Source: a virus. Taken from it: a stretch of 43,238 nt of DNA. The notes below the pieces were generated by a model. That model saw nothing but the letters and a program-made list of their open reading frames with translations. It did not search any database and was not told where the DNA came from. Location: positions 1 through 43,238 of IMG/VR virus record IMGVR_UViG_3300010373_000075; one strand, given 5' to 3'. The translations under genes were made by a program, and so were the position numbers. Below are positions 1 to 43,238 of the stretch, piece by piece (position 1 is the stretch's first letter; every line of letters begins with the position of its first letter).

Positions 1-32
1 CCTGGGTTAATCTCCCTAACTATGCGCTTCAT
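1..32 (-). CDS. 5' fragment of a gene cut by the window start
   Basis: Reading leftward from an ATG at 32 gives ten residues, MKRIVREINP, before the sequence runs out. They match the start of the intact protein at 13621-14049 (MKRIVKEINP). The remainder of the same gene appears to lie at the other window end (42843-43238). The ATG overlaps the TGA of the upstream gene (ATGA), as elsewhere in this operon. Function unknown. Confidence 0.6.
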   Translation of the reverse strand, partial: MKRIVREINP

Positions 33-223
33 TTTTCCCACCTATTCTTATTGGTCTTGCCTTGTTTTACATTTCTCAAGTCTAATTTCCATCTGATTGC
101 GCTATAAATCAGAATTGGGATTAAAATAGGCGAAAGGATTATTAGCCATATTAAGTTTAAATCCATTGAAGCTTCGCTATAATTGCCAAGGCTCCAAAGC
201 CTTTTAGAATATATTACCTTCAC
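29..223 (-). CDS. Small single-pass membrane protein
   Basis: 64 aa with one hydrophobic helix (about residues 23-42) followed by a basic, asparagine-rich tail. The GTG at 223 is preferred because a GGAGG lies 7 bases upstream and it overlaps the previous stop (GTGA). An ATG at 166, just before the membrane segment, lacks a ribosome site. Not recognised. Last complete gene of the leftward operon before the window edge. Confidence 0.5.
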   Translation of the reverse strand: MKVIYSKRLWSLGNYSEASMDLNLIWLIILSPILIPILIYSAIRWKLDLRNVKQGKTNKNRWEK

Positions 224-396
224 CCCTTCCCCTCCAACTCTCCGTTAACCGTCTTTAAAATCTCGCTATCGAAATCCCCGAAGCTATGCACTACTACCTC
301 ACCCTTCTTGGCATAGGACAGCAGGACAGCGCTTACGTTGCCCTTTTTGACCTCCCAGTCGAATTCTTTGAGTATCTGCAATAGCTTTGTGTTCAA
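220..396 (-). CDS. Small hypothetical protein, TTG start
   Basis: 58 aa, acidic/basic mixed, no cysteines, no membrane segment. The frame is closed by a TGA immediately upstream of the TTG, so TTG at 396 is the only usable start. It overlaps the previous stop by four bases (TTGA), and a GGAG lies 8 bases upstream. Coupling on both sides supports translation. Function not recognised. Confidence 0.5.
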   Translation of the reverse strand: MNTKLLQILKEFDWEVKKGNVSAVLLSYAKKGEVVVHSFGDFDSEILKTVNGELEGKG

Positions 397-563
397 TGCT
401 CAGACTCCAGCTCGGCTAGGCGTTGTTCTAATACCTGATTGTCTCGTTTAAGCTGCACAATAGTTCTGGCTATCTCCCCGTATTCACAGTTTTGCAAATA
501 ATCAGCTAGCATATAAACATGCTCTAAAAATGTTTCTTTATCAGTTAAATCAAACTCACCCAC
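393..563 (-). CDS. Small coiled-coil protein
   Basis: 56 aa beginning with GTG and ending in a leucine/glutamate heptad stretch (QLKRDNQVLEQRLAELESE), so probably a short coiled coil. GGAGG lies 6 bases before the GTG. The start overlaps the end of the upstream gene by 8 bases and the stop overlaps the next start by 3. Function unknown. Confidence 0.55.
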   Translation of the reverse strand: MGEFDLTDKETFLEHVYMLADYLQNCEYGEIARTIVQLKRDNQVLEQRLAELESEH

Positions 564-738
564 CGCTGGCCTCCTTTTCTAAATCAGATATGATCTTATC
601 CAAAATGGCGACTGCTTTTTCAAATATTGAATGCGCATGCTCGATATTAAAATCGGGTAGTTTTAATCCTTCATTAACCCCATCGATCAAGCCTTTTACA
701 TAAGAAAGATTGCAAATAACAATTTGATTAACTGGCAT
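556..738 (-). CDS. Small helical hypothetical protein
   Basis: 60 aa from the second of two adjacent ATGs (738; the other is 741). GGAGG at 745-749 gives 6-base spacing to 738 but only 3 to 741. The protein is predicted helical with no metal-binding cysteines. The reading frame is open further upstream, but that part overlaps the preceding cysteine-rich gene. Function unknown. Confidence 0.55.
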   Translation of the reverse strand: MPVNQIVICNLSYVKGLIDGVNEGLKLPDFNIEHAHSIFEKAVAILDKIISDLEKEASGG

Positions 739-928
739 CATCGGCCTCCCTGACTTGGCATTTACATTTTTTATGTTTTGCATCTTCACAATATCGGCAA
801 TAATATTTAGTTACTTTCATCCAGTGAGGTTCAAAGATTTCCTCGGTTTCAGCCCTATAAACATCACAATCAATTACCCCATGACTGCAAAGAAACGCCC
901 TGATTCTTCGGTATAAGTGGCTAAGCAT
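728..928 (-). CDS. Cysteine/histidine-rich microprotein
   Basis: 66 aa from ATG 928, inside the end of the upstream gene. The C-terminal half carries CRYC, then a KHKKCKC cluster, a likely small zinc-binding knuckle. AAGGA lies 8 bases before the ATG. The upstream extension of the frame (to 985) has no ribosome site and was not used. No family recognised. Confidence 0.5.
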   Translation of the reverse strand: MLSHLYRRIRAFLCSHGVIDCDVYRAETEEIFEPHWMKVTKYYCRYCEDAKHKKCKCQVREADDAS

Positions 929-1196
929 GGTCTTTGTCCTTAGCCAATAACTTGTAATGCTCAATAAGCAGCATTTTCTCCTCAAAAGTTAATGCTGGGT
1001 TTTGCATGATGGACTGAGTTTTATTAGCGCTAGCTTCAGCCTCAACCCTCACCCTGAGCGATTCGATGACTTGTTGAACTAACTTAGTTCCATGTATTTG
1101 ATCAGAAGTAAACAGAGCTGGCTCATTGCTTCTAATACAATCCAATCCATATTCTAATTGATCCAACATATCGGCGTCGGTCATGGGGTTAGTCAT
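921..1196 (-). CDS. Hypothetical helical protein
   Basis: About 91 aa if translation starts at the ATG overlapping the upstream stop (ATGA at 1193-1196). An in-frame ATG at 1211 would add five residues and overlap the preceding gene by 19 bases. Predicted largely helical, with one cysteine. No family recognised; start uncertain. Confidence 0.5.
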   Translation of the reverse strand: MTNPMTDADMLDQLEYGLDCIRSNEPALFTSDQIHGTKLVQQVIESLRVRVEAEASANKTQSIMQNPALTFEEKMLLIEHYKLLAKDKDHA

Positions 1197-1348
1197 AAGG
1201 TGTTCTGCCATTCAAGTAATTCAGCGTCTAATTGTTCAAATGCTTTAAATACGTTCTCAGGGCATTTTTCCTTGGTGCAACCTTCCCATATTTCGCCGAT
1301 AATTTCTCTTAACTCTTGTAGGTGTGCGTAAGTTATTTTTTTACTCAT
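1193..1348 (-). CDS. Small hypothetical protein
   Basis: 51 aa, acidic, helical, with two cysteines (WEGCTKEKC). ATG at 1348 overlaps the stop of the MbcA/ParS-like gene (ATGA), and the TGA overlaps the next ATG. The perfect coupling on both ends is the main support. Function unknown. Confidence 0.5.
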   Translation of the reverse strand: MSKKITYAHLQELREIIGEIWEGCTKEKCPENVFKAFEQLDAELLEWQNTL

Positions 1349-1596
1349 GGTCTCTTATTCTCCTTAATGGCAGTTTGAACGAACTTGAGCAGCTTTTCTG
1401 AGCGGCCAAGCTTGATTAAATCAATTGGCCTTATGCCGCCAAGCATTGGGTTTTCTGTATGAAACCAAAGCCTTGTCTTTTCTTCGTCTTTGAAGAATCC
1501 CATCACTAAATCAGCTATTTTTCTCTGGCGTTCTGATTCTCCAGGTTCAAACAGCTTAAATTCATCGCAAAACTCTACGAAGCTATAGTCACTCAA
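1345..1596 (-). CDS. Solitary MbcA/ParS/Xre antitoxin-like (DUF2384-type) protein
   Basis: 83 aa from a TTG with AAGGAG 7 bases upstream, overlapping the previous stop by 8 bases. Residues about 40-78 (LWFHTENPMLGGIRPIDLI, then a helix) resemble the toxin-binding domain of Xre/MbcA/ParS antitoxins, whose hallmark is W..TPN..LGG..P..LL. In those families the domain normally follows a helix-turn-helix and pairs with a RES-type toxin. Here there is no obvious helix-turn-helix in the 40-residue N-terminus, and neither neighbour resembles a RES protein. Family call moderate, role unknown. Confidence 0.6.
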   Translation of the reverse strand: MSDYSFVEFCDEFKLFEPGESERQRKIADLVMGFFKDEEKTRLWFHTENPMLGGIRPIDLIKLGRSEKLLKFVQTAIKENKRP

Positions 1597-1825
1597 CGGC
1601 TCGCTCCTTTTCTTTATAAAATATTTCCTTAAATAACTCTGAATTTAAATGAATAATGCCTCTTTGCTCATTTGGGGATTTACCCCAAAACATAACCTCA
1701 TCATTATCGGGGTTTTGATAAACCCTATAGTTTTGATAATTATTAACAAAGAATGGGTTATTTTTAGCTTTAAAAGCGCCGAGGAATTTAGCAAACGGAT
1801 AACGCCTTTTTACAAAATTAATCAC
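1589..1825 (-). CDS. Hypothetical protein, GTG start
   Basis: 78 aa starting at GTG 1825, which overlaps the TGA of the upstream zinc-ribbon gene (GTGA), with AGGGG 7 bases upstream. Rich in aromatic residues and asparagine with several basic residues. No cysteines or membrane helix. The longer upstream frame (to 1915) is the shadow of the zinc-ribbon gene. Function unknown. Confidence 0.5.
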   Translation of the reverse strand: MINFVKRRYPFAKFLGAFKAKNNPFFVNNYQNYRVYQNPDNDEVMFWGKSPNEQRGIIHLNSELFKEIFYKEKERAVE

Positions 1826-1971
1826 TTCGCAGTCCCCTTTAGCCAGGTTTCTATTAACTTTTGAGCCTTGTAATAGCAATCTGCACAAAAATAATAGCCA
1901 AAATCCCCAGCCCAACTATTCAAGACAACAAAATCTATCCCACATCTTTGGCAATTATATTTATTTGACAT
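1822..1971 (-). CDS. Zinc-ribbon microprotein
   Basis: 49 aa with two CxxC knuckles (NCQRC near residue 7 and FCADC near 29), the pattern of a treble-clef or ribbon zinc site. GGAGG lies 4 bases before the ATG, which overlaps the preceding TGA by one base (TGATG). Probably nucleic-acid or protein binding; exact role unknown. Confidence 0.55.
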   Translation of the reverse strand: MSNKYNCQRCGIDFVVLNSWAGDFGYYFCADCYYKAQKLIETWLKGTAK

Positions 1972-2186
1972 CACCCCTCCTGTTCCAGCTTTCTATCTGA
2001 TTTCCGCCATTCGGTCATTACCCATGCTTTTCTAGTAGCCTCAATCATTACTGGTCTTATCTCTACTTCTGGGCTAAGACATAAACAATCTCTACACTGC
2101 ATTTGATAAGTACGTTCACCGTGAACCATTATTGATACCCTATGGCTTAAACAGTTAGGACAACAAGGCCTAAGCTCGCTGGTCAT
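1971..2186 (-). CDS. Lar-like zinc-ribbon protein
   Basis: 71 aa. CCPNC near residue 8 and CRDC near 33 frame a two-strand ribbon, followed by an EATRKAW segment. This order (CPxC ... CxxC ... EA...W) resembles Lar restriction-alleviation proteins, which modulate type I restriction. The family match is by pattern only. Start ATG 2186 lies within the end of the similar upstream gene; the two are probably tandem relatives. Confidence 0.5.
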   Translation of the reverse strand: MTSELRPCCPNCLSHRVSIMVHGERTYQMQCRDCLCLSPEVEIRPVMIEATRKAWVMTEWRKSDRKLEQEG

Positions 2187-2376
2187 GGTTTTTCCAAACA
2201 CTATGGGCTTCTTTGGTTAATGTATAGGTTTTACTAATCCCTGGACTTGTTTTGTCGCATTCCAGACATCTTAAATAGGTATAATCGCCTTCGGAGCCAA
2301 GTTTTATTTTGCTACTTTCACAGTATGGGCATTTAAACTTTGACATCATTTCTTTGGCTAAATCACTCATATTCAT
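2170..2376 (-). CDS. Lar-like zinc-ribbon protein
   Basis: 68 aa. CPYC near residue 16, CLEC near 37 and a C-terminal KEAHSVWKNH segment match the Lar-type layout (compare EAxxxWN in that family). It overlaps and resembles the downstream gene at 1971-2186, suggesting a tandem duplication. AAGGA lies 9 bases before ATG 2376; ATG 2370 is possible. A role in evading type I restriction is a family-based inference. Confidence 0.55.
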   Translation of the reverse strand: MNMSDLAKEMMSKFKCPYCESSKIKLGSEGDYTYLRCLECDKTSPGISKTYTLTKEAHSVWKNHDQRA

Positions 2377-2405
2377 TGGTTAATTTCCTTATTGTGTTGT
2401 TATAT

Positions 2406-2594
2406 TCACTCACGGCCTGGGTTCCTTGCTTTCATCATTGCATCGGCTATGGCATAGCACGATTCTGCCAAATCTTCTGGGGGAGTATGATTCCATACTG
2501 AAAAGTAAGCGGTATCAGATGCATAACCAACACCACAAAAACCATTTAAAGCGGCCATAGCAAACTCATCCCTTAAAGTCTTCTGATCACTCAC
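2406..2594 (-). CDS. Conserved phage protein of unknown function
   Basis: 62 aa from a GTG that overlaps the HNH gene's stop by 8 bases. The ending (YAIADAMMKAR) is a pattern I associate with a widespread small phage early protein of unknown function. One central cysteine pair (CG, ESC). Located directly downstream of the homing endonuclease. Confidence 0.55.
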   Translation of the reverse strand: MSDQKTLRDEFAMAALNGFCGVGYASDTAYFSVWNHTPPEDLAESCYAIADAMMKARNPGRE

Positions 2595-3207
2595 GCTCAG
2601 CCCCTTCTAGTAGATGTGAAATACGTTTTTTCTTAACTAAAAACCATCGCGCTTTATAATGAGTAGTACAAAGTCGATATTTACTGGCTGTCATTAGCTC
2701 ACAACCCTCACCAATACATGCTTCTTTTTTAATATTTTTTGGTAAATGCTTATGTGTAATAGAGGTATGAACACCCTTATCAAGCAACTCAAGGTTTTCT
2801 AATCTATTATCGTTTCTAATGCCATTGATATGATGCACATCTTCATTAGGCAAAAGCTTTCTACCTATATGATCAGCCATAATCATTCTATGCTCACGTA
2901 CATAACCATTTTTCATTGCCTCAGGATGATCAGGTTTAAACAAATGGACATAGCCCTGCGAAATTACTCGCTTATGATTTTTATTTTTACCGCCTTTTTT
3001 ACGCCCATGCGGAGGTGGTTTTCTTGGCTCAAACCCAGCGGCTAATAGTCCTTTTTTCCATGAGCCAAAGTTTTGTATATATGGCATTTCACTTGGCTTG
3101 CTACCAGCTTTTTTCCACTCTCTTTTGGTAGGAACTTGTCCATATTTTTTATGCCAATCATGCAAAGCAGAAATCAAAATATCCTTTGTATACCGCTTAG
3201 GAATCAC
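2587..3207 (-). CDS. HNH homing endonuclease
   Basis: 206 aa. Residues about 4-60 form a homing-endonuclease-associated repeat (KRYTKDILISALHDWHKKYG ... GSWKKGLLAAGF). Residues 101-142 are the HNH_3-type nuclease core: REHRMIM (H106), HHINGIRNDNRLENLELL (H125, H126, N138). A C-terminal CIGEGC ... CTTHY cluster may bind zinc. GTG start at 3207 with AAGGAG 7 bases upstream. It cuts DNA to promote its own spread. It is intact, free-standing and translationally coupled on both sides. Confidence 0.85.
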   Translation of the reverse strand: MIPKRYTKDILISALHDWHKKYGQVPTKREWKKAGSKPSEMPYIQNFGSWKKGLLAAGFEPRKPPPHGRKKGGKNKNHKRVISQGYVHLFKPDHPEAMKNGYVREHRMIMADHIGRKLLPNEDVHHINGIRNDNRLENLELLDKGVHTSITHKHLPKNIKKEACIGEGCELMTASKYRLCTTHYKARWFLVKKKRISHLLEGAERE

Positions 3208-3508
3208 GCGCTAGCTCCTTATGCAGATCACCCACCTGCCGCACGGCCTCTTGGGCGTGTAAAATTGCTTGTTCTACATTAATTTTGGCGTTAATGGGCT
3301 TATCAATATCTAAGTTGCCATCAATGAAACACGGCAAAGCCGCGCAGAAGGCTTGCTTAAACAGATCGTTTTCGAGCAGTTTAACTTCTGATTTAAGACG
3401 CTTATTTTCCGAAAAAAGCCAATGAATAGTAGGCACCATTTTTTCAGGTATTTGACCTAAATATTCACCTTCAGCTTCCCAATCCCAGCCCATAATTCTT
3501 TCACTCAT
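3197..3508 (-). CDS. Hypothetical coiled-coil protein
   Basis: 103 aa. The central part (SENKRLKSEVKLLENDLF) is a probable short coiled coil. The C-terminal third is helical and acidic. ATG 3508 has AGGA about 8 bases upstream. It overlaps the start of the HNH gene. No family recognised. Confidence 0.55.
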   Translation of the reverse strand: MSERIMGWDWEAEGEYLGQIPEKMVPTIHWLFSENKRLKSEVKLLENDLFKQAFCAALPCFIDGNLDIDKPINAKINVEQAILHAQEAVRQVGDLHKELARDS

Positions 3509-3549
3509 TCCTCGTCCTTATTGCTAATTTAGTGGTTATTAGTAGCTGG

Positions 3550-3720
3550 TTAGTAGTTGCTCGAAATTATCATCAGCAATCCATTTTTAATAACATCAAG
3601 TGCTCCAGTTAATGTTTCACGCTCAAACTCGCCTGAAGCTATCTTATAAATTGTCCTACGCAAAATCTCACAATCTGCCGTTACTTCAGCCGATAGATGT
3701 TCGTTTTCACTTACTTCCAT
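3550..3720 (-). CDS. Small hypothetical protein
   Basis: 56 aa, acidic N-terminus, then helical. ATG 3720 has a GGAG 6 bases upstream. It is the first gene leftward of the 395-base non-coding structured stretch, and its ribosome site lies in that stretch. Function unknown. Confidence 0.5.
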   Translation of the reverse strand: MEVSENEHLSAEVTADCEILRRTIYKIASGEFERETLTGALDVIKNGLLMIISSNY

Positions 3721-4115
3721 TTCTCTCTCCTAACTACCAATCCATTATCAAGCCCAACTGTCAAAGAATCCTTTACAGTTCACTTTCCAACCATTCGAAA
3801 TTTTCGAATAGTTCACTAACTGGCGGGGGTTACACGGGTAGTTTTACGACCGAGCAGTTTTACCGTCACGATCAACCGCTACCCCCAAAATCTAGCCCTT
3901 TTACGGATGAGGAAAAAGCACCTCTAAGGACGAACCGGTCTTATTTTATTTTTAGATGCCCTTAAAGACAGTCGGTCATCAGTTACATCAACTCGGTTTT
4001 TTTAGACAACGTGAGCCGATACTCACGGCACATTCCACTCATCGTGTGCGGCGATTGGAGAGGGGATATGAAGTCCTCGAGTGTCTGGCGCAGGTGATTG
4101 CTACCTGCAAAGCTT
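3721..4115. other. Structured non-coding interruption of the early operon
   Basis: No credible gene on either strand: the minus strand is broken by stops, and the plus-strand frames have no ribosome sites and no protein-like composition. Several inverted repeats are visible: 3756-3761/3775-3780 with inner 3763-3766/3771-3774, 3793-3800/3802-3809, 3825-3830/3881-3886, 4010-4015/4022-4027 and 4090-4095/4103-4108. Base composition looks richer in G+C than the flanking genes. Candidates are an RNA gene or leader, or a decayed mobile element. I cannot assign a family. Confidence 0.4.
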
Positions 4116-4256
4116 TTAATCACTTAAAAAAACAGTCCGCAAGCCAGCTTCCCCATCTACTAATTTTAAAGGGCGATCAATTCTTTCAACTTCTAATTGA
4201 ACTTCCCAATTTTTGTCATATTTTTTTAATGCCTCGATAAGCTCGGCTACGGTCAT
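4116..4256 (-). CDS. Small protein with MTVAELIEAL start
   Basis: 46 aa. The start (MTVAELIEALKKYD) is a pattern common in small phage proteins of unknown function. GGAGG lies upstream with ATGTAA between, and the previous gene stops two bases before this ATG. The next gene downstream lies beyond the structured non-coding block. Confidence 0.55.
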   Translation of the reverse strand: MTVAELIEALKKYDKNWEVQLEVERIDRPLKLVDGEAGLRTVFLSD

Positions 4257-4421
4257 TTACATCCTCCCCGGGTATACTCTGTATTCAAGCTCGGTTAATA
4301 GGCTTCTCGCTTCGCATAACCTATCTTTAACATAAGGCTCAACAGTTTTTTCAGAATACTCAATAGTTTGGTTTAAAATGTTCCTAATGCTATTGAATAA
4401 GTCTTGAGTTTGATCGGTCAT
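4257..4421 (-). CDS. Small helical hypothetical protein
   Basis: 54 aa, entirely helical in appearance, with a single cysteine. Its ATG overlaps the stop of the upstream membrane peptide (ATGA at 4418-4421). Function unknown; coupling and spacing support it as real. Confidence 0.5.
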   Translation of the reverse strand: MTDQTQDLFNSIRNILNQTIEYSEKTVEPYVKDRLCEARSLLTELEYRVYPGRM

Positions 4422-4552
4422 TTTCTAGTCCTCATTATCTTAATTCCCATCCATAACCAAGCCCCTATTAAGGCTATAACGGCTATACCAAAGCCAATAC
4501 AGGCTGACCCCAGTAAAAAATTTACACATAAATCCAAGGCATGATCACTCAT
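4418..4552 (-). CDS. Small membrane protein
   Basis: 44 aa from ATG 4552 with a strong hydrophobic helix (about residues 12-34, VNFLLGSACIGFGIAVIALI) and a basic C-terminus, suggesting a single-pass inner-membrane protein. The start lies inside the end of the upstream gene. The longer frame reaching 4639 is its overlap shadow. Role unknown. Confidence 0.5.
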   Translation of the reverse strand: MSDHALDLCVNFLLGSACIGFGIAVIALIGAWLWMGIKIMRTRK

Positions 4553-4799
4553 GGCTCGCCTGCTGTTGTTTCTTATAAATCGTATTAACAAAATACTTTG
4601 CAAATCTAATGATATGGACACACGACTTATCGTCCGCAAAATTATTCAATGTCTCACTAAAACATTTATTCGCATGTATTAAATCATCTTCATTGCCCCC
4701 AGTGTTTTTTACATGAATTCTTATAATCTCACTCGCTTCAAATAAATCTGATCTACTCCAAGGAGTTAAATCAATTACGAACTGTTCAAATAGTGTCAT
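4545..4799 (-). CDS. Hypothetical protein
   Basis: 84 aa from ATG 4799, overlapping the upstream zinc-ribbon gene by 14 bases. Predicted helical; two isolated cysteines. No domain recognised and no strong ribosome site, so translation may depend on coupling. Confidence 0.5.
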   Translation of the reverse strand: MTLFEQFVIDLTPWSRSDLFEASEIIRIHVKNTGGNEDDLIHANKCFSETLNNFADDKSCVHIIRFAKYFVNTIYKKQQQASHE

Positions 4800-4929
4800 G
4801 CTCGGCCTGCTGGGGTTTTCTTCTAATTACATCATCAGCGCATTCATCGCAAAGCCACATGTGCATTTCTTCGTCATAACTAACGCCTTTCTGCTTATCG
4901 CAGAGTTCACATTTACCGTCATTGTTCAT
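4786..4929 (-). CDS. Zinc-ribbon microprotein
   Basis: 47 aa with KCELC near residue 7 and LCDEC near 26, a two-knuckle zinc site resembling the DksA/TraR C4 finger in spacing but much shorter. GGAGG lies 7 bases before ATG 4929 (4 before the adjacent ATG 4932). Function unknown. Confidence 0.5.
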   Translation of the reverse strand: MNNDGKCELCDKQKGVSYDEEMHMWLCDECADDVIRRKPQQAEHDTI

Positions 4930-4996
4930 CATAAAACCTCCAAAAACTCAGGCTACTCGCATTTATTTATTGAGGGTGCTTTCGCCTGATAACTCG

Positions 4997-5188
4997 TTAA
5001 TGTTTATGGTATTGCCCCATCATTGCTTTTATTTTATTGCTGTCTTGTGCTAATTTTTGATATGCCTCTAAGGTCTGACCCTGAAAAGCAAATCTATTAC
5101 GAGCATTAAAAGCGTTTTTCATATCCGAAAGATTCTCCTCAATCGCTGCAAGCAGCTGTTCAAAAGCCATCTTAAATTTATCGCTCAT
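4997..5188 (-). CDS. Small hypothetical protein downstream of SSB
   Basis: 63 aa from ATG 5188, chosen because AGGAGG lies 6 bases upstream; the longer frame to 5224 overlaps the SSB acidic tail. Helical, rich in glutamine and lysine. It sits directly downstream of ssb in the recombination block, but no function can be assigned. Confidence 0.55.
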   Translation of the reverse strand: MSDKFKMAFEQLLAAIEENLSDMKNAFNARNRFAFQGQTLEAYQKLAQDSNKIKAMMGQYHKH

Positions 5189-5198
5189 GAGCGCCCTC

Positions 5199-5684
5199 CT
5201 AAAATGGGATTTCTTCGTCTTCAAATTTATCAGCCGTAGAGATTAACTGCGGCTGAGAATGTGGCTTTGCTATATCAGCATTAGCCTCTTTTTTTGGCCG
5301 CTTATCTACAAGAGGCATATCGTTAGGGTCAGGCAGCATTTCATTATTTTTAGTGCCTAGCATTTGAATTTCAAAAGCATGAATGCTAGTGCTATAACAC
5401 TCTTTACCCTGCTTATCCTGATATTTGTTAGTCTTCAGCTTTCCTTCTACATAAACCAAGCCGCCTCGACTTAAATATTCTGTAGCAAACTCGGCGAGTC
5501 TCTTAAAACAAACCACCTTGTGCCATTCTGTCGACTCTTGAAATCGACCATCACGATCTTTATAGCCGTCGTTTGTAGCAATACTTAAAGTAACGACTGC
5601 CTCTCCCTGGGCTGTATATCGAGTTTCAGGGTCATCCCCTAGCCTACCAATTAAAAAAACTTTATTTAAAGTTCCCTTGCTCAT
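5199..5684 (-). CDS. ssb: Single-stranded DNA-binding protein
   Basis: 161 aa. Residues 1-110 are an OB fold with SSB signatures (LNKVFLIGRLGDDPE, STEWHKVVCF, GGLVYVEGKL). A linker follows and then the acidic tip DEEIPF, used by bacterial SSBs to recruit partners. Length is normal for phage and bacterial SSBs. It coats single-stranded DNA during replication and recombination. Its ATG overlaps the stop of the ERF gene (ATGA), tying it to strand annealing. Confidence 0.93.
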   Translation of the reverse strand: MSKGTLNKVFLIGRLGDDPETRYTAQGEAVVTLSIATNDGYKDRDGRFQESTEWHKVVCFKRLAEFATEYLSRGGLVYVEGKLKTNKYQDKQGKECYSTSIHAFEIQMLGTKNNEMLPDPNDMPLVDKRPKKEANADIAKPHSQPQLISTADKFEDEEIPF

Positions 5685-6358
5685 GCCTCTACCGCTCCCT
5701 TAATAAGTTGACTAATGACTGCGCCGGGTAAATCTGAGATTTTTTCAACATGTTTTTCGCTTAAAAATTTCTTAAGTGTTTCATTTGAGACCTTGCCATC
5801 TTCTATTAGTTTTTTTAGATAGCTAAGTTGTTTAGCGGTCGCCTTGCCATCACCAATACTTTTTGAAGGGCTATCTGATTTTTTCATAAATTTATCGGCC
5901 TGTTGCTGTTCTCTACGACCCATAGCTCCCTCCGCATCATCATCTTCAAGCATGACGTTAAGCATTGCAGCCAGGGAATATCTGCGCCCATAGGTAATAG
6001 CTGAGCCTACAGTTTGAGGGTCTACAACATAGGAAATACTGTCATCTTTATTTTTGACAGGCTTAGCAATTGGCATAGATAAAACCCCTTTAACCCATTC
6101 GCCCGAAGTATGTATAAGCATTGTCACAATTAAAGTATTTCCCTTAGCATCTGACCCAGCCAATGGCTGCATGACACAAAAGCCATTATTTAGGATTGCA
6201 TCCTTGCAAGCCTCCCAAACTGCGCTTAAATCAGCATACTTAGACTTAAAGAAAGGGTTATTACTGTCCTTTTTGGCCTTTTCCATCTGTGTCTGCGCTT
6301 TATTGAGCGCCTCTGCTAACTTTGCAATTGATGCGCTGTGTTCAAGCATTAGTTCCAT
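5681..6358 (-). CDS. erf: ERF-family single-strand annealing protein
   Basis: 225 aa from ATG 6358. The N-terminal two thirds carry ERF signatures: NPFFKSKYADLSAVWEA, a VMQPL strand and GSAITYGRRYSLAAMLN. The C-terminal part is a lysine-rich helical tail. ERF proteins anneal complementary single strands and recombine or circularise phage genomes. AGGAG 8 bases upstream fixes the start; the upstream TTG in frame lies on that ribosome site. It precedes ssb with a 4-base overlap. No partner exonuclease was recognised. Confidence 0.9.
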   Translation of the reverse strand: MELMLEHSASIAKLAEALNKAQTQMEKAKKDSNNPFFKSKYADLSAVWEACKDAILNNGFCVMQPLAGSDAKGNTLIVTMLIHTSGEWVKGVLSMPIAKPVKNKDDSISYVVDPQTVGSAITYGRRYSLAAMLNVMLEDDDAEGAMGRREQQQADKFMKKSDSPSKSIGDGKATAKQLSYLKKLIEDGKVSNETLKKFLSEKHVEKISDLPGAVISQLIKGAVEA

Positions 6359-6510
6359 TCGCAATCTCCTAAGCAATCAATAACAGGCGCACTATTAAGA
6401 GCAGACTCCTGCTCACCCTCAAAACCTAAACCCATCTGGTCTTCGACATACATCTGTCCGCATTTTGTGCATTCATCTTTATAGATAATGCCTCCACATT
6501 TACATTGCAT
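6349..6510 (-). CDS. Zinc-ribbon microprotein
   Basis: 53 aa with CKCGG near residue 3 and CTKCG near 14, a compact zinc ribbon, followed by an acidic tail and a final CLGDC. AGGAGG with a 6-base spacer precedes the ATG. Its 3' end overlaps the start of the ERF gene by 10 bases and contains that gene's ribosome site. Function unknown. Confidence 0.55.
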   Translation of the reverse strand: MQCKCGGIIYKDECTKCGQMYVEDQMGLGFEGEQESALNSAPVIDCLGDCEWN

Positions 6511-6640
6511 TTTTTACCTCCTTGTAATTAGCTTTATTGGCAAGAACAGTCCTTTCCTTTAAAGCCAAGCGTTTTTTTTCTGGCTGCTGCCTTCTTAAAA
6601 TCTTTAATTTCAATCTGTTTAACAAAATACCAGCGTTCAT
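6500..6640 (-). CDS. Small basic protein
   Basis: 46 aa, strongly basic (about 13 lysine/arginine) and helical, so possibly nucleic-acid binding. AAGGAG with a 6-base spacer precedes the ATG. The 3' end overlaps the zinc-ribbon gene and carries its ribosome site. Not recognised. Confidence 0.5.
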   Translation of the reverse strand: MNAGILLNRLKLKILRRQQPEKKRLALKERTVLANKANYKEVKNAM

Positions 6641-6641
6641 T

Positions 6642-6725
6642 TTAGACTCCTTGAATCAGTGGGATGGCTACAGCTAAAATCACTGTAATCGCCAGGCATA
6701 TTCTCAATATTAAAATTAAGCTCAT
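6642..6725 (-). CDS. 27-residue membrane peptide
   Basis: An ATG with GGGAGG 5 bases upstream opens a 27-codon frame that is almost entirely a hydrophobic helix (ICLAITVILAVAIPL). It overlaps the previous stop (ATGA) and lies immediately before the next gene. Short, but the strong ribosome site and coupling argue that it is translated. Role unknown. Confidence 0.4.
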   Translation of the reverse strand: MSLILILRICLAITVILAVAIPLIQGV

Positions 6726-6850
6726 AATTGCCTCCCTTTGCAAAAACCTTCCTTTGCTGCTAGTATTTCTACGAGTGCTTTAGTGGGCGCTTGGGAGGCT
6801 GCTTTAATCTTGATGGGTTGGGCAGCCTCTATTTCTTTAATGAGATTCAT
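6722..6850 (-). CDS. Small hypothetical protein
   Basis: 42 aa, alanine- and lysine-rich, helical. ATG 6850 lies inside the last codons of the first operon gene, and its stop overlaps the membrane peptide start. Function unknown. Confidence 0.4.
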   Translation of the reverse strand: MNLIKEIEAAQPIKIKAASQAPTKALVEILAAKEGFCKGRQL

Positions 6851-7358
6851 TACTCTTCTCCCCGTAAATTAATTGATAGGCCTTTGCAGCTTGTTCAGGT
6901 CTAAAATCCATATCTTTTTTAAGCTCAATAAGTACGTTATCGTACAGGTCTTTTAAACGGTATTTGATTAAACTCGAACATTGCATCTGACCTTTGACGA
7001 TATCAATTTTTTCAGTTATTTTAGCAATCGTCTCCCGTTCGTTTTTGTCCAGCGCTTCTTGCAATCTCTTGAGATTGGCCGCGCGTTGCTCTGGTGTTTT
7101 GCCTAATAGCATGTTTTTCTCTCCTTTAGTGGGCTGATTTAAACAAGCGTCCTGCGGTTTACTGCTCCTGGTAAATTGGTTGAGATAGGTTTGAACAAAT
7201 GCCCCGGCTTGCCGCCAGCGCAACTGGTCGTTAATAGCGTTCAACCTATAAACCAGCATCAAGGCCATAAACTCCATAGCGAATTCATGCGTGCAAGGCC
7301 AGTTACGGCTTTGTGCATCAGTGCGGCTTAAAGCTTCTAGCAATGTATTGGGTTGCAT
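6837..7358 (-). CDS. First gene of the leftward early operon, unknown
   Basis: 173 aa from ATG 7358 with GAGGG about 9 bases upstream. Residues 1-60 are helical with WPCTHEFAMEFMALMLVYRL, and the C-terminal half (from KTPEQRAANLKRLQEALDK) is a long charged helix region. An internal ATG (codon near 83) has AAGGAG 8 bases upstream, so a shorter C-terminal product is possible. It is the promoter-proximal gene, a position often held by early regulators, but no family is recognised. Confidence 0.55.
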   Translation of the reverse strand: MQPNTLLEALSRTDAQSRNWPCTHEFAMEFMALMLVYRLNAINDQLRWRQAGAFVQTYLNQFTRSSKPQDACLNQPTKGEKNMLLGKTPEQRAANLKRLQEALDKNERETIAKITEKIDIVKGQMQCSSLIKYRLKDLYDNVLIELKKDMDFRPEQAAKAYQLIYGEKSNESH

Positions 7359-7389
7359 ATAGATATCCCTCTTCAACTGTTATACTACC

Positions 7390-7418
7390 ATTATACTACT
7401 GGTAGTAGAATTAGTCAA
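7390..7418 (-). promoter_or_regulatory. Leftward early promoter (PL-like)
   Basis: On the minus strand TTGACT (7413-7418) and TATAAT (7390-7395) are separated by exactly 17 bases, a near-perfect sigma-70 promoter. It faces the leftward operon whose first ATG is at 7358. The operator palindrome at 7394-7407 lies between and on the two boxes, so repressor binding should block it. Confidence 0.85.
7394..7407. promoter_or_regulatory. Operator palindrome on the leftward promoter
   Basis: TACTACTGGTAGTA is a 14-base palindrome with 6-base arms. It shares the TACTAC-NN-GTAGTA form with the palindromes at 8179-8196 and 8285-8304. It overlaps the -10 box and spacer of the leftward promoter. A further half-site lies at 7383-7388. 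Confidence 0.75.
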
Positions 7419-7485
7419 GGGAAAAGTAGAATAATTTTTAATTGAGTAGAATAGGCTAAAAAAATAAATAACTTAAAGGAAGGAG

Positions 7486-8160
7486 CTATTTGTAAGAATG
7501 GTAACTAGAAACTACTTTGGCTAAAATTTTACAATCATCGGAAATTTCAATAGGGGGAAATCTTGAGCTAAGGCTTTTTAAAATTCTTTTGCCCGTGCCC
7601 TCTTCTTCCCATAATATCTTTAAAGTGACATGAGGGTTATTTTTGAATTTAACTAACACTAATGACAAATCATGAAGCGGCTCAGCGGGGTCAGCTATCA
7701 TTATTATATGCCCACCCACAAGGAAGTCATTCTCTCTAAAAACCGCATTATCCTCAACATTTATTGCAAATGCTTTCTCACTTACCAAATCAAATGTTGG
7801 AAAAAAATGAGCACAATGTGATTTATCGGGATTTTCTAACCATTCGACAACCTGGGTGTCTGGTATTATAGGGACGTTTAATATTTGATCTGTTTGTTTA
7901 TTTGAGCACAAACTTAAAGTCCCAGTTTTCAGCCAGCCACAATCAACACGCAGCCAATCAGAAAGCTCAGATAATTTATCATCATTTGGAATCGCTTGGC
8001 CTAATGTATATCTTCGAGCCATTTCATAAGTAATTTTTAATTTTTCGGCTATTAGCTTTACATCTACCCCGCTTTCGTTTTTTCGTTGTGCAGTATATCC
8101 TTTGCTCAACATGGCCTTTATAAGCCTTTCAGAAAATAACTGCGCTTTTGTTTTATCCAT
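7486..8160 (-). CDS. Phage repressor, S24-like with altered active site
   Basis: 224 aa from ATG 8160, with TTAGGA just upstream. Residues 37-72 form a helix-turn-helix region (LIAEKLKITYEMARRYTLGQ); residues 95-224 look like an S24/LexA-type C-terminal domain. The strand that normally carries the catalytic serine (GDSM) here reads VEDNAVFRENDF, so serine is absent at about residue 138; a lysine (TLKILW, K181) is at the usual partner position. It should hold lysogeny by binding the three palindromes. Loss of serine suggests it does not self-cleave. Its -10 (8194-8199) overlaps an operator, so it is probably autoregulated. Confidence 0.8.
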   Translation of the reverse strand: MDKTKAQLFSERLIKAMLSKGYTAQRKNESGVDVKLIAEKLKITYEMARRYTLGQAIPNDDKLSELSDWLRVDCGWLKTGTLSLCSNKQTDQILNVPIIPDTQVVEWLENPDKSHCAHFFPTFDLVSEKAFAINVEDNAVFRENDFLVGGHIIMIADPAEPLHDLSLVLVKFKNNPHVTLKILWEEEGTGKRILKSLSSRFPPIEISDDCKILAKVVSSYHSYK

Positions 8161-8178
8161 AATCATCCTAACGGTAAA

Positions 8179-8199
8179 ACTACTACTAGTAGTAGTATA
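8179..8199. promoter_or_regulatory. Operator palindrome at the repressor promoter
   Basis: ACTACTACTAGTAGTAGT (8179-8196) is a perfect 18-base palindrome containing the TACTAC-NN-GTAGTA core. A leftward TATACT box (plus-strand 8194-8199) overlaps it, with no good -35 at 17 bases. This fits a weak maintenance promoter controlled by its own product. Confidence 0.7.
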
Positions 8200-8276
8200 G
8201 CAAGAGGGGGCCACAAGATTACCTATTTTTTAACCTAAACAATAAATTTTATATGCTACACATGGTAGAATAATCA

Positions 8277-8305
8277 TTGCATTATTCTACTATCAGTAGT
8301 AGAAT
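8277..8305 (+). promoter_or_regulatory. Rightward early promoter (PR-like) with embedded operator
   Basis: TTGCAT (8277-8282) and TAGAAT (8300-8305) are 17 bases apart and face the cro-like gene. The palindrome TTCTACT/AGTAGAA (8285-8291 and 8298-8304) fills the spacer and -10 box. It is the same architecture as the leftward promoter, so one repressor would silence both. Confidence 0.75.
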
Positions 8306-8356
8306 TATTTTTATCCCTGCTATTTCTTTCAAAAAAACAGTGATTATGGAGTGATC

Positions 8357-8593
8357 ATGGATAAAAATACACAAAATTTAACTAAAAGAGCGCAACAAGT
8401 TATTGATGCCTTTGGCGGCCCCTATAAGCTAGCACAACAAATTGGTCTAACAGATTGGGCTGTAAGAAAATGGTATTATTCAAAAATACCACCCCAAAGA
8501 GCGGCCGAGCTAGAGCTATTATCAGAAGGAAGGTTTACTAAGGAATACCTTAGGCCTGATTATTTCAAATCATTTATACCCCTAAACTCGTAA
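8357..8593 (+). CDS. Cro/YdaS-like transcription regulator
   Basis: 78 aa. Residues about 14-55 form a helix-turn-helix of the YdaS/Cro type (VIDAFGGPYKLAQQIGLTDW, AVRKWYYSKIPPQRA) ending in the characteristic LRPDYF. ATG 8357 has GGAG 5 bases upstream; a GTG at 8351 would add two residues. Divergent from the repressor across a shared operator region, it probably favours the lytic path by competing for the same palindromes. Confidence 0.85.
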   Translation: MDKNTQNLTKRAQQVIDAFGGPYKLAQQIGLTDWAVRKWYYSKIPPQRAAELELLSEGRFTKEYLRPDYFKSFIPLNS

Positions 8594-8605
8594 CCAGGCT
8601 TTACC

Positions 8606-9502
8606 ATGTCATCTAATGCTCAAGCTTGGGCGCGCCAACAAAAACATCCATCATTAAAATCTGCCGATCTTTTACTGCTAAGAGAATTAGCGGAATGGGC
8701 TGACCCTACTGGTAAAATTAAAAATGATGAAGATGAAGGAATATTTTTCGACTACAAAATACTGGCGGATTTATGCAGTGTAAGTATTAGAACAATTCCC
8801 CGCATGCTTAACAAGTTAGAAAAGCTGTCTCTAATTAAACGCAAGCCGCGATTTGATGAAAAAAATGGTCATAAAATTGCATCCGATTACCAGTTAATAA
8901 TACCCGAAAATTATGTGATAAAAATTGAGAATCGTAACCATGCAATTTCAAGCATGAGAACAACCTTAAATAACAAAGACTTACAGAAAAACACTACCGC
9001 AAACCCTATATTTGACGAGACATGCCAAAATGACATGTCGGACATGACAAAATGGCGCGACAATATAAAAAGAAGTATTAAAGGAAATAAAGATATTATT
9101 AAATATATACCCTCAAGCTCAAAAAACGAGCTTAAGGGAGTGCTTGTTGATGAGCAGTTTTCTGAATTCTGGAAACTCTACCCCAAAAAGAGCAATAACA
9201 CCTTTCCCGCAAATGAGGGCAGCAAGAAAGTTGCGTTAGTTCAATTCAAAAAAGCGCTTAAGTTGTTTTCATTTGAAAAGCTTATGGAAGCGTTAAAAGC
9301 GCAGATAGCAGAGCGCGAATACAGGCATCAGTTAGGGTTATTTAACCCACAGTTCAGACATGCATCAACCTGGTTAAATCAAGAGGCATGGGAAGATTCG
9401 ATAAGCAGCAAGGAGGATATGGACAATGAACAGCAGCGATCAAAACAAGCCGGATTGGGGTCGGGTAATCAAAACATCGACCTTCACTACTACGACATCT
9501 AG
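8606..9502 (+). CDS. Phage replication initiator (O-like)
   Basis: 298 aa. Residues 15-100 are a winged-helix domain of the phage replication O/DnaD type (SADLLLLRELAEWADPTGKI ... LADLCSVSIRTIPRMLNKLE). Residues 186-270 hold a second conserved block (EFWKLYPKK ... RHASTWLNQEAWED) seen in many phage replication proteins. It should recognise the phage origin and recruit the host helicase. Short A/T-rich repeats inside the linker coding region may mark the origin, but I cannot define iterons. The next gene overlaps by 77 bases. Confidence 0.8.
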   Translation: MSSNAQAWARQQKHPSLKSADLLLLRELAEWADPTGKIKNDEDEGIFFDYKILADLCSVSIRTIPRMLNKLEKLSLIKRKPRFDEKNGHKIASDYQLIIPENYVIKIENRNHAISSMRTTLNNKDLQKNTTANPIFDETCQNDMSDMTKWRDNIKRSIKGNKDIIKYIPSSSKNELKGVLVDEQFSEFWKLYPKKSNNTFPANEGSKKVALVQFKKALKLFSFEKLMEALKAQIAEREYRHQLGLFNPQFRHASTWLNQEAWEDSISSKEDMDNEQQRSKQAGLGSGNQNIDLHYYDI

Positions 9503-9983
9503 CTCTCAAGAGCAGTTTACCGATGAAGTGGCTACTCTACAAAAAAAGATTTTCAATCGGTTTCTTAATATCTATCCGTACAAATGGCCTTATTTGATGA
9601 ACCGAGAGGGCTACAAAGCCCAGGCAGAGACACTCTGGCGGAGATGCGTTAAAAATTTATTGTCTGTAGAGGAAATTAACGCTGTTTTTATCATCGAATG
9701 CCTAGATGATATTGAAAAAGGCTTTACTAATTTTTCCAACCCCCCCCAGGTAGACCAGTTTTCTCGTTTTGTGCGACAAAAAAAGTTTGCTAAAAGAGAG
9801 GCACGCTTACCAAGCAGTCAATTTGAGGCGCCATCCAAAGACACTATAAGCCAACTCGAAGGCATGATTGATAAAGAAACCAACCCGCGCATGAAAGAAG
9901 CGCTAATGAAAATAAAGCAGACAGCCGTAAAATCCTCAGCAACCCCAGCAACTAACAAGGACGCCCATGCAAGAACTCAATAA
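9426..9983 (+). CDS. Probable replication partner (helicase-loader-like)
   Basis: 185 aa starting at ATG 9426, overlapping the O-like gene by 77 bases, with AAGGAGG about 9 bases upstream. Central region FLNIYPYKWPYLMNREGYKA ... TLWRRCVKNL and the position directly after an O-like gene fit the P-like helicase loaders of lambdoid phages (replicative helicase recruitment). No direct motif proves this. The C-terminus is basic and unstructured. Confidence 0.6.
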   Translation: MNSSDQNKPDWGRVIKTSTFTTTTSSSQEQFTDEVATLQKKIFNRFLNIYPYKWPYLMNREGYKAQAETLWRRCVKNLLSVEEINAVFIIECLDDIEKGFTNFSNPPQVDQFSRFVRQKKFAKREARLPSSQFEAPSKDTISQLEGMIDKETNPRMKEALMKIKQTAVKSSATPATNKDAHARTQ

Positions 9984-10245
9984 ATCAGACCTGATTACCA
10001 CTCTGGCAGCCAAGCACAATCTCTCGCCAGCACAAGCTAAGAAAGCTATCGGCGTTATCCTGGACAGCATCATTGCAGCAGTTGAAAACGGAGAGCGTGT
10101 TGAAATTAGAGGCATGGGAGCCTGGTTTAAAAAACACTATCGGCCTGCTGTGCTCAGAAACCCCCAGAATGGCGAAGCTGTTGTTAAACACGACAGGGTT
10201 AAAATCAAATTTAAATCAAGCATAAAAATTCCAGCGAATTGCTGA
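9967..10245 (+). CDS. HU/IHF-family DNA-binding protein
   Basis: 92 aa, the normal length for HU/IHF. It shows NKSDLITTLAAKHNLS, the beta-arm region (VEIRGMGAWFKKHYRPAV) and the hallmark RNPQNGEAV. Such proteins bend DNA and assist replication origins, integrase complexes and promoters. AAGGA 5 bases upstream sets the start; it overlaps the P-like gene by 17 bases. Phage-encoded HU could serve the integration reaction, since arm-type sites flank attP. Confidence 0.9.
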   Translation: MQELNKSDLITTLAAKHNLSPAQAKKAIGVILDSIIAAVENGERVEIRGMGAWFKKHYRPAVLRNPQNGEAVVKHDRVKIKFKSSIKIPANC

Positions 10246-10280
10246 AATTCTACTATACTCCTGGTCTACAAGGAGGATTT

Positions 10281-10472
10281 ATGATTGCATACGATGGACT
10301 GCCAATGCCAAAAGAACTCAGGCCTGATGCTAAAACCAAACAACAAATTCACATTTACGTCTGTGCATTTTTTTCAAAGGACGGAAGAACTTTTAAACTC
10401 TTTCGCCATGATCTGGGATGCCGAAATTTAAGCCAAGAGCCTAGTGCCATTGAGAGATCATTATGCGCTTAA
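10281..10472 (+). CDS. Small hypothetical protein
   Basis: 63 aa from ATG 10281, selected because AAGGAGG lies 4 bases upstream; the frame opens earlier at 10239 but lacks a ribosome site. Contains LPMPKELRPDAKTKQQ and two cysteines. Upstream at 10246-10256 is TTCTACTATAC, matching one half of the phage operator. Function unknown. Confidence 0.55.
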   Translation: MIAYDGLPMPKELRPDAKTKQQIHIYVCAFFSKDGRTFKLFRHDLGCRNLSQEPSAIERSLCA

Positions 10473-10579
10473 TACGATGGGTGCTCACTAAGATTAAAAC
10501 ATCATGGCAAGCGTTTATGTGCGAAATTGGAAAGTGTCCGGTTAATTGCGATTGCTATAATTTGGAAGAGAGGTTTTAG
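10463..10579 (+). CDS. 38-residue cysteine-cluster peptide
   Basis: ATG 10463 overlaps the previous stop by 10 bases and opens a 38-codon frame. The N-terminus is basic/amphipathic, and the C-terminal half has four cysteines (CEIGKCPVNCDC) that could bind a metal. Its end carries the ribosome site for the next gene (AGAGG). Function unknown. Confidence 0.4.
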   Translation: MRLIRWVLTKIKTSWQAFMCEIGKCPVNCDCYNLEERF

Positions 10580-10581
10580 GG

Positions 10582-11025
10582 ATGGATAAACACGATTACA
10601 GCAATTGCAAGCCCTATGAATTTGAGTCAGAGTATGATTTCAATAAACGAACAGCACTTGAATTAATAGAAGACGCAGAGATTCTCTACGAGCAATTAGT
10701 CTACACCAATCAGGCAGCTTTCTATGCAATACAAGAATTTAAGCGTTGTTTAGTTTCGCACTCCATCCCAACTTCCGATTTAAATTTTGACGATGAAATC
10801 ATAAATACCATAAAAAAAGAAAACGAAGAATGCAAAAAAGCCTGGAAAGACAACAATGAAAAAGATATCCGTATTCACTGGCCGGAGCATAGGCGCTGGG
10901 CGCATCTTATGGCTTGCCGAAGACACGATAAGCTCTTTGAAATTTCGAGTTCGCTTAGAGAGGCAGGTAAACGCCTAGTTAAAATTGCTAAACCGCAGGA
11001 GCAATCAATTGAAAAAATGGATTAG
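10582..11025 (+). CDS. Hypothetical protein
   Basis: 147 aa, highly charged and helical, with a WPEHRRWAHLMACRRHDKL segment in the last third. No signal peptide or membrane helix. It overlaps the start of the next gene by 17 bases. No family recognised. Confidence 0.6.
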   Translation: MDKHDYSNCKPYEFESEYDFNKRTALELIEDAEILYEQLVYTNQAAFYAIQEFKRCLVSHSIPTSDLNFDDEIINTIKKENEECKKAWKDNNEKDIRIHWPEHRRWAHLMACRRHDKLFEISSSLREAGKRLVKIAKPQEQSIEKMD

Positions 11026-11308
11026 AGAGTGGCTTGGGATTAGCAATGATTACGCCACAAAAGAAGAAATAAATAATCATAGAGCTTTTATTGCAGAGCA
11101 AATAGAAAAAATACAAGAATTCGTGTTAATTAACATAATGCAGATTGGCGATAGAACCGTCACCATTTCAGAAATCCATAAACTAATTTTCACAATGGCC
11201 CAGCGCTTGGGCCTTCCAAAAGCTATAATCGCACAGATGTTTAAAGATCATGGTATAACCCTTAAGGATGAGACTACCGATGAGACGCATAGCAGTAAAG
11301 CAGTCTGA
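11009..11308 (+). CDS. Hypothetical protein, TTG start
   Basis: 99 aa. TTG 11009 is preferred (CAGGAG 7 bases upstream) over the in-frame ATG at 10985, which has no ribosome site. Predicted helices, a KKWIREWLGIS start and a hydrophobic middle (EFVLINIMQIG). No membrane segment is clear. Function unknown. Confidence 0.55.
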   Translation: MKKWIREWLGISNDYATKEEINNHRAFIAEQIEKIQEFVLINIMQIGDRTVTISEIHKLIFTMAQRLGLPKAIIAQMFKDHGITLKDETTDETHSSKAV

Positions 11309-11537
11309 TTTTAACACTCTAATTCTTGATACCTTCCGCTATAGCCTCCACAAAGAAGATCATTTCGATTTTGGAGTTAGTACTGTCCGAGAGTATGCCA
11401 CCTGCTTATCGTTCAGAACCATCAAAGACTTAGTGCATGATATCAAAAGCGACAAGAGATTTAGCAAGCAAAAGCACCCTGTTCTTACCGAACTGTATCA
11501 ACACTTAACCACTTTAATGAATCAGCCCAAACAATAA
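11280..11537 (+). CDS. Conserved small phage protein
   Basis: 85 aa from ATG 11280. The opening MRRIAVKQSDFNTLILDTFR and RYSL segment resemble a small phage protein seen in many phages between replication and late genes; function unknown. The alternative ATG at 11268 sits on the apparent ribosome site (AAGG). Confidence 0.6.
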   Translation: MRRIAVKQSDFNTLILDTFRYSLHKEDHFDFGVSTVREYATCLSFRTIKDLVHDIKSDKRFSKQKHPVLTELYQHLTTLMNQPKQ

Positions 11538-11539
11538 TC

Positions 11540-11830
11540 ATGCGCCTGGATACTACTTTTATAAAAATGCAATCTAAGCCCAAGTCCAAAAAAGGCTGGG
11601 GTACTACTCGCTTACGAGGGCATTACAAGAAGTCTAGAAAAAATTGTTTGCTGTGTAGTGTAAGCTTTGATACCTATCACCACGATCAAAAATATTGTTC
11701 AAGAGAATGTGTTATTAAAAGCAAAGCTAATTTAAGTGCTAAGGGCATTAAGTGGGTAAATCATAAGCGCTCCGGGTATATAGATATATTGTTATCGATT
11801 AATAATAAGATAAATCCTTGTAAAAGTTAG
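11540..11830 (+). CDS. Zinc-finger protein, possible endonuclease remnant
   Basis: 96 aa, strongly basic. NCLLC near residue 35 and YCSREC near 52 are the CxxC...CSxxC arrangement found in zinc fingers next to some HNH/homing nucleases, but no HNH residues follow. It may be a truncated relative. No ribosome site precedes ATG 11540; ATG 11567 is an alternative. Confidence 0.45.
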   Translation: MRLDTTFIKMQSKPKSKKGWGTTRLRGHYKKSRKNCLLCSVSFDTYHHDQKYCSRECVIKSKANLSAKGIKWVNHKRSGYIDILLSINNKINPCKS

Positions 11831-11857
11831 AAAAAACTATAATTAAAGGAGTGGATA

Positions 11858-12094
11858 ATGGTACAAGTCAGCGATTTTGTAAAAGAAATTGTCGATCAGA
11901 TTAATTTAGGCGTTGAGGCCTTTAATCAATCACAAGAGCACTTAGTGGCAAGTACGCCACATTCTGTTGAAATTAAGCTTGGAGTGGAATATCAGCATAA
12001 TCAAGAAGGCCTCCTCATGTTATATCTATCTTCCTGCCCAGAGCATCCACAAATAAAAATCAATTTATCAGTGGCCCGCTCAATGATATCTTAA
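11858..12094 (+). CDS. Hypothetical protein
   Basis: 78 aa with a good AAGGAG upstream. The layout is an N-terminal amphipathic helix (VSDFVKEIVDQINLGVEAFN) then beta strands (VEIKLGVEYQ). It vaguely resembles small domains associated with proteases in bacteria, but I cannot name it with confidence. Confidence 0.55.
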   Translation: MVQVSDFVKEIVDQINLGVEAFNQSQEHLVASTPHSVEIKLGVEYQHNQEGLLMLYLSSCPEHPQIKINLSVARSMIS

Positions 12095-12100
12095 GGCTTT

Positions 12101-12331
12101 ATGCTTATGCGAAAAACCATGCTCAAATATAAAATAACCTTCATCGAAGATAGCGGCTTTCATGCCCTTGTTCAGCATCACGAAATTGAGTCAGAAACCA
12201 GCCTATCACTGCTAAACCCAATTGATCGGGATTTTATTTTGAGGCAAGTTAAGATTGAATATAAGGGAAAAATAAGGCTGATGAATATTAAGCAAGTTAT
12301 TCAATCGGCTTTGTTCAAAACAGCGGTTTAG
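12101..12331 (+). CDS. Hypothetical protein
   Basis: 76 aa starting at ATG 12101 (AAGG about 5 bases upstream). Mixed strands and helices, no cysteines. An internal ATG at 12119 is possible. Function unknown. Confidence 0.45.
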   Translation: MLMRKTMLKYKITFIEDSGFHALVQHHEIESETSLSLLNPIDRDFILRQVKIEYKGKIRLMNIKQVIQSALFKTAV

Positions 12332-12367
12332 TCGGGTATGATGAATGAACATTGAGGAGCATATGGG

Positions 12368-12547
12368 GTGAAAAGATTTCTATTAACAATATCATTTTGG
12401 CTGTTAATTATTTTAGCATCACCTCTAATCTTAGCAGCTTGCCTATGGTATGAAATTAAGTATTTTAATGGCGATAAAGAGTCTTATCTAAGATTCTTAG
12501 AGGAATATCACGGCTTTACAAAAAACAAAGAAAAGAACGGATTATGA
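12368..12547 (+). CDS. Small membrane protein or lipoprotein
   Basis: 59 aa from GTG 12368, with GAGGAG 8 bases upstream. A basic start is followed by a long hydrophobic stretch ending in ILAAC at residue 25, which fits a lipobox. The protein may be a lipoprotein with a 34-residue charged tail, or just a membrane anchor. Exported small phage lipoproteins can act in superinfection exclusion or lysis; nothing here decides between them. Confidence 0.5.
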   Translation: MKRFLLTISFWLLIILASPLILAACLWYEIKYFNGDKESYLRFLEEYHGFTKNKEKNGL

Positions 12548-12705
12548 TTAAACTTTTTAGGTCAGACAACTTATTTAGTTTTAGAATTTTCAAACATGGA
12601 TTTATAATTCATGATGAAAAATGCCTACCATTGAATCACCCAAAAGATAAAATAATCCACAATGGGATTATCAAGATATTTAAGTATTACGTGAGGCTTC
12701 ATTAA
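12544..12705 (+). CDS. Small basic hypothetical protein
   Basis: 53 aa, rich in lysine, histidine and aromatic residues. ATG 12544 overlaps the preceding TGA (ATGA) and the TAA overlaps the next ATG (TAATG). Coupling is the main evidence. Function unknown. Confidence 0.45.
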   Translation: MIKLFRSDNLFSFRIFKHGFIIHDEKCLPLNHPKDKIIHNGIIKIFKYYVRLH

Positions 12706-13106
12706 TGACACAACTATACCGCCGGCAGCCCAAGAACTGGCTAGAGCGCATCTGGCTTAGGATTAGGCCGCAGATTGTCTATGCTGAATACAAGGTTAGC
12801 ACTGGACACCCTGGAGGAAGATTTCCGTTGGGTGACTTTCCTGCAATTCCAGGAGGTGAACTTTATTTGGTTTATAACAATAAGCAAATATCTAAAGTCT
12901 ATGATAAAGAATGGTTTGAAGCCAACTACGAGCCTATTTTGTGCGAACACCAAAAAGCATGGGTTAAATTTAATTTATCGCCAAAAATAGATATATGCCC
13001 TGTTTGTCAGCCTGAAGAATACAGGCAAACAGTTGCGAGACGATATGAAAGGGATTATAGAGCAAGAAGGGCCTTGAGGGAAACTTCTGGTAGCGATAAG
13101 GATTGA
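12705..13106 (+). CDS. Hypothetical zinc-binding protein
   Basis: 133 aa. CEHQKAW near residue 80 and CPVCQPEEYR near 98 suggest a C/H zinc site in the C-terminal half. The N-terminus is basic (LYRRQPKNWLERIWLRIRP). The end is a long arginine-rich helix. No family recognised. Confidence 0.55.
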   Translation: MTQLYRRQPKNWLERIWLRIRPQIVYAEYKVSTGHPGGRFPLGDFPAIPGGELYLVYNNKQISKVYDKEWFEANYEPILCEHQKAWVKFNLSPKIDICPVCQPEEYRQTVARRYERDYRARRALRETSGSDKD

Positions 13107-13165
13107 CCTCTAACCCCTTGACCAATAGCGGAAAAAAAGCGATGGAAATTTAAAGTGAGTGAATT

Positions 13166-13444
13166 ATGAGCAATATATTTTTAACGATTCTTGTCATTTG
13201 GTGCGGCTTTGTAACGCTAATTCTTTTTCGTTCAAATACAATTACTAAAAATTTATTGGAATTAATCCAAAATCTACAGCAGTCTATAAGTTATTTAACG
13301 CACAACCAGAAAATTTTAAGTGGAGCTGTTTTTAAAAAGCCATGTAAGGCGGAAGGCTGCCATGCCTATGGGTTTCCTAATAGCGGGCTATGCTATCATC
13401 ATGACCCTGAATGGCAGAAGTGGGCTAAAAATCTTGAGAAATAA
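13166..13444 (+). CDS. Membrane-anchored zinc-knuckle protein
   Basis: 92 aa. N-terminal membrane helix (about residues 3-21, IFLTILVIWCGFVTLILF), a helical stalk, then a cytoplasmic C/H cluster: CKAEGC ... LCYHH. The order suggests a bitopic protein with a small metal-binding head. Function unknown. Confidence 0.55.
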   Translation: MSNIFLTILVIWCGFVTLILFRSNTITKNLLELIQNLQQSISYLTHNQKILSGAVFKKPCKAEGCHAYGFPNSGLCYHHDPEWQKWAKNLEK

Positions 13445-13469
13445 TTTTAATTACTAAGTGAGCAACGAT

Positions 13470-13646
13470 ATGATTGCAACAACTGTTAAAAGAATACCTG
13501 CCAACCATGATTTTACGCCTTGTAAAATTGGCTTTGATTTTCATAATTGCAAGCCAAAGATTGGGTATTTTGAATGTATACACTGCCGCAAAAAGTTTGA
13601 TGCTCAAGGAAAATTATTAAATGAAGCGCATAGTCAAAGAGATTAA
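13470..13646 (+). CDS. Zinc-ribbon microprotein
   Basis: 58 aa from ATG 13470 (a GTG at 13458 would add four residues). CKIGF, NCK and ECIHCRKKFD give a C/H zinc pattern. The last 26 bases overlap the next gene and carry its AAGGA ribosome site. Function unknown. Confidence 0.45.
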   Translation: MIATTVKRIPANHDFTPCKIGFDFHNCKPKIGYFECIHCRKKFDAQGKLLNEAHSQRD

Positions 13647-14049
13647 TCCTGACAAGCTTTTTCTACTTAATAAAAACAATAATAAGGTTGAAGAATGGGC
13701 TATTAAAATCCCTATGCAGCAAGTGGCATTCCCCCAAGGAGGCCCAGAGTATGTTGAACTGGAGCAGGTTACTTACGACCAGGCTTTTGATGAGTTTCCG
13801 GCCAAACCTGTTGCTAAGCTAACATCCGAGGGCGTTGAATATTTAGGTGAATTATCAACCCCCCCCGGAAAGTTCCAAGAATACATCAAAATATTAATTG
13901 GCTCCGATAATGAATGTAGCACTGAGATATTTGATTGTTTTCATTGCTGGGCTTTGGATGATGAATTATACCAAGCCGCCTCCTGGCGCGACCTGCACAT
14001 GAACGTGATTCCGGCACTTATGAGGATGGCGGAGACTAAACATGTTTAG
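13621..14049 (+). CDS. Hypothetical protein, paralogue of the split terminal gene
   Basis: 142 aa. The start MKRIVKEINP matches the fragment at 1-32. Its middle (VTYDQAFDEFPAKP) and end (SWRDLHMNVIPALMRMAE) parallel the protein at 42843-43193 (ITFEQALREVQEKP, SWSEFYERDLPILIRMVRE). The phage therefore carries two diverged copies, one in each arm. Role unknown. Confidence 0.65.
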   Translation: MKRIVKEINPDKLFLLNKNNNKVEEWAIKIPMQQVAFPQGGPEYVELEQVTYDQAFDEFPAKPVAKLTSEGVEYLGELSTPPGKFQEYIKILIGSDNECSTEIFDCFHCWALDDELYQAASWRDLHMNVIPALMRMAETKHV

Positions 14050-14209
14050 TCAGTGCTGCGATAGCCCTGCTATTTCATACGAGAAAGTGCCGGATCATAT
14101 TGCAAAATTACCTGCTTCACAGGTTCTTCAATTTGAAATGCAATACACTTGGCTATGTTCATTATGTAAAAAAGAATGCCTAGTCAGAATTGGAAAGGTT
14201 GGAGACTAA
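14042..14209 (+). CDS. Zinc-ribbon microprotein, copy 1
   Basis: 55 aa: QCCDSP near the start and WLCSLCKKECLVRIGKVGD at the end. The same framing (CC ... WLCS ... C..C..L.RIG..GD) recurs in the gene at 14384-14587, so these are tandem relatives separated by one gene. It overlaps the previous stop by 8 bases. Function unknown. Confidence 0.5.
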   Translation: MFSQCCDSPAISYEKVPDHIAKLPASQVLQFEMQYTWLCSLCKKECLVRIGKVGD

Positions 14210-14213
14210 CAAA

Positions 14214-14387
14214 ATGACCATAACCGATATAGAATCACTAGCCCAATATATTAAAAAAGCTCATGATTATGCAGTTGAGCAGCGAGACCATGCTATAGAT
14301 AAAAGCGATAGCCTAATAGCCGCAGGCGAGGCGGCAGCTTATGGGCATATTTTGAACTTGATTGCGAATATGGAAGCTGACAAATGA
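14214..14387 (+). CDS. Small helical hypothetical protein
   Basis: 57 aa from ATG 14214 (GGAG about 9 bases upstream). Helical and rich in alanine and aspartate. Its stop overlaps the next ATG (ATGA). Function unknown. Confidence 0.5.
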   Translation: MTITDIESLAQYIKKAHDYAVEQRDHAIDKSDSLIAAGEAAAYGHILNLIANMEADK

Positions 14388-14587
14388 CCGAACCAGAATA
14401 TTCCCCTTGTTGCGCCAACCCCGATACCCATCTTTATTTTGATGATGAATTGAAAGGGATGGATTATTGGCTTTGCTCTCAAATCATTGCTTGCAAGAAT
14501 TGCTTATTAAAACTTTCACGTATTGGTTTTAAAGGTGACCCAAGGCTTGGCTTACCTTTAGAGCCACCATATATGATCAAGGAATAA
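14384..14587 (+). CDS. Zinc-ribbon microprotein, copy 2
   Basis: 67 aa: SPCCANP near residue 8, WLCSQIIACKNCLLKL in the middle, then SRIGFKGD. It is related to the protein at 14042-14209, with an extended loop between the two cysteine groups and a longer tail. ATGA coupling to the previous gene. Last gene before the tRNA. Confidence 0.55.
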   Translation: MTEPEYSPCCANPDTHLYFDDELKGMDYWLCSQIIACKNCLLKLSRIGFKGDPRLGLPLEPPYMIKE

Positions 14588-14601
14588 ATAAGAAACAATT
14601 T

Positions 14602-14677
14602 GGTCAATTAGCTCAGCTGGTAGAGCGCTAGCCTGAAGAGCTAGGCGTCCGAGGTTCGATTCCTCGATTGACCACCA
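14602..14677 (+). tRNA. tRNA-Phe (GAA)
   Basis: A full cloverleaf with encoded CCA. Acceptor arms GGTCAAT/ATTGACC (14602-14608, 14667-14673), D stem GCTC/GAGC, anticodon stem CTAGC/GCTAG around CTGAAGA, 5-base variable loop and T stem CGAGG/CCTCG. The anticodon GAA is at 14635-14637. Position 37 is G, whereas bacterial tRNA-Phe usually has A37. It sits alone between early and late genes. Confidence 0.95.
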
Positions 14678-14695
14678 AATAATCCGGCAGGTTAG

Positions 14696-14959
14696 CTAAT
14701 CAACCGGGCCATCTGTCATGCCTACTGGGCCCCAATCTTTTATAGTTACCAAATATGTATCCCAGTTTATTCTTGAATCATAGCAGTAATACTTTACGGC
14801 TATATCATCATGAGTAATAACCTTGTTTCCTGGCAGCGAATAAAGCCATTGAATAATATAATTATAAAGTTCATCTTTATTGCTGAACTGCACTAAAGTT
14901 TCAAGTGAATCAGCCAATGCGCCACGATGAAACCTGAATTTTATAGGTCTGTTGAACAT
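14696..14959 (-). CDS. Conserved phage protein on the opposite strand
   Basis: 87 aa; the N-terminus KFRFHRGALADSLETLV is a motif I associate with a small phage protein of unknown function often placed near terminase genes. GAGGG lies 5 bases before ATG 14959. It is the only minus-strand gene in this block, divergent from the late operon, so the A/T-rich gap 14960-15047 probably holds two facing promoters. Confidence 0.65.
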   Translation of the reverse strand: MFNRPIKFRFHRGALADSLETLVQFSNKDELYNYIIQWLYSLPGNKVITHDDIAVKYYCYDSRINWDTYLVTIKDWGPVGMTDGPVD

Positions 14960-15047
14960 TTAAACCCTCAGTACACCATTAAAATTTATAGTCTATACTC
15001 AACAAAAGCTAGATCAAAGTAATTTCCCCGCAATCAAGGAAGAATCT

Positions 15048-15341
15048 ATGAGAATCGAAAAAGCCTATTGGCCTAAAGAAATTGAAGCCGTCCTAGTTAA
15101 AATTTTAAAGTATGATGATAATCTACTCAATGCTTTACAATTCGATAAAAGAATTTTAGCAGCATTTAATCTGTCTGTTTCCCCTCATGTCATGTTAATC
15201 ACTGAGTTGAATGATGAGACATGCACTGCGCAATTCTGCGGCCATAAATTCATTTTTAATAAAAAAGACAGCCTCTGCGAAACTGAGGGCTATAAGCTTC
15301 AGATAGTAAGAGATCAAGAAGTTGAAACCAATTCGGTTTGA
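15048..15341 (+). CDS. Hypothetical protein before terminase
   Basis: 97 aa with AAGGAAG upstream. Contains two separated cysteines and alternating strand/helix stretches; no domain recognised. It appears to be the first gene of the late rightward transcription unit, 24 bases before the small terminase. Confidence 0.55.
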   Translation: MRIEKAYWPKEIEAVLVKILKYDDNLLNALQFDKRILAAFNLSVSPHVMLITELNDETCTAQFCGHKFIFNKKDSLCETEGYKLQIVRDQEVETNSV

Positions 15342-15364
15342 GCGTTATCTCTCAGGTATAGGAT

Positions 15365-15703
15365 ATGCCGAACCCAAAAAATATTGAAAAGTATAAGTGG
15401 AAACCAGGCCAGAAAGTCAAAGGCGCTGGTAGGCCAAAGGGTGTCCTCAATACCTCAACAGTCCTAAAGAAGCTCGGCGATGAAAAGTTTGAGTGGAAAG
15501 ACCCTGTTAGCGGAAAAATGGTCAAACGTGCCCTGCGTGATCATGCTGCCTGGGCTTTAGTTAAAGGCGTTCTAGACCGTGATATCAAGTTTATCCGAGA
15601 GTACCTTGATCGAACCGAAGGCAAGGCAGCCCAGCAGATTCAAGTAACCAATTCAGAAGATTCAGTACAAACCATCCGTATTATTGGCGGTCTGCCAGAC
15701 TAA
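15365..15703 (+). CDS. Terminase small subunit-like (DUF5681-type)
   Basis: 112 aa. KWKPGQKVKGAGRPKGVLN is the DUF5681 hallmark (W.PGQ..N..GRPKG), a family found directly upstream of large terminases. The rest is helical and charged. It should recognise the packaging start on phage DNA and load the large subunit. The adjacent large terminase supports this. Confidence 0.8.
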   Translation: MPNPKNIEKYKWKPGQKVKGAGRPKGVLNTSTVLKKLGDEKFEWKDPVSGKMVKRALRDHAAWALVKGVLDRDIKFIREYLDRTEGKAAQQIQVTNSEDSVQTIRIIGGLPD

Positions 15704-15715
15704 GCGGATTTTCTA

Positions 15716-15731
15716 TTTAAATCCAATCCAA
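15716..15731 (+). repeat. 16-base direct repeat, copy 1
   Basis: TTTAAATCCAATCCAA occurs here, just before the large terminase start, and again at 17027-17042 before the portal gene. A looser variant (AAATCCAATTCAATTTAAAT) lies near 37148 before the second fibre gene. Meaning unknown; all three are in late-gene leaders. Confidence 0.6.
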
Positions 15732-15741
15732 AGACATTTCA

Positions 15742-17013
15742 ATGAATGAAATTCAAATAGTGATGCCTACGCTTCACGCTGGGCAAGTTGCGGCTTATCG
15801 CATGCCCGGACGCTTTAAAGCTGTCCGTTGTGGTAGGCGTTGGGGTAAAACAGAAATGCTAAGCACCATAGCGTGCGATGGCGGGATTAAGGGGGAGCCT
15901 ATAGGCATATTCGCTCCCGATTATAAAATCCTAACTGAGACCTACAAAGCCATTCATGACATGATAAGCCCGGTGATAGTCTCGTCCTCCAAGGTAGAGG
16001 GTGTTATAAGAACATCTCACGGCGGCGTCATAGATTTTTGGACGCTAAATAACCCCCGCGCTGGCCGGGGTCGTAAGTACAAAAAAGTGCTTTTGGATGA
16101 AGTAGCCTTTGCTGGCCCCGACATGATGGATATTTGGCAGCAAGCAATTAAGCCTACGCTACTCGACTACAAAGGCTCAGCAACGGCCTTTTCTACGCCA
16201 AACGGCGCTAATATTGACAATTACTTTTATCGAATCTGTACCGAGCCTGAACACGGCTTTGTTGAATATCACGCTCCCACCCATACAAACCCTTACCTCC
16301 CCGCTGATGAACTCGCCAAGCTCGAAAAGGAGAATCACCCGCTTGTCTATCGCCAGGAATATCTAGCCGAGTTTGTAGACTGGTCTGGTGCTGCTTTCTT
16401 TAGTCTGGATACTATGCTCACAGAAAGATTGCCAGTCCCCTACCCTATTCCCTGTGATCAAGTATTTGCTGTTGTCGATACCGCCGTTAAAGATGGCCTA
16501 GAGCATGACGGCACAGCCGTCTTGTATTGCGCTGTCAATAAAATATGGGGAACAAAGCTTACTATTCTTGACTGGGATATTATACAAATCTCTGGCGACC
16601 TACTCGATCAATGGCTCCCAACAGTTCAAGCAAGATGTGAAGAATTGTCTATACTTACCAAAGCACGCTATGGCAATGTTGGGGTGTGGATTGAGGATAA
16701 GGCCACGGGGTCAGTCCTCATTCAACAAGCTCAACGCAAACAATTAAAAGTTTATGCCATTGACGGAGATTTAACAGCAATGGGCAAGGATGGCCGAGCA
16801 TTATCTGTATCAAGCTATGTCCATCAAGGCGATGTCAAACTCTCCGAATATGCTTACAACAAAACAACCACTTATAGAAACCAGACCAAAAACCACTTTT
16901 TAGCACAGGTTTGCGGCTATCGCATAGGGGCTAAAACTCCTCATCAAATGGATTTATTAGACACGTTTTGTTACAGCATCGCCATTGCCCTTGGCGATAG
17001 CGAAGGCTACTAG
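15742..17013 (+). CDS. terL: Terminase large subunit
   Basis: 423 aa packaging ATPase/nuclease. Walker A is GRRWGKTE (31-38), Walker B VLLDE (116-120), and the coupling motif is TAFSTPNG (148-155). The nuclease domain has acidic residues at VVDTAVKDG (D246), IEDKATG (E318/D319) and a late DLLDTF (about 410). It translocates DNA into the prohead through the portal and cuts concatemers. The order small subunit, large subunit, portal is canonical. The ribosome site is weak. Confidence 0.93.
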   Translation: MNEIQIVMPTLHAGQVAAYRMPGRFKAVRCGRRWGKTEMLSTIACDGGIKGEPIGIFAPDYKILTETYKAIHDMISPVIVSSSKVEGVIRTSHGGVIDFWTLNNPRAGRGRKYKKVLLDEVAFAGPDMMDIWQQAIKPTLLDYKGSATAFSTPNGANIDNYFYRICTEPEHGFVEYHAPTHTNPYLPADELAKLEKENHPLVYRQEYLAEFVDWSGAAFFSLDTMLTERLPVPYPIPCDQVFAVVDTAVKDGLEHDGTAVLYCAVNKIWGTKLTILDWDIIQISGDLLDQWLPTVQARCEELSILTKARYGNVGVWIEDKATGSVLIQQAQRKQLKVYAIDGDLTAMGKDGRALSVSSYVHQGDVKLSEYAYNKTTTYRNQTKNHFLAQVCGYRIGAKTPHQMDLLDTFCYSIAIALGDSEGY

Positions 17014-17026
17014 CCTAAATCTTATT

Positions 17027-17042
17027 TTTAAATCCAATCCAA
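17027..17042 (+). repeat. 16-base direct repeat, copy 2
   Basis: Identical to 15716-15731 (TTTAAATCCAATCCAA). It lies in the 64-base gap between the large terminase and portal genes. Confidence 0.6.
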
Positions 17043-17077
17043 TCAAATTTTATTACTTTTAACAGAGGTATTTTCCT

Positions 17078-18535
17078 ATGTCTTTCGGCACTAATTCTAT
17101 CGACAATGGGCCACCTGCCACTTTATCTGTCGGCGCATCTAATGCCCCATCCGCCCTAATGGGCTTATTTAAGGCTGATATTCAGCCTGGCGCTGATATT
17201 GACTATCAAACCTGCAAAACCATCTATTCTTATCACCCCCTGGGGGCGAAGATGGCCGAATCCCCTATTAAGCTTGCCCAGAGTCAGTTAAGGGAAATAC
17301 AGATACCAGGAGGCCCCGAAAAAGACCTTAAAGAAGCTTTTTTGAGAAAATGGAAGGAGGTAGGCGGCTGCGGGGCTGATCTTATTATCAGAAACACCAT
17401 GACGCTTGCCAGGGTTTATGGCATATCCTCTGTCGCCCTTGGCATTGATGGCGAGGATGCAGTAACGCCCTTTAATATCGACAATATCCATAAAAAAAAG
17501 ATATTCTTTAACGCCTTAGACCCATTAAATACAGCGGGTAGTCTGGTATTAAACCAAGACCCAAATTCGCCTGACTTCTTAAAACCCTCCCAGCAAATAA
17601 GGGTGGCAGGCAAACCCTATCACCACTCCCGCTGTGTCGTTGTCATGAACGAGCAGCCTATCTATATCCAGTTCACCTCATCCGGCTTTGGATTTGTGGG
17701 CCGCTCCGTTTTCCAAAGGGCTTTCTATCCTCTTAAAACGTATGTGCTTTCTATGATTGCTGATCACGCCGTGATTGAAAAGTCAGCGCTTTTAGTCGCT
17801 AAGCTCAAATCCCCAGGCTCTATGATGGATAAGGCGGCTTTAGCTTTCAACTCCCTCAAGCGCACATTTATCAAAGGCGCTATAACAGGCAATGTGGTTT
17901 CAATCGGCGTTGATGAGTCCATTGAATCAATCAACATGACCAACCTGAAAGACCCTGCCGAATTCGCCCGAAATAACCTCTTAAAGAACATTGCGACCGC
18001 TGCCGATATGCCAGCCAGCCTGATCAATCAAGAAACGCTTGCAGAGGGTTTTGGCGAAGGTTCAGAGGATGCGAAAAACATAGCGCGATATATCGATGGC
18101 GTTAGAATTGATATGGCCCCTCTTTATCACTTTTTTGACAATATCGTCATGCACTTAGCCTGGACACCTGAATTTTATATATCCCTCCAGCGTAAATACC
18201 CTGAACTTGAAAAAGTCCCTTATGAAACCGCTTTTACTGATTGGAAAAATGCCTTTTTCTATGAATGGCCCAACCTACTACAAGAGCCTGATAGCAAGAA
18301 GATCGAAGTAGATGACAAGATTCTTAAAGCAGCTATTGGGGTGTTTGAAGTATTGGCCCCGGTTCTTGACCCTGAAAATAAAGCCACAGCCGCAGATTGG
18401 CTTGCTAATGTCATAAATGAAAGGCGAGAGCTTTTTAGCAGTCACCTAGAAATTGATCTTGATGCTTTAAAAGATTATATCCCGCCTGTACAAGAAAAAG
18501 AGCCTGAAAATCCCGCTGAATCAGGGCGTGACTAG
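17078..18535 (+). CDS. Portal protein (DUF1073-type)
   Basis: 485 aa. The order fits DUF1073/Phage_portal_3 proteins: an N-terminal Y....G..M.E.P..... region, VYGISSVALGIDGED, SRCVVVMNEQP, a long alpha clip, and a LAEGFGEGSEDAKN segment. It forms the dodecameric ring at the capsid vertex for DNA passage. Located between terminase and the MuF-like gene. The acidic, proline-rich C-terminus is probably flexible. Confidence 0.88.
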   Translation: MSFGTNSIDNGPPATLSVGASNAPSALMGLFKADIQPGADIDYQTCKTIYSYHPLGAKMAESPIKLAQSQLREIQIPGGPEKDLKEAFLRKWKEVGGCGADLIIRNTMTLARVYGISSVALGIDGEDAVTPFNIDNIHKKKIFFNALDPLNTAGSLVLNQDPNSPDFLKPSQQIRVAGKPYHHSRCVVVMNEQPIYIQFTSSGFGFVGRSVFQRAFYPLKTYVLSMIADHAVIEKSALLVAKLKSPGSMMDKAALAFNSLKRTFIKGAITGNVVSIGVDESIESINMTNLKDPAEFARNNLLKNIATAADMPASLINQETLAEGFGEGSEDAKNIARYIDGVRIDMAPLYHFFDNIVMHLAWTPEFYISLQRKYPELEKVPYETAFTDWKNAFFYEWPNLLQEPDSKKIEVDDKILKAAIGVFEVLAPVLDPENKATAADWLANVINERRELFSSHLEIDLDALKDYIPPVQEKEPENPAESGRD

Positions 18536-18537
18536 CC

Positions 18538-19350
18538 ATGAGCGCCTTTGATGATGTGCTTTCTGAATCCAGTGAATATTTTTTGAAAAATGGATTTGAC
18601 AACTCCGAGTTCATATCCTATACCTTAAGAAGACTGAGAAAAGCAGCTGAAGCATCCTACCCCTCGGATGCTAAGTTGCAAAATCAAATGAACCGCGCTT
18701 TAGAAAATTCCTTTAAGCGTGCAGTCTCAAAAAAAAGGTTAAACGCTTTTAATCCTGGTGTATCAAGATTCACCGTAGACCGGATAATGCCAAAACTGCG
18801 AACTGAACTAGACCGCAGAATCCTAGCCAATGCCAATCTGATTAAGCTTAATCGCCAACAAGCGATTGATAAGACTTTACAGCGTTTTGCTGGCTGGATT
18901 TCATCCGTCCCTGTAGGCGGAACTAAGGCAATCAATAAAAGCGAAGTCAAACAAGACATAACCAAGATTTCAAAACAATTACGATTTGAGACCCGGCGAA
19001 GAGAAATCGACCAGGGTCACAAATTAATGGCCGCCATAGATGCCGCCATCGCAGAACAGTCAGGGGCCATAGCAGCTATATGGCACAGCCACTTCAGACA
19101 AGCCGGATACGACTATCGAGAAGATCACAAAGAGCGTGATGGGAAAGTGTACGCGATACGGGGCAACTGGGCTATCGAAAAGGGTTTGATGAAGAAAGGG
19201 GCTGCCGGATATCTCGATGAGATCACGCAATTTGGCGAAGAAATAAACTGCAAATGTAATGGGGTTTATCTTAGCAATCTTCGAGATTTACCAGATTCAA
19301 TGCTCACCCAAAAGGGACGAGAAGTTTTAAAGGAAACAAGAGTTAAGTAG
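18538..19350 (+). CDS. MuF-like minor head protein
   Basis: 270 aa. The C-terminal third has the MuF-type block: AAIWHSHFRQAGYDYREDHKE, RDGKVY and GEEINCKCN. The N-terminal 150 residues are helical. MuF-type proteins sit inside the head near the portal and aid assembly or DNA ejection. It starts 2 bases after the portal stop. Confidence 0.85.
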   Translation: MSAFDDVLSESSEYFLKNGFDNSEFISYTLRRLRKAAEASYPSDAKLQNQMNRALENSFKRAVSKKRLNAFNPGVSRFTVDRIMPKLRTELDRRILANANLIKLNRQQAIDKTLQRFAGWISSVPVGGTKAINKSEVKQDITKISKQLRFETRRREIDQGHKLMAAIDAAIAEQSGAIAAIWHSHFRQAGYDYREDHKERDGKVYAIRGNWAIEKGLMKKGAAGYLDEITQFGEEINCKCNGVYLSNLRDLPDSMLTQKGREVLKETRVK

Positions 19351-19448
19351 CACGGAGTTCGTGGCAGCGGGTTCGGATGTTAAGAAGTGTGTCAGCACTG
19401 ATTCCTTACTCTGGATTCGCTGTTTCTTAAGACAGGGAAGTTAAGAGT
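19351..19448 (+). other. Short leader with small hairpin before the protease gene
   Basis: The 98-base gap is unusually large for this late operon. It contains CACGGAGTTCGTG (19351-19363; a 4-base stem) and ends in AAGTTAAGAG before the ATG. No gene or clear promoter is seen. Confidence 0.3.
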
Positions 19449-20876
19449 ATGCCTAGTGTATCAGAAAAGCAGCATCGCGCAATGGAAGCTGCGGCGCACG
19501 GACACAGCACGCTCGGCATTCCCGAAGAGGTGGGTAAAGAGTTTGTAGGGGCTGATGATTCAGCCGACCAACCCCAAAGCCAGACGACTGAAGTTATTGA
19601 AACTATTGAAACAGAGCTTGATGTAGCTAAGGCCATAAGAGAGGGCCAGCTTGCAAGCCCCCAGTTATACGAGAATATTTATTTATTTGATGTGCGGGTA
19701 ACGGGTACAGGTACAAGCTACCGCAAGGCCCACAATGAATACGTTTATCGACCGCCAGAGCACTTTTTAACGAAAGATTTTATAGAACGATGCAATGGAT
19801 TGCCTCTTATTTTCGAGCATCCCAGCTCACTTCTCAATACCGAAGAATATAGAAATAGAGCCATAGGTACGGTCATTTTGCCGTACATCAAAGGCGATGA
19901 GATTTGGGGCATAGCAAAGGTTTTCGATGCTGACGCCGCAAAACTCATGATGACAACTCATGCTTCAACCAGTCCCGCAGTGATGTTTAGAGACGCGGAA
20001 TCTACAGAAACAATCCAAATAGACGGCAAAACAGTTTTGATCGAGGGCAAGCCTTCTCTGCTCGACCACCTCGCCATTTGCGAAGTGGGCGTGTGGGACA
20101 AGGGGAGTGAGCCAAATGGAGTTAATAATAACAGGGAAAATAGTATGGAAAATGAACAAGGAATGGAACAAGCGCCAGCTTGGTTTGATTCATATACAAA
20201 ACGCATGGATGCACGCATGGACGCTTTAGAATCTAAAGCCAGCGAACGTATGGACGCTGACGAAAAGGAAAAAGAAGCCGAAGAAAAAGAGCGTAAAGAT
20301 AGCGAAGAAGCCAAGGAAAAAGAGGCTAAAGAAGCTGCTGAACGCAAAGATTCTGAGGAAGAAGACAAAAAAGAAAAAGAGCGCTGTGATTCCGCTGCTC
20401 GTGAAGCCGCTATGCAAGCCAAGATCGATTCGATGGAAGCGAAACTGGCAGCCGTTACCAAGCCTCATTCCGACCAAGATAAAAACGAAATTTGCAGCGC
20501 TCAGATGAGAGCTGATGGCACTATGCAAATGTTCGGTAAAAAGGCCCCTCTACCCTTCTTTGGCGAAAGCCCAAGAGAGTATCGCACAAGAATTGCCAAC
20601 GAGCTTAAACAGCATTCCGCTGATTTTAAAGCAATCAAGCTTGATTCAATGGATGAAGTCACTTTTAAGGTCATCGAAGACAAGATTTATTCCGATGCTC
20701 AAAGAGTTGCAATAGATTCAGCAGCGGCTACTCCCGACGTGCTTATTCCTGTTGTTACAGAGGATTTTGCAGGTCGCAGAATTACCAAATTCTCAGGTCA
20801 TCCCAATGGCTGGATGCGTCATTTCAAAACATCCGCCAGAACTTGCAAATTAAATATCAATAAGGGAGCAGCCTAA
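19449..20876 (+). CDS. Prohead protease-scaffold fusion (DUF2213-type)
   Basis: 475 aa. Residues 1-36 (MPSVSEKQHRAMEAAAHG ... VGKEFVGAD) are a small motif seen at the start of other phage proteins. Residues 60-225 resemble the DUF2213 prohead protease (GLPLIFEHP, AICEVGVWDKGSEP). Residues 235-345 are a very charged glutamate/lysine coiled coil typical of scaffolds, followed by a C-terminal domain. The protease should cleave scaffold and capsid during maturation. An internal ATG near 20144 (MENEQGMEQ) could make scaffold alone, as in other phages, but its ribosome site is weak. Confidence 0.8.
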   Translation: MPSVSEKQHRAMEAAAHGHSTLGIPEEVGKEFVGADDSADQPQSQTTEVIETIETELDVAKAIREGQLASPQLYENIYLFDVRVTGTGTSYRKAHNEYVYRPPEHFLTKDFIERCNGLPLIFEHPSSLLNTEEYRNRAIGTVILPYIKGDEIWGIAKVFDADAAKLMMTTHASTSPAVMFRDAESTETIQIDGKTVLIEGKPSLLDHLAICEVGVWDKGSEPNGVNNNRENSMENEQGMEQAPAWFDSYTKRMDARMDALESKASERMDADEKEKEAEEKERKDSEEAKEKEAKEAAERKDSEEEDKKEKERCDSAAREAAMQAKIDSMEAKLAAVTKPHSDQDKNEICSAQMRADGTMQMFGKKAPLPFFGESPREYRTRIANELKQHSADFKAIKLDSMDEVTFKVIEDKIYSDAQRVAIDSAAATPDVLIPVVTEDFAGRRITKFSGHPNGWMRHFKTSARTCKLNINKGAA

Positions 20877-21736
20877 TGCAAATCTCAATTAGCCCAAATC
20901 AAACGACCTCCCCTTCAAACTCCTTTCTATTACAAACAACTGGTTTTGTTCAGGGTTCTTACTATGACGACCCCAGCTCTAAAAACTGGCTAGCTGCCGG
21001 ATTTATCGCCTCAAGCGTAACTCAGGCGGTTTGGGGCGGCATGGCGATTACTGAAAATATCCCAGGCATCAGTGCAAACCAAACAGGGGAAAACCTTGTT
21101 CTAGCAAGCGCTCCTGCCAATATCACAGGCTTTACGGTATTTAACCAGGCAAGCAATGGCCTTATCACTCCAGGCAATACCGTTCCTCAGTATGGCTCCG
21201 GCATGAGCATTAGCTATTTCCGCTTAACCTCAAATGCTCGTATTGCTGTTCAATGTAGCAATGCTTTAGCCAACGCCTTAACAGGTGGTGCTACCAACCA
21301 GCAAGTTTCTTGGGACTTTACTGATCAAATTTTAGTGCCTTATACAGCAGGTTATTCAGGAAGTATTAGTGGTGCTGTGTGGGCTTCTACAAACGGCGGA
21401 CAAACCACTTTTACCGTGGGAACTAACCCAACTACTAACGTCCCGGTTGGAGAATATGTCCAAATTTCAGGCGTTGTAAACACAGGCGGCAGCTCAACTG
21501 GCGCGTTCAATGGTAGCTTCTTGGTTGTTAGCACCAGCTCAACAACTATCGTAGTCGCTCAACCTGCTTCAGGTTCACCCGGCACTTATGCAAGTGGCGG
21601 TACTGCTGCCGTTGTCGGAGGCGCTTTGCCTGTCAAGGTGCTTGGCTTTGACACAAACAGCAAGATTGTTAGCTACAACTCAATTACTGGAGCTCTGTCA
21701 TGGACTACAGGCCCCGCCGCCATCATTCAAATCTAA
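20876..21736 (+). CDS. Putative head decoration protein with inserted domain
   Basis: 286 aa, glycine/serine/threonine-rich beta protein between protease/scaffold and capsid genes, the usual place of a capsid-stabilising decoration protein. Its first about 160 and last about 45 residues match the N-terminus of the fibre at 37201-39093 (shared FTVFNQASN, SYFRL.SNAR.AVQC, SWD.T.Q, ALPV.VL, TGPAAIIQ). An 80-residue segment (about 163-245; TFTVGTNPTTNVPVGEYVQI) is absent from the fibre copy and looks like an inserted surface domain. AAGGGAG precedes the ATG. Decoration role is inferred from position. Confidence 0.65.
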   Translation: MQISISPNQTTSPSNSFLLQTTGFVQGSYYDDPSSKNWLAAGFIASSVTQAVWGGMAITENIPGISANQTGENLVLASAPANITGFTVFNQASNGLITPGNTVPQYGSGMSISYFRLTSNARIAVQCSNALANALTGGATNQQVSWDFTDQILVPYTAGYSGSISGAVWASTNGGQTTFTVGTNPTTNVPVGEYVQISGVVNTGGSSTGAFNGSFLVVSTSSTTIVVAQPASGSPGTYASGGTAAVVGGALPVKVLGFDTNSKIVSYNSITGALSWTTGPAAIIQI

Positions 21737-21747
21737 GGAGAAATTAA

Positions 21748-22779
21748 ATGGGATCATTATTTCAGGGTCAGCTTAAGGTTGACCCTTCATTTTCAGAACA
21801 AGGACTTATCGTAACTTACACCCAAAGATCGGGAGCTTTTGCTGCATTACCAGGCGAAGTGCCTAAAGTTAAACTGGGGAGCGAAGATTTAAACGTCTAT
21901 ATCAATGGACTGGATTTAAGGACAGAAGCACAAGCGGCTCAAGCATCTTCTAACTTTTTACCATCAAGTACATTGGTCGGCAGCTACTACTCAACCGCAG
22001 CCTATTTGATTCGTACTCGCGCAAGCTGGGATCATCACGATATTGCAGCAGCAGCTAACTATAACGTGAGCTTGCCTGCCGCTCAAGATTTGGCAAGTCG
22101 CCAAGGTATTTTCCAACAAATGCGAACCATGCTTTTGTATGGACTACAACCTGCCAATGGCGAGGGCTTGGTAAACGCGGTTAATGCGACTCAAGTTACT
22201 CTTCCACCCGATACTTACGGCAACGATACTGTTTTAACCTATGACAACGGCGAAATGGCTCTGTTTATCCTGTCTCAAATCGTGGCAATCAAAGACGCTA
22301 TGTATCAAACAGGCGGCGATATTACTAACAAGATCAAAGTGATTAGCCCACAACGCATCTTTGTACAGTTTGAATACGGCTCTGTCGTTCAAACCACAAG
22401 CTATCAACGCCCTGGCGCTGGTACGGCAACTATTGGCCAAGAAATTAAACAAATCATGCAAGAGCATGGCGACAGTATTGATTGGTACTATGACGACACT
22501 TTAATTGGCAAAGGCGCTGGCGGGTCTGATCTTGTCATCCTAACTATTCCTGAAATCGAAGTGCCAATGATAGAAGGAATTAATACTAACGAGTTCGGCA
22601 AGATTGAGCCATCTATTAAAGACGTTAACACCATGTATACCGACATGGCTGCTCCTATGAAGATTCCTACCCCCGTCCCAGATGGCGGCATCACCGAAGT
22701 TCAAGAGCTTCGTTGCACCTCCGGCTGGAACTTAAGAGGCCAAGGATTGTTCTTGTTAAACATGCCTTATTCCGCCTAA
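21748..22779 (+). CDS. Major capsid protein (DUF2184-type)
   Basis: 343 aa, standard length for this HK97-fold group. Contains an RTRASWDHHDIAAAANYN region, a LASRQGIFQQMRTMLLYGLQ helix, and a C-terminal SGWNLRGQGLFLLN. It follows protease/scaffold and decoration genes and precedes a strong stem-loop, consistent with a highly expressed capsid gene. AGGAG precedes the ATG. Confidence 0.88.
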   Translation: MGSLFQGQLKVDPSFSEQGLIVTYTQRSGAFAALPGEVPKVKLGSEDLNVYINGLDLRTEAQAAQASSNFLPSSTLVGSYYSTAAYLIRTRASWDHHDIAAAANYNVSLPAAQDLASRQGIFQQMRTMLLYGLQPANGEGLVNAVNATQVTLPPDTYGNDTVLTYDNGEMALFILSQIVAIKDAMYQTGGDITNKIKVISPQRIFVQFEYGSVVQTTSYQRPGAGTATIGQEIKQIMQEHGDSIDWYYDDTLIGKGAGGSDLVILTIPEIEVPMIEGINTNEFGKIEPSIKDVNTMYTDMAAPMKIPTPVPDGGITEVQELRCTSGWNLRGQGLFLLNMPYSA

Positions 22780-22783
22780 GAAA

Positions 22784-22820
22784 AAAGCCCGAAATGAAAA
22801 TGTTTCAAGACGGGCTTTAG
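22784..22820 (+). terminator. Stem-loop after the capsid gene
   Basis: AAAGCCCG (22784-22791) pairs with CGGGCTTT (22811-22818); the 19-base loop contains a second pair TGAAA/TTTCA. It starts five bases after the capsid stop. The T-run is short, so it may be a partial terminator or an mRNA-stabilising hairpin that lowers expression of downstream connector genes. Confidence 0.65.
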
Positions 22821-22885
22821 CCGCAACTGATGGGAAAGCAATTAGCGGTCTATTCATCTTAGCAAATAAAAAGGAGTTTTACAGA

Positions 22886-23401
22886 ATGTTAATTATCGCA
22901 AATTGCACAAAGCAGACATTGCACTTTCTCTTTCGCTTACCAGAACGGCGTCACCCATCACGCATAGACATACCAAGCGGACAACAAAGAGATTTAAGAA
23001 GTCTGTTTAATTTAACCGACACTCAAGTTGAGATTGTCAGAAAACAGTGTGAGAGATATGGCTTTAAGCGCGTGGATGAGATTAGCCGCCACATTAAAAA
23101 TTTTAGCGGTTACTTATACAGCGCCAAAGCTGTGAGTTCGGACAATATCGCTGCTGCTCATGAAATGAAAGTGGAATCACAAGAAAAAACATCTGAAAAA
23201 GAAGCATTTAACGCTGTCTTGGGTTATGAGCAATCAACAAGAGACAAGGCTGGAAAAAGGCTTGCTAAAGAGGTTGAAGTTGAAGTTATCGAAGAAAGCG
23301 ACCCACGCGGCCCAAAGAAAGACAAAAAAGTCAAAATGAAGATGTGCGTTTCTGAGCAAGGCAGCAAGGATAAACGAGAGATACCTGTCGATGTCGACTA
23401 A
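22886..23401 (+). CDS. Head-region protein of unknown function
   Basis: 171 aa: a folded N-terminal 90 residues (CTKQTLHFLFRLPERR ... IDIPSGQQRDL) then a very charged lysine/glutamate tail. AAGGAG precedes the ATG. Position between capsid and connector genes suggests a virion or head-completion role, but no family is named. Confidence 0.6.
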   Translation: MLIIANCTKQTLHFLFRLPERRHPSRIDIPSGQQRDLRSLFNLTDTQVEIVRKQCERYGFKRVDEISRHIKNFSGYLYSAKAVSSDNIAAAHEMKVESQEKTSEKEAFNAVLGYEQSTRDKAGKRLAKEVEVEVIEESDPRGPKKDKKVKMKMCVSEQGSKDKREIPVDVD

Positions 23402-23846
23402 TGCCTTACAGCCGAACCTGACAGATTTTACGGCCTTTGTATACGCGCAGGGAGTGCCAGAGGCAGATTTACCCTCTGACTCCCCTTATCTGCCAGCGGC
23501 GCTTGAATATGCTGAAAATGTGGTCATCGACTCGCCGCCGGATATATCGACTGTTCTCTATGTTGATGCGGTTTATAACTTAGGGATGCACAAGCTTTTA
23601 AAGATAGCTCAAGACATTAACCCTTATACATTTTTTACAGATAGCCGCAAGCAATATGGGCTTTTGTCATTCGTGGCAGGGCCGATAGTGACATCAGGCG
23701 ACCAAGGAACAAGCGAGGCATTACTGCCTGCCGAATGGATGAAAGATATGACCTTGCTTGCCAATGACTGTTTAAAGACCCCTTGGGGGCAAAGCTTTTT
23801 AATGTATCAGCAGGATTATGGCCCCACGATTGTCGGAGTGTCTTAA
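23391..23846 (+). CDS. Head-tail connector (DUF4054-like)
   Basis: 151 aa. The helical layout with an AAxxYAENVV helix, LYVDAVYNLGMHKLL and a final WGQSFLMY segment fits adaptor proteins of the gp6/DUF4054 class that sit below the portal. It overlaps the previous gene by 11 bases. Confidence 0.65.
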   Translation: MSTNALQPNLTDFTAFVYAQGVPEADLPSDSPYLPAALEYAENVVIDSPPDISTVLYVDAVYNLGMHKLLKIAQDINPYTFFTDSRKQYGLLSFVAGPIVTSGDQGTSEALLPAEWMKDMTLLANDCLKTPWGQSFLMYQQDYGPTIVGVS

Positions 23847-24281
23847 ATGATTGTGCATCTTGGCGTGGTTGATGTGGCCTATACGGAAGATGACAAGCTA
23901 ACTACGACAGGCAAGGTGGCGGGAATTTTAGAGGCTAATTATGGCGTGATGAGGACTTTTGTTGAGCTTCACGAAGATGAGATTGGCGATGAGCTGGTAA
24001 ATCAGCTTATGGGAATGCTTGAGAGCGCTAAGCAAGGGAAGCTAGATGAAGACATTGCGGAGCGTGTTGCAGACATTCACTTTCCCAAGATTCAGGCCAT
24101 GTTCAGGAATTATTTAGATGCTGGAGAGTGGGAAAAAACAAGCGGTCAACCCACACAGGTGGCTTTGGATGGGGTAAGACACAGCCATAAGCGCCCTTAT
24201 GCCAATGGTAAAGGCCCACGGCCAAGTTTTATTGATACAGGACTATATAGATCAAGTTTTAGGACATGGGTAAGTAAGTAA
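23847..24281 (+). CDS. Neck/tail-completion-like protein
   Basis: 144 aa; the C-terminal GPRPSFIDTGLYRSSFRTWV resembles the TGxxxxS motif of gp10-type minor head-tail proteins. GGAG lies about 8 bases before the ATG. It probably joins head and tail; by order it precedes the terminator-type neck protein. Confidence 0.6.
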   Translation: MIVHLGVVDVAYTEDDKLTTTGKVAGILEANYGVMRTFVELHEDEIGDELVNQLMGMLESAKQGKLDEDIAERVADIHFPKIQAMFRNYLDAGEWEKTSGQPTQVALDGVRHSHKRPYANGKGPRPSFIDTGLYRSSFRTWVSK

Positions 24282-25234
24282 TGGGTATAGCGCAGGAAGC
24301 GATCAATGCACCAGGACAGTTAGCAGCAACTCTAGCGGCTGGTGTAGATACGCTTTCAAGCAATCAGACCATCACTTTCCAGCCCTACACTAAATACGTT
24401 TTTACCGAAGATGGTTTTGTATTTTGGGTGAAGTCCGGCGCAACTTTCGATGTCAAAGGCTCTTTGCATCAGATAGCAGACCAGAACCAGAACGAAGACG
24501 AGACTATAGCGATAAATCGGATGATTTTTACATCCGAAGAAGAGGTAACAAAGTTTAATGAGCCTGATTCCCAAACTCTTTATGTCGGAGCCTGGGATAT
24601 AGACGGCGTAACTTTAAAGGTCGTTTTTAATACGAGCGGCCAGACATACAAACAAGCGGGACTTTGGCATTACAACGGGGACGCGGTTTACCCGGCCCTT
24701 GAAGCGCAATTTGTTAATAGCGTTGATGATTTACCAGTAGGGCCGATCGTAAGTAACAGCATAGGAATCTGGCTATCTTTAGATGATTTTGCGCCAGTCT
24801 ACCCCTCCTACCTTGTGCCAAGCAACATAAGGCCGCCCTATATTGCCGTACACATAGGCCCCGAAGATACCACGCCATTGCAGCAGTTCGCATCCTATGA
24901 CTGGCCCGGCACACAAACAGGCCCTAATTGGTATGAACTTAATAGCTCTCAACTGATGCAAGACCAAGTGAAGTTGATTTTATATGGGTTTACTGCCCAG
25001 CAAGTAGGCCAATACATGTCTTATCTGCAAGATCATTCACGCGATACCGATGAATTTGGCTTTTGCAACTCCCCGGCTATCACTGACGGCAAGCGCAAAC
25101 AGACCGAGATCGGCGCAATAGCAGAACAAAAAATTATAAAAATTTTAGCGTCTTACTACCAAAGAGTTTCGGATGCAGTCGCAAGACGCCTGATCTTAGA
25201 GACGACAGTTAATTATGAATTTCAAGGAAGTTAA
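24281..25234 (+). CDS. Neck terminator-like tail protein
   Basis: 317 aa. The last 130 residues (QVKLILYGFTAQQVGQYMSY ... EIGAIAEQKIIKILASYYQR ... LILETTVNYEFQG) match a neck/tail-terminator-like family in contractile phages. The N-terminal half is beta-rich (FTEDGFVFWVKSGATFDVKG) and may be an added domain. Family name uncertain. One-base overlap with the preceding gene. Confidence 0.6.
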   Translation: MGIAQEAINAPGQLAATLAAGVDTLSSNQTITFQPYTKYVFTEDGFVFWVKSGATFDVKGSLHQIADQNQNEDETIAINRMIFTSEEEVTKFNEPDSQTLYVGAWDIDGVTLKVVFNTSGQTYKQAGLWHYNGDAVYPALEAQFVNSVDDLPVGPIVSNSIGIWLSLDDFAPVYPSYLVPSNIRPPYIAVHIGPEDTTPLQQFASYDWPGTQTGPNWYELNSSQLMQDQVKLILYGFTAQQVGQYMSYLQDHSRDTDEFGFCNSPAITDGKRKQTEIGAIAEQKIIKILASYYQRVSDAVARRLILETTVNYEFQGS

Positions 25235-25255
25235 AAACACACAAGGAGCTTTAAA

Positions 25256-25546
25256 ATGCCACAAAATCTTAATCCCTCAGCTTATGCACAATCAACCCTT
25301 TTAAATGTTACTGCTTCAACATTAGTAAAATCCGGACTAGGACGAGTTTTTTCGGTAAACGTCACCACGGCAGGAGCCGCCGGCGGTATTTATGATGTAG
25401 CGACCACAGGAGCCGCTGGGGCGGCAAATTTAATCGCCACTATCCCCGCCACGGTAGGAACTTACAACTATTTTGGTCTGCCTTTTGAAAATGGCCTGGT
25501 TTATGTCCCCGGCTCAGCTCAAGTCGTTTCAATTTCCTATAGCTAA
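25256..25546 (+). CDS. Small structural protein
   Basis: 96 aa, alanine/glycine/threonine-rich beta protein (VFSVNVTTAGAAGGIYDVAT) lacking charged residues, typical of virion proteins. AAGGAG upstream. Directly before the sheath gene; may be a minor capsid or tail component. Confidence 0.6.
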   Translation: MPQNLNPSAYAQSTLLNVTASTLVKSGLGRVFSVNVTTAGAAGGIYDVATTGAAGAANLIATIPATVGTYNYFGLPFENGLVYVPGSAQVVSISYS

Positions 25547-25556
25547 GGGGCTAAAA

Positions 25557-27122
25557 ATGCCTAATATTACTACCGAGATTGTCAATCTCACGGCAGTGGT
25601 CACTGTTGCCCCTACTCCCTCCCAATTGCAACAAAGCGGTGCTTTTGTTTCAGTTGGAGGAACTACCTTAGCCCCTAACGAATATCAATTTTGTCCTGAT
25701 TTGGCGACAGTCCAAAGCCTCTTAAGCGGCGCAGGAAACCACGCCGAGCTTAGCAATATGGCTACAACCTTTTTTGCTCAAGGCAGCGGGGTGGGCGTTT
25801 TCCTGCTTGAACTCGGAGCGGTATCGGGTGTTGATGCTCAGATAATAGCCCTTGAAACTTGGATTACTGATAATTCCGGCGTGTTTTATTCCTATTTAGT
25901 TCCTGCTAACTGGGATAGTTCGGATGATCAGGTAGGCAGCATAACTATCACAAGCGCGGGAAGCGGTTATACTGCGGCTCCTGCCGTTACTTTTTCAGCC
26001 CCTGGTTCAGGAACAACGGCCACCGGAACGACCATTATTAGAAACGGTGCGGTCGTAGGGGTGACGATCACCAATGCAGGGTCAGGCTATACGGCAGTTC
26101 CCACAGCGACTTTTGCAGCCCCATCGGGAACTACTGCAACGGCCACTTCAAGCATTACTGGCGGATTAGTAACGAGCTATACCATAACAAACCCAGGGGC
26201 AGGCTATACAGCAATTCCTTCTATAACTTTTTCAGACCCTCCTAGTGGAGTGACCGCGACAGGAACAGCGGTCATTACTGGTGGAGTGCTAACGGCAATC
26301 ACCATAACCAATGCAGGGAGCGGCTATGTTACAGCACCAACAATTACTATTGCAGCTCCTACTGGTACAACGGCCACAGGCACGGTTAATTTAACCTCAG
26401 CCTTAAATAATCTAGCCTCTAATTATGCCAGCCCCACAGGAAAGACTTACTTTTTTGTGACGGCTTCTACATCAGACCTGGCCGATTATGCCGGAGTTAA
26501 AAGCATTTTTGCTTTAGTGCCAAGTCCTCTTGCTCCATCAAGCGAATTTACAGCAGCAGCGCCCTTCTATCAATGGCTTGTGAATAATCCTCAAGCCTCT
26601 AACAGATTGGCCCAGATGGGATATCGCTATATGGTTGGCGTTACTGCTTGGCTTTTGGCTCAAAACCAAATCACTTTAGACAATATTTTATCAGCTTACG
26701 GCAATATTATTTTAACTGGAGCTGAGGGCGGCATATCCAATAAATGCTTGTTCAAAGGCAATTTTATGGATGGCACGCAAATGTCTTGGTGGTATGGCAT
26801 AGATTGGATACAGATTCAGATCAAGCAAGCTCTGGCAGCCGCTATCATCAATGGCTCAAACAGCAACCCACCGCTTCTATACGATCAAAACGGTATCAAT
26901 ACTCTGCATAAAATTGCTCAAAGAATAGCTGACACTGCGGTGTCCTTTGGCTGCGCTTTAAGCGCTCAAGTCTTTGCCATCCCCTTTGGTCAATATAGCC
27001 GTCAAAATCCAGATGATTATGCAGCGGGTATTTATAACGGACTGACCGCAACAGTTGTCGGTGCTAATGGATTCCAACAAATCACATTCGCGCTAGATGC
27101 CCTTCAATTTGTTCCTTCTTAA
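25557..27122 (+). CDS. Contractile tail sheath (DUF3383-type) with repeat insertion
   Basis: 521 aa from ATG 25557 (AAGGGG upstream; the frame is open further 5' but overlaps the preceding gene). The C-terminal half carries sheath-like segments (FMDGTQMSWWYGIDWIQIQI, SAQVFAIPFGQYS). Residues about 128-279 are a four-copy repeat of about 40 residues, each with GSGYT-AxP-xTFxxP, inserted between the N-terminal sheath domain and the rest. The sheath contracts to drive the tube through the envelope. The insertion should lie on the outer surface. Confidence 0.85.
   Translation: MPNITTEIVNLTAVVTVAPTPSQLQQSGAFVSVGGTTLAPNEYQFCPDLATVQSLLSGAGNHAELSNMATTFFAQGSGVGVFLLELGAVSGVDAQIIALETWITDNSGVFYSYLVPANWDSSDDQVGSITITSAGSGYTAAPAVTFSAPGSGTTATGTTIIRNGAVVGVTITNAGSGYTAVPTATFAAPSGTTATATSSITGGLVTSYTITNPGAGYTAIPSITFSDPPSGVTATGTAVITGGVLTAITITNAGSGYVTAPTITIAAPTGTTATGTVNLTSALNNLASNYASPTGKTYFFVTASTSDLADYAGVKSIFALVPSPLAPSSEFTAAAPFYQWLVNNPQASNRLAQMGYRYMVGVTAWLLAQNQITLDNILSAYGNIILTGAEGGISNKCLFKGNFMDGTQMSWWYGIDWIQIQIKQALAAAIINGSNSNPPLLYDQNGINTLHKIAQRIADTAVSFGCALSAQVFAIPFGQYSRQNPDDYAAGIYNGLTATVVGANGFQQITFALDALQFVPS
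25938..26392 (+). repeat. Four tandem 120-base repeats inside the sheath gene
   Basis: Coding repeats whose protein units begin GSGYTAAP, GSGYTAVP, GAGYTAIP and GSGYVTAP at spacing of about 40 codons, each followed by TATGT/ITGG-type strands. Nucleotide identity between units is visible but imperfect, suggesting old duplication. Confidence 0.8.
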
Positions 27123-27132
27123 GAGGTAAAAA

Positions 27133-27573
27133 ATGCCTAATCCACTTATAGCCCAGGGTACATTAAACCGACTATTAGGGTCGGTTACTATTCCTGGATT
27201 TCCAAACCTTAACATTACCTCTTCGTACATGGGAAAGAACTTTATTACCATTACCTTTGACGGCGATTTTGATAATTTAATCCCCACAGGTACAGGCACG
27301 GTAACATCCCCTGAGCCGTATGTTACAGCCACGATAAATATCGATATTTTAAGGACTCAGCCCTTAGCTGCCGCTTGGCTCTTGCAGTCTCAAACGCTGT
27401 GCGACATTGGCGGATTTTCGGTATTCCCCGATACCGCGGCCTTTCCTTCGCTTAACTTCGTGAATGGCATTATTAAACACATGGACCCCGGTCCCTATAG
27501 CGGAACCGACCCATCAACGCCTTTAATTTTGCAAGGAACATTCAACATTAACGATAACTTATGGACTCTCTAA
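27133..27573 (+). CDS. Tail tube protein (DUF3277-type)
   Basis: 146 aa, normal for tube proteins of this group. Beta-rich with GTLNRLLGSVTIPGFPNLN and a late GTFNINDNLWTL. It immediately follows the sheath with AGAGG upstream, the canonical sheath-tube pair; it polymerises into the inner tube. Confidence 0.8.
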   Translation: MPNPLIAQGTLNRLLGSVTIPGFPNLNITSSYMGKNFITITFDGDFDNLIPTGTGTVTSPEPYVTATINIDILRTQPLAAAWLLQSQTLCDIGGFSVFPDTAAFPSLNFVNGIIKHMDPGPYSGTDPSTPLILQGTFNINDNLWTL

Positions 27574-27577
27574 TTCT

Positions 27578-28132
27578 ATGAAAATTGACGACAACCTTAA
27601 TGTGGTTATTCCCCTGCGCTCTGATGACAAAGGAGTGAAGCTTTACGCTTACCATACCCCTATCCCCAAAGAAGTTTTTAAAGCCAATTCTATCCTACTT
27701 GCTGCCACGAACACAGAAATTGGAAGACACGGTGAATATTTCCAGATGGGACTTGGGCCTCGCATAGCAACCGAGATTTTAATTAAGGAAGCTAAAAAAG
27801 AATCTCAAGAAGCGGATGCTGCGGCTCTTTTAAATGAGATCAAGCGCCTGACTACAGTTTTAGTTTCTACTGAGAGCGGCTGGGAACACATGCCTGTTGA
27901 TGCCGCTATTAGGGCTAAAAAAGTTGAGCAGGAGGAATGGGAGGAGGTTGAATCTGATCTCATTTTTTTTACCTGTCATTACTTTTTAGTGAAGCTGTCC
28001 GGCAGGGAGAAGGCTATGAATGCCTTGATGTCTCTGTTACAGGGACTAAAAACCTCATCAACCATTACGGCGTTCATAAATTCCTTACAGACATCGACAA
28101 CAATAGGACTTTCAGAAACGAAGGCGGCGTAA
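27578..28132 (+). CDS. Tail assembly chaperone, short form
   Basis: 184 aa in the zero frame, between tube and tape measure, the position of the chaperone that coats the tape measure during tail assembly. The N-terminal half has the GPRIATEILIKEAKKES helix; the C-terminus is helical. A run of eight T at 27963-27970 gives the zero-frame codons TTT TTT preceded by T (a T-TTT-TTT slippery heptamer). From it the -1 frame stays open well past this stop. Confidence 0.75.
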   Translation: MKIDDNLNVVIPLRSDDKGVKLYAYHTPIPKEVFKANSILLAATNTEIGRHGEYFQMGLGPRIATEILIKEAKKESQEADAAALLNEIKRLTTVLVSTESGWEHMPVDAAIRAKKVEQEEWEEVESDLIFFTCHYFLVKLSGREKAMNALMSLLQGLKTSSTITAFINSLQTSTTIGLSETKAA

Positions 28133-28296
28133 TAGGTGCGGCTTTAGCCTTCGCCGCAGGTGAGGGCTTTTATGAAGTTTTATTCAACGAAGATGATTTC
28201 AAATACAAGAACGCAAGAGATTTTCGGGAGCGAAACACCATCGCTTTATTAAACATGCTCACAGGTTTATACGATGGCAACAAAAAGCATTATTGA
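27578..28296 (+). CDS. Tail assembly chaperone, predicted -1 frameshift product
   Basis: If ribosomes slip back one base at 27963-27970, 131 zero-frame codons join a -1 frame open to 28294-28296, giving about 239 aa. The -1 segment reads like protein (GAALAFAAGEGFYEVLFNED, RDFRERNTIALLNMLTG) and continues 160 bases beyond the zero-frame stop, overlapping the tape measure start. This mirrors the G/GT arrangement of lambda and the chaperones of many tailed phages. The slip site is inferred; no ATG with a ribosome site opens the -1 frame. Confidence 0.65.
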
Positions 28297-29686
28297 CATA
28301 GATGTGAACTCCACCCAATTCAAGGGATTTTTTGATTTATTTCAAAAGCTCAATGCCCAGATTGGGGCCATGCCTGATTCTTGGAAAAAGTCAGCCGATG
28401 CCATTAATAAAAATAAGCAGACCTTTGGGCAGCTTTTCGGTCAGGCCAAGCAAAACACTATTGAGCTAAGCAAAGCAACCAAAGCAATGGGCCAGTTTGA
28501 TTCTATTGCTGAGTCCGCTTCTAAAGCAATGGGAAGGATGGCTAAAGACACTAAAGAGGTTGCCAAAGAGTTATTCAATGTAGGCAAATTCTTATTAAAA
28601 ATTGGCGCTCTAGGCATAGGTACAATAGGTGCTGGCGTATGGGGTCTTGATGCTTTAGGCAATAGAGCAGTGCAGGGTCAGCGCCAAGGAAGAGGCTTGG
28701 GGCTTAGCCAGGGGCAGGTAAGGGCCTTTGGCTTAGACTTTGGTCGCTTTGTTGACCCTTCTATTTTAAATAAAATATCTGATGCCCAAGGGGATGCAAC
28801 AAAAACACCTTATTTAGCTTTTGCCGCCGGGGTCACTTATCATCAAGCTCAAACCGAAGGCGCAGATCAACTAGCTATAAAAACTCTTATCAATGCTCAC
28901 AATTGGTGGAATAGCACACCTGCTGCCGTAAGAATTAAACAAAGCGCGAAAGCAAAAAGCTTTATGACTGCCGGCCTTTCTTGGGAAGACATAAAAAGAG
29001 CGGGAAATACCCCCCTGTCCGAGATTAATACTGCTAACAAGCAATATAACAGCGATCAAAACACCCTTAATATCTCAAATGGCAATACTCAAGCCTGGTA
29101 TCAGTTCACCCGGCAACTAACGCTTGCTGGTAATACCATTGAGAACACCTTAACAAATAAGCTCGCTCAATTAGCCCCGGCCCTTGGCACAATTTCCATG
29201 AGTTTCGCCAAAGACATCGATGCGCTGATTAGTGGCATTACCCCAAAACAAATACAGGATTTCGCGGATGGCATAAAGTCGTTTGCACAAACCTTAGCTT
29301 CCCCACAGACCTTGCAAAATATTAAGAACTTTGCAACAGCAATGGGCGATATAGCCGATTTTGTTTTAGATATTGCCAAGGCCTTGCATATTGGGGGAAA
29401 AGCTCTTGCTAGTACGCCACCTTTTGATCTGTTTATGTCCCCCGGTCAAGCGCCAAGTTCCGGCCCTAGCGTCAGCTTAAAAAAACAATTATCCACTTAT
29501 GCAGGATCATCAAAATCTGTGAACGTCTCAAACACTGGCGGCAATTGGGAGCGAAACGCCCCATCCGTGCGGGACTATATTAATAAAACCCTATCGATGA
29601 ACAAGCAGACCCTAAAGGTCAATGTAAGCATTTCCAATAAAACAGGCTCAGATATTTTTAGTTCAGCTAACGCAATGGTGAACTAA
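28274..29686 (+). CDS. Tail tape measure protein
   Basis: 470 aa, helical throughout with a hydrophobic segment near residues 108-125 (LLKIGALGIGTIGAGVWGL) typical of tape measures. It sits between chaperone and baseplate genes. It sets tail length; at roughly 0.15 nm per residue this suggests a short tail near 70 nm (rule of thumb). No lytic domain is recognisable. The start overlaps the frameshifted chaperone. Confidence 0.8.
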   Translation: MATKSIIDIDVNSTQFKGFFDLFQKLNAQIGAMPDSWKKSADAINKNKQTFGQLFGQAKQNTIELSKATKAMGQFDSIAESASKAMGRMAKDTKEVAKELFNVGKFLLKIGALGIGTIGAGVWGLDALGNRAVQGQRQGRGLGLSQGQVRAFGLDFGRFVDPSILNKISDAQGDATKTPYLAFAAGVTYHQAQTEGADQLAIKTLINAHNWWNSTPAAVRIKQSAKAKSFMTAGLSWEDIKRAGNTPLSEINTANKQYNSDQNTLNISNGNTQAWYQFTRQLTLAGNTIENTLTNKLAQLAPALGTISMSFAKDIDALISGITPKQIQDFADGIKSFAQTLASPQTLQNIKNFATAMGDIADFVLDIAKALHIGGKALASTPPFDLFMSPGQAPSSGPSVSLKKQLSTYAGSSKSVNVSNTGGNWERNAPSVRDYINKTLSMNKQTLKVNVSISNKTGSDIFSSANAMVN

Positions 29687-30300
29687 TGAACGGAGCCTTT
29701 AGAGACCTATATAAATTTCTTTTTGAAAAATGCCCTATCTTTTTAACTGGAGGTGAATATGACTTTCCTATGCCTATTATTGGTCTTGTCGGCCAGCTTG
29801 CCGCACTAGGACAAGGTATTTTAACAAACGGCGCATTAACATTTGATGACTTTTACGCTGATTTCTTGCCGCTGCCAGGCAGCAATGTTATCAATAATGC
29901 GATAGCGACTTACCCTTTTGCTAACCAGCAAGTTGCTGCAAACGCTATTATTGAACAGCCCAAAAACATATCGCTTATTATGATTGCCCCGGTGCGCGAT
30001 ACAGGGGGCTATTTAACCAAGCTTGCTATATTCACCGCCCTACAGACTGCCTTGCAAAACCATAACAATGCCGGGGGTTCATATACCATTTTAACCCCTG
30101 CTTATCCTTATTTTAATTGTGTCATGTCCTCCATGACTGATATTACCGATGGGGACACTAAACAAAGGCAAGTTCAATGGCAAATAGATTTTGTTAAACC
30201 TTTGATCTCTATTGCCGATGCAACAGCGGCTTTTAGTAATCAGATGAGCAAAATATCTAATGGCAGCTATTTGCCCTCCTCCCAGCCTTCGGGGATATAG
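29686..30300 (+). CDS. Baseplate/tail protein
   Basis: 204 aa. The C-terminal half (SYTILTPAYPYFNCVMSSMT ... VQWQIDFVKPLI) resembles a tail-tip/baseplate protein found right after tape measures in contractile phages. Overlaps the tape measure stop by one base. Exact class not certain. Confidence 0.6.
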   Translation: MNGAFRDLYKFLFEKCPIFLTGGEYDFPMPIIGLVGQLAALGQGILTNGALTFDDFYADFLPLPGSNVINNAIATYPFANQQVAANAIIEQPKNISLIMIAPVRDTGGYLTKLAIFTALQTALQNHNNAGGSYTILTPAYPYFNCVMSSMTDITDGDTKQRQVQWQIDFVKPLISIADATAAFSNQMSKISNGSYLPSSQPSGI

Positions 30301-30302
30301 CC

Positions 30303-30596
30303 ATGACGACCTTTATTGCCTTTACCCCACAAATGACCTCGCAGCCTAGTAATACCGCGCCGCCCTTTACGGCCATTTTTATTCTTGATAGCAAAAGCTA
30401 TCAGGGCAATGTAACTTGGAACTTTGCGGCCCAGCGCTGGTATTTAACCCTCACTGATAGCAATAACAACTTAGCCTGGAATGGGCCGCTGATCGGCTCA
30501 CCCTTAAACTATAACATCTATTTAGCCCCCGGCATTTTCACGACCTCAACCCTCCTGTATCGGGAAGACACAGGCAATTTTGAGGTCAACCCATGA
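30303..30596 (+). CDS. Baseplate plug-like small protein
   Basis: 97 aa beta protein (PFTAIFILDSKSYQGNVTWN, QRWYLTLTDSNNN) matching the small baseplate plug described in minimal contractile baseplates such as cyanophage Pam3 (gp18-like). Position before the hub protein agrees. Assignment by pattern and order. Confidence 0.6.
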   Translation: MTTFIAFTPQMTSQPSNTAPPFTAIFILDSKSYQGNVTWNFAAQRWYLTLTDSNNNLAWNGPLIGSPLNYNIYLAPGIFTTSTLLYREDTGNFEVNP

Positions 30597-31579
30597 CGAT
30601 CAAGGGAGCGGGACGCTATTATGATTTATCGGTCTACAGTATCCCAACAGATACTGCCCCAGCTCGCCTTATAAAAAGATGGACATCCTATCCTGATGGA
30701 GTTTATGACCCAGGTGCTTTAAACATCCAGTTTGATATGTCTATAGTGCCTTATGACACTCCTACAGGCGGCCAGACTATTGTTTTAGAGGGCGTATCAC
30801 TTGCCGACTTGCAGCAAGCCACCGAATACACAAACTATCAGATAGTTCTAAAAGCAGGTATGGCCCAGGGCCTACCCTTAGCCAATCCCAAACAAGCAGG
30901 GACAATTGCACAGGGCTTTATTTTCCAGTCATACCCCAACTGGGAAGGCACTGAAATGAGCCTCTCTTTTGTGATCTATCCCAGTCCCTATACTATCACT
31001 GAGCCTGGCAATATCACTTTAAACTGGGCGGCAGGCACGCCCTTGTCAGGCGCTTTAGAACAAAGCCTTAAAACTGCTTTCCCCAATACCCCTATCAGCA
31101 TCAACATAAGCTCAAACCTTGTTTCAAGCAACAACGAACAAGGCTATTTTGCCTCTTTAAATGATCTTGCTTCGGTTTTATCCGGCATCACTCAAAGCCT
31201 GGGCCATCAGGTCTATATCACCTTCCAAAACGGCTCAATTATTGTTTTTGATGATACTTACGCGCCGCCCCCTCTTGAATTATCTTTCACTGATTTAGTC
31301 GGTCAGCCTGCCTGGGTAGATGTCAATATTATGCAGGTTAAGCTTGTGATGAGAGCAGATATTCAAGTCGGCGCTCTTATCAAAATGCCTAAAGGCCTAA
31401 AACAAGGCCCAGGCTCAGTGATCATTTCGGGCAACTCTTTGCCCTCAAGCCTAAAGTACAAGTCGGCTTTTCAGGGAATATTTCAGGTTATAGAGCTGCG
31501 CCAGATCGGAAATTCAAGGGCGGCTGATGGCACTCAATGGGTAAGCATTATCAATTGCGCGGTGACTGGAAGTGACTAA
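30593..31579 (+). CDS. Baseplate hub protein
   Basis: 328 aa. N-terminal beta segments and a SISINISSNLVSSNNEQGYF ... LASVLSGITQSLGHQVYIT middle fit the gp27/Mu gp44-type hub that joins tube to spike. It lies directly before the central spike gene with ATGA coupling from the previous gene. Confidence 0.65.
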   Translation: MTIKGAGRYYDLSVYSIPTDTAPARLIKRWTSYPDGVYDPGALNIQFDMSIVPYDTPTGGQTIVLEGVSLADLQQATEYTNYQIVLKAGMAQGLPLANPKQAGTIAQGFIFQSYPNWEGTEMSLSFVIYPSPYTITEPGNITLNWAAGTPLSGALEQSLKTAFPNTPISINISSNLVSSNNEQGYFASLNDLASVLSGITQSLGHQVYITFQNGSIIVFDDTYAPPPLELSFTDLVGQPAWVDVNIMQVKLVMRADIQVGALIKMPKGLKQGPGSVIISGNSLPSSLKYKSAFQGIFQVIELRQIGNSRAADGTQWVSIINCAVTGSD

Positions 31580-32228
31580 TAACTACGCAAAACTTAACTT
31601 TCAAAAAAATTCTAACCTTGCGGCTATCAATCGCACAAAAGAAGCTATACTTACGTTAGGAAAATCTTTGCCATGCAGAGTTATTGCAGTAGATGGGGCC
31701 TTGGTTGAGGTCGCTTTTGAAGTTGATTCAAGTCCCTGGACATTACCTACTGTCATCATTCCTAAAACCGAAAGCGAATGGGCCAAAGTCCCTACTCAAG
31801 TCGGTGATATTGGCATTACCATTCCCGCAGATACCTATATAGGCAATATTACAGGCCAGGGTGCGGGATTACCCAGTATACAAGTCAAACCATGCAATTT
31901 GTCAGCTCTGGTATTTCAGCCAGTCAGCAATAAAAATTCACCCTCACCTTATCCTAATTCGTATTTTGTGCAAGGGCCAGAAGGCTTTGTTGCTCAGACT
32001 CAAGATGGCACGGTGCAGTTTATTTTAAATGCTTCGGGGGTAAATGTGGTTATAGGCGGCATCACCGTGTTTTCAATAGGAAGTACAGGGGCTACTGCAA
32101 ATGGCAATTTGCTAGTCAATGGAATGATAACAGGTACGACAGATGTTATAGGCAATGGAATTTCACTTAGCACACACACACACAGCGGCGTTACCACAGG
32201 AGGAGGCGATACAGGGCCACCCACATGA
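31572..32228 (+). CDS. Baseplate central spike (gp138/gpV-like)
   Basis: 218 aa. An N-terminal OB-like domain (CRVIAVDGALVEVAFEVDSS) is followed by a beta-helix (VNVVIGGITVFSIGSTGATA). The tip has SLSTHTHSGVTTGGG, whose HxH motif coordinates iron at the point of many phage spikes. It pierces the outer membrane upon contraction. Overlaps the hub gene by 8 bases. Confidence 0.85.
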   Translation: MTNNYAKLNFQKNSNLAAINRTKEAILTLGKSLPCRVIAVDGALVEVAFEVDSSPWTLPTVIIPKTESEWAKVPTQVGDIGITIPADTYIGNITGQGAGLPSIQVKPCNLSALVFQPVSNKNSPSPYPNSYFVQGPEGFVAQTQDGTVQFILNASGVNVVIGGITVFSIGSTGATANGNLLVNGMITGTTDVIGNGISLSTHTHSGVTTGGGDTGPPT

Positions 32229-32572
32229 GAGTTTATGGAACGATAGAGAACGAAGAAGGCCAAAGGATTTGGCAGGTGGTCACAACGGATGCCAACGGCT
32301 TTAACGATAATGTTTATTTAACAGCGCTTTGCCAGGACTTGCTTTTGCAGCTTGGAGAATCGCCCTTTTATGCTAATTTCGGCATCCCGGCGACTCAATC
32401 CGTACAAACCCAAGTGCCGCCCGATTATTGGGTGATGCAGACTCAGCAGGAATATGCCCAATATTTCGCGTCATTAATTATTAGTAAAGTATCTCGCGCC
32501 GCTAATCCTACCTATAAGGTAGTCGTGATCACGCATCAAGGAGCTATATTAACACAGGAAGTTGCAATATGA
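32225..32572 (+). CDS. Baseplate wedge, gp25-like
   Basis: 115 aa; LYANFG-type middle (LLLQLGESPFYANFGIPA) and position between spike and baseplate J fit the gp25/gpW wedge component. ATGA overlaps on both sides. It helps trigger sheath attachment. Confidence 0.7.
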   Translation: MRVYGTIENEEGQRIWQVVTTDANGFNDNVYLTALCQDLLLQLGESPFYANFGIPATQSVQTQVPPDYWVMQTQQEYAQYFASLIISKVSRAANPTYKVVVITHQGAILTQEVAI

Positions 32573-33771
32573 GTAGTACCGATATTCCTTTAGTCATGGG
32601 GCCAGAAGGCCCTGTGCCAACCTCACCCGCAGTTATTTTAGAAACCTTAATTGCAGCCGTTGCAGCAGACGTGCCGGATTTTACCGCAAATTTACCCGGT
32701 ACATTGATTGAGGATATATCCTCAACTGATGTAGCAGCTATCGCGCAAATTGACCAATACAGGGTAGATTCGGTTAATGATATAACACCCTATGGCGCTA
32801 ATGCGGATGTTTTGAATCAGCTTGGCGTGATGTTCGGTATCGAACAAGGCAAGCCCACCAATACCAGCGTTTTTGTGATCATAAGCGGGAACGTAGGCTA
32901 TATCATTCAGCCGGGCTTTATTGTTTCGGACGGCACACATCAATATGTGGTTCAGGATGGTGGCACTATTGGAGGGGGCGGCTCTAGCGAATCGCTTTTT
33001 GCGGTAGCTAACCAATCCGGCTCTTGGTCTGTTCCTGTTGGTACTGTTACAACGATTATAACAGGCATCCCCACTCCTTATGAGCTTACCTGCACAAACG
33101 CAGTGGCAGGCATACCAGGAGCACCCGCCGAAAGCGTGCAAAGCTATCGCTCAAGAATTTTACAGGCGAGCATTGTTGCCGGACAAGGAACGCCCGCTTA
33201 TTTAAGGACGCTTATCGAAGCCGTCCCTGGCGTTGTGAGTCGTCTTGTATCCATCCTGCAAGTATCTGCAGGATGGGAGATCATCGTTGGCGGAGGAGAC
33301 TCTTACCAGGTAGCCGGAGCCATTTATAAAGGAATTTTAGATTTAAGCTCAATTAAAAGCTCTGATACTTCCCCACGCAATATCACCGTAACCATCATAG
33401 ACCCCCCTAATAACTATAATATTATCTATGTTAATCCGCCCAATCAGGTCGTAACGGTTGATGCCACCTGGAACACGGATTTAATCAATTTCACGGCGGG
33501 TTTGCAGGTCGATGTTTTGGCCGCTCCCGCCATTCAAAATTATATCAACGGAATCACTGTAGGTCAGCCCATTAATCTTTTAAGCATGACAGCCGCTTTC
33601 CAGCAAGCCGTTGCCAGTATTCTGCCAACAGAAAACTTAAGCACATTAGATTTCACAGTAACTATTAATGGTTCCCCTGTTAGCCCTGAAGCCGGGACGA
33701 GCATTATTTTATCTGATCCTGAATCCTATTTTAGTTGCGCGGCTGATGCCGTTACGGTGGTGCAGGGATGA
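32569..33771 (+). CDS. Baseplate J-like protein
   Basis: 400 aa. GTLIEDISSTDVAAIAQID, GANADVLNQLGVMFGIEQG, GFIVSDGTHQYVVQDGG and AESVQSYRSRILQA are the standard order of baseplate J/gp47/gp6-type wedge proteins. It forms the baseplate wedge backbone that opens on host contact. Confidence 0.88.
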   Translation: MSSTDIPLVMGPEGPVPTSPAVILETLIAAVAADVPDFTANLPGTLIEDISSTDVAAIAQIDQYRVDSVNDITPYGANADVLNQLGVMFGIEQGKPTNTSVFVIISGNVGYIIQPGFIVSDGTHQYVVQDGGTIGGGGSSESLFAVANQSGSWSVPVGTVTTIITGIPTPYELTCTNAVAGIPGAPAESVQSYRSRILQASIVAGQGTPAYLRTLIEAVPGVVSRLVSILQVSAGWEIIVGGGDSYQVAGAIYKGILDLSSIKSSDTSPRNITVTIIDPPNNYNIIYVNPPNQVVTVDATWNTDLINFTAGLQVDVLAAPAIQNYINGITVGQPINLLSMTAAFQQAVASILPTENLSTLDFTVTINGSPVSPEAGTSIILSDPESYFSCAADAVTVVQG

Positions 33772-34496
33772 TTGATGAATCATTTAGTGTAGTTCCGCTT
33801 AAGGATATAGCTCCCTCCTATCTGTATGTTCAGTACAAATGGAGCAAAGATTTACAGGCTTTTGTTGATGTCTTTAATAAAATCACGCAGGGCTATTTAG
33901 ATTGGTTTAACAATACCCCCCTCGCGGTATATACCAATTCAACAATAAGCGGCTCGCTTCTTGACTGGATAGGGCTAGGAATTTATGGCTACAGAAGACC
34001 CGCTTTTATCTATCCACCCATGAAAGGGGAGTTACTAGGAAGCTACGGCTGTCAGACTTATGGCGAAGTACCTTACGGTGCTAACTACTACCAGGGCGCT
34101 CAGAGCGGCAGCGCAGTATATGTCGATGACGATATCTACAAAAGAGCGCTAACCTGGCATGTCTACAAAGGCGATGGCGTTCAAATGACTGTCCCTTGGC
34201 TGAAATTTAGAATAGCTCGATTTTTGTACGGGCCCTATGGCAAAGACCTCAACGGCATTGATGAGCTATATAACGTCAGCATCACATTTTCGCATGACTA
34301 TATATGGGTGGGTTCATACGGAACAACCTCGTATGGAACCATATCTTATGGTGATAATGAAAAATTATTTAACCAAGATTTTCTGATCACAATTACCTTA
34401 AGCGATAACCGAGAATCTCGCGCATTCAAGCTTTTATTTGAAAACGGCTTTTTAGCCAAACCCTTCCAACTTAAATTCAAGGTGATATTAACATGA
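33768..34496 (+). CDS. Tail wedge protein (DUF2612/gpI-like)
   Basis: 242 aa downstream of baseplate J, the site of the second wedge/tail-fibre-attachment protein. DWFNNTPLAVYTNSTISGSL and LDWIGLGIYGYRRP match the family pattern. Two similar tyrosine-glycine blocks occur (GSYGCQTYGEVPYGAN near 86 and GSYGTTSYGTISYGDN near 184), a possible internal duplication. Confidence 0.7.
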   Translation: MIDESFSVVPLKDIAPSYLYVQYKWSKDLQAFVDVFNKITQGYLDWFNNTPLAVYTNSTISGSLLDWIGLGIYGYRRPAFIYPPMKGELLGSYGCQTYGEVPYGANYYQGAQSGSAVYVDDDIYKRALTWHVYKGDGVQMTVPWLKFRIARFLYGPYGKDLNGIDELYNVSITFSHDYIWVGSYGTTSYGTISYGDNEKLFNQDFLITITLSDNRESRAFKLLFENGFLAKPFQLKFKVILT

Positions 34497-35389
34497 GTTA
34501 TACTTTAGCGAATTTCATAAGAACCTCTGTTGCAGCCACTTTCGGTAGCAGCTCAACTACTTTACAGGTCGCAAGCTCAACTGGCCTGCCCTCTCCTACT
34601 ATAGCAGCCCCTATGCCTGTCATACTGACCGATGCGGCCACAGGCCTTGTCAAAGAAATTGTCTATGCAACATCGATTTCTGGCTCTAACTTAACAGTGG
34701 TTCGAGCCAGAGAAGGCACGGCAGCTCAAAACTGGAATATTGGGGATTTAGTCAATTGCGACCCAACAGCAGGAACCGTTGCTACCGTAGGAAGCTCACC
34801 CTTTTTTGGTCTAGATGCTGGCGCGGCTGATACTTATGCGGTCTCAATCCCTCAAGTGACAGCCTATACTACAGGCTTATTCTTTGGAATTAAGATTGCC
34901 AATACCAACCTAACCACGACTCCTACGGTCAATGTTAGTGCGCTGGGGGCTGAAAATATTGTGCGCGAAGATGGCACAGCAGTAGCGTTAGGCGATTTGC
35001 CAATAGGGGGAATAGCATGGCTCACTTATGACGGCACTAATATGCAATTGATTAACCCAAGAACGGCAGTTGCAAATAGATCGGTATTTAATGCAGGCCC
35101 TGGTGTTACAAATACAGGGTATATAGAATTACCAGGCGGATTTATTATAAATTGGGGGCAGGTTGATTTTACTTTGAACGGCACGCAAGTATCAACTTTC
35201 GCTAAAGCATTTCCTAATAAAAGCCTTTCAATTGTTTGGACTGGCACCAAAAATTCCGCAGTCTTTTTTGTATCTAATGTTGAATTAGATGGCACGCAAC
35301 CATCAGCCACATCGCTTACTCAATGCAGTGCAGTTTATTCGGGTGGGGCGGTTTCCGATAATGCAAATTATATTTGCATAGGTTATTAA
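34493..35389 (+). CDS. Tail fibre protein 1
   Basis: 298 aa. N-terminal attachment-like region (AATFGSSSTTLQVASSTGLP ... VVRAREGTAAQNWNIGDLV), a beta shaft, and a C-terminal receptor-binding-like domain (YIELPGGFIINWGQVDF, TFAKAFPNKSLSIVW) of the gp53-like fibre tip class. ATGA-coupled to the wedge protein. It ends overlapping the convergent exported-protein gene by 4 bases. Confidence 0.8.
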   Translation: MSYTLANFIRTSVAATFGSSSTTLQVASSTGLPSPTIAAPMPVILTDAATGLVKEIVYATSISGSNLTVVRAREGTAAQNWNIGDLVNCDPTAGTVATVGSSPFFGLDAGAADTYAVSIPQVTAYTTGLFFGIKIANTNLTTTPTVNVSALGAENIVREDGTAVALGDLPIGGIAWLTYDGTNMQLINPRTAVANRSVFNAGPGVTNTGYIELPGGFIINWGQVDFTLNGTQVSTFAKAFPNKSLSIVWTGTKNSAVFFVSNVELDGTQPSATSLTQCSAVYSGGAVSDNANYICIGY

Positions 35390-36147
35390 ATCGGACTGCT
35401 CGTGCATGTCATTAAAACTGCACTCGAACAATTCTTGCGCGAACTTGGTATATCACTAGTTGCCGCAGTAAAAAAAGCTGTATTTAAAGCATTGGGCATA
35501 TTATCCGCGAGTTTAAATGATGTAACCATTCCTTCATGAACTTCTAAAACATCCCCCTGCGCCAATGCTCCTTGTGCTGGCGTATAAAAAGCAGATTGAA
35601 TGCCGAATAAAATCGGGTCTGTTTGGTGTCCCAGGCATGGGGTGCGACTTAATTCACACGCCACCTCCGAGTTAGTAAGATTATAAGATAATAATTTAGG
35701 CGTACCATCTAAAATAGATGTGAAGGTATCATAATGGGGTGGCTGTGGAAGGTTGTAGACAACAGGCTCATCGCAAGTCAAGGCGACCGTTGTTTGGCAC
35801 TTATTATCTTGAGGTTCACCATTATAAATTACAAGAGGCTGCATACCTGTAGAGGAGTTGAATGAATAGGTTTCGCCCATTGCTAGATTGATTATTGAAG
35901 GCTGCTGCCCAAAAATCATAGTAAGCGGGATGGTAGCGGGAGCATCGGGGCAATAATTTCTATTTAATGTACAGATACTATTTCCAGGCTGGACATTCAG
36001 AGTATATGATATAATGCTTCCCGGGCTGCCAGCACACATAAAAGTGCTTTCACCAATACATAGGGCATTTTGATTTTGAGCGTCTGTTAGCGTTGCCCCG
36101 CCCAAAACCGCCAAACCCGAAACAACCGCATTTCTGACTGAATACAT
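35386..36147 (-). CDS. Exported cysteine-paired protein
   Basis: 253 aa. The start MYSVRNAVVSGLAVLGGATLTDAQ looks like a signal peptide. The mature part contains ten cysteines as five CxnC pairs with spacing 7, 6, 7, 6, 7 (CIGESTFMC, CTLNRNYC, CQTTVALTC, CELSRTPC, CSSAVLMTC). These mark two and a half tandem beta repeats probably held by local disulphides, which implies an oxidising compartment. GGAG 7 bases before ATG 36147. Second gene of a two-gene minus-strand cassette. Unrecognised; possible lysogenic-conversion or receptor-masking factor. Confidence 0.65.
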   Translation of the reverse strand: MYSVRNAVVSGLAVLGGATLTDAQNQNALCIGESTFMCAGSPGSIISYTLNVQPGNSICTLNRNYCPDAPATIPLTMIFGQQPSIINLAMGETYSFNSSTGMQPLVIYNGEPQDNKCQTTVALTCDEPVVYNLPQPPHYDTFTSILDGTPKLLSYNLTNSEVACELSRTPCLGHQTDPILFGIQSAFYTPAQGALAQGDVLEVHEGMVTSFKLADNMPNALNTAFFTAATSDIPSSRKNCSSAVLMTCTSSPI

Positions 36148-36148
36148 G

Positions 36149-36640
36149 TTATCTCTCCAAGTTTACTGAGGGTTGCTCTGTCATTCTAAATACACCGAAA
36201 ACAAAACTATTGTTATTAAAAGGCATTCTTTCGCAATCGCCTTCAGGCAGATAATCACCATAACCATAGGCAACTCTATTTACAGGAATATCTGCGCCGA
36301 TGACGCTTAAATTTTGAGCCAAAGTAGTAAATTCACTGGCTGTTACTTGATAGGCAGTACAAGCAAAATAAGTATCCTTAATAGTTGATGTTTGCATAAA
36401 ATCAGGACATCCCTGGGGAATAAAATACGATTCATTTTGAAACGCAGGAAAATAAATTCTGGCTTCTGCTACAGCAGTTTGTGGGGTATCGCTTGTAAAG
36501 TTTACTCCAGCAAGCGGGTTAATTGGCTTTCCTATTATTTCTGAAATTGGAATGTTAGATTCTCTCATTACAGTACAAGCTTGAGCAACACCTGCTGAAA
36601 TTGCTAAAAGGCTTGTAAAGCCCTTCCATAAATTCCACAT
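36149..36640 (-). CDS. Exported protein with four cysteines
   Basis: 163 aa from ATG 36640 (GAGG 7 bases upstream). The start MWNLWKGFTSLLAISAGVAQ forms a signal peptide with a likely AQA cleavage site just before the first of four cysteines. The mature part is beta-rich with GYGDYLPEGDCERM near the end. It stops one base before the next gene. A TTGACA promoter lies upstream. No family recognised. Confidence 0.6.
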   Translation of the reverse strand: MWNLWKGFTSLLAISAGVAQACTVMRESNIPISEIIGKPINPLAGVNFTSDTPQTAVAEARIYFPAFQNESYFIPQGCPDFMQTSTIKDTYFACTAYQVTASEFTTLAQNLSVIGADIPVNRVAYGYGDYLPEGDCERMPFNNNSFVFGVFRMTEQPSVNLER

Positions 36641-36692
36641 CGAATATCCTCTCATAGATTATCCCCTGCTCTGATTTATATAACTTTAGGTC

Positions 36693-36721
36693 ACGATATA
36701 CCTGTAAGTGGTGGATGTCAA
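36693..36721 (-). promoter_or_regulatory. Promoter of the exported-protein cassette
   Basis: On the minus strand a consensus TTGACA (36716-36721) lies 17 bases from TATCGT (36693-36698). It faces the gene at 36640. An independent sigma-70-like promoter for genes opposed to the late operon suggests expression from the prophage. Confidence 0.6.
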
Positions 36722-36750
36722 ATTTTAGGAGGCGGGGGCTTAACTCAGGA

Positions 36751-36779
36751 TTGCTTAGAAATAAGCCTTCCCTTATTAT
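36751..36779 (+). promoter_or_regulatory. Promoter of the 61-residue gene
   Basis: TTGCTT (36751-36756) and TATTAT (36774-36779) with a 17-base spacer face the gene at 36815. It diverges from the exported-protein promoter only 30 bases away, so both could answer to one regulator. Confidence 0.55.
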
Positions 36780-36812
36780 GCTAACTGCGAAATTAATCTA
36801 TAATAAGGGAAG
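36767..36812. repeat. 13-base inverted repeat spanning promoter and ribosome site
   Basis: CTTCCCTTATTAT (36767-36779) and ATAATAAGGGAAG (36800-36812) are perfect inverted copies separated by 20 bases. The left arm contains the -10 box and the right arm the AAGGG ribosome site of the 36815 gene. It could be an operator pair. In read-through transcripts it would also form a hairpin hiding the ribosome site. Confidence 0.65.
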
Positions 36813-36814
36813 CT

Positions 36815-37000
36815 ATGAACAAGAAGGATAGTAGTAATTCTAATGGCAAAAGTCAAACTAAAGAGCTTTCAGTTAATAAATCGGAATGTCAGGCTCAAGG
36901 CCAGAAAGATTACACTTATAAAATAAGCTGGCTTATGAAGCCATTTATTAACTTTCTGTCTTTTGACTGGTGGACTCCTCGCCTGGAAAATCAAGCCTGA
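36815..37000 (+). CDS. Small hypothetical protein with own promoter
   Basis: 61 aa. The first half is polar and unstructured (serine, asparagine, lysine). The second half is aromatic (SWLMKPFINFLSFDWWTPRL) and could lie on a membrane. AAGGG 5 bases before ATG. It has its own promoter, so it may be a lysogen-expressed gene. Function unknown. Confidence 0.5.
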   Translation: MNKKDSSNSNGKSQTKELSVNKSECQAQGQKDYTYKISWLMKPFINFLSFDWWTPRLENQA

Positions 37001-37010
37001 TTTCATCAGG
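36996..37010 (+). terminator. Small hairpin at the end of the 61-residue gene
   Basis: CCTGAT (36996-37001) pairs with ATCAGG (37005-37010) around TTC, overlapping the stop codon, with a CTTTTTATAA run about 9 bases later. Weak intrinsic terminator at best. Confidence 0.4.
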
Positions 37011-37200
37011 ATTTAAGCACTTTTTATAAATTCCCCTGCAAATTTCCCAAAATGTACTAAACTCCTAGACATCGCTATAAATTCAATGCGTTTTAAGTCT
37101 TCTTAAGCCCTAGCCTGGGCCTTTAGCAGATTCAGCTTTTCGCAAAAAAATCCAATTCAATTTAAATCACTTTAACTTGCCTCTTACAAGGAGTTTCGGC

Positions 37201-39093
37201 ATGTCTGGGAATATTCCATTTAATCCAAATAATACTATAGCGCCAGCCAATTCAATTGTTTTAACGACAGAAGGTTATATCCAAGGAGTCTTTTTAGATG
37301 ACCCCACTGCAAATAATCAGCTCCTTGCGGGATTGGTTTCTCAAAGCGAAGCGCTACCAATTTGGGGGGCGGTAGCTTTAACTGAAACTGTGCCTGTGGC
37401 AGATGGTCAGCAAGCAGGCAATACTTTAAGGCGGGCAACAGGAAATAGTGATTTAACAGCTTTTAGCGTATTCAATCAAGCCAGTAATATGCTTTTAAGC
37501 CCTGGAAGTACCGTTGCTCAAGCGGTATCAGGAAATACTACCAGTTATTTTAGGCTAGGCTCTAATGCAAGGGTTGCTGTGCAGTGTGATGAAGGTCTAG
37601 TCAATTCCCTGGATGGGAACCCTACAACTCAGCTTGTTTCGTGGGATTATACCAATCAGAAGCTTATTACTTATAATGCTGGAGTTGGGGCGCTCCCGGT
37701 GCAAGTGTTGCAAATAAGCACAAACAGCCTGGTCGTAGCGTATGATTCTGGGCATAAAACATTGCGCTATACCAATGGCCCTATAGCCATTATTCAACTC
37801 ATGAATAACAGTGCCGCCGTAGATGGCAATGGAACTGTAAAAAATGTTTCGGCAGGAAATTTAGCGCCCTTATTTACCTCATCAGTCCCCAATCCAACCA
37901 CTACGCCAGCTATAAGCTTTACCGCTATAGCTCAAGCGGCCAATAAAGTTTATGCGGGGCCAGCAACAGGCGCAAATGCCGCCCCCACATTTAGATCATT
38001 GGTTTTAGCAGACACACCCAATTCATCGACTGGCGGCATTAGCAATTTAATAAGTCGGGATACAAGCGGGAATTCATTTATAAACAACCTTTTAAATGGT
38101 ATAACAAGCACTGTTTCAGCGGGAGCCACTACAACCCTAACCATTGCATCAACGCAATATCAAATTTTGACGGGTACGTTTGATCAAACGTACGTATTGC
38201 CAGATGCAACAACATTATTTAATAACTGGAAATTTAGATTTATTAATAAATCTACCCGCTCTCTTGTCGTTCGGGATTCCGGTAGTAATATTCTTTATAC
38301 GATGCCCACTGGTGGCTGCATTGAATGTATTTTACTTGATAATTCTACTATTGATGGGTCATGGAAAATCAATGTTTATGGCAATGATTCCGCTAAATGG
38401 GGCGATGATCACCTAGACCTCGGAAATACTTTTTTTTATGGGCAAAAAATATTAGAAGTCATTATTAATTCTAATACGTATACCCCTACGGTGGATGATG
38501 TCGGAAAGCGCCTGGTTTTTACATTAGAAGCCCCAGTAACGATCACTTTGGATGGAACTGACTTTACAGGCGGCGAAAACTGGTTCTTTGATTGCGCAAC
38601 TGGTACGACTATCATCATAACAGCCGCCGGCGGTTTTAATATAACTGGTAATACCAGCATGAATTCTCAGGATTATTATCAAGTTATATATCAGCCTACA
38701 GAATTTAAAGTTTTAGCGCTTGAAGATACTACAATCTCTGAAGTTCAATTGGCAACTATGGATAATGTTGATGTCAATGTAGGTACTAAAACCAATATTT
38801 ATACTGTTCCCACAGGATTTATAGCCATTATAACTAGGGCCTGTATAAGAAATGCTTCCATTTCTTTAACGACAGCTCAATTAAGTGGTGGTTTTGATAG
38901 TGGGGCTTCTAATGTGACCGCCAATACTACGCTATCTACTTTAACCACTGCTAACAATTATTTATTTATGAATATTCTACCGGGGGCGGTAGCTGGAGCT
39001 GCCGCAGATATTTTCGGAGTAATAGCAAATACACCCCAGGGGGCGGCCGCCACTGTATCGGTTGATGTTTTTGGTTATTTGATGCCAATCTAA
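37201..39093 (+). CDS. Tail fibre protein 2 with decoration-like N-terminal domain
   Basis: 630 aa from ATG 37201 (AAGGAG upstream; ORF open earlier without a ribosome site). Residues 1-205 match the head decoration protein at 20876. Residues 210-275 show the common fibre pattern (SAGNLAPLFTSSVPNPTT ... YAGPATGANAAPTFRSL). The remainder is a beta shaft and a C-terminal beta sandwich (GTKTNIYTVPTGFIAIITRA ... DVFGYLMPI). It is distant from fibre 1 and lies beyond the exported cassette. A fibre or appendage role is likely; head attachment is possible given the shared domain. Confidence 0.7.
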   Translation: MSGNIPFNPNNTIAPANSIVLTTEGYIQGVFLDDPTANNQLLAGLVSQSEALPIWGAVALTETVPVADGQQAGNTLRRATGNSDLTAFSVFNQASNMLLSPGSTVAQAVSGNTTSYFRLGSNARVAVQCDEGLVNSLDGNPTTQLVSWDYTNQKLITYNAGVGALPVQVLQISTNSLVVAYDSGHKTLRYTNGPIAIIQLMNNSAAVDGNGTVKNVSAGNLAPLFTSSVPNPTTTPAISFTAIAQAANKVYAGPATGANAAPTFRSLVLADTPNSSTGGISNLISRDTSGNSFINNLLNGITSTVSAGATTTLTIASTQYQILTGTFDQTYVLPDATTLFNNWKFRFINKSTRSLVVRDSGSNILYTMPTGGCIECILLDNSTIDGSWKINVYGNDSAKWGDDHLDLGNTFFYGQKILEVIINSNTYTPTVDDVGKRLVFTLEAPVTITLDGTDFTGGENWFFDCATGTTIIITAAGGFNITGNTSMNSQDYYQVIYQPTEFKVLALEDTTISEVQLATMDNVDVNVGTKTNIYTVPTGFIAIITRACIRNASISLTTAQLSGGFDSGASNVTANTTLSTLTTANNYLFMNILPGAVAGAAADIFGVIANTPQGAAATVSVDVFGYLMPI

Positions 39094-39139
39094 AAAAAAC
39101 ACCACAAAAAACTATAAAAACAGCAAGGGATAATTTAAA

Positions 39140-39394
39140 ATGGAGCTAGATCAGCGCGTAGACGTTTTAGAAGACAAGGTGGAAGACTTGAGAGTTGAGC
39201 ATGCGGAAACCAGAACGATTGCCATGAATACAGCAAAGAACCTCGATAAGCTTACGGGGCTGGTTCTGGCTGAACAGCAAATGTTTAAGCTTGTTACTTC
39301 TTTTTTATTAAAGAATTCCCATATTATCGGTGGTTGTTTAGCTGGACTAGGATGCGGGGCCTATTATGCGGGCGCTCATCATTTAATATTCTAA
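39140..39394 (+). CDS. Coiled-coil plus membrane protein, holin-like candidate
   Basis: 84 aa. An acidic N-terminal coiled coil (VDVLEDKVEDLRVEHAETR) then one C-terminal membrane helix (HIIGGCLAGLGCGAYYAGAH), the layout of XhlA-type haemolysin/holin-accessory proteins. Last rightward gene after the fibres, where lysis genes are common. No endolysin lies beside it, so the lysis role is tentative. Confidence 0.5.
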   Translation: MELDQRVDVLEDKVEDLRVEHAETRTIAMNTAKNLDKLTGLVLAEQQMFKLVTSFLLKNSHIIGGCLAGLGCGAYYAGAHHLIF

Positions 39395-39421
39395 ATAAAC
39401 ATCCGATTGAATTCTGTAAAC

Positions 39422-39444
39422 TTATCCACAGAATTTGTGGATAT
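39422..39444. promoter_or_regulatory. Inverted DnaA-box-like pair / hairpin
   Basis: TTATCCACA (39422-39430) is the exact consensus DnaA 9-mer. TGTGGATAT (39436-39444) is an inverted copy with one mismatch, 5 bases away. The arms also make an 8-base hairpin between convergent genes, so a bidirectional terminator is an alternative reading. Confidence 0.5.
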
Positions 39445-39463
39445 CTTTGGGGATAGTTTAAAG

Positions 39464-39880
39464 TTAAGATGTGTAATTGATAAAATGCATAATTTCATTA
39501 GCAGCCATCGCAATGCAACTGTATAGTTCGTAAATATTATAGAGGCGATTGATTTTATCTGTGTAATCTTTATCTGCCCCATGTGCTGTCTGCATTAATC
39601 TATAATATTCATTGTAATATTCAGTGCTAAGAATATCAGCATCTTTCCAGAGTTTTTGATAGGCCCCACTGTTACCCTTTTTGGTTTCCAGCCATTCTTT
39701 TATTAGGGATAAATATTCATTAGAAAATGAGATATGAGCACCATCATTGGGATTTTTTTCTTTTAAAAGAGCAAGTTTATTGTCATTTGCTTTGGTATAA
39801 AAAGAAAAAATTTTTTTTTTCGTCCAATGGGCCTCGAATGGGTCAAGATATCTATTTTTATAAAGTTTTCCGTATGACAC
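39464..39880 (-). CDS. Hypothetical helical protein
   Basis: 138 aa from GTG 39880, preceded by GAGGG. Highly charged, helical, tyrosine-rich, no signal peptide. It lies downstream of the structured non-coding stretch and its extended -10 promoter, opposite in direction to the late genes. Perhaps expressed in the lysogen. Function unknown. Confidence 0.55.
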   Translation of the reverse strand: MSYGKLYKNRYLDPFEAHWTKKKIFSFYTKANDNKLALLKEKNPNDGAHISFSNEYLSLIKEWLETKKGNSGAYQKLWKDADILSTEYYNEYYRLMQTAHGADKDYTDKINRLYNIYELYSCIAMAANEIMHFINYTS

Positions 39881-40156
39881 AATCCCTCACTAAGCAGTAG
39901 GCCGGGCGCTACTCTGACTCTGCAGATGATAGGCGTGGAGTTGGACGCCTCGTTTTATAGCTGCCTGTGTGCATTCCGCAGGAGAAGCCACTCTGCACCT
40001 GTTCTGCCCATTCTCATTACTTACCAACCCAGAACAGCTCTCACGCTACTGATTAATGCTTTCGCTACAGCATCGCTACTGCCGCTTGATTATAGCATTT
40101 TAATGACGCCGTTAATATGGTATGGCTTATTAACGCAAAGTAATATCATTCATTAA
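39881..40156 (-). other. Structured non-coding stretch, possible leader or RNA gene
   Basis: No supported gene. Inverted repeats: 39931-39936/39945-39950, 39999-40006/40030-40037 (8-base arms) and 40056-40060/40069-40073; CAGTAGCG-type motifs recur on the minus strand. An extended -10 (TGCTATAAT, plus-strand 40089-40097) on the minus strand would start a transcript near 40080 running through it into the 39880 gene. Confidence 0.4.
40089..40097 (-). promoter_or_regulatory. Extended -10 promoter, leftward
   Basis: TGCTATAAT on the minus strand is a consensus extended -10. No good -35 is present, which extended -10 promoters do not require. It points at the structured stretch and the gene ending at 39464. 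Confidence 0.5.
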
Positions 40157-40378
40157 TTAAGCCAACACATACCCATGACTGATTCTACGCTTATGTATTA
40201 GCTTAATCCATTCCTGGGCAACTTCGTAAGAATCAATGGCGGTCTTTTTCTCTTTATCGGAATTCTTTTGCTCACCGCCTTCATGAGTGGTAAAAATTAG
40301 CTCGCCAAACATATCTCTATCAACCACCGCTTCAAAATACTTTTTGTATTTTGGATGTACCCACCGCACTGCAACCAT
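40157..40378 (-). CDS. Small hypothetical protein near attP
   Basis: 73 aa from ATG 40378 with GGGAGG 7 bases upstream. Basic start (MVAVRWVHPKYKKYFEAVVD), then helices ending in WIKLIHKRRISHG. The upstream A/T-rich region has a TATTAT box and a TACTAC half-site (40416-40421) like the repressor operator. Function unknown. Confidence 0.5.
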   Translation of the reverse strand: MVAVRWVHPKYKKYFEAVVDRDMFGELIFTTHEGGEQKNSDKEKKTAIDSYEVAQEWIKLIHKRRISHGYVLA

Positions 40379-40499
40379 GCTCAACCCTCCCTTTGTTCTC
40401 CTGTATGCTAATAATACTACAAAAAGGGAACGTTAATCTAGATAGCATTAATTTGGAATCGTGCCGAAAAGATGGAAAAACTTAGAGCGAATGTATTTT

Positions 40500-40803
40500 A
40501 TTAGTAAGGATTTTAACTGATTTAACCAGATTAACTGAGAATAATTACTCTTACTAAAACCACCCCTGAAGCCCTTTATTACTGTATATGCTATGATTGC
40601 TTTAAGACAGGGTCTAAAATAGGGTCTTTACTATATTTATCAATAACTTACGAAGATTAGCCCGCATAACTGTTAATCATTGGGTCACAGGTTCGAGTCC
40701 TGTTCGGGGAGCCATTTCAAGGCCTTATATATCAAAGCATCCAGAGCCAATCCATATTGATCAAATATCAATCTTTACTAACAGATTACTAAAATATTAC
40801 TAA
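40500..40803. other. attP region with arm-type repeats
   Basis: TTACTAA motifs surround the core. One inverted copy lies at 40501-40507 and one direct copy at 40551-40557. Three direct copies at 40775-40781, 40786-40792 and 40797-40803 are exactly 11 bases apart, the last overlapping the integrase stop. AGGGTCT is also repeated at 40609-40615 and 40621-40627. This resembles lambda attP, where Int binds arm sites at helical spacing. The integrase here has the lambda-type arm-binding N-terminus. Confidence 0.65.
40669..40714 (+). other. Attachment core from tRNA-Asn 3' part
   Basis: The sequence from ACTGTTAATCATTGGGTC to the GCCA end equals the anticodon loop (GTT), variable loop, T arm and acceptor 3' strand of a gammaproteobacterial tRNA-Asn. 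The 5' half is missing: bases before it do not pair with TCATT or TCGGGGA. It is therefore an att core that would restore the host gene on integration, not a functional tRNA. Crossover probably occurs in the anticodon loop. Confidence 0.85.
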
Positions 40804-41921
40804 AACTCAAACTTAATCCCGCTGACTTTCACTTTTTGCCAATCATCATGACCTTTCTTGTAATGCTCGGTCATTTTTCGGTCTGAATGTCCTGCTAAAT
40901 GCTGAACATCAAAACCTTGGTCTTCATACCATTTTATAGCGGTTGCTCTGATCTCGTGAAACGTGGGCTTTTCTTCATCTTTCATTGCCTTAAACTCAGG
41001 CAGTAAATCTCGAATTTCTGCAAAGGCTTTACTGACATATTCCTTGCTGCATTGCGTGTAATGTTGACGACCTTTAAAAGCAATATTCTTTTTAGGGTCT
41101 CGATGCACTATATAAGGGCTTAATAAATTGTCTTTTTTGGAATCTGCGATGATTTTTTCAAGTTCAGGAAATAAGGCAATTTCTATTTGCTTTTTGGTCT
41201 TTTCCTGCTTAACCCTAAGTTCGCCATTCACAATACCATCATAGCGCATCATCATAACATCGCCTTCACGCTGAGCAGTAGCAAACGCTAACCTCATGGC
41301 AATTTTAAGAAATTTAGGCGTTTCAACCACTTGGCCGTTAATTTCCTGCTTGAAGTTCAAAATAGCTTTGTACTGGTCTAATGTTAAACGCTTGCGTTTT
41401 TTCTCAATCTCAACTGGCATTGTTTGATCAGCAAGATTGTTTTCTAAATACCCCTTGGCTATGGCGTACTTAAATAGCAGCATCATAAGGGAGCGGGTAC
41501 GATTAGAAAGGACTGGCGCAGTTTCGGCAATTTTATCTAAAAAGGTTGATACATCTAAAACTGTCATTGTGCTGATATCAGCATCTTTGTAATGCAATTT
41601 TATCCGCTTAAGCTGGTTTTTATAATCCCGTATAGTATTATCTGCCAGCTTTTTTTTAGGCAAAATCACATTTTCAAAATGCTCACACCATTTAGACATA
41701 GACATAATAGAGCCAAGAATCACATCGGCTTTTTCTATTTTTTTGATTAATTCTCCATTGCAGATATGAGCCGTATTAATGGCAGTCATCTCATCAGTAG
41801 CGCTGTCAAAATAAGTATCCTTTTTAGTGACAGGATGCCTGTAATAAAACCTATTAAGAGTCTTATGCCAGTACAAATTAGGAGGCAAACTTTTATAGCC
41901 TTTTTTACGGGGGCGAATCAT
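40800..41921 (-). CDS. int: Lambda-type tyrosine integrase
   Basis: 373 aa. Residues 1-60 (LPPNLYWHKTLNRFYYRHP, VTKKDTYF) match the lambda Int arm-binding domain. Residues 75-165 are the core-binding SAM-like domain. The catalytic domain shows AQREGD (R218), EKTKKQ (lysine near 241-243), HEIR (H322, R325), AGHSD (H345) and Y354 in EHYKKGH. It joins phage and host tRNA-Asn att sites. Stop lies next to attP; start overlaps the xis stop (ATGA). Confidence 0.94.
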   Translation of the reverse strand: MIRPRKKGYKSLPPNLYWHKTLNRFYYRHPVTKKDTYFDSATDEMTAINTAHICNGELIKKIEKADVILGSIMSMSKWCEHFENVILPKKKLADNTIRDYKNQLKRIKLHYKDADISTMTVLDVSTFLDKIAETAPVLSNRTRSLMMLLFKYAIAKGYLENNLADQTMPVEIEKKRKRLTLDQYKAILNFKQEINGQVVETPKFLKIAMRLAFATAQREGDVMMMRYDGIVNGELRVKQEKTKKQIEIALFPELEKIIADSKKDNLLSPYIVHRDPKKNIAFKGRQHYTQCSKEYVSKAFAEIRDLLPEFKAMKDEEKPTFHEIRATAIKWYEDQGFDVQHLAGHSDRKMTEHYKKGHDDWQKVKVSGIKFEF

Positions 41922-42163
41922 TGACGCAATATCCTTTGAGCATAAGTTACTGATTGAGGGTTGTTTTTTGCCATAGGTGAAGTTTGAAGCAACCAGGCTT
42001 CCTCGTCAACATACCATTGAGAACCAAGTCTCATACCTGGCACTTCTCTATTGACAATCTTACTATAAATATTTGATTTAGAGGGCCGTTTGATTGGCGG
42101 CTCCGCAGTTAAGTCCTCAACAAAATATTTATTAATAAAATCCACTACTCTCATGAGCTGCAT
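41918..42163 (-). CDS. xis: Excisionase-like small DNA-binding protein
   Basis: 81 aa upstream of int with AAGGAGG 8 bases before ATG 42163. MRVVDFINKYF ... SNIYSKIVNREVPGMRLGSQ WYVDEEAW is the winged-helix layout of excisionases (helix, GxxxG-type turn, WYVDE..W strand). It would bend attR/attP arms to direct Int to excise. Overlaps int by 4 bases. Confidence 0.8.
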   Translation of the reverse strand: MQLMRVVDFINKYFVEDLTAEPPIKRPSKSNIYSKIVNREVPGMRLGSQWYVDEEAWLLQTSPMAKNNPQSVTYAQRILRQ

Positions 42164-42343
42164 TTATACGTCCTCCTTGGTTTGCTTATCTAATTTATCT
42201 TTTAGCTTGTCTAAATCTGATTTTTTAAAGCGCAGATCATCTTTAGTAATTTTGAAAACTTGGCCTTGATGCTCATACCAAGTCCAGCCACGCCCCTCAA
42301 AAAGATCATCTAATTGCGTTTTGCTTAAATTAACTTGAATCAC
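42164..42343 (-). CDS. Small hypothetical protein before xis
   Basis: 59 aa from GTG 42343. N-terminal TQLDDLFEGRGWTWYEHQGQ then a lysine/aspartate-rich helix. Its last codons contain the xis ribosome site. Function unknown. Confidence 0.5.
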   Translation of the reverse strand: MIQVNLSKTQLDDLFEGRGWTWYEHQGQVFKITKDDLRFKKSDLDKLKDKLDKQTKEDV

Positions 42344-42358
42344 ACCCCACCCCTGATT

Positions 42359-42670
42359 TTATGCTTTAAAGCCCATTAAATTTGCTTGATCTGTAACGCT
42401 TTTCTTGATCTTATTTAAAGTCTCCTCCAGCGTTTTTTCTGCTTGCTCTTGCCTATAGTCTTTTGAAATAGTTAAATAAACTGTGCCATAGCCAAAGCTT
42501 ATGATCTTGTCTAGCAAAAAACGCATTTCTGATTGGCTGTTGCTAGGGTCTTCGCAAAACTCTTCAACAAGTGCGCTTATTACACTCAAAACACTTGTGA
42601 ATTTAGATGCTTGGCCTGACCCTTTAATAATCCTTTCTATTTTCAACTTATCAGCCCCCGCTCGGTTCAT
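42359..42670 (-). CDS. Hypothetical helical protein
   Basis: 103 aa. ATG 42670 has GAGG 8 bases upstream and overlaps the preceding TAA by one base (TAATG). Helical; one central cysteine (VEEFCEDP). No domain recognised. Confidence 0.55.
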   Translation of the reverse strand: MNRAGADKLKIERIIKGSGQASKFTSVLSVISALVEEFCEDPSNSQSEMRFLLDKIISFGYGTVYLTISKDYRQEQAEKTLEETLNKIKKSVTDQANLMGFKA

Positions 42671-42846
42671 TAGCTAATCCTCACTTTCTTATATTTTGGT
42701 AACTGGCATTTTTTGCATATTTTTTTCATTATCATGCTTTGATAAATAGGCAGATCATTTTCCTCATCGGCTGTAGTGCTGTCATAGGTTTTAATTATTT
42801 TCACTTCAAACCATTCATACCAATCGTGAAATATATGGAACTTCAT
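42670..42846 (-). CDS. Small protein with CxxC near the end
   Basis: 58 aa: aromatic start (MKFHIFHDWYEWFEVK), then KKICKKCQLPKYKK. One CxxC suggests half of a metal site or an inter-subunit site. GGAGG lies 4 bases before the ATG, and ATGA coupling joins it to the upstream gene. Function unknown. Confidence 0.5.
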   Translation of the reverse strand: MKFHIFHDWYEWFEVKIIKTYDSTTADEENDLPIYQSMIMKKICKKCQLPKYKKVRIS

Positions 42847-43238
42847 ACCCCCTCCCTAACCATGCGGATTAGGATCGGCAGGTCTCGCTCGTAGAATTCT
42901 GACCATGATTCGGATTGAAAGCATGGCTTATTCAAAATATGCTTTTGAAGAGTTTTATGATCAGGTGGCTCATCTGGATAACTGATAAAATCATAAAACC
43001 AGAAATGATTAAAACCATCTTTATGAGACATGATTTTGAAAAAATGATTTTCAGAATCAATTAAGCCTTCCTCAGTACACCAAACCCAATAAACAATGCC
43101 ATCCTCAATCCAAGCTAAAGGCTTTTCTTGCACTTCACGCAATGCCTGCTCAAAGGTGATTTGGTCAATAATGCGCTCGCCTATACATTCCATGCCAGGT
43201 CTAACTTCTCTTAGCCTGCCGCCCCTATCCTCTGTATA
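42843..43238 (-). CDS. 3' part of a gene cut by the window end
   Basis: The frame is open from the window end (15 codons) into MECIGERIIDQITFEQALRE at 43193 and on to the TGA at 42843. The whole parallels the protein at 13621-14049. The first residues of such a protein, MKRIVREINP, lie at 1-32. Most likely the true gene starts there and the ATG at 43193 is internal. Joining the ends directly leaves the two parts one base out of frame, so at least one base is missing at the junction. Confidence 0.6.
   Translation of the reverse strand, partial: YTEDRGGRLREVRPGMECIGERIIDQITFEQALREVQEKPLAWIEDGIVYWVWCTEEGLIDSENHFFKIMSHKDGFNHFWFYDFISYPDEPPDHKTLQKHILNKPCFQSESWSEFYERDLPILIRMVREGV

Follow-up and report, generated by a model that had tools for sequence, protein, structure and literature searches.

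A phage genome represented by 43,238 nucleotides of viral DNA (IMG/VR record IMGVR_UViG_3300010373_000075; the whole of this stretch is referred to as the window) encodes the same domain twice, once as a stand-alone protein next to the major capsid protein (MCP) gene and once as the N-terminal base of a 630-aa fibre. The fibre is probably a head fibre that is anchored to the capsid by a cement paralogue. The original prediction had proposed such a fibre, held through the decoration lattice of the head; the fusion of the domain to a fibre shaft is borne out, and a location on the head is what we infer, as the reading that best fits synteny, predicted fold and gene content.

Two copies of one domain

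Homology between the stand-alone protein (286 aa, positions 20876-21736 on the plus strand, as are all features below unless stated otherwise) and the fibre (37201-39093) extends over fibre residues 4-200. BLASTP aligns the pair in two segments, cement residues 3-159 with fibre residues 5-161 (48% identity over 157 aa, 157 bits, E 3e-48) and cement residues 249-286 with fibre residues 163-200 (the final 38 residues, at 55% identity). A further domain of some 88 aa, at residues 160-249 of the cement (positions 21353-21622), has no counterpart in the fibre copy. Each protein independently matches the phrog_6268 profile, the cement with an E-value of 2.5e-50 and the fibre base with 2.7e-41, and a search of the whole record retrieved these two copies only. 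The shared blocks that had first been pointed out are present: FTVFNQASN of the cement corresponds to FSVFNQASN of the fibre, and SYFRL.SNAR.AVQC, GALPV.VL and GP.AIIQ occur as well; the proposed homology with fibre residues 1-205 holds, with its extent refined to residues 4-200. Structure prediction leads to the same result, since the models of base and cement have their helices and strands in the same order rather than unrelated folds. A terminal repeat was sought at the window ends, and none was found.

The stand-alone protein as a probable cement of the head shell

The stand-alone gene is preceded by that of a DUF2213 head-maturation protease/scaffold (19449-20876; Pfam DUF2213, 1.4e-6; phrog_530 head maturation protease, 5e-8) and followed by that of the MCP (21748-22779; phrog_6671, 6e-126; phrog_264 major head protein, 8e-8). 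This protease-cement-MCP order is repeated in relatives from viral contigs, phage records and prophages, and across the roughly 145 records with phrog_6268 the family is almost always represented by one stand-alone protein adjoining the capsid gene. A DUF2213 protease or capsid gene is adjacent in 79 of 80 loci examined (the best 80 of 279 matches), the exception being a fused copy in the phage fragment L112, discussed below. Every other virus record that was scanned whole holds exactly one copy, including about 40 records of at least 40 kb and five phage genomes deposited as complete, so that the search for phages with only one copy has revealed the single stand-alone form beside the capsid gene as the near-universal state among relatives. 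One bacterial genome carries two copies, both stand-alone. Family members also occur, in stand-alone form, in 81 of 5426 complete Escherichia coli genomes, including a prophage of the laboratory strain W that could serve as a model, while a search of a 369-genome class sample returned only the genome already known. Two stand-alone cements stand out for other reasons: one (L185), adjoining the MCP gene, has an unusually long open frame of 361 aa, and the record of another (L068, Escherichia phage Rac-SA53) is annotated with genes for a heat-labile enterotoxin IIa and a pertussis-like toxin.

The same slot between DUF2213 protease and MCP is occupied by gp24 of phage E217 and its homologues in other phages, and the MCP of the window reaches phrog_264, the family of the E217 MCP. 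E217 gp24, a protein of about 200 aa, has been proven by cryo-EM to form beta-tulip trimers at the threefold and quasi-threefold axes of the capsid (PMC10329688). It is also the top match, a weak one, of the cement model among solved structures in the PDB. Further matches of this model are the TW1 capsid-stabilising protein, a capsid chain of T1, the SHP of phage 21 and phi29 prohead chains as long as gp8.5. Foldseek E-values of the decoration-protein matches range from 0.04 to 3, and none is below 0.001 for either the cement or the fibre base; the fold assignment therefore rests on the pattern of matches. Unlike its position, the sequence of the protein has no detectable homology to E217 gp24: the PF22758 HMM (Phage_cement; E217 gp24/Pam3 gp6) matched neither the window proteins nor 32 family members, and hhalign of phrog_6268 against E217 gp24/PF22758 gave a probability of 0.2 and no sequence relationship. 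Likewise, sequence searches of phrog_6268 against solved structures in the PDB, gp8.5 included, yielded no relevant match, and Pfam yielded nothing relevant for the cement, the fibre and 32 family members. A literature search for virion proteomics of phrog_6268 members found none. Because no Foldseek E-value falls below 0.001 and no profile joins the families, identification as a cement is based on structure and synteny; on these grounds, the stand-alone protein is probably a cement of the head shell.

It could be argued that the phrog_6268 protein is instead some other head-assembly factor and not a surface cement, in which case the fibre would have borrowed a domain of unrelated role. The missing sequence match to known decoration families is in keeping with this idea, as is the annotation of the family, which gives the function as unknown or, in some phage records, as that of an endosialidase. 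Nevertheless, an assembly factor seems quite improbable for a protein that shares its slot with E217 gp24, adjoins the MCP in nearly every relative and, in both of its copies, yields models with decoration proteins prominent among the fold matches.

The additional domain of the cement is of interest for the orientation of the protein on the shell. Inserts that other cements carry at this site are 38-62% identical to it, those in L080-L083 and L093 54-63%. The core of the window cement groups with insert-free cements in the phylogenetic tree, and the closeness of its insert to other inserts in spite of this suggests transfer of the domain between cements. Many natural cements bear a domain of about 88 aa at this loop, and in the models the last beta hairpin has the loop and the C-terminus at one and the same end. 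As such a domain is tolerated there, this end, from which a C-terminal extension would leave the protein, probably faces away from the shell.

Architecture of the fused fibre

The start of the fibre gene at 37201 is preceded immediately by AGGAG as a Shine-Dalgarno sequence and matches the start of the homologous gene in L112. Residues 1-200 (37201-37800) constitute the cement-paralogue base, 48% identical to the cement, and block means of pLDDT in its model are mostly 78-96 over residues 21-200. The best Foldseek match of the base in the PDB is the TW1 capsid-stabilising protein (probability 0.96), followed by the gephyrin E-domain, which is homologous to bacterial MoeA. MoeA is the only non-viral beta-tulip named in a review of decoration proteins, which also describes the N-terminal arm as the capsid-binding part of beta-tulip decoration proteins (PMC7602432). 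The proline of the NP motif in this arm is retained in the fused bases. Of 29 alignment columns that are conserved in at least 90% of cements, 24 and 22 are kept in the two fused bases; the five to seven altered positions include G87, replaced by A, and W190, replaced by Y, in both, and their loss may have weakened the binding of the fused base to the capsid.

The base is followed by a neck or linker (residues 201-312, 37801-38136) that begins with MNNSA..GNG as in L112 and by a shaft, both modelled with low confidence. A beta-rich module (residues 313-388, 38137-38364) is common to MW202753.1, a phage protein annotated as an endosialidase chaperone (44.9% identity, E 1e-5), and a second module at about residues 412-510 (38434-38730) is partly common to the L112 shaft (BLASTP, 26% identity over 123 aa, E 5e-4). 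The C-terminal tip (residues 511-630, 38731-39090) differs from that of L112 and is presumed to bind a receptor. Homologue searches with the tip were empty, and searches with the shaft only and with the L112 fibre found no relatives beyond the one module and a weak linker motif in lectin-type phage proteins. Matches of the full fibre in BFVD mostly cover the low-confidence shaft and were left out of the evidence for this reason.

A second fused fibre and the direction of the fusion

The fused form is found in two of the roughly 145 records, the window and L112, a 17.9 kb fragment of a sister phage. No third case was found among the best 80 of 279 matches, ranked by likeness to the fused base, and a search of genome contigs with the fibre base alone gave no matches. 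The L112 fibre (504 aa) is encoded at the same locus and has a different shaft: the two bases are 57% identical and the shafts barely align, as would be expected if the anchor is constrained and the tip is diversifying. On its 5' side lie a tail-fibre gene and reverse-strand genes, some of them for apparently exported proteins, and on its 3' side a holin, an endolysin and an integrase, in a region that is 81% identical to the window at the DNA level. An assembly artefact or chance chimera was considered and is ruled out, since L112 stems from another sample and repeats the architecture at the same locus.

In both phages a conserved non-coding block (37020-37076 in the window, 84% identical to L112 8832-8889) precedes the fused fibre by 150-170 bases. 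Its core, AAAATGTACTAAACTCCTA, is exact in both and has no other exact occurrence in the window or in L112. This block bears on whether the fused gene could be a decaying or transient duplication without a role in the virion, a reading for which the rarity of the fused form (two of about 145 records) might be cited. It is very hard to reconcile with an open frame in both phages, good ribosome-binding sites, an identical locus with a conserved upstream block, and bases that are 57% identical and keep common conserved positions.

The two fused bases make up one clade of the tree (support 98/99), which lies, together with the window cement, in a clade of 33 rows (100/98). The nesting of the fused pair within stand-alone cements argues for an ancestral cement and a single fusion event. 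The original prediction had left the direction open, either a head-surface domain fused to a shaft or an adhesion domain recruited to the capsid; the widespread stand-alone form, with the fused copies nested within it, supports the former, from cement to fibre. The simplest history would be one fusion followed by diversification of the tip.

Head or tail

Both phages keep a fibre of the ordinary baseplate type besides the fused one. In the window this canonical tail fibre (34493-35389; phrog_8469/1396 tail fibre; PF21882) consists of an adaptor (residues 1-100) and a gp53-like C-terminus, and its adaptor also follows the wedge gene in QDWS, PdC23, YenM and L112. The adaptor N-terminus is confined to the 34493 gene and its homologues; the fused fibre has the cement domain in its place.

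The fused gene is placed away from the head genes, and in both phages it follows the genes for baseplate and tail fibre and precedes those for lysis. This location would suit a tail, neck or baseplate fibre, in which the cement domain is reused only as a stable trimeric base that now binds a tail protein. The likeness of the shaft to a protein of endosialidase-chaperone type and the loss of some cement-conserved positions from the fused copies point the same way. However, both phages already possess a canonical tail fibre with its conserved baseplate adaptor, the fused protein has no adaptor-like sequence, and its base retains most of the cement-conserved positions as well as the N-terminal arm. 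A tail-bound fibre is thus unlikely, and a fibre on the head remains the preferred reading.

If the fibre is on the head, the phages of the window and of L112 would descend from one that gained a second copy of its own kind of cement gene (phrog_6268), and this copy would have become joined via its C-terminus to modules of tail-fibre type. With the cement fold and N-terminal arm apparently kept in its N-terminal domain, the fused base should trimerise and occupy some of the cement sites, presumably the threefold or quasi-threefold positions of an HK97-type shell, either alone or mixed with plain cement. A threefold base could run on into a trimeric shaft with no change of symmetry, and the variable adhesion tip would point away from the head. 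Binding via the baseplate would be left to the ordinary tail fibre, the head fibre providing a second and probably reversible contact with the host or another surface. A more tentative extension is a mixed cement lattice, in which the fibre-bearing paralogue shares threefold sites, and perhaps even trimers, with the plain cement. This arrangement would amount to a natural decoration-display system, in which the relative expression of the two genes determines how many head fibres there are, and with a tip free to diversify without touching capsid assembly.

Relation to known head fibres and decoration proteins

The original prediction knew of no standard description of such a pairing, a statement that does not stand in view of the described head fibre of phi29. 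gp8.5 has an N-terminal beta-tulip base at quasi-threefold capsid sites and a C-terminal fibre, is trimeric, and acts as a dispensable aid to adhesion (PMC7602432, PMC6542822); the kind of fibre is therefore known. The fused protein resembles gp8.5 in combining a decoration-type N-terminal base, its fold by prediction, with a C-terminal fibre. Unlike phi29, where gp8.5 is the sole beta-tulip capsid protein named in these sources, the window encodes a separate plain cement that coexists with the fibre. The gp8.5 fibre is alpha-helical and gp8.5 binds the C-terminal Ig domain of the MCP, whereas the shaft here shows beta-rich modules; moreover, a long distance separates the fused gene from the head genes, and its product has no sequence match to gp8.5.

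Other systems share single features. No fused copy of E217 gp24 is described in the accessible portions of PMC10329688. Among decoration proteins of the TW1/lambda gpD type, which provide the best fold match of the fused base, lambda gpD takes C-terminal fusions and is used for display according to the available text of PMC7602432 and PMC12656833; these display fusions are man-made, and the same text describes no natural fusion to a fibre. Head fibres are also found on the tailed phages 7-7-1 and phiCrAss001, where they are thought to make a second contact with the host or a surface (PMC12796354, PMC10172136). Unlike the base described here, the phiCrAss001 fibres insert short segments of their N-termini into hexon pockets as anchors and those of 7-7-1 emanate from pentamers, and neither involves a paralogue of a decoration protein.

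What is new is the coexisting plain cement, the independent locus in the tail/lysis region, the different shaft and the visible ancestry from cement to fibre. Together these features suggest an extra adhesion fibre on the head besides the usual tail fibres. They outline an evolutionary route to a head fibre, via a second cement copy and its C-terminal fusion to tail-fibre modules while the plain cement is kept, for which phi29 would represent an end state without the intermediate. The prediction is that one phage can carry two adhesion systems, one on the head and an independent one on the tail, with implications for the way in which phages find their hosts.

Neighbouring genes

The interval from the tail fibre to the fused fibre contains two minus-strand genes (35386-36655) for apparently exported, cysteine-containing proteins, with similar genes at this place in L112. 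A minus-strand promoter-like site, TTGACA-17-TATCGT, at 36721-36693 is the same in L112 (8121-8093); owing to this identity, the exported-protein genes may be lysogenic-conversion genes. Elsewhere in the window, the tail sheath (25473-27122) contains an insertion of about 160 aa made up of GSGYT..P-type repeats, which match repeats in other phage structural proteins.
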